Positions 1 to 64,000 of a DNA stretch of 64,000 bases are shown here, in pieces. Both the position numbers and the translations under genes were made by a program. Each line of letters opens with the position of its first letter. Position 1 is the first letter of the stretch. The stretch comes from Limnomonas spitsbergensis (Eukaryota > Chlorophyta > Chlorophyceae > Chlamydomonadales), in contig JAYJMM010000113.1 of NCBI GenBank assembly GCA_037349105.1, positions 5,642,001 through 5,706,000 on the forward strand, in the 5' to 3' direction. The notes under the pieces are model-generated. The model worked only from the letters and a program-made list of their open reading frames with translations. It ran no database searches and was not told the DNA's origin.

Positions 1-3000
1 TGGACCGGACCCGTGGATTTGAAGCGCAAGGTCAAGCGCATCGAGGAGATTGAGACGGGGCTGGCACGCTGCCACGCACTAGTCAATCCCAAGCTCAGGG
101 AGCAGGTGGGGGCGTCAAGCATCCACTAGGCTAAGCCAGGCAATGTTGTCACACTTGAATTAGGTTTGTTGCCAGGTGCTGTTTACTCCTTAGCTCAGGA
201 GGGCGTGAAGCACTGGCTGAACTTGGGCGGTCAACACTGTTGAGCTTGCATTGCGGTTGTAAGTACATGCCGGTCGACCCGGAGCTCAGGGAGCAGGCAG
301 GGGTGGAATCCATTTTCCACCCACTCTGACAGCAATTTGGAGAGTAGTCCTAGGGTCAGCATGAGGACTCCACCTGCAATTGCCTGAACCCTAAACCTTG
401 CTTCCTTGTCCTCACTTCACCCTAAACCCTTAACTCCTGCTCCTGCTTAAAGTGCACAGTATAGAGAGTGACTGCGAGACCATATCTGCGGTGTGCAGCA
501 CTGCTGTCTGCTGTGTCCAGGTTCTCCCTGGACCCTAAACCCCGACTGTGGTGTATTGTACTGCCGTCTACAATGTCTAGGATCTCCCTGATGGACCCTA
601 AACCCCGCCTGACCCTAGAATCCTGGACGGACTCTGAAAAATGAAAAGCCTCTCCCCCCCCTGGCCCTGCTCCTGGTTGCACCCTAAACACTAATGCCCA
701 ACACCTCCTGCCCCTGCCGTCGCTCCAGGTGTGCAGCGTGGAATTCGGCGATGTTGAGGTTCTGTTTGGACCCTAAACGTCTGCCCCTGGACTCCTGGAC
801 GATATCTTCAAAATAAAAAGCACCGCACCCCCCTGGCCCCTGCAGTGCCCCTGCTCCTGGTTGCACCCGAAACCCCAATCCCTGCCCCCTCCTGCCCCTG
901 CCCTTGCTCCAGGTGTACAGCATGGAGACAGGCAGCGAGACCATCACCGCGGTGTGCTTCCATCCCTATCATCCGGTGGTGTGCCTCACGGACCGGAAAG
1001 GCTTTGTCAAGGTCATGAACTACTACGACTCCTCGCTGGCGAACGCATTTCACGCAGGCCAGGGTGAGCAGCGTTGGGTTCACAAAGGGTGAACCAGATC
1101 ACAAAAAAATAATGGATATATTGAGATCTGTTAGATCCCAAGAGATCTACGGTTTTGGATTTAAGGAGATCTGATGGATCCCGAGATGTATTGCATCCCT
1201 GAACATCCCTGAACAATTTGAATTATGAAGGAAGGTCAAACATAAGTGCAGTATGTGTGTTAGTATCCTTCAGATTTCCGATGATTTGTTTAAAATCCAT
1301 AGATGTGAGTGAGCGCCGAGAAACAGGGGACCGCAAGGCATTTGTGGGTGTCCTTCATTGTCCAAACTCTTCATACATTTTGCTAAACTTTCAGCCCACC
1401 CTCCTTCCAGGCACCCCACTAAGCGACACCCGCGCCCTGCCGACACATGTCAACTTCCTCCGCCAGCTTAACGAGCAGGATGGACCGATGCTGCTGTGCG
1501 GCTCCGTGGACGGGGCAGTGCGCATCTGGAGGAATTACACGTTGAAGGATAGCCACGACATGGCAACAGCGCTCCAGGTAGGCAGGTGGTAGGGGAAGGA
1601 GGGTGAAGTAGTAACTATGCATAGGCTGCATCATATCGTATTATATGCGGTCGGTTCTAAAGAATGTTATAAATGATATCAAGTTTGTTAGGATTCCTGC
1701 TGTCTGCACACGGTCATACCTCGCACTCAGCCGACCTCCCTCCCTCCCCTGAGCAGGCCGTAACCATTCACCTGCTGCTTGCACATAGGTACGCGTAACA
1801 GTCGGCTGATCTCCCTCCCCTCCCTGATGTAGGCTGTGACCATTCACCTGCCACCTGCACACGGGCACACCTAACACTGAGCCGATCTCCCCCCCCTTTC
1901 CCAATGCAGGCCGCGACCCTTCACCTGCCACCTGCACACGGGCACACCTAACACTCAGCCAATCTCCCTCCCTACCCAATGCAGACCGTGACCCTTCACC
2001 TGCCGCCTGCACACTGTCACACCTAACACTCAGCCAATCTCCCTCCCTACCCAATGCAGGCCGCGACCCTTCACCTGCCGCCTGCACACGGGCACACCTA
2101 ACACTCAGCCAATCTCCCTCCCTACCCAATGCAGGCCGTGACCATTCACCTACCACCTGCACACTGTCACACCTAACACTCAGCCAATCTCCCTCCCTAC
2201 CCAATGCAGGCCGTGACCCTTCACCTGCCACCTGCACACTGTCACACCTAACACTCAGCCAATCTCCCTCCCTACCCAATGCAGGCCGTGACCCTTCACC
2301 TGCCACCTGCACACTGTCACACCTAACACTCAGCCAATCTCCCTCCCTACCCAATGCAGGCCGTGACCCTTCACCTACCACCTGCACACTGTCACACCTA
2401 ACACTCAGCCAATCTCCCTCCCTACCCAATGCAGGCCGTGACCATTCACCTACCACCTGCACACTGTCACACCTCACACTCAGCCAATCTCCCTCCCTAC
2501 CCAATGCAGGCCGTGACCCTTCACCTACCACCTGCACACTGTCACACCTAACACACGCCTGATCTCCCTCCCCGTCCCCCAACGCAGGCCGTGACCCTTC
2601 ACCTACCACCTGCACACTGTCACACCTAACACACGCCTGATCTCCCTCCCCGTTCCCCAACGCAGGCCGTGACCATTCACCTACCACCTGCACACTGTCA
2701 CACCTAACACACGCCTGATCTCCCTCCCCGTCCCCCAACGCAGGCCGTGACCATTCACCTGCCACCTGCACACTGTCACACCTAACACACGCCTGATCTC
2801 CCTCCCCGTCCCCCAACGCAGGCCGTGACCATTCACCTGCCACCTGCACACTGTCACACCTAACACTCAGCCAATCTCCCTCCCCGTCCCCCAACGCAGG
2901 CCGTGACCATTCACCTGCCACCTGCACACTGTCACACCTAACACTCAGCCAATCTCCCTCCCCGTCCCCCAACGCAGGCCGTGACCATTCACCTGCCACC

Positions 3001-5732
3001 TGCACACTGTCACACCTAACACATGCCTGATCTCCCTCCCTACTTAACGCAGGCCGTGACCCTTCACCTGCCACCTGCACACTGTCACACCTAACACACG
3101 CCTGATCTCCCTCCCCGTCCCCAACGCAGGCCGTGACCCTTCACCTACCACCTGCACACTGTCACACCTAACACACAGCCAATCTCCCTCCCCGTCCCCC
3201 AACGCAGGCCGTGACCCTTCACCTATCACCTGCACACTGTCACACCTAACACACGCCTGATCTCCCTCCCCGTCCCCCAACGCAGGCCGTGACCATTCAC
3301 CTGCCACCTGCACACTGTCACACCTAACACACGCCTGATCTCCCTCCCCGTCCCCCAACGCAGGCCGTGACCATTCACCTACCACCTGCACACTGTCACA
3401 CCTAACACACGCCTGATCTCCCTCCCCGTCCCCCAACGCAGGCCGTGACCATTCACCTGCCACATGCACACTGTCACACCTAACACACGCCTGATCTCCC
3501 TCCCCGTCCCCCAACGCAGGCCGTGACCATTCACCTACCACCTGCACACTGTCACACCTAACACACGCCTGATCTCCCTCCCCGTCCCCCAACGCAGGCC
3601 GTGACCCTTCACCTGCCACCTGCACACTGTCACACCTAACACACGCCTGATCTCCCTCCCCGTCCCCCAACGCAGGCCGTGACCCTTCACCTACCACCTG
3701 CACACTGTCACACCTAACACTCAGCCAATCTCCCTCCCCGTCCCCCAACGCAGGCCGTGACCATTCACCTGCCACCTGCACACGGGCACTCCACAGCTTA
3801 TGAGTGGAGCCCGTCCCGCTCCCTGCTGTTTGCTGCGGGTGGGAGCCACCCGGAGATGGTGTACTGCTGGGACCTGCACTACGAAATGTGCTCAAACATG
3901 GCAAGTGGACCATTCTACCATGTCATGAATCTATGTTTCTTTCTTGTTTTGCGGGGGGGGTCAGGGGCCAGCCTGGTGAGCCCCTAATACGAAATGTGCT
4001 TAAACATGGTTATGACAGCATCTTACCCGTAGACCATTGTATCATGTCATGGAACTAGTCTCAATTGTTTTTTTAATATTACGTAAGGCTTTCTTTTACC
4101 TTCTTTATGCTAGATGAGATTTAGCTCCTCTGATTTTTTTGACAGTGGAAGGGATGGATGTGGGAAGATCACCCCCTCTGTGATACCGCTCTGACTGGGA
4201 TTGCTGCTCCACTTTTATGAGATGGCTCTGACTGAGATGCATCGATCTCATATCTTTGAACTCTCTAAGCTCCCCTCTGCCGTCTTTCCCTCCGCAGATC
4301 CCCATGACTGCCTCGGGGACAGCCGCGCCTCCCTCTGTGGAGCGCATCGTGCTTGGGCAGACCAACCCCAACGTTCTGCTCGCCGGCTGCCACGACGCCG
4401 TCATCCGCGTGTTCGACCTGCGCAACAACCGCCAGCCAGCGCTGCAGCTGCAGCCGTTCCGCCAGCCGGCGGCCGGCATCGTGTTCGAACCCAACTGCCG
4501 GCCCAACCTGCTGGTCGCCGCGTCGGAGAAGGGCGAGATGACATTCATCGACATCCGCATGTGCACGTCTTCGCCGCCTGCGTCGCCGCTGCAGCGGTTG
4601 CCGGGCGGCGGGGAAGCTGGCGGCGACGTGGGGGGTGGCGGCGGCACTAGCAGCATCGTGCGTGTGGTACCTGCCCACAGTAAGGGTGGCCTGTCAACGC
4701 TGGTGGCGCACAACCACGCCCCGCTCATCGCAACAGGGACGGTAAACCGGGCGCCAGGCGCGGTCAACCAAGTGGTCAAAGTGTGGACGGACCAGGGGGA
4801 GGCGGTGAGTGTCTTTGTGTGCAGCAGCTGCGACCGGGCAGTGTGATTATTCAAGTTGCAATGAGATGCAGTCTTTCCCTTTCTCTAGCTCCTTCAAGTG
4901 TGTGTGGGGTGGGGGGGGCATCTGCAGGGCTTGTTGGTCTTGCTGTTTGGTTGCTGTTGATCGCGCCGCTGCAGTACTGGTAGAGGTATGGCGCTTTTGT
5001 GCTAATTGTCAATAAATGGATGAGCCGGATACGGCACCTGTGCAATCAATTGGCCACAGTGCATGCGGTATTGGATTGCATTTGCTTGTGCTATTTCCGA
5101 TAGTCCCTCAGGACCATGCGTGTGTCATAATTGCTGCTGTCTGATGCTGAACCTCCACTCGTTAGCCAAGGTTATATTAATCATTTGATTTCATATACCG
5201 GTGTTGTATTGGTTGTTTTTGTTGCAGTAGCAGCATGCCCACCCCCAAGTGTTTACAGGAAAGGGCCAGGCAGTCGTTTCCTGTTGTGCAAGAATGCACC
5301 TGACCAAATGTCCAAGCACGAGCACGCGTCCTGCTGTCTTGCCTGACCCTCACCGGCCTGAACTGTGCCCCCAAACCTAACATGGCAGGTGGTGCTTGCA
5401 CCGCACATTTACTTTTCCTGTACCACTCTTGCACTGCTCATGTACCGCTCACAAACTGCTCCTGTACCGCTCATGTACTGCCCTTGTACCTGCAGGTTGG
5501 CGCCATACGTGCGCAGTCCCCGTTTGTTCCCTCCAACAAGGTCGGCCCCGTCACCTGCATGAGCTTCCACTCCTACCAGCCCCTGCTGGTCGCAGCCGGG
5601 CTGGACTCGGTGTGCACGGTCTACGCAGTCGACAGGTCTACCGTCGGCGGCATGACAGGCGATCGCAGCTTCAGCTCGAGCCGGCCGTCGTCGGTGACGG
5701 GGTTCTCCTCCCTATCGTACAACCCGTCTTAG
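1..5732 (+). CDS. RAPTOR: Raptor, TOR complex 1 scaffold, C-terminal WD40 part (5' end outside window)
   Basis: Raptor recruits substrates to the TOR kinase in TORC1. Exons read as 1-105, 913-1063, 1411-1577, 3754-3900, 4298-4804 and 5496-5732 (TAG at 5730), about 437 residues. Every junction keeps frame. The blocks follow the C-terminal WD40 propeller of plant RAPTOR in order: ITAVCFHPYHPVVCLTDRKG, then GSVDGAVRIWRNYTLKD, VYCWDLHYEM, LAGCHDAVIRVFDLRNN, LLVAASEKGEMTFIDIRM, HNHAPLIATGT, and finally VGAIRAQSPFVPSNKVGPVT followed by MSFHSYQPLLVAAG. Exon 1 (KRKVKRIEEIE...) lies just before the propeller. The HEAT and caspase-like N-terminal parts would be upstream of the window. The tail after the last blade is rich in Ser (SFSSSRPSSVTGFSSLSYNPS region), a possible phosphorylated stretch. 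Intron 4 appears to use a GC donor (ATG|GCAAGT at 3901). Intron 3 is a 2.2-kb minisatellite built from the exon-4 acceptor. Identification is strong; the borders are hand-made. Confidence 0.88.
430..765 (+). repeat. Two decayed copies of the Raptor exon-2 acceptor and exon start, inside intron 1
   Basis: The true exon 2 begins at 913 after TTGCTCCAG with GTGTACAGCATGGAGAC. Around 434-500 the intron reads CTCCTGCTTAAAG, TGCACAGTATAGAGAG, then CTGCGAGACCATATCTGCGG, which parallels GGCAGCGAGACCATCACCGCGG in the exon. Around 723-755 it reads CGCTCCAGGTGTGCAGCGTG. Both look like mutated duplicates of the acceptor plus exon 5' end. Much of the rest of intron 1 (106-912) is degenerate CCCTAAACCC-type sequence. 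Confidence 0.6.
1720..3780 (+). repeat. 75/78-bp minisatellite made from the Raptor exon-4 splice acceptor and exon start
   Basis: About 27 tandem units fill intron 3 and run into exon 4. Each holds a pyrimidine tract (CTCCCTCCCTACCCAATGCAG or CTCCCTCCCCGTCCCCCAACGCAG type), an AG acceptor, then GCCGTGACCATTCACCTGCC, which is also the first 20 bases of exon 4 at 3754. Early units are 75 bp with TACCCAAT; later ones are 78 bp with CCGTCCCCCAAC. Only the last unit continues into coding sequence (CACGGGCACTCC). In most units a TAA falls in the exon-4 frame 13 codons after the acceptor, so use of an upstream copy would truncate the protein. The two unit lengths are multiples of three, which leaves long meaningless open frames on the other strand. 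Confidence 0.9.
3985..4055 (+). repeat. Copy of the Raptor exon-4 end and donor region in intron 4
   Basis: Exon 4 ends TACGAAATGTGCTCAAACATG at 3900, followed by GCAAGT. About 108 bp downstream, 3988-4008 repeats this with one change and is followed by GTTATG. The next stretch (ACCATTGTATCATGTCATGGAA) also resembles the bases after the real donor (ACCATTCTACCATGTCATGAA). So the copy carries a GT donor while the apparent working donor is GC. Confidence 0.7.
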
Positions 5733-7065
5733 GGATGCTAGCACAGCCTGTGCCCAGCGTGCGCGTGCGTTTTGATGAACCCTGTTGTGCCTTGCTTCGC
5801 TCGGCTGCTATTTGATTGATGAGCTCTGCTATTTAATGAAGCTGTCTACTGACATGTGGGCAGTCTAGTGATGGGTAGCAGGTGAGGGGCAAAACCTCTG
5901 TTCTGTGCCAGCCGCTTACAAGTGCTCATCAGGTTGCCCCCCCATCTAGTGCCACTGTACCAGTGTTTATGTTTTTTTGCACCAGGCCACATTTGGGGAA
6001 CTGCCGGGCAATTGGGGCTAAACTAAGGCTAATATAGGTTTGCGGCTTTAGCAAGCGGGGCGTGTTCGCAGCACCTGGAGTACTTGATGGCAGGCAGTAA
6101 CGCAGCTGAAAAGTAGCTTAAAAGCAGGACTTATACCATCGGACTGAATTTTATGGAATTGAGCTGTTTGCTAGTGCGCTAGTGCTAAACTGTTGCACCC
6201 AAGTTACATTTATAGATTACCGGTGGTGTATTTGTTAATCTGTCATGCCCATTTGGGACTGGCTGGGAATTCAGGGGTGGCCTCTCCCTCACCTGACCTG
6301 TCTCAAATGAAACTATGTCAATCCTTGCATGTTTGATCCGGGGTTGTATCTACCTTGACACAACGCCAGTTCAGACAACAGGATGGGGCACTGGCGCAGT
6401 AGCTTGTTGATCTTGCTGTCACTGTTAGCCACCACGATCCTCATACGCAAAGATCTAAGTGTCCGTCACCAGGGAGGAAAGGTGACTCCTGACGACCGAG
6501 GCTGCTTCGCCAATGCAACGGTTCACTCTTCGCCAGTCGCCAATTTCTTCCGCCCTCAGCTGGCACTAGCCAAAATTGACGCTAGTTGTACCCTCAGTCA
6601 GCTACGCCTGTCAGAGTGACAATCGGTCATCGATCGAGCTTGTTTTTGAGATGAAGGCAGAGCTCGGCCACCCCCTGTTTCCGTTGCATGTACGGGACGT
6701 GCGTGTCACAGAACATCGCGCTTCCATGATGCAACGCAAGAACGATTGCATGGCTGATGTTGCCGAACTTCTAACGAACTAACTCTCGTGTCATGCAAGG
6801 AAGCATCTACCGGTTCTGATAACATGATTGATGCATCAAGCCACTAGCAACGTACGCGTCAATCACACACGACAGGAATCAATCAATCACAATCTAATTC
6901 ATTTTAACGGGGCACTGGATTCCTGTTTTGCTTTCTTCTTGGCTGAATCGACCGAGCGCTTAACTCACCACGTCCGTCCTCAGTCGTGTCTGAGTTCCTC
7001 CGCATCGCACTTTCCGCGCCGCTGTTTCCGACGAACTATCTCCGGCCACTGATTACGAAGACACC
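5733..7065. other. Intergenic: Raptor 3' region and KCS upstream region
   Basis: No convincing gene was found. A 78-codon open frame at 6383-6619 starts with a hydrophobic stretch (SLLILLSLLATTIL). It could be chance, or a membrane-anchor exon of the downstream KCS, but no supported splice path was found. Sequence before 7066 is ordinary non-coding. Confidence 0.5.
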
Positions 7066-10000
7066 ATGGCTCCTGTGTACTTGATGGATTTCGCAGTAAG
7101 TTGCCTCGATACGCGGCAATCTTCTCAGTTTGGCTTCCAAGTCACCTAAATGGAGATCTTGCCACGGTCAGTGTCCGTCATTGCGGGTGAGGTATTCGTA
7201 ATGGGTGGACAATTCCTTCATTGTATTCCTGTCCAGTAATTTGAAGGTAGGCTCCCTAGCCAGGAAGACAGTTGATGTTGCCGTCTCACAGTGTGTCCGG
7301 CTTCGGTGATACTGATCCTTCTGCCCTGGCAATGCGAAATTCCGTTAATTGGTCGTGCTAACTTTGTCCCAAACATCCCAAATAATGTTCCCGTTGTTTT
7401 CAGAACTTGACCTAGTTTACTACCATGGACTAGGGGCAGGCATCTGTGGGTGTGAATGTTGCCTTTGCCACTTGGATGACTGATACAATATGAGGCAAAA
7501 GCCCTCTTAGCCCTCTACTCCCTGACATTTTAACGTTGATCAAAAAACGAAGGAACACACAAAATCGAAAGGACAGACCACCAGTAAATAAAACATGGAA
7601 AATCACAGGCTTGATTCTCAACTGACCCAGTTCTCAGCATGGAACCCTCAGTGAGTGTGGCATGACAGTAGTATGACGTGGTACTGGCATGACTGCGCTT
7701 AGTTTGCAATTTCTATTTTTTGCTACACCATAACAATTGGGATCTTACTCTGTAGCTGTCAAAATCCCGATTGGAAACAGACCGTGACCCCCCCATAGCT
7801 GAAGGCGCAAGCAGCACGGCTGGCCACATCTGCAGCCTCCAGCCCTAGGGCAGAGAGTAGCTGACATGTAGCGGAGTCAAGCAAAAGCAAGCAGTAATTG
7901 TTGACGTGGCGAAGTGGCTGAATATAATACATGGATATGTATTCTACCTCTTCAGCTGCTTGCCGTAAATGTAGACCATGGATTACCCGTTTTGTAACAT
8001 TGTACTAGTTCATGTGAATGGGCGCACATGCGTTTGCACTTCAATTCACCGCTAGCATGGCATGCATGATCTCTGGCGCAGGCTGTTGCCGAGGAACTGT
8101 TTGGACTCCGAACCCTGAACCCTAAACCCCAATGCCGTGCGCAGTGTTTCAAGCCCCCGGATGATCTGAAGATACAAGCCGCGGACTTCGAAAAATATGC
8201 GCAAAATTGGCCGGTCAGTTCCTGATCTGTGTTTAAAACCTGCTTAGCCTGCTAGCTCAGACAGCGGCCATCCAGCTGTTGGTTCATATTGTCTAGTTTG
8301 TGGCGGGCCTTGTCTATCTCTTGTCATCCTTGCTTTGGTGTTGTCAAGAGCGAAACATGCGGACCTGCCTAAAGGAGCCTCTCGTGTTCCTTGCTGTTGC
8401 AGCAATATAAAAACGCCGACGTGAAAGACTTCATGTGGAAGGTGAGGGCACGCGTCAAACAGCAGGTTGAGAGGATCTTCGAGGCTTGTAAGATTCATAG
8501 GAAGTGAAGCACGCCCTGCATGATACAAGCTGATGTCATGCCCAGGCAGCTGGCTGGGTGTGCGGTCTAGGAACTTCAGTTCTCACATCTGAGGTCAAAA
8601 AAAATGTTTGTAAATGGAGTATGCCAGGAACCTTTTTGAAATTTTGCATACAAGCGGTGGAAGGTGTGTGTGTAAACAAGGAGTCGCACACCAGTGCACG
8701 CTAATGCGGAACCCTTGGTTGGGCCATGCCATGATATTTAAGAAAAGGCACAGCCTATGGCCCAAGCCACATCCACAACTCAATTCCTCACTTGTGTTTC
8801 TACTCCCTGGCAGGTGTTCGTGAAGAGCGGGATCTCGCCTGAAACAACGTACTTGCCGGCCTGCACGCATCCCAAGTTCGTGGATGCGGCACCGGGCGCC
8901 ATAGGCATCAATGAGGCGCGCAAGGAGGCGGAGATGGTCATGTGAGTGCTGCTGGCGGCTGACGGCTGGCGGCTGCGCACTTCCCCCCCACACCCCCCAT
9001 CCTGCCTTGTCTAGATAATTTCCCTTTTAGACGCGCCCCTCCCTCGCCCATGCTGAACTGCATTTTCTTCTCGATGCGGCATTTGCCGCGACCGCCCTGT
9101 TTCCTATACGGTCACGCTCAGACGTTACAAGTGCGGGATAATAGGCTCGGTGCGTCACACCTTTCACCCCATGAAAAAGGCCGATGTATACCCTTACATG
9201 GTGTCTGTTCTTCTTTCCTTGAAAGAAAGGATGAATACTGGTATGACAACTACGCCCTATGCAAGCCTGCTCCACTGGTGCGTTCGTCTTATTTTCTAGA
9301 ATTTGAAGGGAAAGTATTTTATATAGAACTGTATACGGCAGGGGTGTGACGCTTCAGGAAGGAGTGGTGCATGGGCCCAAGCTGCATCCATGCCCTTTCC
9401 GTCATAAAAACAAAACAGGGAAATGGCCAATCTGATCTTTCTGGCTCCAGCCCAACCAAGGCCACAGTCCCACCCCACCCCGCCCACCCCACCTCTGCAG
9501 ATGCATCAAGCACCTGGTGATTTGTATATTATCGTCTCAGTGTATTTCAGTATGCACCGCACCACCTCCTCTGTGCTGGTAGGCAGGCCTAAAGAGACAT
9601 AAGCTTGCCCGGACGACGGCCGGTGGCCCTAGCATCAGGGTGTGCTGTATCTGGTCCCTATGGGTGCAGGCCATGATGCAGCTGAATTGCAGCTGGATTG
9701 TAGCTAGATTGCTGCTGAAGCACTATCCATTGATCGGCAATGCGGCGGGAGATCTTGCTTTCCCCTTCTACCATCCTACCCCATGTACAGTGAATATGAT
9801 GGCTAGATACCGGTATGTAGACCTTTGCCCTGTTTGATTTTAGGGCTCCTTGCCTGCTTGATTGCTGATGTCCATTTCTAAATAATCCACTCCCTTGGTC
9901 CATTGTCCAGGCTAATAAGATGCGACAGAAGAGGGTGCCCTGATAGCGAAATTGAAGGTTTCACCTTGGCTTTGGATTGCCATGCACCACCATGCACCAC

Positions 10001-13000
10001 GCACTATGCACCATGCAGCACCACGCACCATCCTGCACCACACACCATGCAGCACCGCACACCATGCACCAGCAGCACCATGCACCATGCAACACCATGC
10101 AGCATGCACCATGTAGCACCACACACCATGCACCATTACGCAGCACTACGCACCATGCACCATGCAGCACTACGCACCATGCAGCACCATTTGTTTTTTG
10201 CTTTAGTTTTCATGGAACATCTCTCTCCCTGAGTGCGATGCAGGTGTGGTGTGGTTTCAGATCTGCTTGAGCGCACCGGTATCGCCCCCGAAGACATTGA
10301 CATCCTCGTCACCTGCACCTCCATATACTGCGCCACGCCCTCCTTGGCGTCCATGATCGTCAACAAGTGAGGACAACCTCCCCCAGGGCATGGGGGCGCT
10401 CCTGCTCTGTAAGAGCTGTTCCTTCAGGAGGGCTCAATACTCGGGTGTCATTTTGCCGGAATGTTAAGAATGGCTTTTCCCAACGGCTTTTCCCAATGAC
10501 TTTTCCCAACGGCTTCAGTGACTTTTCCTGGTGACTTTTCCTAGTGACTTTTCCTGGTGACTTTTCCTAGTGACTTTTCCTGGTGACTTTTCCTGGTGAC
10601 TTTTCCTGGTGACTTTTCCTAGTGACTTTTCCTGGTGACTTTTCCTGGTGACTTTTCCTAGTGACTTTTCCTGGTGACTTTTCCTAGTGACTTTTCCTGG
10701 TGACTTTTCCTGGTGACTTTTCCTGGTGACTTTTCCTGGTGACTTTTCCTGGTGACTTTTCCTGGTGACTTTTCCTGGTGACTTTTCCTGGTGACTTTTC
10801 CTGGTGACTTTTCCTGGTGACTTTTCCTGGTGACTTTTCCTAGTGACTTTTCCTGGTGACTTTTCCTGGTGACTTTTCCTGGTGACTTTTCCTGGTGACT
10901 TTTCCTGGTGACTTTTCCTGGTTACTTTTCCTTGTGACTTTTCCTAGTGACTTTTCCTAGTGACTTTTCCTAGTGACTTTTCCTGGTGACTTTTCCTAGT
11001 GACTTTTCCTGGTGACTTTTCCTGGTGACTTTTCCTAGTGACTTTTCCTGGTGACTTTTCCTAGTGACTTTTCCTAGTGACTTTTCCTAGTGACTTTTCC
11101 TGGTGACTTTTCCTGGTGACTTTTCCTGGTGACTTTTCCTGGTGACTTTTCCTAGTGACTTTTCCTGGTGACTTTTCCTAGTGACTTTTCCTGGTGACTT
11201 TTCCTAGTGACTTTTCCTAGTGACTTTTCCTAGTGATTTTTCCTGGTGACTTTTCCTGGTGACTTTTCCTGGTGACTTTTCCTGGTGACTTTTCCTAGTG
11301 ACTTTTCCTGGTTACTTTTCCTGGTGACTTTTCCTGGTGACTTTTCCTAGTGACTTTTCCTAGTGACTTTTCCTGGTGACTTTTCCTGGTGACTTTCCCT
11401 AGTGACTTTTCCTAGTGACTTTTCCTGGTGACTTTTCCTGGTGACTTTTCCTAGTGACTTTTCCTAGTGACTTTTCCTGGTGACTTTTCCTGGTGACTTT
11501 TCCTGGTGACTTTTCCTGGTGACTTTCCTAGTGACTTTTCCTGGTGACTTTTCCTGGTGACTTTTCCTGGTGACTTTTCCTGGTGACTTTTCCTGGTGAC
11601 TTTTCCTGGTGACTTTTCCTGGTGACTTTTCCTAGTGACTTTTCCTGGTGACTTTTCCTGGTGACTTTTCCTGGTGACTTTTCCTAGTGACTTTTCCTAG
11701 TGACTTTTCCTGGTGACTTTTCCTCCTGTAAGGGATGGTCACCTGGGTTAGCCTTGCTGATTCCCCCATGCGCCCGGCTCTACACCTACCCTTTTGAAAG
11801 AGAGAGAATGCATCACCTTCATAATGCGGTGCATCTCAGGGTTCAGCAGGTGCACCGTCTCTATTGCTTGGTCATAAACTGCATTTGGTGGAATTGTTTG
11901 CCTGGCTTCATTCCTCTGCCAAAGTCTGTCCATGGCTTCCCAGTCTCTGTTGCACATCTGTATGTTGCCTAGGTTCAAGATGCGTCGTGATATCCACAGC
12001 TATCACCTAGGGGGCATGGCCTGCGGTACCAGGGTGGAAATCACCCTTTTCATACCTCTGCTGATTGTTTGCTGCCTGCCTGGTCGTAGGTTCAAGATGC
12101 GCAATGATATCCACAGCTACCACCTAGGCGGTATGGGCTGTGGAACAGGCGTCGTGGCCGTCAGTCTCATCAGGGATCTGCTGATGGTGCGTGGCAGTTG
12201 GAGAGAAGCTAGGCCCCTGCAGGTTTCGAAAACGGAACAGCGTGGGTGTCAGTCTCATCAGAGATTTGCTGATGGTACATGGCAGTTGGAGAAAAGCTCT
12301 AGCTTGTTGTCCTAGAGGTTTCAAAGACAGGTCCATCTGGGTTTCAGCCTCATCAGGGATCTGCTGATGGTGCATGGCAGGCAGAAGGGAGGTTAGGCCC
12401 CTCGAGCCCTGTAAAGGGGTGATATTTCAAAAGCAGGGCAGCATGGGCCCCAGTGTTATGAGGGATCTGCTGACAGTGTGTGGCAGCATGGGCACCAGTG
12501 TTATGAGGGATCTGCTGACAGTGTGTGGTAGCATGGGCCCCAGTGTTATGTGGGATCTGCTGACAGTGTGTGGCAGCATGGGCCCCAGTGTTATCAGGGA
12601 TCTGCTGACAGTGTGTGGCAGCATGGGCCCCAGTGTTATCAGGGATCTGCTGACAGTGTGTGGTAGCATGGGCACCAGTGTTATGTGGGATCTGCTGACA
12701 GTGTGTGGCAGCATGGGCCCCAGTGTTATGAGGGATCTGCTGACAGTGTGTGGCAGCATGGGCCCCAGTGTTATCAGGGATCTGCTGACAGTGTGTGGTA
12801 GCATGGGCCCCAGTGTTATGTGGGATCTGCTGACAGTGTGTGGTAGCATGGGCACCAGTGTTATCAGGGATCTGCTGACAGTGTGTGGCAGCATGGGCCC
12901 CAGTGTTATCAGGGATCTGCTGACAGTGTGTGGCAGCATGGGCACCAGTGTTATGAGGGATCTGCTGACAGTGTGTGGCAGCATGGGCACCAGTGTTATC

Positions 13001-16000
13001 AGGGATCTGCTGACAGTGTGTGGCAGCATGGGCGCAAGTGTTATCAGGGATCTGCTGACAGTGTGTGGCAGCAAGGGCGCAAGTGTTATCAGGGATCTGC
13101 TGACAGTTTGTGGCAGCATGGGCGCCAGTGTTATGTGGGATCTGCTGACAGTGTGTGGCAGCATGGGCGCCAGTGTTATGTGGGATCTGCTTACAGTGTG
13201 TGGCAGCATGGGCGCCAGTGTTATGAGGGATCTGCTGACAGTGTGTGGCAGGCGGACGGGAGGTGAGGCCCCTCTAGCCTGCAGGGGCATCACATTTCGA
13301 ATTAGGGTAGCATGGGAATTAGCCTGATCAGGGAACTGCTAGCGGTGTTCAGCTGGCGGGATGGAGGGTGAGCTCCTCTAGCCCCGCAAAGGCGTCAGGT
13401 TTGTAGTACTGGGCAGCATGGGTGCCAGTGTCGCAGGGATCTGCAGATGGTGTGCGGCAGGTAGAAGGGAGGCTAGGTGCCTTTCGGGCCTGCAAGGGCA
13501 TCAGCCTTGTCAAGGATCAGCTGACAGTGCGCGGCAAGCGGAAGGGAGGTTAGAGCCCTCTAGCCCGCAAGGGGGGGGGGGGGATTTCAAAAACAGCGCC
13601 AGTGAGGTTCTGGAGGATCCCTCTATCTCCTGATACCTCTTTTATACATTCCCTAGCTCCTAAACAATTCCATGGACCCTCCCACACATCCGACCTGTTG
13701 GACAACAGCAATGACTTCAGACAGAAAAAAACAAAAACTCATTCCAAAGCCCATCCGAAAAGGCCACCCCAGTTTAGCAGTCATGGTTGTCTTTGCTGAG
13801 ATCACCCACCCGCCCCAACTGGCATCCTCTCCCATGCACTGCCCATTCAAACCCACAGCAGACCTCAATTCCATTGCCATCTTGTTCCGGCCGAGTGTTC
13901 CTGCCTTACTGGTGGCCGCACTTAACCCTGAACCCTAAATTACGGCTGCGATCACGCGAGTCCCGGCTGACATCTCTCGTCCCCCCTGCCCATTCAGGCC
14001 CACCCGAACTCTATCGCCATGTTTGTTCCGGCCGAGATCACCTCTTACTGCTTCTACCCAGGGGAGGAGAAGAGCCACATGGTGGCCAATGTCATCTTCA
14101 GGTGGGCGGCTGATCTAGATATAGAGTTTTCTGTTGGCGGGCTACTGATCTAGATATGGGGCTCGTGAGCTGGCAGGGTAACTGCTCTAGATCCATAGTC
14201 GTGTTTTGGTGGAGCTGCTGATCTAGATCCCAGGGCTGTGTGCTGGTGGGTCTGCTGATCGAGATCTAGAGCTGCGCTGGCGGGGTTGCTGATCTATACC
14301 CGGGACTTGTGTGCTGGTGGGGCTGCTGATCTAGGTCCGGGGTAGTGTGGAGGAGGGACTGCTGATCATATCCAGGTCTGTGTGCTGGCGGGTCTGCTGA
14401 TCTAGATCTAGAGCTGCGCTGACGGGGCTGCTGATCTATATCCGGGTCTTGTGTGCTGCCAATGAAACTGATCTACACCCATAGTTGTGAGTTGGAAGGG
14501 CTTTCGATCTAGATCCAGGGCTACATACTGGTGCGGCTGCTGATCTAGATCCAGGGCATAGTGCTGGCAATGACGCTGATCTAGATCCAGGGCATTGTGC
14601 TAGCGGACCTGCTAATCTAGATCCAGGGCTTTGTGCTGGCAAGGACGCTGATCTAGATCCAGGGCATTGTGCTAGCGGACTTGCTAATCTAGATCCAGGG
14701 CTTTGTGCTGGCAAGGACGCTGATCTAGATCCAGGTAGTTTGCTGGCAGGCCCGCTGATTCAGATTAACGGTTACGCACTGGTGTGGTGGCTGATCTAAG
14801 CATATGTACTGATAAGGCTGCTGATCTAGATCTAGGGCGATGTGCTTTCGGAGACTCTCATCCATGGATCCATGGCCGCGTTCTGCCAAGACTGAATCAT
14901 GATCCTTGCAGAGGGCATGTGCGTATTGTATGTGCACCTGCCTAGGTTCAAGCGCCCGATTGTCTTCAGTGTGGGTTGGCGTCTAATTCCTGTTTCGCTA
15001 GAGTCAGCCTTCTTGATCAGGAGTAGGGGGGCTACAAGTCGCGACCGTTCATCAGACTGGAGGTGAATTGCTGAATTCCCCCTAGGGGTCTTCAGAGGAC
15101 CTCCAATAATTACCGAACATTCCACACTTCACCAAATCACCAGGTTTGCCTCATCTCCATTTAGAGAGCCCCCCCCCACACCCAACCTTTACCCACATGC
15201 CAATGCTGTGCTTAGAGATGAAACCCTTACCCTCCCATTCTATAACCTTAAACCCCTAAGCCCTATAACCTAAAACCTAGCCCCTAAAACCTTAAACCTA
15301 CCCCCTCAATCAGGATGGGTGGCGCCGCCTCTCTGTACACCAACCGGGCCTCACTGAAGCATGATTGCAAGTATGAGCTGCTGGTGGCGGAGAGGAGCCA
15401 CACGGGAAACTGCGATGATGCATACGGGTGAGAGCTGGAGGCGCACTGAGACTCGGAGATCAAAGGTACATGTAGAGGTCAAGGGGCACTTCTCAAGGAC
15501 TAGCTAGCAGCATGTAGGCGGGACTTACACGACTAGAGGCCTAGCGCACTAGCTGCTGGTGGCTGAGGAGGCAAACGGGTTCCTGTGTTGATACACATGG
15601 GTGAGGTACCGGTCGCTGGTGGCTGAGAGGAGCCATACGCAAGATGTCCGCAGTGGCTTGCGCTCCAAACTAGAACAACAAGCTGTTGGACCTCCTATAG
15701 CTTGAGAGGCGTCACAAACACTGTCCATTTCTATGAGCTTCAAACAATGGCTGGGACTGCTATTTGGTTAACTTATTTTACCTTGATAATGTGGATTGTG
15801 CCTTGTCCTGTTAGGTGCATGAGCTGGGGCCCGGACAGCAAGGGCCTTAACGGCGTGTTCCTCGGCAAGAACGTGGTCAAGTGTGCCGGAGTGGTGATCA
15901 AGGATGTCCTCTCCAAGGTAAGCATTTGTCGGTATGACCATTCATCTTTTGAATAAGCCTGGCTTAAAGCCCTAGTTCAATATGAATGTCCAGATTCCAG

Positions 16001-19000
16001 ATTGAAGGTAAAAATGTAAGGCGTTGGACATCAGATTATGTCTGAATAGCGTCATCATCTGACAATGATCAGGCTTGCCGAGATTCGAATGAGGTAGCCT
16101 GTGTGCGTGTGAACAGTGGTGAAGTGGCCTAGAGCAAGAATTCGTCTTATATGGGCAATATGGCACATGCCAGGTCCACTGATGCAAATGAGTAGTGTCA
16201 TTTGGTAGCTGTGTAGCTGAGTAGCAACGGATGCTTTGTAGTAGCTGCCAGTAGATAGCTAAATGCCATGCTTTCAGCCATCACTTCCATTCCTGTCATT
16301 ACTGATACCTGGGGAGCAAGTTAGCGGCAGACCTACGTGCATGTGCAGCTTCTTGCACCTGCTCATGTCGTCTGCCGCTGTCCATCCCAAAAGGCCATCC
16401 GCTCATGTCCTCTGCTGCTATCCATTTTAAACAGGCCATCCGCAAGACCCTGTCCTACAAGCAGTACGCACAGGCTGGCATGAACTGGGTGGCCAGGAAT
16501 GTGATGGGCTACTCCAGCTTGAAGGAGTATGAGCCACAGATTCAACAATGTGTGGACCACTTCATCATTCATGCAGGTGGGCGTAGGGTGGATAGCTGAC
16601 CCATGCAGGTAATTGCTAAGTTTTGACACTGGATGCATCAATTATATATTTATATACGCGCCTGAGTGATGCATTTTCGTTAAAGGGTTGTTGAGACCGT
16701 GGCATGTTTTGCGGCTGAATGCTGTTGGTTGTTTGATGCCAATGCCATGGTAGTGTATGGACCCGCGATACCCCCGGGGTTCCTTAGGGCCTGTATTCAA
16801 GTGAGCAGACAACATGATGTAGTAGCAACGATGAATGGACCTTTCATTCCAGCTCGATGACTTCCACGGCTGTCCCCTATCCTCTTCACGATGCGGGCCC
16901 ACTGTCATCTGGGTGCACAACCTTTATCATAGACAACTCTTATTGCTGGCCACTATGACGCAGCATATGACTAGTATAAGTTGACTTGCAAACTTGATAA
17001 TAAACCCCTTCTTAACCCTGAGACCTGAACCCTATATTCTGCACCCATAGACCCTTAAAACGTTTTCCTAAACCCTAACCTCGCTCACTATCATCTGTCC
17101 TCCTGAGGTGGACATGCCGTCCACAAGGGCATGCAGGAGAAGACTTAAGCCACAGACATAAGGCCGCATGCAGTAGGACAGAGCCTACTCCAACTGCCAG
17201 CTCGAGATCCCCCTCACTCCCCATGTCATGCCATGACCCCCCCCCGTTATCAAGTGGATACGCAGTCTTCAAGGGTATCCAGGAGAAACTTACGCCGCAT
17301 GAAGTGGAGCAGAGGACAAGTCAGCTCCAGAGCCTCACTCTGCATGCCATGCCCCCCCCCATTAGGTGGATACGCCGTCCTGAAGGGTATCCAGGAGAAA
17401 ACTTCCACCCCATGGAGCAGAGGACTTGTTAGGTCCAGAACCTCACTTTGCATGTCGTGCTATGCCCCACCCATCAGGTGGATATGCAGTCCTGAAGGGT
17501 ATCCAGGGGGGGAAAGTACACCGCATTGAGTGGAGCAGAAGACTTGTTAGCTCCAGAACCTTACTTTGCATGCCGTGCCATGGCCCCCCCCCCATCAGGT
17601 GTATACGCCGTCTCCAAGGGTATCCAGGAGAAAACTTCCGCTGCATGGAGTGGAGCAGGGGACATGTCAGCCCAAGAACCTCACTTTGCATGTCGTGCCA
17701 TGACCCCACCCCATCAGGTGGATATGCCGTCCTCAAGGGCATCCAGGAGAAGATGGGTCTGTCCACATCCAAGATGATCCCCTCCTTTGCCACGCTGCGC
17801 GAGTACGGAAACACCAGCTGCTCGACCACCTGGTGGGTCTGTCTCTGGGCTGAGACGCGCACATTCAACACGTGATTGTACTGATGTAGAATGCGCATGT
17901 GTGGGAAATGTGCATGCGTATGGGAGCGCACAATATGTTCCACCACCTGGTGGGTCTGTCTGTGTGCTGATGACATGGAGACATCAGAACAAGCGTGTGT
18001 TGAATGTGCACGCGTGCATAATGTGCGCAGCGGTTGCTGGCGCAGAATGAGAAGGGTTGCTCTGGCGTGAAGGCCATTAAATATAACCTGTATGTGTTAT
18101 TTGCGAGGAGCGGCTTGGCAGGGATGGCAATAGAGGAGAGGGGGGCTGATCAGGGGAGCAGATAGGCTCCCGTCAATGATAATGTGTCCCCTCTTCTGTG
18201 TCCTCCACACCTCAAGAATACGGTCATACTGAATGTTCGGAACAAAAAACGCTGAAACGCGGGGGCTGGAAATGGGCGGGGAAGCTTCTCCACTATTGAG
18301 GTTCTGGTTTCAAACTTCCCCTCCTCTGTTCCCCACAGGTTTGCTGAGCCATGGCTGAAAACTTGCAACCCTACCTTTCCCCCTTGATCAACTAAACAAA
18401 TGTTTAGGGTAAAGGTCCTCACTGAAGGCTTGACTGAACCTCTACAGTCTTAACCCTTACCTACGCGATGTCTCAAACCTGATTCAAAGCTATAACCTTG
18501 ATACGAACCCTTAAGGGTCTCTTCACAAAACCGCAACTCCCCTCCGAAACCCTTACTCAACCCTCACTATACCCTAACCCTGAACCCTAGACCCTAGCTT
18601 AACCCTCACCGGAACCCTGGCCTTGAGCCCTTGAAGCTAAACCCTAGGAAACCTCATTATGGAACCTCATCATGGAACCTCATCATGGAACATCATCTTT
18701 GTCCTCTGCTGCTCTGCAGGTATGCCCTGGGCTACCTTGAGACATGTGAAGGTGTCAAGAAGGGTCAGGTGAGGCGCATGGGATGCAGGTTGCATTTAGG
18801 GTTTATAATTTAGGGTTCGGGTCAGGTGAGGCACATGGGATGCATGTTGCACTTAGGGTTAAGGGTTAAGGGTCAGGTGAGGTGCATGGGATGCATGTTG
18901 CATTTAATGCACACCAGCTGCACCGTGTTGTAGGGCCGAGGGGACAGCCTGTTGCATGCCCTCTTGCTTGAGAGGCTGCAACAGGCTCGTCATGATCCCC

Positions 19001-22000
19001 CCACACACAACCTGCCCATCGGTGGCTTCCCAACGATCGCCCCAAGGCGCTCCAAATTCAAAGTGAATACCGCATTTGATGCGTGGTGATGTCTGGATAA
19101 GCTGGAGCTTGAGCCCGCACAAGTTTGCAGTGGGTGGTGACAGACCTTTCTCGAAAAGTCTTCTGAAACCCTTTTTGACCAGTGTTCTCTGTATCACCGG
19201 CACTATCCAGACATGTCCCGCTCTTCAATCACCGACGGGGGCGTGCTCTCCTCCCCCGTCCCCCATGACAAGCCTGTGGAGATCAGCATGTCCACCCTTT
19301 TGGGATCCATACCAATGCTCTGTCTTGACAGTTCTCCCTTACAGAAACCTCCCTTCCCCCCCCCTCCACAAGTAAGAAGTAAGAACTACATGTCGTTTCC
19401 AATCGTTCGTGAATTTGACGGATCCCTAGGTATAGGCGACCCGTAGGTAAACCTGCCCGTACGGGATACGCACACCCTCCCCCAAGTCATAGTAATTGTG
19501 GATCAGTCACTCGTCGGCACCTCTTTTACTTTGCGATTTCCCTCATGACTGGCTACGGCGCGTACGTAAACGCACACATATCACATCCCCATTCTTCGCA
19601 GAATGATGCTCTACCAATTGAGCTACGGACCCCCCCCTCCACACCATTCCTTCCCTTCCAGAAACCTCCCTTCCCCCCCCTCCACACCATTCCTTCCCTT
19701 CCAGAAACCTCCCTTCCCCCCCCCCCTCCACACCATTCCTTCCCTTCCAGAAACCTCCCTTCCCCCCCCCCTCCACACCATTCCTTCCCTTCCAGAAACC
19801 TCCCTTCCCCCCCCTCCACACCATTCCTTCCCTTCCAGAAACCTCCCTTCCCCCCCCCCCTCCACACCATTCTTTCCCTTCCAGAAACCTCCCTTCCCCC
19901 CCCCCTCCACACCATTCCTTCCCTTCCAGAAACCTCCCTTCCCCCCCCCCTCCACACCATTCCTTCCCTTCCAGAAACCTCCCATCCCCCCCCCCTCCAC
20001 ACCATTCTTTCCCTTCCAAAAACCTCCCTTCACCCCCCCCTCCACACCATTCCTTCCCTTCCAGAAACCTCCCTTCCCCCCCCCCCTCCACATCATTCCT
20101 TTCCTTCCAGAAACCTCCCTTCCCCCCCCCTCCACACCATTCCTTCCCTTCCAGAAACCTCCCTTCCCCCCCCCCTCCACACCATCCCTTCCCTTCCAGA
20201 AACCTCCCTTCCCCCCCCTCCACATCATTCCTTCCCTTCCAGAAACCTCCCTTCCCCCCCCCTCCACACCATTCCTTCCCTTCCAGAAACCTCCCTTCCC
20301 CCCCCCCCTCCACACCATTCTTTCCCTTCCAGAAACCTCCCTTCCCCCCCCCCTCCACACCATTCCTTCCCTTCCAGAAACCTCCCTTCCCCCCCCCCTC
20401 CACACCATTCCTTCCCTTCCAGAAACCTCCCATCCCCCCCCCCCTCCACACCATTCCTTCCCTTCCAGAAACCTCCCTTCCCCCCCCCCTCCACACCATT
20501 CTTTCCCTTCCAAAAACCTCCCTTCACCCCCCCCTCCACACCATTCCTTCCCTTCCAGAAACCTCCCTTCCCCCCCCCCCCTCCACATCATTCCTTCCCT
20601 TCCAGAAACCTCCCTTCCCCCCCCCCCTCCACACCATTCCTTCCCTTCCAGAAACCTCCCTTCCCCCCCCCCTCCACACCATTCTTTCCCTTCCAAAAAC
20701 CTCCCTTCACCCCCCCCTCCACACCATTCCTTCCCTTCCAGAAACCTCCCTTCCCCCCCCCCCTCCACATCATTCCTTCCCTTCCAGAAACCTCCCTTCC
20801 CCCCCCCTCCACACCATTCCTTCCCTTCCAGAAACCTCCCTTCCCCCCCCCTCCACACCATTCCTTCCCTTCCAGAAACCTCCCTTCCCCCCCCCCTCCA
20901 CACTATTCTTTCCCTTCCAGAAACCTCCCTTCCCCCCCCCCTCCACACCATTCCTTCCCTTCCAGAAACCTCCCTTCCCCCCCCACCCCTCCACACCATC
21001 CCTTCCCTTCGCTCTTGCGTCCTCACAGACTGTGCTGCAGATGGGCGTTGGTGGTGGCATGAAGGCAGGATGCAACGTGTGGCGAGCATTGAGGAACATC
21101 GACCGTTCAGAGGAACACGTGGCTTGGGTGCACCTGGTGAGTGGCGGGAGAGGGAGAAGGGATGCATGGTGGTGCTCACGGGTGGGGGTTGGGCAGGTGC
21201 CAGGAGGAGGAGGGCGGGGTGGGGGGGGGGGGGGGAGGCGAGAGGTCATGGACACGGAGGGGGGTGAGTACCAGCAGGGATGGTTCCCATGAAGGGCCTA
21301 CTAGATTCAATTGGTATATTTTGAAAGCAAAGCAACATGGGCATGCGTCCCTAGAAGGCATGACGCACTCCCCTCATCCGCTTTGGAACATCCCTGCTGC
21401 TTGGGTTTGCATGTTGCATTTCTACCCCCTGGCATCCTTGCACGACGTAGCCTTCTTCTCACCTTCATTGACAGGGTCCTTCCCCAAGGTTGTACGGACG
21501 GTCCATTCATGCATGGCAATGGACCCTCTGACCGAAAGGGAGAGGATGGCTACTCCATGCTGAGAGGCCTGTACCCAACAGGACCATATGTCTATATGCC
21601 TGGAGAGGAGTGGGCCTGTCACTCAAACCCTTTTCATCTGTCCCCAGTTTCATCCTGAGGCACAAGGGTCCAGATCACCGTGTGATGAGCCTTGTCTAAC
21701 CTTGGATGCTTTGACATTCAGGTCACTCGACTCACAGGCACCTGACGTCGGTGTCCTAATGGTTTTGACTTTCCACAGCCTCCTGCATACATGCTCGCAG
21801 CTGCCCGCAACTGATCCGCTGCACTGTCAAGCTGACCGTCTCCTCTCCCACTGCCTCCCGCTGACCCTCAGCCTTCAACTGTTCCGCTGCTGTTTCAAGC
21901 TGGCCGTTCCATCTCCTGCTGCCTCCCGCTAGGCTCAGCCCGCAACTGATCCTCAGCACTATCAGGATAAGATTCCCCTCTTCCCCAGTCTGCAGTTGAC

Positions 22001-22338
22001 CAAAATGTGATCCGCAGGATGAGCATCCCCAGGATGAGAGTCCCCTCTCTTGCCGCCTGCAACTGACCCAAATCTGATCCGTTGCATTGCTGCCTACCCC
22101 CTGCCCTGCATAGGCTGACAGTCCCCTCACGGAGGCTGACCTACCTCGAGGCGTTGACAACGCGGGGGACATCCGCGATCCCCACAGCCGAATGATGAAC
22201 GAGCAGCTGACTGGGGGCAACAAGGCTGCTGGAGGAGCTGCGGCCAACAGGGGGGAGCCGCCCGCTGGGGTACCCAGTGGCAAGGAAGGCGGGCAGGTGG
22301 AGGAGGAAGAGGAGGAGATTGAGGTCGCAGCCATATAA
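7066..22338 (+). CDS. 3-ketoacyl-CoA synthase (FAE1/KCS family)
   Basis: Condenses malonyl-CoA with a long-chain acyl-CoA, the first step of very-long-chain fatty acid elongation at the ER. Exons: 7066-7095, 8145-8213, 8403-8441, 8814-8941, 10244-10366, 12090-12186, 13998-14101, 15314-15427, 15815-15917, 16435-16576, 17718-17832, 18720-18768, 21029-21136 and 22114-22338 (TAA). All phases agree, giving about 481 residues. It opens MAPVYLMDFACFKPPDDLK, the usual KCS VYLVDFACYKP block. The catalytic triad is visible: Cys in HLGGMGCGTGVVAV (near residue 147), His in FIIHAGGYAVLKG (near 315) and Asn in LREYGNTSCSTTWYALGYLE (near 348). QMGVGGGMKAGCNVWRAL matches the family's C-terminal block. The tail is acidic (VEEEEEEIEV). 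The ATG at 7066 sits in ACCATGG. Plant KCS proteins carry N-terminal membrane helices not seen here, so an upstream exon may be missing. Nearly every intron holds copies of its own splice junctions. Confidence 0.9.
9975..10195 (+). repeat. CACCATGCAC-type short tandem repeat in KCS intron 4
   Basis: A run of degenerate units such as CACCATGCAGCACCACG lies about 50-270 bp before the exon-5 acceptor (AG at 10242). Open frames rich in His, Met and Thr here are products of the repeat, not genes. Confidence 0.8.
10500..11726 (+). repeat. 13-bp minisatellite (GGTGACTTTTCCT) in KCS intron 5
   Basis: Roughly 93 head-to-tail copies of GGTGACTTTTCCT alternate with AGTGACTTTTCCT variants. The array begins with more diverged CTTTTCCCAACGG units near 10480. 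Its origin is not evident from the flanking exons. It accounts for about 1.2 kb of the intron. Confidence 0.95.
11973..12089 (+). pseudogene. Tandem copy of KCS exon 6 (catalytic-Cys exon), still in frame
   Basis: An acceptor-like TTGCCTAG ends at 11972. It is followed by a near copy of exon 6 reading FKMRRDIHSYHLGGMACGTR, against FKMRNDIHSYHLGGMGCGTG at 12090. The offset is exactly 117 bp (39 codons), and no stop lies between copy and true exon. Six of the nine differing codons are synonymous (Tyr, Gly, Gly, Cys, Gly, Thr). The Cys is kept. Splicing to 11973 with read-through would insert 39 residues and duplicate the nucleophile loop. It may be an alternative exon or a recent relic. No good donor for independent use was recognised; GGTGGAA near 12032 is weak. 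Confidence 0.65.
12187..13565 (+). repeat. 45-bp minisatellite derived from the KCS exon-6 end and donor site
   Basis: Exon 6 ends GTCAGTCTCATCAGGGATCTGCTGATG and the donor reads GTGCGTGGCAG. Intron 6 then repeats this junction. Two longer, diverged copies (about 12240-12290 and 12345-12385) are followed by about 18 units of 45 bp containing AGGGATCTGCTGACA, GTGTGTGGCAGCATGGG (12445-13250). Further long-spaced copies run to about 13540. Every unit keeps a donor-like GTGTGTGG or GTGCATGG. The 15-codon unit leaves open frames on both strands. Confidence 0.88.
13840..13910 (+). pseudogene. Decayed copy of the KCS exon-7 start in intron 6
   Basis: The true exon 7 is preceded by CTGCCCATTCAG and reads GCCCACCCGAACTCTATCGC, then CATGTTTGTTCCGGCCGAG. 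At 13840-13905 the intron has CTGCCCATTCAAACCCACAG, then CTCAATTCCATTGCCATCTTGTTCCGGCCGAG. This is the same block with small changes, about 140 bp upstream. Translation gives NSIAILFRPS against NSIAMFVPAE. The acceptor AG is lost (CAAACC). Confidence 0.75.
14102..14870 (+). repeat. Degenerate ~47-bp repeat growing from the KCS exon-7 donor
   Basis: The donor context GTGGGCGGCTGATCTAGATA at 14102 recurs about 15 times as GGCGGG-CTGCTGATCTAGATCCAGGG with variable spacers to about 14850. Units near 14560-14740 are nearly identical and the others are diverged. The unit starts in intron sequence immediately after the exon. Confidence 0.8.
15545..15655 (+). repeat. Partial copies of KCS exon 8 in intron 8
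   Basis: Exon 8 contains AAGTATGAGCTGCTGGTGGC, then GGAGAGGAGCCACACGGG. At 15606-15640 the intron reads AGGTACCGGTCGCTGGTGGC, then TGAGAGGAGCCATACGC. At 15550-15570 it reads AGCTGCTGGTGGCTGAGGAG. Both are decayed fragments of the exon 3' half lying 100-200 bp after its donor. Confidence 0.65.
16360..16434 (+). repeat. Tandem copy of the KCS exon-10 acceptor
   Basis: A block of about 48 bp is present twice in direct repeat: CTCATGTCGTCTGCCGCTGT, CCATCCCAAAAGGCCATCCG, then CTCATGTCCTCTGCTGCTAT, CCATTTTAAACAGGCCATCCG. The second copy is the real acceptor (exon from 16435, GCCATCCGCAAG). The first ends AAAAG|GCCATCCG, so it carries an acceptor-like AG and the first eight exon bases. Confidence 0.85.
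17095..17970 (+). repeat. Five upstream copies of the KCS exon-11 acceptor and start, plus one copy of its donor
   Basis: Exon 11 starts at 17718 (CATCAG|GTGGATATGCCGTCC, then TCAAGGGCATCCAGGAGAAG). Similar acceptor-plus-exon blocks lie at about 17106, 17250, 17366, 17478 and 17600. Spacing is roughly 115 bp and each block is GGTGGATACGCCGTCCTGAAGG-like followed by GTATCCAGGAGAAA. All but the first are preceded by a C-rich tract and a CAG/TAG or AAG. Downstream of the exon, ACCACCTGGTGGGTCTGTCT (donor at 17833) recurs at 17942-17961. Confidence 0.88.
18761..18905 (+). repeat. Three copies of the KCS exon-12 end and donor
   Basis: AAGGGTCAGGTGAGGCGCAT, then GGGATGCAGGTTGCATTTAGGG, spans the true donor at 18769. 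It repeats as GGGTCAGGTGAGGCACATGG at 18819 and GGGTCAGGTGAGGTGCATGG at 18870, each followed by GATGCATGTTGCA and TTAGGG-like bases. Both extra copies keep a consensus CAG|GTGAGG donor. Confidence 0.88.
19572..19632 (-). other. tRNA-like 5' half (no T arm seen)
   Basis: On the minus strand GGTCCGTAGCTCAATTGGTA, then GAGCATCATTCTGCG and AAGAATG, looks like a tRNA acceptor strand, a D arm with a box-A-like TAGCTCAATTGG, and an anticodon-like hairpin (CATTC/GAATG around a 6-nt loop). The bases that follow (GGGGATGTGATATG) do not form a recognisable T arm or GGTTCGA box B. It may be a broken tRNA, a tRNA-derived SINE head, or chance. It abuts the start of the C-rich minisatellite. Confidence 0.35.
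19625..21012 (+). repeat. 43-47-bp pyrimidine minisatellite in KCS intron 12
   Basis: About 30 units of TCCACACCATTCCTTCCCTT, CCAGAAACCTCCCTT and a run of 7-11 C. Unit length varies with the C run. Each unit holds a polypyrimidine tract followed by CCAG, so it resembles a 3' splice site. The array ends 16 bp before the exon-13 acceptor (TCCTCACAG at 21028). The opposite strand is a regular series of G runs every ~45 nt. The long Pro/Ser/Phe-rich open frames here are repeat products. Confidence 0.93.
21780..22113 (+). repeat. Diverged copies of the KCS exon-14 acceptor region in intron 13
   Basis: The true junction reads CTGATCCGTTGCATTGCTGCC, then CCTGCATAG|GCTGACAGTCCCC. Upstream are CTGATCCGCTGCACTGTCAA and GCTGACCGTCTCC (about 21811-21845), CTGTTCCGCTGCTGTTTCAA and GCTGGCCGTTCC (about 21879-21912), and ACTGATCCTCAGCACTATCA (about 21945). 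These are graded, decayed duplicates. Confidence 0.65.
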
Positions 22339-23094
22339 ACAGCTAGATCCGTATGGATCGGCAGGATCTGCAGAATTCGTATGGATCCGGTACATGTGTT
22401 GGGTTCTGCTGTACGGATCTGCAGGATCTGCTGAATTTTGATGTATCTGAAAGGGTCTCAGTTGAATTCCTGGGACGCGTGGCACGAAGGGTGGGACCAG
22501 CATTGTGAATCTCTACCAGCATCAGCCTTAATTTTTGCTGTCTGTTTCCAGCGACCACTATTTCTATCTATCTATCTGCCTTCATTGTTTCTTTTGATAG
22601 CAGGGTGAAGTGTGCAGGTGGCGGGGTACATAGCGGGATGGAGGAACGTATGTGCAGGCAAGTAGGCTGCTGGAGAACATTGGGGAAAGGGTCATGGGTT
22701 TATACATCAGGACTGGGGAATGTGCAGATGCTGAAACTGACCCCATAGCCAGGTTGCAGGATGTCTGGGCACACCTTTCTGATATCGCTTGTTGTGCGAT
22801 ATAAGAATTACCTAACTAGATCTTTGAACTTCCGATGTATGGGATTTAGGCCCTCTTTTAGGGTGTTTGTATTTGCGTCTTATGCCAGAGCTCAACTCTT
22901 GCCCCGTCTCTAGATTCTCATAATCTGCTTGTGACGGTGCTTGGTGATGAGCTTCACTTGAGCTCTTGAGTTGTAACTTGTAAGTGGGTGGAATGTGTAG
23001 GTGGAATGTTCCTGTGCCTTTGTGCTGGTACCGGAATAACCTCCCGAGTTCCATGATATTTTTCTGTGTGCTTAACACCGCTGAGGATCAATGA
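22339..23094. other. Intergenic: KCS 3' region
   Basis: This holds the probable 3' UTR of the KCS gene, with two GGATCTGCAGAATTC-like repeats near 22350-22440 and a short CTAT microsatellite at 22565. No gene is seen. Confidence 0.5.
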
Positions 23095-24700
23095 CCGGAG
23101 TCACAGAGTAGCTAGGTCCGTACTCGTCTTCATTTACTGGCCCTGGTGAACACACTGGTCAATGCACTGCCTCCGCCATTGCCCACCCGCCGGCAGCTGT
23201 CAAGGATATTACACCTCTGGGTCATGCCGAAAGAGGCTCGGCCGCTGGCAGCTGCATGCTTGTCCTACGCAACCTGGGCATAAAGAAAATAAGACAGGGA
23301 CCCAAAAGGAAGACAGTCCGAACATTCCAGAGCCCACGCTGAGCAGTGATTGAGCTGTTGCAGCAAGTCAATGACGTTACACCTCCAGGCCCTGCTCAAA
23401 TAAGGCTCGGCCGCGTGGGCGCCTAACTAAAGAGTTGGGAGGAAAGTTGGGAAGAAACACTTAAGGGGGCAGGACGAAAGAAAGGGGAGGGAACGTGGGG
23501 AAAAAGTTAAGGGACAAAAGAAAAGGCTGGAAAACACAAAAGGCTGGAAAACACAGAATACAAAGGAAGTTCCAACCTCTGAAAAAGTCTACGCCTCAAC
23601 AATGTCTACCACGTCGTCCACAAAGGCCAGGGCATCCCACCCAAGCCTGCCCCGGTATAACTCCAAAAAGTCTCTAGCACCTTGTGGAGGACCTGCCCAT
23701 CCCCGCTCTCTAAGTTGATCCTGCACGCTGGGGCATTGAAAACAAGCATGCAGCGCGTCCTCCACATGGTCGCCGTCTCCCCTAGCCCAACAACGCAGGC
23801 AGCACCGCCTGTCACGCTGCTGACCACTGAACCGTCCTCTAGTGTCAGCCGTGCTGACGACGCCGAGCCGCAGCTGTAAGTTCGTGCGCTCGCAAGCACA
23901 CTCCTTTCGGCTGGTGCGGCCCCTGGCCTGCGCCAGCGCGGCGCCCGCTGTAGACTGAAACCAGGTGCAGTAGGCGGCCCCAGACCTGTGTTCAGTGGCA
24001 TGATCTTTGGGGTCCCCTCTGCCAGCGGCATCCAGCTGCGCCCGCTCGTGTGCTGCATCAACTAGCGCTACCACCTCTCTGACAGGCGGCGGCTGTAAGT
24101 CATTTGCTGTCTGACGCAGTTTGGGATCGGCTGATCCCAGCTCCAGCTCTAGCAAGGCACCTAGCAAATCACTGCACCAATTGCGCCCTCCGGTGCCCTG
24201 CCTGACAGCAAGCTGCATGTCGGCCGCCATGGCTGCCGCCATGAGTGGGTTGTCTTGCTGTGCTGCTGGTGCGACCGCTGCGTTGTAGAAGCGAAGTACA
24301 TGCTGCCACCAACTGCGCTGTAACGGCTGGATCTGCAGCTCCCTCATGACCCCCCAACTCGCAGCGGACGAAGATAGCCCTGCAGCCTGGCGCAGATACT
24401 GGAGGAAGCTGGACTGCATCCTGCTGTTGAGGCAATGCCGCGGCCTAAGGTCATCAGTTGCCCACACCACATCACCGTAGTTGGCCGCATGCGCTGCATA
24501 GACAGACGCCAACCGGATGCGTGGAGGCAGATGATGCCTGAGGTGCACCTTGGCGGCCATGCGGCGGACACGGTGCAATGCGGTAGTGAAAGTCACTGAT
24601 CTCTGAGCACTGATCTTTTGTCCACTTCCGGTAACAGCATGGGCTGGGGCCGGCCCAGGGTGCCAAGTGCAAAAATACTGCACAGTCAAATAGTTTGGTT
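23095..24700 (-). mobile_element. 5'-truncated non-LTR (LINE-like) retrotransposon
   Basis: A minus-strand open frame (23599-24689, about 360 residues, stop TGA) has a Cys/His knuckle near its C-terminus, CCLRCWARGDGDHVEDALHA then CFQCP. This matches the zinc knuckle often found after the reverse transcriptase of plant and algal LINEs. No RT core motif (YADD type) is present, so this is the 3' part of an element. Downstream is a 3' UTR-like tail with GCGGCCGAGCC and GGTGTAACGTCATTGAC near 23365. A second, diverged tail (GGCCGAGCC, GGTGTAATATCCTTGAC) lies near 23195. Related copies occur at 42.0, 43.3, 43.8, 47.5 and 48.6 kb. Confidence 0.75.
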
Positions 24701-25727
24701 ACGGGTACAGGACTCGGCACGAGTATGATTATGGAACAGGGGTACGGGACAGACAGATGGGATGGTACAAACGAGCAGAATAAACGTTGAGGACTTTTGT
24801 CCCTGTCAGGCAACTGAGAGGATCTCACAATCACCACGCATGCATGCAGCTTTGCCATGCAGAATACGATGGTGCATCACTCAATAAATCTGAGGTGTAA
24901 CCTGATTTAGTCGGTATATCAGAGATTTATGATCACGCGAACTAATCAGATTAACTTATTCATGCAATCTGCCCCTTAAGGGCAGGCACTTGAAGGCACT
25001 CAGGCAGCACTGGAACCACATCACTCATCCATGTGTCCCCTGATGCACACACATGCTACTGGCACATTAAAACTCCTGCGCTCGTCACCGTTTGTTATGA
25101 TGATGCATACGCCTCTTCCCTCCCTACCCAGCTCCCTAGTCCCTACCCCCCATGGGGCCTGGCTTACTGAGGGTTTAACATCATTAACTTAGGGTGTCGT
25201 TGCTGCTGCATGGTGTATCCTGCTAGAAACGTGCTAGTTGGTTTGTGAGAAAAAGGGGATATCTATCAAGATACAAGTCACTCGGGCACAGCGCCACGCC
25301 GACGCTCCTCCCCAAAATGCGGGCGGATCCGACCCACCACCATAGAGGGGTGGGAGTGTGGGAGTGTGTGACACCGCCCCCAAGCCGGGTGCCCCAAGCC
25401 GGGTGCCCCAAGCCGGGTGCCCCAAGCCGAATCTCCCCATAAGCCGGGAAAGCCGTTATGCAAAACAGCAAAAGATAAGCAATCCGGACACCTGTTTGAC
25501 CACTGCCGCAAATACGGCGTTTTCTCTGATGAGCGATGAGCGTTAGTAAAGCGACACGTGCGTCTCTGTCATATCGACATCTCTGCATCTGTTGAGACAG
25601 CTTGATACGAACTCACCCGCTGCGACCGGTCCACGGTTTTCGAAGCCCGTCGACTGAATGCATCTACCGTCAAATTCTTAGTTAAGTGGCCGTTTTCCTG
25701 ATCGAGTAACCAGATTACAGGGAAACC
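24701..25727. other. Intergenic: upstream of the Mg2+ transporter, with a 16-bp tandem repeat
   Basis: No gene is seen. At 25379-25432 about 3.5 copies of GCCCCAAGCCGGGTGC-type 16-bp units occur in tandem. The transporter's promoter should lie in the last few hundred bases, but no TATA box was recognised. Confidence 0.55.
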
Positions 25728-28700
25728 ATGCCACCTCTGCCTTCGTCATTTCTGGAGGCCAGCATGACGCCTGACCCGCAAGGCGATTACGAGCGCCTAC
25801 CCGACGACGCAGACGCGGACGTGGACGCAGGTGCAAACGAGGAAGATTGCGAGATTGGATTTGGCTCTACCGTGGGCAGCTTGGATCATCACGGTAGCTG
25901 CAGCAGCAGCATGGTGAGCGCGGCATCTGGGCATGACAAAATACATTATCAGGACATGGGCTGAGGCTGATGGCCCCATCATTATGTGAGAGACGGAGGT
26001 GCATGGATTATGGCTAATGCGCCCATGCGCCATGTGTCCACTAATGCACCCATGTGCCATGTGTCCACGCGCCATTACGCCCACGAGCATGCACAGGTTA
26101 CTGTCCCTAGCATGGGCCTGGTGACCTGTCATGCGGTCATGCCCTTTCCCATGCGTCACTGAAAGGGTAGACCCTGGGGTTGAGCTTGAATCCCGAGCCG
26201 GCTCCTCACAGTGCATAGTCAGGAAGAAAAAACAAAGAATGCAAATAAAGTAAGCTCAATAGGGACGTGAGGGGCAGGAATCAGTGCAGCATGGACCGAG
26301 GCCCACTCCTCACACTGTACAGTGCAGAATGAAGAAAAAAGGAAGCTATGCCCTGCAAAATAACACGAGCACGCTTTCGTTCAGGTCACGTAATCTACCT
26401 CTCACATCTGGTGCACTTTTCACTTCTGGTGCACAAAGTGGGCCCTGGGATTGGATTAAACCACGACTGGCTTAAGTCAGGAACCCTGCTTCTCACTTTT
26501 CAAATTGAATCTCAATCCGCTTTGCCATGCACGGCACATACGGTCATATGAGCATGGCATCCATCAAAATGACAACTCTTATCAACTTCCAATCCGCATC
26601 TCAACGTCACTGCTTGTGCATTGTACAGAACATGAGCATCCCCACTTAATTTCCAATTATAATATCAATGTCACTGCTTACGCTGTGCAGAACATACGTA
26701 TGGCTTCCCTCAGTGCGCGGGGCCGCTGGAAGCGAGGTGCTGCCAAGGCCATGCTCGTGAACGCACTGACACGAACGTCAATGTCACCCCGCGGAAGCGT
26801 TTGTCAGGTAAAGGGTCGGTCCTTCCTGTTGGCACTGAAACTGTTTGCACTGAAACTGTTGCCTCGTGCCATCTCTGGTCAGGTGAATGCCAACTCCTGT
26901 TCGCTCTATCTAACCCTTGCAACAACGGCTGCTGGGTCCATTTGTGTACGCTTAGACAAGAACTGGTCTGGCCCTGTGTAACAAAATAGCCATTTGGCTG
27001 TTGCTGCCCAATGAAAGAATCGAGCTATTCACTAGTTCTGCCCTATGAAATAACCGAGCTCTTCCGCTTGTGCTGCTGTTGAAACAAACTAGCTATTGGG
27101 CCATTCCTGCCCAATGAAGTAAACCAGCTATGTACCTGTTGCTGCATTACACCACCCTTCCACCCCGCGCCTTGTCTAAAGGGCATTGACGTGAAGCGCC
27201 ACTCCTACGAGCACCTGGACCAACAGATGCACAACCAGGTCAAGATCACCGTGGTGGACTACTCCTCACAACAGGTCGGTGGACACGCTGTTAATAAATA
27301 AACAAACGAACGCCCCGAGGCGTGGATTGAGGGCTTTATATCAGGACAGCAGCGCCACTTGTGTGTGGCATGACTCAGGCTTAAGGCCATACCTTTTGTG
27401 TAGGTCATGTACTCATGTGTGTGCGCCTCCTACGTCCTTTGTTGTTGTTCTTTACGGTACAGCGCCTGTGCCTGCAATGAGTGATGCTGTGGCTGTTGCT
27501 TCTGTTCTTGCTTCTGCTGTTGCTGCTGTTGACGTTGCTGCTGTTGCTGTTGTTGCTGCTGTTGCTGCAACCAATGCATACGCAGTTACTCACAGCAGCC
27601 TATTATGAAAGCAGCAGCGGTCGAGCAGTGCAAACAAGAGTTCTCTTCTTTGTCACCAGCTGCGGTTTTGAAACCGGGGTGAAATAGCTTTCTGGACCCT
27701 GCTTTGCACTCATGAGCTAAGGTCTCCACGCCCCTTGCTGCCTTCCTCCCTTCCACACCCAGGCCAAGCTCCTTGCTGCCTTCCTCCCTTCCTCACCCAG
27801 GCCAAGCTCTACCCACCTATGGAGAACACTTTTCTGTAGCCATTCCTGTCCCTGCCCACATGCTTCTTATCTTCTCCCTTCCTCCCCTCCTCGCCCAGAC
27901 CAGGCTCTACGCACCTATGGGGAACGATGCTCTGCAGCTCTTCCTGTCCCTGCCGCGACCGTCATGGTCTAAAGTCCGGTGGATCAACCTGGATGGCATG
28001 AGCTGGGACTGCATCTTGGCCCTGGCCAAGCACTTTGACCTGCACCCTCTGGCAGTGGAGGACTGCATTCATGTGAGCTGTGGCTAAAAGATTAAAGCAA
28101 CCACCCAAACAGCCTTTTACGAAGGGGTTAGGAAGAGCGAACCCGTAGGAAACCTAGGAAGGTAGGCTAAGAATGTAAATCTAAGACAAGGACAGGTCAT
28201 GGGCCAGCAGGTGAGAATCCGTATGCAGAAGCAGAGGACCCAGCAGGGAAGGTGTTTACCGAACAGCTTGGGGCAACGATGCCCTGCCGGTGGCAAACGG
28301 AGCCATGCGGCAGACAGCAAATCGAAACCAGCGAATGAGTTGTTGCTAGGGGTACCCCCTGGCAGTGCAGGACTGCTTTCATTAGAGTGGGAGGGAGGGT
28401 CACAGGAATGCACCGAAAGCCTTACAGCAGCAACAGAAGATTTTTGTTGTTGTTGTAAATGTCTGTCTGGGGTACAAAAAATTAGATTGCATTAACAGTC
28501 AAGGGGAAATGAGATATGGCTGGCCTGCCTCGGGGTAGCAGCGGCAGTACGCATGAAGGCGGGTATCGGGGACGCTGGAAGTCAGATTGAAGGAGCGGCC
28601 AGTGGGAGATAAGATATGGATGGAATGCCCTGTGGCGGTTAGGTAGGTCTTCCTTCTCATGGGCATCTGGGGTGCAGCAAGCAAGGTACCGGTGTTGAGT

Positions 28701-31700
28701 TAAACTAAATAATGTTATGTACTGATGAGCTTTTATTTTCAGGTGCTACACTTCAGCTACAACCTGGCCTACAGCCGGCAGGGCTTGGTTCAGCAAGCCC
28801 TGTTGCTTAGGCCACCAGCTGTAGGTTTGATGATCCCAATCGGTTAGGTAGGGATTCATTCTCATGGGTATCGAGGGTGCAGCAAGCCCTGCTCGATGAG
28901 GGGATTAAAAATCGAAGTCCGGCATGCAGTCAGGGCCTACAGTGCCAATCAGCTACGCCAGTGCTGGTGTGCTCGTAGTGCTCGTAGCATCAGGCAGTCA
29001 AAGATGTGGTCACAGATCGCGGCTGGGTATGTGTCGATGTCACTGCTGTCGGAGGATGAGCCGTGCAGAACAGCCCTTTCTTCATTAATTATAAGGTGAA
29101 GCCGACCCACTTTTCTTCGACGGGGTCTCCACTTCCATTTCCCTCTCCGCATAACCTGCCGGCCTGTTGGTTGGTCCAGGTCGGCTCCCCTATGGACCTG
29201 TAGTGCCTGTCTCTAGTGCCTGTTCAGGTGTGGGTCTGTAGTGCCTGCCTGTAGATTGGTATAGGTCAGCTAGTGTCTAGTGACCCGTTTAAATTCGTCC
29301 TATGCTCACTAAAAGAACTGCTGCATGCAGTGCCCTTTGGCCTCTGGTGAGGTCCTTGACCAGTGACAGGAATACGGTAATGCGGATGCTTAAGCATTGA
29401 GATCCTGGAGCAGTGATGGTGATGTTGTGAATGTGCCTAGCGGCTCAGCAGGAACGGTAAGAGCGCTTGTGTGGCCTAGTGTAAGGATGTGTGGCCCGTA
29501 GATAAGCATGCCTGCGTGTCTGCTGTTTTCTGTGTTCGTGCTCACACCTAGACCAAAGCTGCGCTGTTTCCTGCCATACCATGCGTCCTGTAGGTAATTA
29601 AGGTTTCTGGCGCCTCTGTTTGCAGGTACCCCAAAGGGTCAAGGTCGACTTCTACAGCAGCTCCCTCGTGTACTGCGCTCTGACGATGTCGAGGCTGACC
29701 GAGGCGGCCTGCAAGGGCGGAGCACCAGGCAGGAGCACGGAGCTTCCTCGGGCGCGCAGCATCACCCGGCAGGGCAGCGCGGTGCATCGGACCCATGAGG
29801 TGCAGGACGGTGGGGTGCCGGGGTGTAGTGACAGCCCGCCCTTGCCGCGCCTCATCTCGGAGAGCCTCGAGGAGACGTTGCGGATGAGTGAGAAGTTGAC
29901 CAAGTCGTACCGGGAGCGCGCTGGAAGGTGGGGGGGCTGGGAGGGGCTGGGAGGAGCTGGGAGGAGCCGAGCATCAAGGTGCTAGGTTGGGAGGGGCTTT
30001 GAGGGGCTGTGAGGGGCTCTGAGGATCTGGGCATCAAGGTGCCAGGTTGTGAGGGGCAGTCAGGGGCCGGGCTTTGAGCACGGTGCGGGTTAATTAGTTG
30101 GCGACTTGGGGTTACTGCGTCAACTCGGCTGTGTCCTTCACTCCTTTGAGCGTTAAGCAAGGAAGCCTTTGGGGGGCAGTCAGTGTGGACAGTGTGAACA
30201 GGAAAGATATAGATAGCAGGGTTTGGTTGTTATAGGGGTCGGCGCATCAACGAATGTCCCCCCCCATGAATAACCCTTTGATTTGAATTGCCCTCCTTCA
30301 GGTGAGGGTTAATTACTTATTTAATGCCTGCCTCGGGCAAGCATGGAAAACAAGTCTCCATTGCCGCCACTGAAACTGGCATTGACAGTTGACAATTCGT
30401 ATTTTAATGATTCCCTGAATCCTGAATAACGTAAATTATGAGGGAAGACAATGTGAATCTACTGTGCTGCATGTATTTCCCCAAATGACCCTCCCCCGAC
30501 AGGGCCAGGCACTGGTAACTGAAATAACAGAGTGATCCTTTCCCGCACTTTCGGAGGTTGTTAACTTTGTTGTCCTTATACGAATGTTCAGATGAAAATG
30601 CGTCGCCATGGTACGTCCACTAATTGCAGTCAAATGCTGGTATGCGAGAATGACGTTAAGCAGGCAAAGCTTTCAAACACAAGACAAATGGTAAGCTACT
30701 AAAAACAAACGGTTCCATCCTGCCGATCCTTACCCTTCCCGGTGCAACCATGTGATAAATTAATCAAAATAAGCCGTTTTGTTTGTCAGGCCCTCCACAG
30801 ATGGTTGCGGGGACCCCCTGCACCTCAGCTCCCCGGAGAAAGGCCCCTTCTGCCTGCGCCCGCTGAGGCAGCGGACCGCCGCACGCTCCGCGGCACGTAA
30901 GACCCCGCCCCACATGCTGGAGCCACACATGTCCAGCAGCGGCGTGGAGATCAGCGCGGAGCAGGTAGGGTGTAGGGTTTAGGGTCTAGAAGCAAGGTCA
31001 GCGCTGAGCAGGTAGGGTGTAGGGTTCAGGGTCTGGAAGCAAGATCAGCGCTGAGCAGGTCAGGTGTAGGGTTCAGGGTTTAAAAGCAAGATCAGCGCTG
31101 AGCAGGTAGGGTGTAGGGTCTAGAAGCAAAACCGTTGCCGCGCAGGTAGAGCGAAGGGTACAGGGTGAAGAACCAAGATCAGTGCCAAAGCGATTAGGTG
31201 TAGGGTTGAGGGTTTAGAGGGTTAGGTGTGGGGCTAAATATTTATCCGCAAAATCAGTGCCAAGCAGCGCAGACAGGGTTTGAGGCAAGGGGTTAAGATT
31301 CAAAATTGGTGCCAAGCGGGTGGGGCGCAGGGTTGAAATTTTTGCCACCAAGTCAGTGCGAAGCAGGTGGGGTAAGGATCAGGGGTTGAAGCTTTCGCCA
31401 TGAAATCAGCGCTGAGCAGGGAGAGTTCCAGAGCTCCAGGGTCTGGGGTTATGGGTAAGGTCTCGAAATCAACGCTAAGCAGATACATGTGCCTTGCAGC
31501 AGCCATTCAGGCCTTTGCCAGGCACACAAACTCCTCTACTCTTCCTCTGATGCAGGTTGAGGGTTGAGCCAACCAGGAGATTAATCTGATCGGCGCCTCG
31601 CCGCTTTTCATTTTTTAATTTGTTCTCTGATTCAGGTTTTCACACAGGCGGGCACGCCTTCATCTGCGTATGAAGTGTTGCCATAGGTAACTTAGCTGCG

Positions 31701-34700
31701 CTTTTACCTCAACTCCAACTACGTCCAGCCAGTGGCTGAGGGGTCCTGACGCAGCATGACCTATTACCCTGTTGCCTGGGACACGTAGTCCAGTCGGTGT
31801 TTGGTCCCAGTTAGCCCACTGCTGGCCGCCCAGCAGTTCCTCCTTTAAGGAGGTCTGGTGCACACTAAATTATGAAATGACGGGTTCCTGTTGGCCGGTC
31901 ATTATTTGGCTGCCATCAGCCCAAGGCTTGCCGCCCGGTAGCTTCCTATTGCTGCCTGATGTGTGCTGAAAAAAATGAAACCGATGGGTTCCCCTCCTAA
32001 AGATTAGTTGAAGGGCAGAGAGGCGGTCTGCGCTGCGCATCCTGACATCTTATCAATCCAACCGTATAATCCTAAATCACAGACCCGATGCTGCCGCCTG
32101 CCTTTCCCGGGTGACCTTTGTTGGCAGGTGTCTCTTTTCATGATGCGGGACGGCACCATCATCAGCATGTTTGAAAATGACGGCGAGCACGTGACGCGTC
32201 CCATTCTGCACCAGATCATGGAGGACAGCACGCTTGTCAGAGACAGGTTGGCCGCTGGCTGGGTTAAGGCTTATCACGCCAAGCGGGCCAGTAAGGCCAA
32301 TCAGACCAACCTGGTGAAACAGGCCATTGGTAACTGTATGATGGTCTGATCTCCATCCCCTGCATCCCCCTAAAAGGAGGGAGGGGTCCTCATACCTGAA
32401 TGCTCAACATCAGGCTGCCCCCTCGAATGCTGAACCTCAGCCTGACCTCAGTCTTTGCCCTACTGCCCTTACACCCCCCTGGACGCGGAACCCACGCCTG
32501 ATGTCTGTTCCTTGCATCCTTGTATCCTCCTGCTTGCAGTGAGGATCCCTCCTATCTACTCAACCTGCTGATTGACTCCATCGTGGATGTCACCTACCCG
32601 CTGGTGGAGGCCTTCAACGAGCAGGTGAGGATGGAAGCTCTTTTAGGGTTGAGGTATTGATTGAACAGGAACCGGGGACTTGATGTTGGGAAAGTCTACG
32701 TACATGCCAACAAGCGCACATCATCGCACTCGAACATCCACACCTACCTCCTCCCCTACCTCCTCCCCTACCTCCTGTCTGCTTAAAGCTCCATCGCTAT
32801 GAAGACAGCGTTCTGGGGGGGCAGGCACAGGCTGCAGACACCAAGGTCCTGTTCGTGATGCAGGTGAGAGCGCGGACATCCGCCTGGCACGCAGGAATGA
32901 AAATTGAAATCTGAACATTAAGTACTTACTGGTATCCTCTAGGGTCGTGGGAGTGAAGAGAGCAGCGCTGCATGTGGTCTGAGCCACGGTATTAATTAAT
33001 GCACTGTGGGTCCGTCGCACATTGTCTGTGTTTTATTTATGCACCGTCCCACACCTGGACACTTGGACAGTGTTTTATTCTTGCATCGTCCCACTTGGGC
33101 ATGCCGCTGGGCATCCACCGCTGGTTATGTGGGGATCCAACCCGGACTGGCCTGCAGCCGGCGGCCCCAGCAGCAGGGTTTGCTACACCAGGGTTTCCAG
33201 CTGCAGCCCAGAAAGTACTATAGCTGTATTTTATCTGCAGGCCAGAATGTAGCTGTCCCCTGGTAGCTGTAGCTGAATTCTAGCTGAAGCCCCCAACCTG
33301 AAAGGTCTGCAGAACATGCAGCTGTGCAGCTTTGTGGTGGGATTGGTTTGCACTTGAGCGTGTTCCCCTTGGTCTAAGTCTGTGTGGGGCTGGGCCCACG
33401 CATTTGCAAACTCAGTGACTGGAGGCTTGATGTGCAAGAGATTTGTTGAAAAACGAGCCTGTGATCTACATCTCGTGGAATGGAATGCTAAGGCACCATC
33501 GCAGCTGTCTCCTGTGTACCGCTCGGGGCGACCTCGCCAGATCAGACTTGAACTATGCACTGCCTCATCGTCATGCCGAACATTCTGCTTCCCCCCGTGT
33601 ACCGCTCAAGGTGACCTTGCTTCACTGAGGTGGATGTCTGGAACGTGAACTATGTACTGCCTTGTCTTAATGCCTTCTTGTACTGCCGTACCGCCTGTTC
33701 AAACAAGGCTGTGCGGTTCTCAGACATACAAATTTTGTAATGCCTCGTCGCACTGCCTCCTCCTCGCGCTGTCGCATAGCCTCCCCCCTTCCCCGTGAAC
33801 CCCTCAGGGTGACCTGGCCACGCTGCGGCGGACCATCCTGCCCCTGGCCGGTGTGGTCACGGCCCTTCAGGCCCACGCGGAGGTGGGGGGCAACGGCGGG
33901 GGGGCGCATCAGTGTGCCCCCCGCTTGGCACCCATGGTCTCCAGCCTCACCCGCACGTACCTCAGTGATGTCAAGGTGAGACTTTAGTTTTACTTGTATT
34001 TATATATTTATTTTCTTAACGTCACATTACTCAGCCCTCCACTGTGACGAGACCCTTCATCTGCACCGCCTCTCCCTCTCCCTTTACCTTCACCCCATCC
34101 CTGTACTTACCAGTGAGGTTCCCTTCTCCCCTTTAACGATATGCCACTACAAGGGGCATTGGTCGTGATGTTAAAGGGTGTAGATGTATTGGAACGACGC
34201 ATACGGGCATATATACCCTAGATCGCTACCTCCCCCCTCCTGCACCATTTACTCCATCCCTCTACTGACTGGAAGTGAATGGTCATCATTTACGCCCCCC
34301 CCCCCCCCCCCCCCCCACTCCTCCCCACTGTGCCATCACGCATCCCTCGTCTTCCCTGTGGAGACTCTGGCTGGCCCTCATCTTCGACCACCTCCCTCCC
34401 CACTTTACTGCCATGTATCCCATTAATTTCCTGTGGTGGCTGGCAATCATCTAGGATGGCCACCCTCCTCAAGTCGACCCGAGCTGGTCCTTTTCTGCAC
34501 TTCCTCCTTTCCTCCCCCTCACAACCATCTCCCCTCCTCCCCCTTGCGACCACCTCCCTTCCTCCCCCTTACAACCATCTCCCTTCCTCCCCCTTGCGAC
34601 CACCTCCCTTCCTCCCCCTTGCGACCACCTCCCTTCCTCCCCCTTACAACCATCTCCCTTCCTCCCCCTTGCGACCACCTCCCTACCACCCCCTTACAAC

Positions 34701-37700
34701 CACCTCCCTTCCTCCCCCTCACAACCATCTTCCTTCCTCCCCCTCACAACCATCTCCCCTCCTCCCCCTTGCGACCACCTCCCTTCCTCCCCCTCACAAC
34801 CATCTCCCCTCCTCCCCCTTGCGACCACCTCCCTTCCTCCCCCTTACAACCATCTCCCTTCCTCCCCCTCACAACCATCTCCCTTCCTCCCCCTCACAAC
34901 CATCTCCCCTACTCCCCCTTGCGACCACCTCCCTTCCTCCCCCTCACAACCATCTCCCCTCCTCCCCCTTGCGACCACCTCCCTTCTCCCCCCTTACAAG
35001 CTCTCCCTTCTTCCCCCATGCGACCACCTCCCTTCCTCCCCCTTGTCACCACCTCCCTTCTCCCCCCTTACAACCATCTCCCTTTCTCCCCCTTGCGACC
35101 ACCTCCCTTCCTCCCCCTCACAACCATCTCCCCTCCTCCCCCTTGCAACCACCTCCCTTCCTCCCCCTCACAACCATCTCCCCTCCTCCCCCTTGCAACC
35201 ACCTCCCTTCCTCCCCCTTACAACCATCTCCCTTCCTCCCCCTTGCGACCACCTCCCTTCCTCCCCCTTGTGACCACCTCCCTTCTCCCCCCTTACAACC
35301 ATCTCCCTTTCTCCCCCTTGCGACCACCTCCCTTCTTCCCCCTTACAAGCATCTCCCCTCCTCCCCCTTGCGACCACCTCCCTTCCTCCCCCTTACAACC
35401 ATCTCCCTTCCTCCCCCTCACAACCACCTCCCTTCCTCCCCCTCACAACCATCTCCCCTCCTCCCCCTTGCAACCACCTCCCTTCCTCCCCCTTACAACC
35501 ATCTCCCTTCCTCCCCCTTGCGACCACCTCCCTTCCTCCCCCTTGTGACCACCTCCCTTCTCCCCCCTTACAACCATCTCCCTTTCTCCCCCTTGCGACC
35601 ACCTCCCTTCCTCCCCCTCACAACCATCTCCCCTCCTCCCCCTTGCGACCACCTCCCTTCCTCCCCCTTACAACCATCTCCCTTCCTCCCCCTCACAACC
35701 ATCTCCCTTCCTCCCCCTCACAACCATCTCCCCTACTCCCCCTTGCGACCACCTCCCTTCCTCCCCCTCACAACCATCTCCCCTCCTCCCCCTTGCGACC
35801 ACCTCCCTTCTCCCCCCTTACAAGCTCTCCCTTCTTCCCCCATGCGACCACCTCCCTTCCTCCCCCTTGTCACCACCTCCCTTCTCCCCCCTTACAACCA
35901 TCTCCCTTTCTCCCCCTTGCGACCACCTCCCTTCCTCCCCCTCACAACCATCTCCCCTCCTCCCCCTTGCAACCACCTCCCTTCCTCCCCCTCACAACCA
36001 TCTCCCCTCCTCCCCCTTGCAACCACCTCCCTTCCTCCCCCTTACAACCATCTCCCTTCCTCCCCCTCACAACCATCTCCCTTCCTCCCCCTCACAACCA
36101 TCTCCCCTACTCCCCCTTGCGACCACCTCCCTTCCTCCCCCTCACAACCATCTCCCCTCCTCCCCCTTGCGACCACCTCCCTTCTCCCCCCTTACAAGCT
36201 CTCCCTTCTTCCCCCATGCGACCACCTCCCCTCCTCCCCCTTGCGACCACCTCCCTTCTCCCCCCTTACAACCATTTCCCTTCCTCCCCCTTGCGACCAC
36301 CTCCCTTCTCCCCCCTTACAAGCATCTCCCTTCTTCCCCCATGCGACCACCTTCCTTCCTCCCCTGGCACCATCACCCTTCCATCATGTAGAGACTGTTG
36401 ATGACCTCCCTCCTCCCTCCCTCCTCCCTCCCTCCTTCCTCCTCCTTCCTTCCTCTTTCCTCCCTCGTGACCACAGGATCATCTCAGCACCATTCTGGAG
36501 GATATGGAGGGGCTGCAGCAGCAGTGCCACGCTCTCAGCGACTTGGTGTTCAACATGATTGCCCACAAGCAGAACCGGTGCGCCTGGGCAGGGATCGGGA
36601 GGATGCAACAAGGGTGGAAATTAGGGCTTCAAACAGACGATTAGGAATGAGGGCTCAGAACCAGGAATGAGGGACAGGGTTCAAAACTAGGATTTGATAA
36701 AGGGGTTCATGAAGGGTCCCCGCCTTGACTGGACGGCAGGGTGCAGTAAAATGGCATACCGGGGGCCACCTCAGCCGGATGCCAGGCGGGGAAGGAATAG
36801 GCAAGACATGTATGAAAGATCGCTTTAACGCCTTGGTCTGGCCGCCCGTCTCTTGGTGAGGGTGTTCTATCGCTTCCTGTTTGCCTGGGCATGAACCGGA
36901 CAGGTGTCGTTGCATATTATTTTAGATTTTGGGGCGCAGTTGCTGCTGTTGATGGGTTAGCTGATGGTGGTACAGCGTACTCTAGGGCTAATAGGGTCGC
37001 CTCCTGCTGCCCACATGAGTATCAAAGCAGGGACCCCTCTGACCTTGCTGTCTTTCTTGCCCTCTCATCTCCCCCCCTCTGATCTTTCTGTTTTTCTTGC
37101 CCTCTCATCTCCCCCCCTCTGATCTTGCTGTCTTTCTCCCCCCTCATTTCCCCCCCTCTGATCTTGCTGTCTTTCTTTCCCCCTCATTTCCCCTCCCCGA
37201 TCTTGCTGTCTTTCTTTCCTCCACATTTCCCCTCCCCGATCTTGCTGTCTTTCTTCCCCCCTCATTTCCCCCCCTCTGATCCTGCTGTCTTTCTTTCCCC
37301 CTCATTTCCCCCCCTCTGATCTTGCTGTCTTTCTTTCCCCCTCATTTCCCCTCCCCGATCTTGCTTTCTTCCTTTCCCCCTCATTTCCCCTCCCCGATCT
37401 TGCTTTCTTCCATTCCCCCTCATTTCCCCTCCCCGATCTTGCTGTCTTCCATTCCCCCTCATTTCCCCTCCCCGATCTTGCTTTCTTCCATTCCCCCTCA
37501 TTTCCCCTCCCCGATCTTGCTGTCTTTCTTTCCCCTCATTTCCCCTCCTCTGATCTTGCTGTCTTTCTTTCCCCCTCATTTCCCCTCCTCTGATCTTGCT
37601 TTCTTCCTTTCCCCCTCATTTCCCCTCCCCGATCTTGCTGTCTTTCTTTCCCCCTCATTTCCCCTCCTCTGATCTTGCTGTCTTCCTTTCCCCCTCATTT

Positions 37701-38334
37701 CTCCTCCGCGCTCTTGCTGTCTTCATTTCCCTGTCTTGTGTTGCCCTTTGACCCTGCAGGTCCATGCAGACCCTTTCCGTCATGTCCTCCATCTTCCTCC
37801 CGCTCAGTTTCATGGCGGGCGTATACGGGATGAACTTTGATGTCCTGCCGTGAGTCGCATTGAGGCTGGAGGGGGAGCTGGGGTGCATTGAGGCTGGAGG
37901 GGGAGCGCTGTGCTGCTTGTGGACACAAGTAGGGGAAGGATATTTGCCTTCTGATTTGAAGCTCGGAACAGAGCATGGTAACAGGGGAGTGGGGAGTTGC
38001 TCTGTTCAACACCACCCCGTTTTCAGCAGGAGTAGTATACCTAGGGTACCTGCTGTTCTGTTTGTCCCCCCCTGCACCTGTCGCCTCCCCCTTCCCCCCC
38101 CCCCTTGACCCTTATGAGGTGTAGCTGTCTTGATTTGCATCCTTGCTTATGTCCTCCTTGGTCCCTTCTCATAATAACCCCCTCCATGCTGCCACTCTGC
38201 CAATCCCCCCTTGGTGCCTTCCCACCTGCAGGGAAATCCATTGGGAGTATGGGTACGGCTTCTTCTGGGGCATGGTCACGCTGCTGTCCATGGTGTTCTT
38301 GCTGGCGTTTTGGAGGACCGGAATGTTGGACTGA
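25728..38334 (+). CDS. CorA-family Mg2+ transporter
   Basis: CorA proteins are homopentameric divalent-cation channels. Exons: 25728-25913, 26691-26807, 27182-27274, 27899-28072, 29626-29927, 30790-30964, 32128-32246, 32540-32624, 32789-32863, 33808-33975, 36477-36577, 37760-37849 and 38232-38334 (TGA). Phases agree throughout, giving about 595 residues. The N-terminus is acidic (DDADADVDAGANEEDCE). KVRWINLDGMSWDCILALAK then HFDLHPLAVEDCIH is the CorA WI..DG / LHPLA.ED signature. VKVDFYSSSLVYCALTM and VSLFMMRDGTIISMFE continue the beta domain. The helical stalk includes LLNLLIDSIVDVTYPLVEAF and ILEDMEGLQQQCHALSDLVF. The C-terminus has TM1 (SVMSSIFLPLSFMAGVYGMN) with the GMN selectivity motif, then EIHWEYGYGFFWGMVTLLSM as loop and TM2, ending FWRTGMLD. 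A longer loop near residues 195-345, rich in Ser, Arg and Pro, is not a typical CorA core. Start ATG context is AACCATGCC. The LHPLA.ED signature favours CorA/ALR over plant MRS2. Introns contain copies of their own splice junctions. Confidence 0.9.
26525..26690 (+). repeat. Diverged copies of the CorA exon-2 acceptor and start
   Basis: The true junction is CACTGCTTACGCTGTGCAG|AACATACGTATGGCTTCC. About 60 bp upstream is CACTGCTTGTGCATTGTACAG followed by AACATGAGCATCCCC. Near 26530 is GCACATACGGTCATATGAGC, then ATGGCATCCATC. These are two upstream copies with partial decay. Confidence 0.6.
27475..27585 (+). repeat. TTGCTGCTG-type microsatellite in CorA intron 3
   Basis: Imperfect (TTG/CTG)n over about 100 bp. 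Short Leu-, Ser- or Asn-rich open frames on both strands arise from it. Confidence 0.85.
27755..27898 (+). repeat. Two upstream copies of the CorA exon-4 acceptor and start
   Basis: The true junction at 27899 is CCTCCTCGCCCAG|ACCAGGCTCTACGCACCTAT, then GGGGAACGATGC. Upstream at about 27785-27840 lies TTCCTCACCCAGGCCAAGCT, then CTACCCACCTATGGAGAACAC and further matching bases (CTGTAGCCATTCCTGTCCCTGCC). A shorter copy is at about 27758 (CCACACCCAGGCCAAGCTCC). The first offset is about 104 bp. Confidence 0.82.
28354..28393 (+). repeat. Copy of the CorA exon-4 end in intron 4
   Basis: The exon end CACCCTCTGGCAGTGGAGGA, CTGCATTCAT|GTGAG, recurs at 28354-28393 as ACCCCCTGGCAGTGCAGGAC, TGCTTTCATTAGAGTGGG. 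The copy lies about 310 bp after the real donor and its own donor is lost (TTAGAG). Confidence 0.8.
28741..28850 (+). repeat. Dispersed ~110-bp element, copy in CorA intron 4
   Basis: Begins GTGCTACACTTCAGCTACAA and continues GGCCTACAGCCGGCAGGGCT, with a GCAAGCCCTGTTGCTTAGG core and CACCAGCTGTAGG end. Recognisably related copies lie at about 52790 and 57207 (+), and a partial one at about 50690. No coding capacity or target-site duplication was established. Confidence 0.65.
30950..31500 (+). repeat. Tandem copies of the CorA exon-6 end and donor (~50 bp units)
   Basis: Exon 6 ends GAGATCAGCGCGGAGCAG with donor GTAGGGTGTAGGG at 30965. Intron 6 then repeats GATCAGCGCTGAGCAGGTAG, then GGTGTAGGGTTCAGGGTCT, with units at about 31000, 31047 and 31097. 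More diverged units (TTGCCGCGCAGGTAGAGCG, CAGTGCGAAGCAGGTGGGG, CAGCGCTGAGCAGGGAGAG) follow to about 31480. Several keep CAG|GTAGGG or CAG|GTGGGG donors. Similarity falls with distance from the exon. Confidence 0.9.
33495..33645 (+). repeat. Two upstream copies of the CorA exon-10 acceptor and start
   Basis: The true junction is CCCGTGAACCCCTCAG|GGTGACCTGGCCACGCTGCG. Upstream, CCCGTGTACCGCTCAAGGTG, then ACCTTGCTTCACTGAGGTGG, lies at 33595-33633. TCCTGTGTACCGCTCGGGGC, then GACCTCGCCAGATCAGAC, lies at 33510-33547. Both show the same C/T-rich acceptor and exon start with substitutions. Confidence 0.72.
34296..36375 (+). repeat. 25-bp pyrimidine minisatellite in CorA intron 10
   Basis: After a run of more than 20 C at about 34298-34318, roughly 75 units of CCTCCCCCTTGCGACCACCT+CCCTT alternate with CCTCCCCCTTACAACCATCT+CCCTT. 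Blocks of several units recur in the same order (for example 34860-35100 and 35690-35940), showing later block duplications. The unit resembles the real acceptor region, TTTCCTCCCTCGTGACCACAG (36456-36476). A 759-codon Pro-rich open frame is a product of the repeat. Confidence 0.93.
37030..37735 (+). repeat. ~39-bp pyrimidine repeat in CorA intron 11
   Basis: About 17 units of GATCTTGCTGTCTTTCTTTC, then CCCCTCATTTCCCCTCCCC, 37-40 bp each, fill the intron to about 60 bp before the exon-12 acceptor (CCCTGCAG at 37759). Confidence 0.92.
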
Positions 38335-39543
38335 GAGGACAAAGAAGGAAGGAAGCTATTCCCTGCCCTGGGGCGTGAGGGTACAAGAGGCGGTGTGGTA
38401 GGGTGTGATTTCTAGAACTTTCGAGGACCGAGATGTTGGACTGATGTGTCGTGACGGTCCTAGCAACTTACCCAACAGCCCTGCCAGCTTAAAATGAAGG
38501 AACAGAGAGACCCAGTGACTGCAAACAATAAATGAACACGAAGCTGAGAGAGGGTACTGGGGAGGCGCGACATCCCTATTGCATTCGCCAGGGCAGGGCG
38601 CAGGAGAATAGGAGACGGGGTGCGGGATGCGGCTGCCGGCATGGAGCCCTCAAGGCAGGCGGGTATGGGAGCGGAGACAGCAGGAATGCCGACATCCAAC
38701 CTGAGGGTGGGGACTGGGGATGGCTCCCAAGTGTTGCGCCTGCCACAACGGCTGCCCTTCATAGGGGAAAGTACCAGCAGGCCGTGATCATATCATCATA
38801 TGGCTGTTTACTGCATCCTTGCAATTACAAAAACACCTTTGAAGGTCATAATTTCCATCCCCTGCAACTCTCATCGCACCAGATTTGTTGTGGGTGTGAT
38901 TTGGTCCTTTTTCATGGCATACATCTTGGCCACACTACTGTTTTTAGGCAGCCGTGGCGATGGTTTCAGGTATGCTGATTTGCCGAGACATATGCAACGT
39001 ACAGTATAATGTCGGTATTAAGTCCAAGTTTCTACAACTTATGAGTTTTGGCTAGTGCTTATCTTCTGCTGTCCGGGCTTGGTGCAGTGTATGCCATTAC
39101 TCGTTTTTTGCTACCTAGTAGAAGCTTGCAGGGACACTAATAACTCGTGATTGTTTCAATGCTCACCCATTTTCTGTGCCTGTCTTGTTCTCTCGTTTCT
39201 CTCCAGTTTGCTCTGCCTGGCCCTTCTGCAAATGGCTGTGGGTGGTTGTATCAACTTTATAACAACAACTAATAAATCTTGTTCTCTACCTGTCCTATTT
39301 AGCGCTCGAACCCATGTGCACGCATCTCTGAGTTACAGGACTTCAAGAATTCACAAATCGGTGGTGTGATGTGACTCAATGAGTCCTTGAATCAATCCAG
39401 GCGGCCCTGCATGACCTTTTTGGGGAGTATTAGTAGTATGTGTGGGGGGGCTTGGCCCTGTCGTTGCCTCGACCGCTGGTGATCAAAGCTTTGGTCAGGG
39501 GCATGTGTAGCTCTCAAATGGGTGCAATCGGATTGGTGGTGGT
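38335..39543. other. Intergenic between CorA and H2A, with a copy of the CorA stop-codon region
   Basis: At 38415-38445, TTTCGAGGACCGAGATGTTGG, then ACTGATGTG, repeats the gene's end (TTTTGGAGGACCGGAATGTTGG, ACTGAGAG at 38308-38337) about 108 bp downstream. So duplication also touched the last exon. No gene was recognised in the remainder; a 148-codon frame at 38532-38978 resembles nothing I know. Confidence 0.6.
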
Positions 39544-39559
39544 GGTGTTGAAAAACACC
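39544..39559 (-). terminator. Histone mRNA 3' stem-loop (H2A)
   Basis: On the minus strand GGTGTTTTTCAACACC forms a 6-bp stem and UUUC loop about 37 nt after the H2A stop. This is the typical position and shape of the stem-loop that directs 3' processing of replication-dependent histone mRNA. The identical 16 bases follow H2B. Confidence 0.85.
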
Positions 39560-39595
39560 GGTTGGGTTCGAGTTTAGGTGGAGTTTATAATACGA

Positions 39596-40000
39596 TTAGG
39601 CCGAATCCTCCTCCTTCTTGCTCTTCTTGGGCAGCAGGACAGAGTGGATGTTTGGCAGAACACCTCCTGAGGCAATGGTGACAGTGCCCAGCAGCTTGCT
39701 CAGCTCCTCATCGTTGCGGATGGCCAGCTGGATGTGGCGGGGGACGATGCGGTTCTTCTTGTTGTCACGGGCAGCGTTGCCAGCCAGCTCAAGCACCTCG
39801 GCAGCGATGTACTCGAGGACGGCAGCCAGGTAGACCGGGGCGCCAGCTCCAATGCGCTCAGCGTATTTGCCCTTTTTCAGGTAGCGGGCGACACGGCCCA
39901 CGGGGAACTGCAGGCCGGCCTTGGCACTGCGCGACACGGCCTTCTTGCCTCCAGCGGACTTGCCGCGACCACCACCAGCAGATGCTACCTTGCCTGCCAT
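39596..40000 (-). CDS. Histone H2A
   Basis: Core nucleosome histone, 134 residues, intronless. The fold is complete: [20 protein letters not shown], then [60 protein letters not shown] and [16 protein letters not shown]. The N-terminal tail is Gly/Lys-rich ([18 protein letters not shown]). The C-terminus ends [10 protein letters not shown] with no SQ(E/D) motif, so it is not an H2A.X form. It is divergent from H2B across 230 bp and followed by a histone stem-loop, which fits S-phase expression. The ATG at 40000 is the only start giving the full tail. Confidence 0.98.
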
Positions 40001-40230
40001 GTTCTCGATTTGAAAAAAATATAGATGTGAAGGATATTGGATGTCGTGTCTTCATCTGGCCATGGGCTGTTTAAATAGAGACTTCAAGGCCGGATCAACA
40101 GACCAGGTGTCGGTGTCTGCTGATCCGGTTGTCCGAACAGTTGTACACGACATAAACCTAATGCGACTCCTATTGTGCAGTCAGCACCACAACATACTAC
40201 TTAATATTCTATACACTCCTCGGTCAAGAA
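40001..40230. promoter_or_regulatory. Shared divergent H2A/H2B promoter region
   Basis: 230 bp separate the two start codons. A TATA-like CTATTTAA (minus strand, about 40070-40077) lies about 70 bp before the H2A ATG. A TTAATATTCTATAC stretch sits about 20-30 bp before the H2B ATG and probably belongs to its leader or core promoter. The assignment is by position only. Confidence 0.5.
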
Positions 40231-40620
40231 ATGGCACCCAAGGCAGTCGCTGAGAAGAAGCCCGCTACCGAGAAGAAGGTCGCCGTTAAGAAGGTCGCGG
40301 TGAAGAGCACCGATGGCAAGAAGAAGAAGAAGTCCGGCAAGGCTGTCGAGTCCTACAAGATCTACCTGTACAAGGTGCTCAAGCAGGTCCACCCGGACAC
40401 TGGCGTCTCCTCCAAGGCCATGAGCATTCTCAACTCCCTCATGAACGACATGTTCGACAAGATCGCCACCGAGGCTGCACGTCTGTCCCGCTACACCAAG
40501 AAGCCCACAATGACCTCCCGTGAGATCCAGACCGCTGTGCGCCTGGTCCTGCCTGGAGAGCTGTCCAAGCATGCTGTCTCTGAGGGCACCAAGGCTGTCA
40601 CCAAGTTCACCTCGGCCTAA
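40231..40620 (+). CDS. Histone H2B
   Basis: Core nucleosome histone, 129 residues, intronless. It has a Lys/Ala-rich tail ([18 protein letters not shown]), then the full fold: [89 protein letters not shown]. The tail is longer than in animals and typical of green-lineage H2B. It partners H2A in the dimer and is encoded next to it in divergent orientation, with the same 3' stem-loop. Confidence 0.98.
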
Positions 40621-40669
40621 ACACCCCAACTGCCATCCGTCCTCAAGCCACATCAAACCACACTAAACC

Positions 40670-40685
40670 GGTGTTTTTCAACACC
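40670..40685 (+). terminator. Histone mRNA 3' stem-loop (H2B)
   Basis: GGTGTTTTTCAACACC, identical to the H2A element, starts 50 nt after the H2B stop codon. Confidence 0.87.
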
Positions 40686-42000
40686 AACAACACTGATTCC
40701 ATAACAGTCCCATCCAAGCTTGTCCACAAATCAATCACGGAAAGCTCTCGTCAAGCTCACACTTTTCGAGGATGGGGTGTTTTCCGTTGTTTTTTGCCCC
40801 CCCCTCGGATACAAGGACTTGCACTGTACACGTTGTTGAAGTCGGTTACACCTCCGAATTTTCTTTCGAACAGTGTCATGCCCGTAAATCAGAACAACAT
40901 TTACAACTTATCCTTCTCCTCAAACATAATGGTTGGACAGTTTCCTTGGCACCCGTTCTCCATCCTGCCCTTCCACCTGATCCTTCGCCGACCGTGCCCA
41001 TCTCCCCCCCTCATCCTTCCCCGCCTTCTTCTCATACACATATCATCCTTCTGGGCACCGCAGGCTTCCTCTTTCGTCCTGCCGATAAAATCCTCAGCAT
41101 GCTCGGTATCTCCAAACACGACATCTCCTCCGTCCTCAGCCGTCTCACGAAGCATACCATACGCTGCCATATAAACATCCTTCGTCAGCGTCGCCATCTG
41201 GAAAACTCCCCTGCCCATTATTGTCCGGTACCCCTTGACGATCCTCCTTAACCACAAAGTTTTTTGTCTCCCGGTGTACGGCATTTCAAATCCCGTATTC
41301 CTCAAGCCACGCTCAGGCGTTTTCTTTCTTTCTTTCAACATGTTACCGGACTGTTATAATGTGACTGCGAGGGACTTCAGTGCACCGGATATTATCCAGC
41401 CCATTTTTACATCTTTTTGTTTTGCGGCATGTCTGCTAGCTTGTTGCAGAACTCTGCAAACAGATCATTTCCTAGGAGGCGGGTCCTGGGCCGCTGGAGC
41501 ACCAGACTAACAGACCAGCCTTTCAAGCACCATGGAAAGGTCTTCAAAGGCTACATAACTCTTCTTGCCTATTTTTCACCTCTATGGAAAACCCGGTGGG
41601 CTCCCCATATGTGAAGTTTCTACAGTCCAGCAAGGCATCACATTTGATGCATGGGACTTCTGCCCGTAAACCGGTATAGGCACTAAATACGCTAGGATAG
41701 TGCGCGAAAACCAGTGACCCCCTTTGGCAAGCAACTAACACACAGCCACCGAGCAGTAGCGTGGGAATGAACACCGTAGTGCAGAAGATTAGCCCCAGCC
41801 ATAAAATAAAACATGACGTGGGTGCTAAAGAACCCTATATTTGTTTCATAATTATGCTTGTCTACCTTGATTTCTTTGTCACTTATATTGCCTCATGCAA
41901 TGGCTTTACTACTGAGGTGCCGCTTAGTTGTTTCAGACGCTGGGGCTTACTTTTCTCTTACTCCCCCCCCCCCACACACAAGATTGTGTTAAGAACGGTG
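40686..42000. other. Intergenic after H2B; one unassigned open frame
   Basis: A minus-strand open frame at 40901-41341 (146 codons, containing MATLTKDVYMAAYGMLRETA and GDVVFGDTEHAEDFIGRTKE) has fairly normal composition in its middle but a biased end rich in Arg and Gly. I do not recognise it. No splice sites or neighbours support it as a gene. The rest shows nothing clear. Confidence 0.3.
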
Positions 42001-42004
42001 CATA

Positions 42005-43060
42005 CCCGCTGGTCCAGATTCCTCAAGCATCTGCGCCATGCTCTTGGGCTACCTGCGTCCGCTGCCAGCTGGGGGGTCATGAGGGAGTTGCAGATCCAGC
42101 CGTTACAATGAGGTTGGTGGCAGCATATACTTCGCTTCTATAACGCAGCGGTAACACCAGCAGCACAGCAAGACAGTCCACTCATGGCAGCAGCCATGGC
42201 AGCCGACGCGCAACTCGCTGTCAGGCAGGGCACCGGAGGGCGCTATTGGTGTAGTGATTTGCTAGGTGCCTTGGAGGAGCTGGAGCTGGGATCAGCCTTC
42301 CCAAACTGCGTCAGACAGCGACTGACCTGCAGCCGCTACCTGTCACAGAGGTGCTAGCGTTAGTTGATGCAGCATACCAGCGGGCGCAGCTGGATGCAGC
42401 TGGCAGAGGGGCCCCCAGAGATCCTGCCACTAAACACATGTCTGCGGCTGCCTACCGCGCCTGGTTCCAGCCCACGGCGGGCGCCCTCCTTGTGCAGGCC
42501 AGGGGCCGCACCAGCCGAAGGGAGTGTGCTTGCGTGCGCTCAAACTTACGGCTGCGGCTCGGCGCCGTCAACACGGCTGACACTCGAGGACGGCGCAGCA
42601 ATCAGCAGCGTGACAGACGGTGATGCCAGCGATGTTGGGCTAGGGGAGACTGCCAGTATGTGGAGGACATATTGCATGCTTGCTTTCAATGCCCCAGCGT
42701 GCAGGATCAACTTAGGGAGCGGGGATGGGTAAGACCTCCGAAAGGTGCTACAAACTTCTTCGAGTTGTACCGGGGCAAGCTTGAGTGGGATGCCCTGGCT
42801 TTTGTGGAAGACGTGGTAGAGATCGTTAAGGCGTAGACGTTCTCAGAGACTGGAACATCCTTTGCCTTTCCTTTCCAGCCTTGTGCCTGTCCCTACACTT
42901 CTTTTACTCCGTTTCCTTTTTTTTCTGCCCCGTGTGGGCTCCTTTAGAAGCCCACACAGCCGAGCCTTTTTTTGAGCGGGGCCCAGAGGTGTAACGTCAT
43001 TGACCCGCTGGGCCCGCTGAAGGCTTGGCGCGTGGGGCTGAGAGGGAAAGCTCAATTCCA
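42005..43060 (+). mobile_element. Broken LINE 3' fragment
   Basis: Plus-strand relative of the 23-24.7 kb element, with the same succession of blocks: ASWGVMRELQIQPLQ, MAAAMAADAQLAVRQGTGG, then RAQLDAAGRG, ARGRTSRRECACVRSNLRLR and a remnant of CFQCP. The frame shifts several times (near 42110, 42310 and 42620), so it is dead. The 3' tail (GCCGAGCC, GGTGTAACGTCATTGAC near 42990) is well preserved. Confidence 0.75.
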
Positions 43061-43189
43061 GCTACCATGTACAGCCAGGACTGGTGTAGCCATTCCCTCT
43101 CCTATGTGAGGGGGCAGGGACATAGAACCCGGCGGCAGAGGGAGAGAGAGGATCGTGTGGCGATCTCTAGCCATTTGTGTCCTTTTACT

Positions 43190-43430
43190 TTGTTTCCTCT
43201 TTCCGGGTTTCCCTGACCATCTGCCCGGTATGTTTGTTTCTTTCCTTTTCATTAAGGGCTAGGATCTAGACGGACTGATGTTTCTTCGCTTCATGGGATG
43301 GTATCTTTCCTTTCTCCTCTAGCCTTTTGTTTCTTTCCCCGACCGGACAGTCAGGTGCCCATGCAGCCGAGCCTTTGCAGCATGGCCTGTAGGTATTACC
43401 GTAAGTCATTGACTGAGGTGCCGCAGAATA
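43190..43430 (+). mobile_element. LINE 3'-tail fragment
   Basis: TTTCTTTCCCCGACCGGACA is followed by CCCATGCAGCCGAGCCTTTG and GTAAGTCATTGACTG. This parallels the tail at 42.9-43.0 kb without any coding part. Decayed. Confidence 0.5.
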
Positions 43431-43642
43431 CCGGCATCTCATTACGAAATGCACCGGTGTGGGGTTGGGATGGTGCAAAACGCTCGGCCGCGCTGGGATG
43501 GTAGGATAGGGGAGGAGCAAGTACAATTATAGATACCGTGCACTAGTGTGGGGAGGACACGCATGCCATGGTCAAGGATTTTGAAGAGACTGAGGAGCCG
43601 GCCCAAAGGGCAATCATGGAATAGCAACTAGAAAATAAAAAA

Positions 43643-43711
43643 AATCGTTGTGGCCAGGTCACGCAACTCCCATGCCCCCACTGGGAGTTGCGTGACCTGG
43701 CCACAACGATT
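43643..43711. other. Perfect 30-bp inverted repeat (hairpin)
   Basis: Left arm 43643-43672 (AATCGTTGTGGCCAGGTCAC...) and right arm 43682-43711 (...GTGACCTGGCCACAACGATT) are exact reverse complements over 30 bases, with a 9-nt loop. It lies between retrotransposon fragments, with no gene nearby on either side. It could be a small-RNA precursor, a palindromic transposon remnant, or a snap-back duplication. Confidence 0.9.
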
Positions 43712-43799
43712 GGCCGCCCACCAAGATGTAAATAAAACTGGCATTGCAGAAGATATTATCCATGACTGTCTGTTTTGATGGAAACCAGCAAAATATAAC

Positions 43800-44185
43800 C
43801 CAAGTACCGGTACGGTATGTCAATGACATTACGCCTCTGGACCCTGCTCAAAAAGGCTCGGCCGCGTGTCCCGTTGGGAGAAAAGAAAAGGAACTCAAGG
43901 TAAAAGGGGGAAGAAGGAGAAAATCACAAACGAGAAAGAAATACCCCCCCCAAAGGGAAAAGGCAGCCCGAAGTATCCCTGCCCCTCTCAAGCCTTTTCC
44001 CCAAGAAGGCAAAGAAAAGCAACAAAGTAGGCCTCAACAATTCCTACTACGTCCTCAACAAAAGTCAGAGCCTCCCACCCAAGCCTCCCCGGTACAACGG
44101 TTGAAAGTCTGTGGCGCCCTCCGGGGGGCCTGCCAAACCTCTCTCTCCGTAAGCCTCTCCTTCACGCTAGGGCACTGAAATCAGA
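43800..44185 (-). mobile_element. LINE 3' fragment, minus strand
   Basis: Minus strand: the end of the C-terminal region (SVKERLTEREVWQAPRRAPQ, GEAWVGGSDFC) followed by the tail with GCGGCCGAGCC and GGCGTAATGTCATTGAC near 43820. Stops interrupt the frame. Poly-purine/pyrimidine UTR blocks match the 23.5 kb element. Confidence 0.65.
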
Positions 44186-44231
44186 CAATTACGGTATGTA
44201 TGACACAATATACCAGTGAAGTAAACGAAGG

Positions 44232-44345
44232 CTTTTTAGAATCATCGGAATTGCTGTGGTGCCCTCAGGGCACCTTAGCAGTTCCGATGATTCTCTAAAG
44301 CGTGACGCGCACCCCGCGCTTTTTAGAATCATCGGAATTGCTGTG
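44232..44345. other. Imperfect 33-bp hairpin plus a third copy of its arm
   Basis: 44232-44264 (CTTTTTAGAATCATCGGAAT...) pairs with 44268-44300 (...TTCCGATGATTCTCTAAAG) around a 3-nt loop with a few mismatches. The left arm is repeated at 44318-44345. This resembles a miRNA-type precursor or a MITE end. Confidence 0.8.
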
Positions 44346-44668
44346 TTGAATCTCACCAAACTTTCCAAATTTCAAGGCAAATTTGATTATGACAAATCAA
44401 GAATTCAGGCATCTACTAACAAATTATTCAATAGGAAAGAATTAACCAGCTGCAAACCAGGGCAGGGATTACCCTTCATCAACCTGCTATCATGATACCA
44501 TACACCGGTATTTTTTGAAGTACTAAGCTTTTCCCTTCGTACGATCAGTACAACATGGTCAGGTCAGCATACACCCCCAGCCATTTGCTGAGGCAATCAT
44601 CCTGACAAACATTTATGAAACAAGCGGCTTGCGAAGAAGGGCACTCACATGCTGGGGCACTGACCAAT

Positions 44669-47054
44669 CTAGCGCCACACCTGGATGCTGGATGCGAATG
44701 TGTCCGCCTCCCCTGTCGGAGCAGCCGTGATGAGACACAATGTTGTGAGGCCAGGGTCGTAACACCACGTGCTCACGTCATGATCACTTTTAACCTTGTA
44801 ATCATCCAAAGCCACCTGTCGGGTGATATCCCAGGTTTTCATCTGTCGAATCTCCGACGACTCTCCTTCAGCAGAGAAAGAGGCAAGCACAGTGGTCCCT
44901 GAAGTGTCCATGGCAACCTGGACATGCTCAGTCACTCTGATGGGGTCCTCAAACGCACAGCCTATGCACAAGCCAGTACCAAGATCCCACACCTTGATCC
45001 TTTGATCACTGGAGCTGCTGACAGCTGTTAGGCCTGTTAGGAAGTCCATTGCAACGTTGTACTGTACCTCGATGCCCCTTCATGGTGCGCACACATCGAC
45101 CTGTGCGTGTATCCCACAACTGTACCGTCTTGTCGTCTGAGCAGGAAATTATCTTGTTTTTGTCCGAGGTCTGCCAACCTTGGATACAGCCGCTGTGCCC
45201 TTTTAGGCTCGGCATGGCCTCCACATCCTTGGAAATGTCCCAAATTTTGAGTGCATTGTCATCGTAGAAAGTGCGATAGACGATGCGGTTGATGCCACAC
45301 CATGAGATCCTCCTGCTGAAAAAATTGAATCCATGGACTACACAAAATTAAAGGAGGTTTTATGTGTTCCCAACTTCCAGACCCCCCTGCTCCCCATGAA
45401 GGGATGACAGTAGTCCTGATCATCAGTTACTGATCCTCAGTCACACATAGATATCGAGTTCATTGCCCAGTATTCTACACAGCCTTAGTTTGACCTTGGT
45501 GTCCCTCACTGCCCGTGCAAGGCATTACCTTGTGACACCCAGCCACATATGAAGTCGACCCTCCCCCCCTGCCCAAGTCCTCCTTCCCCTCCCCTGCCAC
45601 TGTCCTCACCTCCTAGGCATGTTTCCAGAAGCACTCTTCATTCCTGAGGTACAACTACTACCCGGTGGAGGAGGAGCAGGAGGCGCTACCGGGGGGGGCC
45701 AGCGGGTCCTCCGGCTGAAAGTCACTTACGAGGTGACCCCTAGCCAGGTCCCAGACACTGATAGTGGTGTCCATATCAACAAGTGCCAATCCATTGGCTT
45801 TGACATCGATTTTGTACACATTGGAATCCTCCAGATCTCCCAGCGGTATGATGCTGAGGTAGCTGCTGGTGCCAATGATGACGTGGGCATGACAGGCGAG
45901 TACCGAAACTGAGGCTTGGCTGCGTTAAAGGCATGTGAACACCGCTCCAGCACATCCGGCATGTCGTACTTGTGCGCCAGCGGCAAAATGCGGAAGGCCA
46001 TGGCTGGTGTCACGGTGGCTGCTCCTCCCTTGATCACTGCGATGTCAAAAATTTCTTTTCAGCAAAACACGCTGATGATTGTACATGCCAGGTGCTGTCA
46101 TACGAGGAACAAGTACTGTAACATGCTAACCTCCACTGTACAACACCCCGAGCACCTCCATCCAGTCCTCCAAACATCCATCGACCTGTCGATACAGAAA
46201 ACCATTGCTCTCCCTGGTCACAACCAAGGCATGGTAAGCTACTACTTGTTCATTCATATACATCTTCTGTGTGTGTGATTGTGTGGAGAGTGGGGAGGCG
46301 AGGAGATAATAAATGTGGAGGGGCAGGTCATGATAAGCTACTAGATAGTTCACTCATCCACCCCCCTGTGCACTCACTAGTGTAGCAGTTCCAAGTAAAA
46401 ATAGGGCATGCCATGATCACATATGTTTGGCTTCTGATCTAGAAGTTCGATATCTGGATTTGGTGCGTACAGTTTTGATCGCAGAGGGAGCAAAACACCG
46501 ATATGTGGAAGTGTGAAACATGGACACAATTACGGGATCCAACCGCCACTTTTTGGCATCATCGTTCCGTGCATCTGGTTCCATTGGTACTGAGTTTTAA
46601 GTTTATAGCGATCCAGTAGAAAAAAGGGCACTACATTTGGGTGTAAACCCTATGGATGGGTTAACGGCAGTTCGGTGAGCGTGGTGGGTGCATGGGGGTG
46701 GCCATGACGGCCTTCACATGATCATGGGACCATGAATCCAGCATCGAATCATGGAGATTGATCCAGGTGATCTATCACATGTGTATGCGGGTATCTCAAG
46801 CTGCTGATACTGGGTTCACTTACTGGGATGGTGCAGCCAGATGCTGCAACCACAGCAGCCCGGGTGGCATGCCTCTTCGGAGCTGGTTCTTCGTGTCCCG
46901 AGTTAGCTGTCGACGGCAGACACTGTTGCATAACATCAGATGCCAGCCCAAGGAAGCTTCGATGTGCCCTGACGGAGCGGCCATCAGTGAAGGTCAAGTT
47001 GACGACACCCTGTGATAGAGCCTCTTCGAGTGTCCGCGTCCGCTGACTACTCAT
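44669..47054 (-). CDS. BTB-WD40 repeat protein
   Basis: Probable adaptor: BTB domains bind cullin-3 ubiquitin ligases or dimerise, and WD40 repeats bind partners. Minus-strand exons: 46824-47054, 46131-46185, 45904-46036, 45690-45865, 45610-45643, 45068-45312 and 44669-45033, all in phase, 412 residues. The BTB part has VNLTFTDGRSVRAHRSFLGL, then the LEDWMEVLGVLYSG and ILPLAHKYDMPDVLERCSHA helices. The WD40 part has LVDMDTTISVWDLARGH, LKIWDISKDVEAMPSLKGHS, KIISCSDDKTVQLWDTRTGR, SSSDQRIKVWDLGTGLCIG and ends TFASSIQVWR. Introns are 638, 94, 38, 46, 297 and 34 nt. The three shortest begin GTAC or GTAG and were inferred because each restores the WD40 frame. If those frame breaks are mutations instead, the gene is broken. 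There are too few blades for a full propeller, so the fold may be partial. Confidence 0.75.
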
Positions 47055-47487
47055 CGGATTGCTGTGTCACGTTTTCCTGAAGACGATCGGGCCTGATCGA
47101 TCAGATATCTCGGCAGGATGCACAGTTTGGATGATCAGCGATTATTTTCACTCCTCTCGATCGAGGGATGAGCAGATATTCCTGTATTCGTGTTCCTTTT
47201 CTCGGACTTTACAAACCCAATACGGTATGGCAGCTGACGTGGTAATGTGAATTGTCAGACTGATGCGGAGGTGGGGCCCACCGCGGTGGCCACCAGGTGC
47301 GGGTGCCCACCACATATCATGTGCGATTGGCACCTTGGAACATGTTGCTGGATTCCATGTACTTGTCTCCTCACACTGGATGTTGGCATAGCCTGAGCTG
47401 TGCATGGTAGCTGGAATCCCCTATCAGCCAGCCGCATGTTCTCGAACGTGCTTCATGGGCTCATGGCCCATCGGGAGCCAGTGCACC
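47055..47487. other. Intergenic upstream of the BTB-WD40 gene
   Basis: This should hold the promoter of the minus-strand BTB-WD40 gene. No motif or coding region was recognised. Confidence 0.4.
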
Positions 47488-47840
47488 TCCCTAACCTTCC
47501 AATGTCCTAGTATCCAGGAAACGGTAAGGCAGCGGGGATGGACTGGTCTTCCACGCGGTACCATAGACGTCCAAGATTTGAATGGGGACATGCATTGTGG
47601 GGTAAGCTGCCCTGCTGATAGTTTTCCTGAATGATTTGGTTGATGCTGTTCAGACGTGGACGTTTCAGAGGCTGAGGACTCCTTTGAATCTACTCCATTT
47701 CTAGCCTTTTGTGTGGCCCTTAATTTCCCCTTTTTCTCCTTCCCTGACCCCCCCTCCCCCAACAACCAAACAGTAGGACACGCACATGGTCGAACCTGTT
47801 TAAACATGGAGGTGTGATGTTATTGACAGGTTACAGTGGC
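47488..47840 (+). mobile_element. LINE 3' fragment
   Basis: FQCPSIQETVRQRGWTGLPR is a short relic of the LINE C-terminus (compare FQCPSVQDQLRERGWAGPPQ at 23.7 kb). It is followed by a TTTCAGAGGCTGAGG / CTAGCCTTTTGTG tail and GGAGGTGTGATGTTATTGAC near 47810. Confidence 0.65.
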
Positions 47841-48555
47841 AGACATTTAAGTCAACCGAATGGGAACCTGAAGCCATGGGACAGGTGCCCGGACATCGGT
47901 TCGAGCACACAAAAAGGTAGGGTAGTCGAGAGGGAAGCGAGCAAAAAAACAGTTAACCCCAGGCAGGGCAACCAACCAACCAACCAACAACCACAGACGA
48001 GCAGCGCAGGCGTTAACCCCATAACAAACTTCCGATTCGAATAAAGGTACACACTCTGAGACCCAGACCGGTATTTACAGAAAGGGTAATATAAAACAGA
48101 ATTGTAAACAAATGTATGTTCGTTGACAGAAGTCCCAGGAGCATGTAGGTTGCTCGTGCACTGTAACTATCATAACTCTTCTGCCTATATTCACAGGACT
48201 ACTTGTGATATAGGCATTAGCAGCAATCGTGGCATGTACAGTCGAAAACAAATCAAGGGTTATCGATAAATAATTTTAGATTGTACTCGAGGGGGAAATC
48301 ATAATTTCCACTGACAAGATCGCGCAAAGCAGAGACGAGCATGTTGCACTCAAGCCCGTCCTCAATATCGGTATCAGCACTGTGACATTTTCAGCATCCA
48401 AATAGTGAAAGGGCAAACAGCTGCTTCCCCAGAGCTCAAGTCGAGTCTAAAAAGCTAGCAAACAAGCGAAACGAAAATAGCAGAGATGGAGCACCTGAAA
48501 CCTAATATCCCCGCCAGCTATTTTGTGTGCCAAGGATGATGCAGAAATACTTTTG
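47841..48555. other. Intergenic, no gene seen
   Basis: AT-richer non-coding DNA with a short (CCAA)n stretch near 47970. Nothing recognisable. Confidence 0.4.
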
Positions 48556-48559
48556 CTCC

Positions 48560-48679
48560 CCCAGAGCGTCCACCACCTCACAGGTCGATCACGTCAAACC
48601 TCTGGGCCCTGCTCCAAAAGGCTCAGCCGCGGAGTAAGCGCCCAACAGTCAAGTTGGGAGAAGGAAAGCAACCTCCAGC
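48560..48679 (-). mobile_element. LINE tail directly downstream of the PEPCK stop codon
   Basis: Minus strand: GGCGCTTACTCCGCGGCTGA, GCCTTTTGGAGCAGGGCCCA, GAGGTTTGACGTGATCGACC matches the family tail (CGGCCGAGCC, GGCCCAGAGGTGTAACGTCATTGAC). It begins within about 15 bases of the PEPCK TAA and has the same orientation, so it probably forms the PEPCK 3' UTR. Confidence 0.65.
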
Positions 48680-51600
48680 TTACAGGTGCGGCCCCCCCTG
48701 CACCATGCGCTCCACTGTATCTGCGCCGACGTACTTCCCACCATCCATGAACTTGGTGAAATTCTGCGAAAGAGCGCGATGGGTAGAGCAGGCATATTCA
48801 CTTATGAGTGCAGAAAACAACAGTTGTAGGCTCATTCAATGTTCGCATCCATTTGGAATCTGCTTATATAAATATCCTGAAGTGAAATGAATCCACTACT
48901 TACCGAGTTACCCTGGCCTGCATTTCCCTACAGTATTCCCCAAGCCTAAATCCATTGTAAAAAAGGCGGCAGAAAAAACTCGGCTTCCCACCTTTGCAAA
49001 CATGCCGCCCAGATTGTCCAGCTTCTCATCAAACTCCCCCTTGTCCTTCCATGATGCCTCAGGCAGCAGCACCGATGACGGCACACCCGTGCAATCAGTA
49101 GGCACCTGAAGCATAGGAATGCCTTGCTCTTCAGTGCCTCGGCTCAGATGAATGCCCTGCTCTTCAGTGCCACAGCTCAGATGAATGCCTTGCTCTTCAG
49201 TGCCACAGCTCAAAGAAATGCCTTCCTCTTCAGTGCCTCAGCTCAGAGGACATCCATGGCTTGGAATCAGCAGTATGATCAGAATCCAGGCTTAGGCAGA
49301 ATACCTCCTTCAACTCACCCTATGGCTGGCTGCCCATCAGGCCTGCCCCCGAAACCGGAGCTGGGGCAGGAACAATTGGGACAGTCATACCTGCAGTCCG
49401 AAGACGCTCGTCGAGACAAACTTCGCCGAAGCCAGCTCGCCGGAGTGGATAGCGTCCACGATTGCACGTGTGTGCTTGAGGCTGATGCGGCTGCCCACGC
49501 CGTACTGTCCGCCGGTCCATCCCGTGTTTATGAGCCAGGCGGTGGTGCCGTGCTCCTGCATCTTCTCTGACAGCATCGCTGCATACTTCATGGGGTGCCA
49601 CCTGCAGGCAGACACAGGATTACCAGTCAGCCAGCCATCTTGTGTAGTACTGGTATAAACTTAAATTGTTGCATACAATACAGGTGAGTTGGGTAAGGGG
49701 ACAGCGTTCGACATCAAACGCGTTGAAGTTTTTAAGTAAATGATGCACACTAAATACTAAAATACGGCAAACAGTTTGACATTCCACACTGGAAACAGAA
49801 TGGAAGGGATACAGAGGCAGTGGGGAGGACATAAATAGGCTCAAAAGTGAGGCAGCATATATAGTTGTATCATGGGTACCAACCGTATAAAGATTAGTGC
49901 AGGCAAGAGTGCATGACCATAATTACTGACAGTTCAGGCTGAGACTTACGCAAGGAAGGCGGCCCCAAAACAAGCGCTGAAGGTGGCCTCCGGCTCGTTG
50001 ACGCCCTGCTCTGTGCCGGCAATCTGGACATAGCAGACACGGGAGGTCACTCGATAAGGTTGGAAACAGGAGACACAAGGTGTGTGGGGGTGGGTGGGAA
50101 GGGGGGGGGTGCGAGTCAAAAGATCCCCCATCCAGCCTGGGGCATGGCTCTCACTGTTTCTTAACTTTACTGTCGTCCCCATGGGCCCAGTGGTGGTTGC
50201 CCAGCAGCCTGCGGAAGTCGGTCTGGTGTGCCTGCAAGAAACACTGGCATGGCGTGTAGAGGGGCTCACCTTTGCCGTGTATCCAGACACAAACCAGTAC
50301 ATGGCCTGATCCAGGGTGAGCTTGCTGACTGGGGGCAGCACTCCAAACGCATCACAGCACAGGAGCATGACGTTCCTGCAGGAAGGGGCCGGCAGCAAGG
50401 GAGCAAAGGGTCAGCCTCGGGCACCACCCTCAGCCCCAGCATGCCTGCACAGCCGCAGGATGCCCTGATATCCGACAAGCGTAGGCATCAGGTCAACATG
50501 CAGATTGCGTCAGGAACACAAGAATGCACATTCCTGTCAACCTACGTGCTTGCACTCATGCAGCTATATATCTAGGAAGCGCCATAACACTCGGCAATTA
50601 TCTGGAGGTCCACCCACAATCTTTATTTGGGGGGCATAAGACAACAATTCAGCGACAGCAAGGCCTTCGTTCCCGGGGGGGGGGCTGGGGGGGGCTTGAT
50701 GCATCAAGCCTTGCTGCTTGGGCCACCCGTAGGCCGGTTGAAGTCCCAGCCGTTCCCATAAAAGTGGTCTGGCACACACTAAAGCAAACAATGTCACCTA
50801 CTTTGGGTGTGGTCCGGTGCAGGGAATTCGCGCATTGGATATGAAATCAATGGGGTAGCTGGCGCGTGTGTTCTCTGTGAGGCTAGTGCCTTCGAAGTCT
50901 ACGTCCAGGGTGTCATTGCAGAAGTCCACATTCTCAAGAACCGTGCCATGGCGGATGGCCTGGAAGATCTCAGGCTCCTTAGATGCCTGGGTGAAGCACA
51001 AGAGGGGAACATAGGTTTTCAAATTAAAAATGGCCGATTTGTTTTCAAGAGGGAGAATGCGCTACAGAGAGGAGCTAGGCCTGGAAGATCTCAGGCTCCT
51101 GGCATGCCTGGGTGAAGCACAAGAGGGGAACATCAAGGGGGGAGAATGCGCTACAGAAAGAGTCCCTGGTAAAAAGAGGGGAGCATCACGGGCGTTAATA
51201 CATTGCCAAAAGCCCCAGATTCCAAGCGCATTCATCAACCAGCCAGTCAGAGAAAAGGAAGACACTGCAGCAGTTGGGTGCTGTGTCTTCCCTCTCTTTG
51301 TCATAGATAGGTAAATATACAACACGAAGAATCGCTTCGAATGTTCTAGTTGGTCGATCCAGCCCATGCAGGTCACCAACACCGCAAGCTCAGCTATGAC
51401 ACAGATGGAGTGCGCACAGACGGTGTCTTGCTGCCTCTTGTCCGCACCTGCAGATTGATGCACTTGGCGTAGCAGCCTCCCTCGATGTTGAAGACGCCCT
51501 TGTCGCCCCAGCAGTGCTCGTCGTCACCAATCAGGGGGCGGTGCGGGTCCGCGGACAGGGTCGTCTTCCCAGTGCCTGGATCAGCAACGGTAGGAGGGCA

Positions 51601-53828
51601 TGGGCACAGGCTGGACACAAATCACGAGCCTCGAGAGATTGGTGTGTGCAGGAAAGGGCACTGTGCTGATTGGATTAGACAGACCTATCTGGACATGTGT
51701 ATTGCGGTAGAAATTTATCAGGGCATGCTTTTTCAAACATGCATAAATATTCCCCATCTGTTCATTGCTAGCCCTCACCTGAGAGGCCAAAGAACAGCGA
51801 AACGTCTCCATCCTTGCCCATGTTGCAGCCAGAATGTAGGGATAGGATGCCCTGCACAAAATGCATCAGCATAGCATCAGGGCCAAGCGTGCAGTCCAGT
51901 ATTGAGTCACATGTACCGTAACATGTTGATCAAGTGCGCAATTAAACGATTGATACAGTTCCAGCAGTGCCACCGGCGCAGCGTAAACTCATACCTGCTT
52001 GGGCATCAGATAGTTCATAACTGTGAAGACACCCTTCTTCATCTCTCCAGCATACTGTGTGCCTGAGGAGTGAGGAGTCAGGTGAAGGAGTCGGGAGAAT
52101 TACAGCAGCTTGGGGATAACAAAAAACAGCAGTTGTGAAAAGCTTTTTGAGAGCTTTTGTATTTCTCAAGCCAGAGACATAAACTGCAAGGATTCACGAT
52201 TTTATGCGTACCGAGGATCACGAGCTCCCCGCGTTGCAAGCTGAGGCCAACTGAGGTCTCCGATGCAATTTCGGGCAGGGCCTTGTCAGCAGGCATGACT
52301 CCTGAGAATAGGGAGGCAAAGAAGAAGCTCTGTGAGAATTTGTATACATCTTAGCATAACGAACACGAGGTTTGGATGGGGGCCTTCATCTCATAGCATA
52401 TAGCATTAAGCAGGGTTCATTTCAGTGTGCGCCACTGGGCCCATTGGGACATGACCCTGACCGGCCGACGGCCGGTGGTCTGTGCAGCAGGACTGACTGC
52501 ACGAGGCCACCTCGGATGAAGGCCATGATGTAGAGGCCCAAAGCTCGCTAAAATGTATCGTAGCACAAACCTGCGTTGTAAATCACAAAGTCAGGTTCCC
52601 CAAAGTCCTGAAGCTCCTCGTGTGTGGGCCGGATCAGCATGTTGTTCATGAAGAGAGCGTGGTAGGGGCGCGAACACACAACTCGGATCTTCTTGCGCGC
52701 CTGGTACACAAGGCGCAAGGAACATGGCCGCGTTTAGGGACTCAGGGTTGAGCAGGAAGCAGGGGGGTCCACCAGCCAGTATTTATTTAGGGTGCTTCAG
52801 CTACACATCAGCTACAATACGGCCTACAGCCGTGGTGGGCTGGTGCAGCAAGCTTAGCTGCATGGACCACCAGCAGTAGTCCGAATGGTCAAAGTTTCGT
52901 CAAAATCAGCTCGGTGGAACACACCGTTCAATTTCAAACAGCAAAAAAGTCTCAGAACAAGGCCATCACAGAGATCTCTCCCCTTGGCCTGACCTCCTTG
53001 TCCCAGTTTGCGTAAGCATCGACGATGAAGACCGTCTCGCACGTGTTCAGGAACTCGATGCTGCGTGCGCGGTTGGCCAGGAAGGTGGCGTCTGACATGG
53101 GCTTGTTCGGGGAGCCATCGCCCCACCATATATCCTCCTCGGAACCAGGCTCGCGCACCACACGCTTGTCTTTGGGACTCCGGCCTGGGGAGGAGGAGGA
53201 CTGCATCAGGCAGGATAGGGCCATGCAACCATGGGATCAGGCCCAAGACTCCCTGTGGTAAATGAAAGAATGTTCCATTACGGTATGCAAGGTCATACCA
53301 GCCATGAAAGCATACCTGTCTTGGCATACGACCGAGCTGCCAAGGCACCTGATGATACCACACGTGTGTCTGGCTCGTGCTTGAGCGCAAGCTCGTAGTA
53401 TGCTGCCACTGACAGGTTCCTGTTTGTTCCGGGGGGGAAAAGCTTGCAAACTTCAGTAAGAGATGGAATCATTTGGCATCACAACGTAATGAATAGCAAG
53501 AGAGACCGGGCTGGTTCAAAATACTTGCTGCTGTGTTGGGTACGGTATGACAGGGTAGAACTAGATCCCAAAGAGATCATATGCCAGGACTGACCGATAG
53601 ACGTTCTTGGGGGCTAGACCAGCTTCCTTGGCATGCTTGGAATTCGCCAGGATCGAGGCCGTCTCTTTGGATAGATCTTGGGGCCTTTGCCATGCCAACT
53701 TGTCGGAGGTTTTCTCTGGCGACGTGACTGAGGTAATAGGGATGTGCGGGTCCACGTCAGAAAAAAGTGTCACTCGCGCAATGGCAACACATTGACGATT
53801 AAGAAGTCTTGTCACCAGGCCGTAGGCG
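48680..53828 (-). CDS. PCK: Phosphoenolpyruvate carboxykinase (ATP), N-terminal exon incomplete
   Basis: Converts oxaloacetate and ATP to PEP, CO2 and ADP: gluconeogenesis and, in algae, possibly carbon concentration. Minus-strand exons: 53595-53828, 53316-53419, 52994-53184, 52571-52700, 52212-52301, 51995-52062, 51779-51851, 51448-51575, 50802-50977, 50270-50375, 49950-50023, 49391-49601, 48992-49105 and 48680-48763, phases consistent, about 593 residues. Motifs in order: [20 protein letters not shown] (substrate Arg), [52 protein letters not shown] (P-loop), [20 protein letters not shown] then CYAKCINLQ (metal-binding aspartates), [66 protein letters not shown]. No Met opens the first exon, which seems to begin at an acceptor (CTCTAG) at 53829, so the start codon lies upstream and was not found. 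The ATP-type is inferred from its plant/bacterial PEPCK pattern. Confidence 0.93.
49106..49260 (-). repeat. ~30-bp repeat next to a PEPCK splice acceptor
   Basis: Four units of AATGCCTTGCTCTTCAGTGC plus CACAGCTCAGATG (plus-strand view) sit immediately upstream, in gene sense, of the exon at 48992-49105. The unit end nearest the exon (ATGCTTCAG) is the acceptor itself. Confidence 0.7.
50957..51135 (-). repeat. Direct duplication of a PEPCK acceptor and exon start
   Basis: The block GCCTGGAAGATCTCAGGCTC, then CTTAGATGCCTGGGTGAAGC, ACAAGAGGGGAACAT (50958-51012) recurs at 51078-51132 with few changes, offset 120 bp. It spans the first bases of the exon 50802-50977 plus its upstream acceptor. Part of the next downstream block (GGGAGAATGCGCTACAGA) is also duplicated, at 51049 and 51141. 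In the copy the acceptor AAG has become CCAG. Confidence 0.85.
52790..52900 (+). repeat. Dispersed ~110-bp element, copy in a PEPCK intron
   Basis: GTGCTTCAGCTACACATCAG, then CTACAATACGGCCTACAGCC and GTGCAGCAAGCTTAGCTGCA. This matches the elements at 28741 and 57207. It is antisense to PEPCK. Confidence 0.6.
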
Positions 53829-54698
53829 CTAGAGCGCAAACAACATGCTCAATATTACAGTCTTTCTCTTTCTCTTTCGAGGTATGTCAAAGCAGACCCA
53901 TGGTCAAAGGAAACGCAACCGGTCCCTGTCAGCCGGAGTGGCGGAGTGCCCGAGCGACGACAGGTCACAGATCTAGAGGAGGATCTGCCAACCGAGTTTT
54001 AGACTACCAGCCACATCCTTCCCATGCTCTATCTACCTTTGTTCTCTCGGACGAAGTTCATGCGCAGGCTGCGAGGTGAGGAACTCGATGATCCTTCAGA
54101 CATGCGGCCAATGTGTGGACAACGTCATGATGAGTCGGTTGTCGTGTCGAAGTTGTTAAATCAATTTATTATGTCAAAGTCTCTTGCCGAATCACAGATA
54201 CTGCAGTGCGATGTGCATCACTCTTTCATGCTCACCCCACATGTCGTGGGATAGGTAAATTGTGTTGCCAGGGGCAACAGGGTGCGTGACGGGCACTCAC
54301 TAGCACTCAGATGGAACAAGGCAAGTAGCTCACCAGACCGTGGGCTTGAGTGCGTCACATGGGATAGAGACCTGACTGAGTACCGTCTCGGATAGAGGCA
54401 TTGGAGCTGCATTCCCGGAGGTGCTGTTCCTGAGGAGTTGACGCACTGCGACTGTGCAACACGTTGCATGGTGGTGTACATTGCAGTCTCGTATCGGATT
54501 AGAGTTGCAGAACTGTATGCGCTCCCGTTCTGGTATCCAACGTATAAGCGCTGTTCTTTATAGGCTACCATGGTAGATCCTAGTCAGGTTTGCGTCAGAG
54601 TGACTCAGCCCTAAAACCCTGACTTCTGGTTCTCAACTTCACCGCGGCCTCTTCAAATTTTGCTACGCCAATATTTCACAGCATCCATCAGCATCGAA
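53829..54698. other. Intergenic or 5' region shared by PEPCK and the small 54.7-kb gene
   Basis: The missing first PEPCK exon or exons should lie here. A 117-codon minus-strand open frame (54218-54571, MVAYKEQRLYVGYQNGSAYS) with several Met codons, including MQRVAQSQCVNSSGTAPPGM, is a candidate leader exon. No donor-acceptor pair gives a clean frame into 53828. Confidence 0.35.
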
Positions 54699-55680
54699 AT
54701 GGCAACCTATGTGGATGCTGAAGGAAAGGAATTGGATTCGAAGAAGGACCGACGGCCGAAACCCACCATGCATACAATTGGACAGAAGGTACCCGTAGCG
54801 GACTGACGACGGCAGGGATTTGCATATTGGCAGGGAAAGTATCTTCGGCAACACAAATATCCATATACGCTCATAATCTCACGTCATAAACTAGCGACCT
54901 AAAGATTGTATGCTTGCTCACCAGGAGCTGCTGAGAGCTTTGAAGGCTGAGGCGGATGCCCTCCAATGCACCCACTCCGACTTGAGAATTAACATACAGA
55001 AGCTACAGGTGAGACCCAGTATTCAGCATTTCTAAACTGAGCAGTTAAATGTAACCCAGAAGAGAATCGCATGAGCACTTCGTTGGTCCGCATGGTGATT
55101 GATTGTGGTCGCATGGTGCTTTTTCAATTGAAATCTGTAACATGCGCGCTGATGTTAGATCGACTGTCTCATGCATGAGTTCCTCATTCATTTTATTGAA
55201 ATTGAGGGCTCTCACAGGAAGAATGACAATATAACGCCTTTCTGACCATCACCAACATCTTTCATCACGTATTAGCATTCCGGTATTATCAAAGTAAGTT
55301 GGTATCACAAATATTGCAAATTTAACGTCAGCAATCCTGCAAGAAAGTACATTTGTCATCAGCTACCAGTACAAAGGGCACAAAAGCATGGTTATATCTA
55401 CTGGTGTATAATAGGAAACCTTGTAGGAAGTCATCGACCTGCCACATGAGGTCCATTTCATTATCGCTGCTATATTCAGTGTGTCTGGGGTGGATGGCTC
55501 ACAGTTCTGCTGCTCCTTGCTGCATTTATTTGCCAGAGCGAGGAGCGTGCCATCGAGACGATGATCCGCATGGAGCTGAACAGCCTACGAGGAGGGAGCA
55601 AGAAACAGGCGAAGACAGCGGCTAATCAGGCACCAAGGCAGCAGATCCTGCAAGCTGACAGCCAAGAGCCTCAGGACTGA
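54699..55680 (+). CDS. Small charged, helix-rich protein of unknown function
   Basis: Three exons, 54699-54788, 54925-55008 and 55537-55680 (TGA), join in phase to 105 residues. It starts MATYVDAEGKELDSKKDRRP. A helix-rich middle follows (KELLRALKAEADALQCTHSD, LRINIQKLQSEERAIETMIR, MELNSLR) whose heptad-like leucines suggest a coiled coil. The tail is Gln/Ala-rich. All three introns' sites are GT-AG with clear signals, and the exons have normal composition, so a real gene is likely. I do not recognise the family. Small coiled-coil proteins of this kind include flagellar and cytoskeletal factors, but nothing here fixes a role. It is head-to-head with PEPCK and convergent with Argonaute. Confidence 0.7.
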
Positions 55681-56361
55681 CAGGCCGATCAGGATTGTGG
55701 ACTATTTCATTATTATGGCAAAAAATAAAGCTGGATTGTGAATGACAGGTTTGACCACCCCCAACCTGGTCCACAGCTTTGTCAGTTTTTACATTTCTTT
55801 TTAACCTCATTTTTTTAGATTTCCTCTCCCCCCCATTTTCAACCTGTATATCATACCGGTACTCAGACCTACGTTTAACCGTCTCAACTGTACTGAAACC
55901 AACACCATATAAAACCCCATACTGCCTGGATGGTAGTTGCTGCGCTTACCAGTGTTTACATCCGCTACTATATAGGTTGAACTAGTTTGAGCTTGGTTGG
56001 GGGGAGGGGGGTAAAAATGCTCCGGTGGTGGAGATCGGAGATGGCTTAGACGTTTAATACACATAAGCCATGAATAACACGACAAATCGGCAACAAGCCG
56101 GCACCACCCCAACACAGTAGCAATGTCAACCTCCATGAAGGTGACAGTAGTAGCAACCGATCACAGTGGAGTTCATACCAATCCATACAGCCGAAGGAGG
56201 AAGCCTTCAGGTGATAGCTTTTGCAGACTGGGAAAGAAAGCAATGCCCATTGCCACTTACCTTTATGCGGACATACAAATTTGTTGACTTACAAGTAGCC
56301 TCAAATAAAGCTCATGCTCTGCACACACGACGTTGCTGAAGGCAAAAGTTCGTACAGATGT
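55681..56361. other. Intergenic between two convergent genes
   Basis: 3' regions of the small plus-strand gene and of the Argonaute gene. An AAAATAAAG stretch at 55720 is a possible 3' processing signal for the former. No gene is seen. Confidence 0.4.
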
Positions 56362-59300
56362 TCAGGCTGCTGACTCATAGCAGTGTCCCCTCCAGATGCT
56401 ACCAGCCTCTTTGTTGCAACATCCCCAGTCTTTCTCGCCATCTGAGCCACCTTGTGAGCAAGCTTTAGAACAGGGGGTTTGCTCACGCTCCTGAGCATGC
56501 ATGGCAGGGGCGGTGCTCATGGAGCACATCCTTGATATTGCCATTGAAGCAATGCAGCATTTGGGATTTTCAACAGTTGCATGAAACCTGCCATGGTGAC
56601 TTGCATAGCAGTGTTATGTCCCTTATGCTATGTTTCATGCCAAGCGTCGCACCTGTGGCACTGGCCGGACAGGTGGCATAGGTCGTGCGTGAGTTGCTGC
56701 ATGGCGTCTGCAGAAAAGCCGAACTCGTTGACTAGGACAGTATACCTGTTGTAGGGCATTACGTTGGGTATGGGCAGCGCCGCAAATGCAGCGGGCAGGT
56801 TACAAGGGGACACGGGGCAACAGCTCCGTAGCACATGGACATTGGTTCATGTCACGGGGGCACGACATTATAATGCCTGTGGGGGCAGCTTGCTGGTGTG
56901 TGGTTGCCAGGAGAATGCTCCTAGGGACTGGACATATCATATTTGTACCAAAGGGACATTAGGCTAGATCCAGGTAACCAAGAGTCGAATGCAGGGACAT
57001 GCATGCCAGAGGCGCAATGCACACTTACTTGGACGGGGTGTCGGTGCCGGCAGAGCTGGGATGGCTCTTGAGGAAGAATTCGAATCCAGAGCAGTCCACC
57101 ACGTCGTCATCCACAATGGTGCCGGGCATGACATTGCCGGACCTGCAACAGGCGGGCAAGCAGCATAAGGCAGGTGAAGGTCAAAAGGTGGACTGTTTAC
57201 TTTGTATGGTGCAACAGCTACAATTCAGCTACATCTCGGCGTACCGCAATGAGGGCCTGTTGCAGCAAGCCCTGCTGCTCGGGCAACCAGCTGTAGGCCG
57301 GTCAAGGTTTGGTCCCATGAGCGTAGTGATGGCTGCTCAGGGGCCTGCCCAAGTCGGTCTGTAGGGCACTCAATAAACACAGCAAAGCATCCGCATCTGG
57401 CTCAGGGGATATGGACGTCCTGGCGAATCTAGCCTTGGTAGTTTGCCGTCTCTTTAAGACAGCAAATTCCGGAGCACAGCACACACCCGCACACCGCATG
57501 TCCTGGCAGGTCCTGCAACTCTTCTGACACAGCTCGGGTGACAGAGTGCAGATCTTTGTTAACCTTGGGGCGCATAGGACCCATGGTATGGAACACTAGC
57601 GTAGAAAATAATCAAACCTCATTCAGTTTCCCATCGTCCCGGTTCATATGTTTATTGCTCACTTGTGCGTGTTTGCAGTGTCCCCAGGCGTGGGGAAGAG
57701 TTTGATCTTGTGGCCTCTGGACACGACCACAAAGACGACCTTGGGATTATACCCAGGTTTTAATGAGCTGCAGGCCTGGTTTTGAAAAGGAGGGGACAGG
57801 AGTCAGAGGCTAAGGACCATCCCAGAGCTTGTGGCCCATACGTCAATTTTTTCGGAGCCCACAGCACAGGGGCAGGCGGTCGATTTCATGGCAGACGCAT
57901 CCCTATCTGCTTGCGAGTCCCCTTCTGGCCATATGCCTGTCACGACCTGACTGCTTCTCACCCGCTTGATCCCCTTGAACTCAGCGGCCAGCACCGCGTC
58001 ATAAGACGACTCCGGGACTCCATCGCGGTACATCAAGATGATCTGAGGCAGAGGTGAGGGGGGGAGATCCAGCAGCAACGAGGCTTCAAACCGGATTTAA
58101 AAGTTGAAGACTTGTTGTCCCCCATATAATTTTAAGGTGCCACTCCCTATCTGAACCCTGTTAACGTCTAACGCTGTGGTATTTTTCATCTCTCCTCCCT
58201 CATTCGTCTTCTTATCACTGTTTTGTCTAACCTGACATGAACGAGTGACGTTGCAAAGTGTCAGCCCTCCGTTAGTTCTACATTGAACCTGCCAGGGTCA
58301 TGTTGGGCAGTTTTTGCTTAGCTGGATCAGAGGGATCCAACGCTTTTCATAAACCAGGGCAGGATCCATCGCGGAAGATTAGCAAGCTAAGCAGGCAGAA
58401 CAAACTCTACCTCAGGTAAGTTGCTGTTATTGGCTGCAGCATAGTCCTCTATGAGGCCACACGCTGCATCATGCATGCCGTAGATGAAGTGGTCGCTCTC
58501 GCCAACCTGTGAGGGGCATGTGACAAAGCAGATAACCTCAGGACATGTGTGTGACTAGGCGGAGAAGGGGGTGCTCTAGCTCCAGTGGGAGGCAGACAGG
58601 CAGTGCTATGGCTAAACCCTACCCCCCCCCCTTCCCTGTGCCAAGCTTTCCTCACCTGCACCAGCATCTGCGGCTGGCTCACCCTCACCGCTTTCCTGTC
58701 AATATCAGAAGCAGGGAGAAAAAAACTGAAGCATGGCTCATCAGGCATCACGCAGAATGGACAACGCTTCAGGTCAACCAGCAATAAGCAACCAGCAACG
58801 CTCAGAACTTAAAAAACAGGCTTTTCCTCATACACCCAGCTCTTCCATGGTCTTGCCTTTATCTTTATATCTTACCGGTCTAGGGTGCCCACTAGCCCTG
58901 CGTAGGTAATGGCAGCGTTGCCCCGGCCAGCCTGGGTGGACCTTGAAACATCAGCACCCATCACCTGCGTGCGCGTGTTAGGAGGTACACTGGCGTCAGT
59001 CCACATTCAATGCTGGAAGGGTGGAGGTATGAAGTGGGGAATGGGTCTCCGCATCTGGCCCTCAATCGGCAAGGTCCACAATCCAAGGCAAAGTCAGGCA
59101 GGGCATGGACAGATTCGAGTCTTAAGTAAGGCTGCCTCAGAAACAACGGGACAGGGTCAACAAGATGAACGCTTGGACCTCAGCAACTGCACCAGGCAGA
59201 TATCCAAGGCGGCAAGGTGCTTATCATAATGAACACATCCACCATCAGGGTCTCACACTTCAACACACCATGAAGTGTTTATCTCCAAGGAAAGAGGCCC

Positions 59301-62300
59301 ATTCGCTGGGCATGCCTGCCAGCTCAGCAGTGATGCCGCCCAGCTTGATGTTGATTTTTAGAGCCAGGTGTCTGCAGTACTGGTCTAGCTTCCTGCGGGA
59401 GGGGACAGAAACAAACGGAGGGTCAGAAGGAAAATTGAGTGAAAAAAATAGCGACATAACGGTATCACTTAGTGAAAAACAAGAAAGCAACGTAACGATA
59501 TTGCAGGTGGGTCACAAGTTTATTTAATTATTTTTCGAAAATTATTCGAAATTTATGGTAGTCCTGGGCCATGAATACACCATCATAACATACCAGGAGG
59601 CATTGGTCGAGGGAACCTTACATGTGGGTCAGGCCGTGGGCGCTTTTGGCCCAGTGCCTGACCCAGATGCAAATATGCCCCCCCCTCACCTGCTCTCCTC
59701 ATGCCTGCTGATGCCTGCCCTCGTGGGCTTGCAACACTGAGTGGCAACTCCCAGCACATTGTGCCCCACGCGCTTCACTTCATTGTAGACGTCATCACCT
59801 GGGTGCAAAAACCCACCCATAACTTACCATTGGTCAGGACTAGGGGAGGGGGGTACAAAGTATCCGCTGTCCAGAAGGATGCTGTGGTCTCTCATGAATC
59901 CAGGGGGGAGTACCGACTATGCAGCAGGACGAAATTATGAATTCCTGAACCCTGCTCATCCCTACCCACCACTTCATACCTGCTCATCCCTACACACCAG
60001 TTCATACCTGTTAATCCCTACACACCAGTTCATACCTGCTCATCCCTACCCACCAGTTCATACCTGCTCATCCCTACCCACCAGTTCATACCTGTTAATC
60101 CCTACACACCAGTTCATACCTGCTCATCCCTACCCACCACTTCATACCTGCTCATCCCTACCCACCAGTTCATACCTGTTAATCCCTACACACCAGTTCA
60201 TACCTGCTCATCCCTACCCACCACTTCATACCTGCTCATCCCTACCCACCAGTTCATACCTGCTCATCCCTACCCACCAGTTCATACCTGCTCATCCCTA
60301 CCCACCAGTTCATACCTGTTAATCCCTACACACCAGTTCATACCTGTTCATTCCAACCCGCCAGTTCATCCCTGCTTACCTGCTACTTCAGGCAGCACCA
60401 CGAGGAGCAGCTCGGCCACCTTGCCTCCACATGCGGCTTCTGCGGCATGGACGGCCTTCTGCATGAGTGGCTCCACATCTGAAACAGACACACTGCTGGT
60501 CGCCCAGAGCGTGGGGGCCGTGCTGGGTACGGGGCATCCCTGAAACTCAAGCTTGCCATCCAGTGAGGATCTCAAAGCTTCCAGACCTGAGGGTGCAGCC
60601 ATTCATGGGCGTGTTCAGATATATAAATGTACTACGTCATGGTCAGTTCAGATAACAAAGGATACATCATAAGCGTGAAGCCGTGAACAATAAACAAACA
60701 TGACGTGTTGGGTTAAGTCAGATATACATATATCAAAATAGCATTTCATGGGTAAGTTCAGATAAACATATGTCAGGTCATGGCGAGCCTGTAGAGGCAG
60801 CAACACGTTCAGCTGTAGCAGTGGGTAGACTGTCATGCCCAGGGGTGTGCGCATCAGGTATCCAGTATGGGGAACTAGGTATCCATCCCACAGCACAATT
60901 GTGCGAGAGGAATTGCATCAAGCCAGCACACAGCAATACCCTGGTGCAGATGCACATGCAGCCGCCATAGTGGCCTTAAATGATGCTGGAAGATGGATGC
61001 AGCATGGAATCAAATCCATTATGAGCGATACAACATTTCTCAACCACTCTAGTCCCCCCCTCTGGTCTCTGCCGCAGCAGCACCCTCGAGGAACCTCCTG
61101 ATGGCCCTGGCCCCTAGCCGTCACCTCACAACTCACCTGCCCTCTCAGCTGCACTTCCCTCAAGCAGCATGAGCACCGCCCCGCTGCTCCACTGACCCGC
61201 TTCCTTGGAAGCCGCATGGGGTCGCCACACGCCCTCGCCCCCCGTTGACACCTGACTGTCCCCTTTGTACTGGAGCGTGGGGCCCAGGATGCGCCGTGCT
61301 GCAACCTTGCAGAGCAGGTGTGGAACCGAGGGGTGGACAGGGCTACATATACAACAGGAGACATCGTGCAGAGCAGGTGTGGAACCGAGGGGTGGACAGG
61401 GCTACATATACAACAGGAGACATCGTGCAGAGCAGGTGTGGAACCGAGGGGTGGACAGGGCTACATATACAACAGGAGACATCGTGCAGAGCAGGTGTGG
61501 AACCGAGGGGTGGACAGGGCTACATATACAACAGGAGACATCGTGCAGAGCAGGTGTGGAACCGAGGGGTGGACAGGGCTACATATACAACAGGAGACAT
61601 CGTGCAGAGCAGGTGTGGAACCGAGGGGTGGACAGGGCTACATATACAACAGGAGACATCGTGCAGAGCAGGTGTGGAACCGAGGGGTGGACAGGGCTAC
61701 ATATACAACAGGAGACATCGTGCAGCACGGCCATTCAGCCATTCCGGCTGCACGATGCCTCGGCCCTGTACCATCACCACGCTACGTACCATGCCAGACA
61801 ATTCTTCTCCCAGCACTCGACCAGAAGCTTGCCATCCATAGTCACCACAGTCCTACCAGAAGCTAGCCAGAAGCCAACCCAAATCCATCGACCAAAAGCC
61901 AACCAGAAGCTAGTCAGAAGCCAGAAGCCAAGGCCAATCAGAAGCCAACAAGAAGCTATCCAGACGCCAACCAGAAGGTAGCCATATTCCCACCGTGAGG
62001 GGCTTGAGACTCTCCAGCTGCAGCCCAAACTCCTGCATCACGGACCCACTGACGGAGCGCACTGTGCTGATCAAAGCCACAGTCAGACGGCGAAGGTGCT
62101 CCTCAGGCCTAACCAATGCCTACAAGTCAGCAGTGCAGGACAGGTCAGGGTTTAGGGTTTAAGGACTTTGTTGACGATGCTTCCCAAAGCACACACACCT
62201 TTTTTTAGTCCTGCATGCGGTGGTGTAATGTTCCAGAACTGGTGTAATACACATATTTTGAAGGGTGTCATAACAGCAATCAGGCCTAAGGTGTCCCCTG

Positions 62301-62413
62301 GGCGGATTCTGCCTGACCTCTGCTCTCTGCCTACCTTCTTGCCCAGTTCCCTGATCAACTCCGCTTGCTGCTTCTTATCCTTGTCCTGAGTGCGGCGCTG
62401 AGACTTGACCACG
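56362..62413 (-). CDS. AGO: Argonaute, L2-MID-PIWI part (5' exons beyond the window)
   Basis: Small-RNA-guided silencing effector. Minus-strand exons from 5': 62335-62413, 61994-62119, 61137-61305, 60380-60586, 59690-59798, 59269-59392, 58876-58964, 58656-58695, 58411-58506, 57962-58042, 57663-57775, 57029-57142, 56653-56745 and 56362-56530, in phase throughout, about 535 residues. The linker/MID part has EFGLQLESLKPLTVAARRIL and GPTLQYKGD...GQWS. PIWI: ELLLVVLPEVAG, EVKRVGHNVLGVATQC, HLALKINIKLGGI, VMGADVSRSTQAGRGNAAIT (first catalytic Asp), IILMYRDGVPESSYDAVLAA (next Asp), IKRACSSLKPGYNPKVVFVV, NVMPGTIVDDDVVDCSGFEF, KYTVLVNEFGFSADAMQQLT. The last exon reads MCSMSTAPAMHAQERE, where the family has a YYAHL-type catalytic His; an alternative frame reads LAHKVAQMARK. 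The exact C-terminus is unsure. The PAZ and N domains would lie beyond 64000. Confidence 0.9.
57205..57325 (+). repeat. Dispersed ~110-bp element, copy in an Argonaute intron
   Basis: GTGCAACAGCTACAATTCAG, then CTACATCTCGGCGTACCGCA, GTTGCAGCAAGCCCTGCTGC and CAACCAGCTGTAGGCCGGTC. It shares the order of motifs with the copies at 28741 and 52790. A shorter relative (GCCTTGCTGCTTGGGCCACC, CGTAGGCCGGTTGAAG) is at 50707-50742. Confidence 0.65.
59940..60375 (-). repeat. 28-bp minisatellite derived from an Argonaute donor site
   Basis: About 15 units of CCTGCTCATCCCTACCCACC, AGTTCATA (plus view). In gene sense each unit reads GAGCAG|GTATGAACTGGTGGG, with TAGGGAT following. The real donor of exon 60380-60586 reads GTAGCAG|GTAAGCAGGGATGAACTGG and directly adjoins the array. 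So the units carry donor-like CAG|GTATGA sites. Confidence 0.85.
61306..61730 (-). repeat. 59-bp perfect tandem repeat at an Argonaute acceptor
   Basis: Seven essentially identical units of GAGCAGGTGTGGAACCGAGG, GGTGGACAGGGCTACATATA, CAACAGGAGACATCGTGCA. In gene sense each unit ends CCACACCTGCTCTGCA. In the unit touching the exon this continues AG|GTTGCAG, making the acceptor at 61306. In the others it continues CGATG, so the AG is absent. Near-perfect identity implies recent expansion. Because 59 is not a multiple of three, all plus frames are open; these frames are not genes. Confidence 0.93.
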
Positions 62414-62599
62414 CTGCACAGAAATCACGGGGATATATCAGGTCACATTCCACGGCGTACAGGCCAATAAATGAGGGTTCTGATACCAAACAGTATTGAG
62501 TTTTGAGAATATCACATTCCGAGTCAGAAGAGCTTCTGATAGTGTTAGCTGGCAACGCTCAATCTGCTATACTGCATGCTATATGAGTGAGATACACCA

Positions 62600-64000
62600 G
62601 CAGGAAACACAGGCCGAAACACTTCCGACGACTCACATGCATGCCCTTAACCCTGACAACTCACGTGCGCACCCTAAACCCTGACCACTCAAATGCACAC
62701 CCTAAACCCCGACAACTCGCATGCATACCCTACACCCTGACAGTTCACATTAACACCCTAAGCCCTGACAATTCACGTGCACAATATAAGCCTGACAATT
62801 CATATCCACACCCTGACAACTCACATGCATGCCCTTGACCCTGACAACTCACGTGCACACCATAAACCCTGACCACTCACATGCACGCCATACACCCTGA
62901 CAACTCACATGCATGCCCTTGACCCTGACAACTCACGTGCACACCCTAAACCCTGACCACTCACATGCACGCCATACACCCTGACAACTCACATGCATGC
63001 CCTTGACCCTGACAACTCACGTGCACACCCTAAACCCTGACCACTCACATGCACACCCTAAACCCCGACAACTCGCATGCATACCCTACACCCTGACAGC
63101 TCACATTAACACCCTAAGCCCTGACAATTCACGTGCACACTCTAAACCCTGACAATTCATATCCACACCCTGACCACTCACATGCACACCCTAAACCCTG
63201 ACCAGTCACATGCACGCCATACACCCTGACGACTCACATGCATGCCCTTAACCCTGACAACTCACGTGCACACCCTAAACTCTGACCACTCACATGCACA
63301 CCCTAAACCCCGACAACTCGCATGCATACCCTACACCCTGACAGCTCACATTAACACCCTAAGCCCTGACAATTCACGTGCACAATCTAAACACTGACAA
63401 TTCATATCCACACCCTGACAACTGACATGCATACCCTAAACCCCGACCACTCACGTGCACACCCTAAACCCTGACCACTCACATGCACGCCATACACCCT
63501 GACAACTCACATGCATGCCCTTGACCCTGACAACTCACGTGCACACCCTAAACCCTGACCACTCACATGCATACCCTACACCCCGACAACTCGCATGCAT
63601 ACCCTACACCCTGACAGGTCACATTAACACCCTAAGCCCTGACAATTCACGTGCACACTCTAAACCCTGACAATTCATATCCACACCCTGACCACTCACA
63701 TGCACACCCTAAACCCTGACCAGTCACATGCACGCCATACACCCTGACGACTCACATGCATGTCCTTAACCCTGACAACTCACGTGCACACCCTAAACTC
63801 TGACCACTCACATGCACACCCTAAACCCCGACAACTCGCATGCATACCCTACACCCTGACAGCTCACATTAACACCCTAAGCCCTGACAATTCACGTGCA
63901 CAATCTAAACACTGACAATTCATATCCACACCCTGACAAATCACATGCATACCCTAAACCCCGACCACTCACGTGCACACCCTAAACCCTGACCAGTCAC
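62600..64000. repeat. ~28-bp telomere-like repeat array with higher-order structure, in an Argonaute intron
   Basis: Units such as CACCCTAAACCCTGACCACT, CACATGCA run to the window end. Variants (CCTTGACCCTGACAACTCAC, AACACCCTAAGCCCTGACAA, CATACACCCTGACAACTCAC) recur in fixed order. The landmark CACATTAACACCCTAAGCCC reappears at about 62748, 63107, 63346, 63622 and 63862, so blocks of 240-360 bp have been duplicated. CCCTAAA is the plant-type telomere heptamer, but it never occurs here as pure tandem heptamers. The array fills the intron upstream of the exon 62335-62413. Confidence 0.9.

Follow-up and report, generated by a model that had tools for sequence, protein, structure and literature searches.

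The window analysed here is a 64,000-bp stretch of the Limnomonas spitsbergensis genome (positions 5642001-5706000 of contig C113; the genome comprises 260,226,709 bases in 124 contigs). Six spliced genes were modelled in it: the 3′ part of a Raptor gene, genes for a 3-ketoacyl-CoA synthase (KCS), a CorA-like transporter, PEPCK and an Argonaute whose 5′ end lies outside the window, and a small gene without a known family. The five genes that could be named are as follows.

1..5732, plus strand: Raptor gene, 3′ part, 6 exons; open frame across exons, same exons in a paralog (L029)
7066..22338, plus strand: KCS gene, 14 exons; open frame; FAE1_CUT1_RppA, 6e-79
25728..38334, plus strand: CorA-like Mg2+ transporter gene, 13 exons; open frame; CorA, 5.4e-42
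48680..54103, minus strand: PEPCK (ATP) gene, 15 exons; open frame; PEPCK_ATP, 8.5e-208
56301..62413, minus strand: Argonaute (Piwi) gene, 14 exons, 5′ end beyond the window; Piwi, 6.9e-64

The models contain 59 introns (118 junctions), 58 of them GT-AG and one GC-AG, and the frame is open in all six genes. Pfam supports five of the six; for Raptor it gives WD40 only, and the name was taken from solved structures, with plant Raptor 1 as the top match (E 2.5e-41). The Raptor introns measure, in order, 807, 347, 2176, 397 and 691 bp. All 13 CorA exons recur, together with their splice sites, in a paralog (L031), and the Raptor splice junctions likewise have counterparts at the corresponding places in L029. 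Among the named records in the matches listed, PEPCK is most similar to that of Chlamydomonas eustigma (72% identity), followed by Haematococcus lacustris (71%) and Dunaliella salina (69%). The junction counts given below exclude the Argonaute region upstream of 62413 and a BTB/WD40-like gene (labelled by eye) at ca. 44670-47066 of the minus strand, the frame of which joins uncleanly near 45080. Upstream of the first exon in the Argonaute model, at 62627-64000, an array of 28-bp units extends over at least 1.37 kb and continues past the window end. Two related retroelement-like coding-frame fragments were recognised by eye on opposite strands, at 23589-24698 and 42000-42830; a scan of viral contigs retrieved no relative of the former.

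A sequence-only reading of the window had claimed that exon edges of Raptor, KCS, CorA and Argonaute, and one or two of PEPCK, have extra copies inside the neighbouring introns, and had proposed that each edge be compared with its own intron. We searched the adjoining intron with the 30-40 nt of exon that border each junction, using equal lengths of other introns and dinucleotide shuffles as nulls (the exon-only test). With 40-mers, p<0.01 was reached at 16 of the 118 junctions against other introns and at 15 against shuffles, where ca. one is expected, and the proposed comparison thus bore the claim out in part. Matches were distributed among KCS (6/26), CorA (4/24), Raptor (4/10), PEPCK (1/28), Argonaute (1/26) and the small gene (0/4); the last three genes together account for 2/58, and the sole Argonaute match has p=0.06 against shuffles. 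Copies that span the junction were then looked for by local alignment (a BLAST self-comparison had covered only 11 junctions). Such copies were found at 27/118 junctions at p<0.02, with ca. two expected. Nineteen of these 27 junctions, 10 acceptors and 9 donors, have a score of at least 100 and are referred to as convincing; nine belong to KCS, five to CorA, four to Raptor and one to PEPCK.

82..313, plus strand: Raptor donor 106, downstream junction copy 297 (spanning identity 0.73, p 0.010; exon-only p 0.005)
434..957, plus strand: Raptor acceptor 913, upstream copies 729, 676 and 452 (identity 0.90, 0.72 and 0.72)
1704..3783, plus strand: Raptor acceptor 3754, 78-bp array with 26 junction copies upstream (spanning alignments)
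3864..4028, plus strand: Raptor GC donor 3901, downstream copy 4009 (identity 0.71, exon reach 37 nt)
11959..12128, plus strand: KCS acceptor 12090, copy 11973 (identity 0.85); a genome search with the KCS protein also matches this region
12148..13251, plus strand: KCS donor 12187, downstream 95-bp and then 45-bp array, 23 copies (spanning alignments)
13752..14037, plus strand: KCS acceptor 13998, copies 13851 and 13762, both without AG (spanning alignments)
14086..14837, plus strand: KCS donor 14102, degenerate downstream copies 14209-14812 (best score exactly 100, p 0.010; exon-only not significant)
15392..15606, plus strand: KCS donor 15428, copy 15601 (identity 0.76; exon-only p 0.005)
16361..16443, plus strand: KCS acceptor 16435, copy 16394 with 9 nt of exon (spanning alignment; exon-only not significant)
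17088..17753, plus strand: KCS acceptor 17718, five upstream copies, 17599, 17478, 17366, 17254 and 17108 (identity 0.79-0.88)
17796..17974, plus strand: KCS donor 17833, copy 17950 (identity 0.79; exon-only p 0.005)
18760..18902, plus strand: KCS donor 18769, copy 18877 with 9 nt of exon (identity 0.94; exon-only not significant)
26604..26701, plus strand: CorA acceptor 26691, copy 26629 with 11 nt of exon (identity 0.81; exon-only not significant)
27738..27938, plus strand: CorA acceptor 27899, copies 27801 and 27763 (identity 0.82 for both)
28042..28388, plus strand: CorA donor 28073, copy 28383 without GT (identity 0.83)
30948..31445, plus strand: CorA donor 30965, eight downstream copies to 31420, first spacings 47 bp (spanning alignments)
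33511..33832, plus strand: CorA acceptor 33808, copies 33610 and 33527, both without AG (exon-only p 0.005; 0.025 with another null)
50957..51132, minus strand: PEPCK acceptor 50986, copy 51107 (identity 0.95, 30 nt of exon)

Fifteen of the 19 convincing junctions also pass the exon-only test; the four that fail are the donors of KCS introns 7 and 12 and the acceptors of KCS intron 9 and CorA intron 1, and in three of these the copy holds merely 9-11 nt of exon. The nearest copy lies 41-310 nt from the junction (median 117), and copy number ranges from one decayed copy up to 26. The range from a single decayed unit to tens, as described in the sequence-only reading, was therefore found, while the fading of similarity with distance, also described there, was significant in two of the five families with at least four copies (rho -0.66 and -0.42). 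Among the genes named, the claim held for Raptor, KCS and CorA, and PEPCK has one clear copied edge, acceptor 50986. It did not hold for Argonaute, where 4/26 junctions pass p<0.02 with weak matches (best score 89), none of them convincing; arrays adjoin the Argonaute junctions 60379 and 61305. The intronless histones, which had been offered as a contrast, have no junctions and are therefore uninformative. Histone genes are very numerous in the genome (150 scored matches of 443 candidates, several of them clustered). We conclude that the extra copies of exon edges in adjoining introns are largely real.

The matches are local, same-strand and anchored at the exon edge. When the exon probe was moved 0, 20, 40 and 60 nt into the exon, matches fell from 16/115 to 8/111, 1/99 and 0/77 in the window, and from 29/108 to 20/102, 9/92 and 3/78 in the chaperonin gene pairs described below. 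Two controls were nearly empty: the intron across the exon gave 0/104 and 1/96 matches in the window and the chaperonin pairs, respectively, and the reverse complement 1/115 and 1/108. The steep fall with exon depth and the background-level controls fit a local tandem duplication over an edge, as had been proposed, and not dispersed elements, whole-exon copies or base composition. Chance or low complexity was rejected, the matches being far above both nulls, and whole-exon tandem duplication with both splice sites was rejected because matches have all but vanished by 60 nt into the exon. Introner elements were likewise set aside: edges match their own intron beyond other sampled introns, and the distinction from introners drawn in the sequence-only reading is upheld. 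Nor did we find intron gain within exons in the two genes compared, since each of the 6 Raptor and 13 CorA exons has a single counterpart in the paralog. By eye, the 3′ flank of CorA was also seen to hold a copy of the stop-codon region, ca. 100 bp further downstream (38307-38450), indicating that local duplication crosses other coding/non-coding borders too.

The paralogs allow one to follow individual junctions. In the Raptor paralog the exons are the same, with a nucleotide identity of 80-92%, and the introns measure 165, 231, 663, 750 and 413 bp; copies are present at 4/10 Raptor junctions in the window versus 0/10 in the paralog. No copy of acceptor 913 was detected in the paralog, whose intron measures 165 bp at this place. 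The 78-bp array, any copy of which would lead to a premature stop if used, is missing there, and its units align to the single junction of the paralog. In copy 1833, the second from the far end of the array, TGATGTAG precedes GCTGTGAC, the same as in the paralog, while at the working edge CAACGCAG precedes GCCGTGAC; AACGCAG is common to this edge and the 15 nearest copies. Array and exon edge may have been homogenised together; alternatively, a newer copy may have taken over as the working site. Donor 3901 is GC in the window gene, while its copy at 4009 and the donor of the paralog are GT. The intron downstream of this donor, intron 4, is longer in the paralog (750 versus 397 bp) although the copy sits in the window gene; it thus follows that intron length is not simply tied to copies. 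Whether or not copies are present, the open frames of the Raptor and CorA paralogs match, in agreement with the proposal that such duplications leave one intact exon.

Both of these paralogs are located on contig C118 at ca. 1.684-1.745 Mb, and C118:1684200-1745500 forms a block paralogous to the window for Raptor and CorA. The KCS search retrieved more distant relatives only, the most complete on C92. Together with the paired chaperonin genes, the block on C118 suggests a large-scale duplication.

The sequence-only reading had expected the phenomenon genome-wide. As a sample from elsewhere in the genome, we used the chaperonin (Cpn60/TCP1) family, which was picked before any look at its introns. 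Fourteen loci were taken from 72 matches and 13 were used; single matches on C82 and C97 were left out. For three paralog pairs, conserved blocks whose splice sites are common to both members were taken as exons. Of 112 junctions (56 introns), 108 were tested; two small exons of pair A that appeared doubtful, one block lacking a model and junctions whose splice sites scored low had been dropped. Copies were detected at 25/108 junctions at p<0.01 (9/34, 6/32 and 10/42 by pair). The seven other chaperonin genes were modelled from profile matches, some of the models being approximate; 12/36 neighbouring match pairs that were non-contiguous in the profile or overlapping were dropped, 24 introns were kept, and copies were found at 9/48 junctions, with 1/48 in the reverse-complement control. 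Occurrence beyond the window is thereby confirmed for this family. The Raptor and CorA paralogs are below the other sets, with 3/34 junctions at p<0.01 (0/10 and 3/24). All sets pooled give 53/308 junctions, about one in six, with the qualification that the other-intron samples differ somewhat between sets. Among 88 homologous junction pairs, copies are present in both members in 5, in one in 25 and in neither in 58 (Raptor and CorA: 0, 10 and 24; chaperonins: 5, 15 and 34). Judged by the paralogs, junction copies thus reflect mostly recent local change.

In summary, the copies are local, same-strand and edge-anchored, they occur in several unrelated genes in different parts of the genome, and they are mostly present in one of two paralogs. 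We consider it highly probable that short tandem duplications over junctions leave fossil junctions in introns, hidden from mRNA by exon definition. Short tandem duplications would arise in genes, the nearest copies lying 41-310 nt away. When a duplication spans a splice junction, the exon-adjacent copy would serve the exon and the other would become a fossil junction in the intron. Exon definition would pair the closest acceptor and donor flanking the exon, so that the exon-proximal copy would be chosen at either end, and one rule would account for both intron ends. This choice would keep the duplication hidden from mRNA. Some copies may subsequently be expanded into minisatellites by unequal exchange or slippage, and others would decay. 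The presence of arrays at intron ends may mean either that junctions are hotspots or that the junction, being conserved, persists as a master copy.

Tandem repeats (units of at least 10 bp) make up 31.4% of intron sequence, against 0.7% of intergenic and 1.8% of exon sequence. Out of 26 merged arrays, 16 lie within 20 bp of a junction, with 2.6 expected under uniform placement; without junction-crossing arrays, 11/21 lie near ends (2.0 expected). In the chaperonin introns with both ends scored, the corresponding figures are 14/30 (2.6 expected) and 8/24 (1.75 expected). Tandem arrays of any kind thus show a strong bias towards intron ends, and this speaks for growth at edges. One can go further and propose that junctions are recurrent duplication hotspots genome-wide, so that introns lengthen from the edge inward and exon borders move outward over new copies, leaving fossil splice sites behind; we put this forward tentatively and consider it less likely than not. 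Outward-walking edges are hinted at by the Raptor array, since copy 1833 is paralog-like and the working edge matches the nearest copies. An alternative is neutral turnover of tandem repeats anywhere in introns, with junction copies merely reaching over the edge and without edge preference. Introns are indeed repeat-rich overall compared to intergenic DNA, and in Raptor, KCS and CorA local copies were found for 27-31% of junction-spanning 40-nt windows, for 22-36% of interior windows up to 400 bp from the junction and for 73% deeper, i.e., interiors carry them at least as often as junctions. A higher duplication rate of junctions than of intron interiors was therefore not established. However, interior rates are inflated by junction-derived copies themselves, and since arrays started at an edge fill the interior, this count alone does not discriminate between them. 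Arrays adjoin junctions far beyond uniform placement even when crossing arrays are removed, and we consider edge-blind turnover unlikely.

With respect to intron length, the sequence-only reading had stated that introns are built from junction copies and grow at their edges. Copies are present, with a convincing one in 17/59 window introns, but they account for 12.0% of intron bp when aligned and 17.4% when spanned, and "built from" is an overstatement. Median intron length is 944 bp with junction copies and 295 bp without, a comparison that is partly circular; between paralogs, the length ratio rises non-significantly with copy difference (n=45 introns, rho 0.20, p 0.19). Growth at edges thus has the placement of arrays in its favour, while copies as the driver of length were not established.

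If used in splicing, 79 of 85 copies are predicted to produce a premature stop, four a frameshift and two an open frame. Since use would break the protein in 83/85 cases, the real sites presumably prevail. AG or GT/GC is retained in 77% of copies (mean of 19 families), compared to 66% expected from identity squared, and there is thus no sign of spare sites being purged. Both observations could also be read as evidence that the spare sites are functional, either as decoy or poison sites that regulate productive splicing or as alternative exon edges. The retention excess is small, though, and carries no significance figure, the copies occur in genes of unrelated function, and they are mostly confined to one of two paralogs whose frames are both open; we therefore regard a functional role as quite improbable. 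Introner-like or other mobile elements that carry splice sites could be invoked in view of the two retroelement-like fragments in the window. Since the copies match their own junction, and not other sampled introns or the other strand, an origin from such elements is hardly credible.

The kind of structure is already known from the "mirage" minisatellites of amphioxus. In Adh3 and the globin genes BflGb6 and BflGb9, the portion of the report considered describes tandem repeats over the 5′ or 3′ exon-intron boundary, in which many copies have AG/GT and repeat number varies, and regular splicing is undisturbed according to RT-PCR (PMC3087553). As in the part of that work considered, the repeat unit in the alga spans the exon-intron boundary (19/118 junctions), and both boundary types are affected, with 10 acceptors and 9 donors (PMC3087553). 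The amphioxus cases described there concern few genes and come with RNA and haplotype data, whereas the alga, known here from genomic sequence alone, provides about one in six tested junctions, several genes and a paralog comparison (PMC3087553). We take the junction copies for the mirage minisatellite phenomenon, whose host is in this case a green alga and which is common among the genes sampled. In Chlamydomonas reinhardtii and Volvox carteri, introns are reported to have the highest repeat density, and repeats to be more frequent close to intron-exon junctions; this survey counts repeats, and the portion considered mentions no junction copies with exon sequence (PMC3887541). Tandem duplication is established as a source of new introns, and in the AGGT model, as presented in the sections considered, tandem genomic duplication is tolerated since splicing removes it (PMC3443670, PMC2891723). 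The same tolerance via splicing applies here, but in that model a new intron arises inside an exon, while in the alga existing introns gain copies of their own ends (PMC3443670, PMC2891723). At human exon-intron boundaries, changes in the number of internal tandem repeats alter introns (PMC2812944, in the part considered); there one deals with segmental duplications and altered transcripts, while frames and exon edges are kept in the alga.

No earlier report of junction copies in a green alga was found among the titles and abstract openings listed from the open-licence literature. As far as searched, four points are new: the lineage of the host, the frequency of the copies, the evidence of turnover that comes from paralogs, and the connection between junction copies and intron-end arrays. 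What had been known from a few genes of amphioxus is thus common in the sampled genes of a distant eukaryote. Two questions become testable: how the spliceosome recognises the correct splice site in a series of nearly identical copies, and whether intron lengthening takes place mainly at the ends. Gene prediction in genomes of this kind can also be expected to run into numerous false exon edges.
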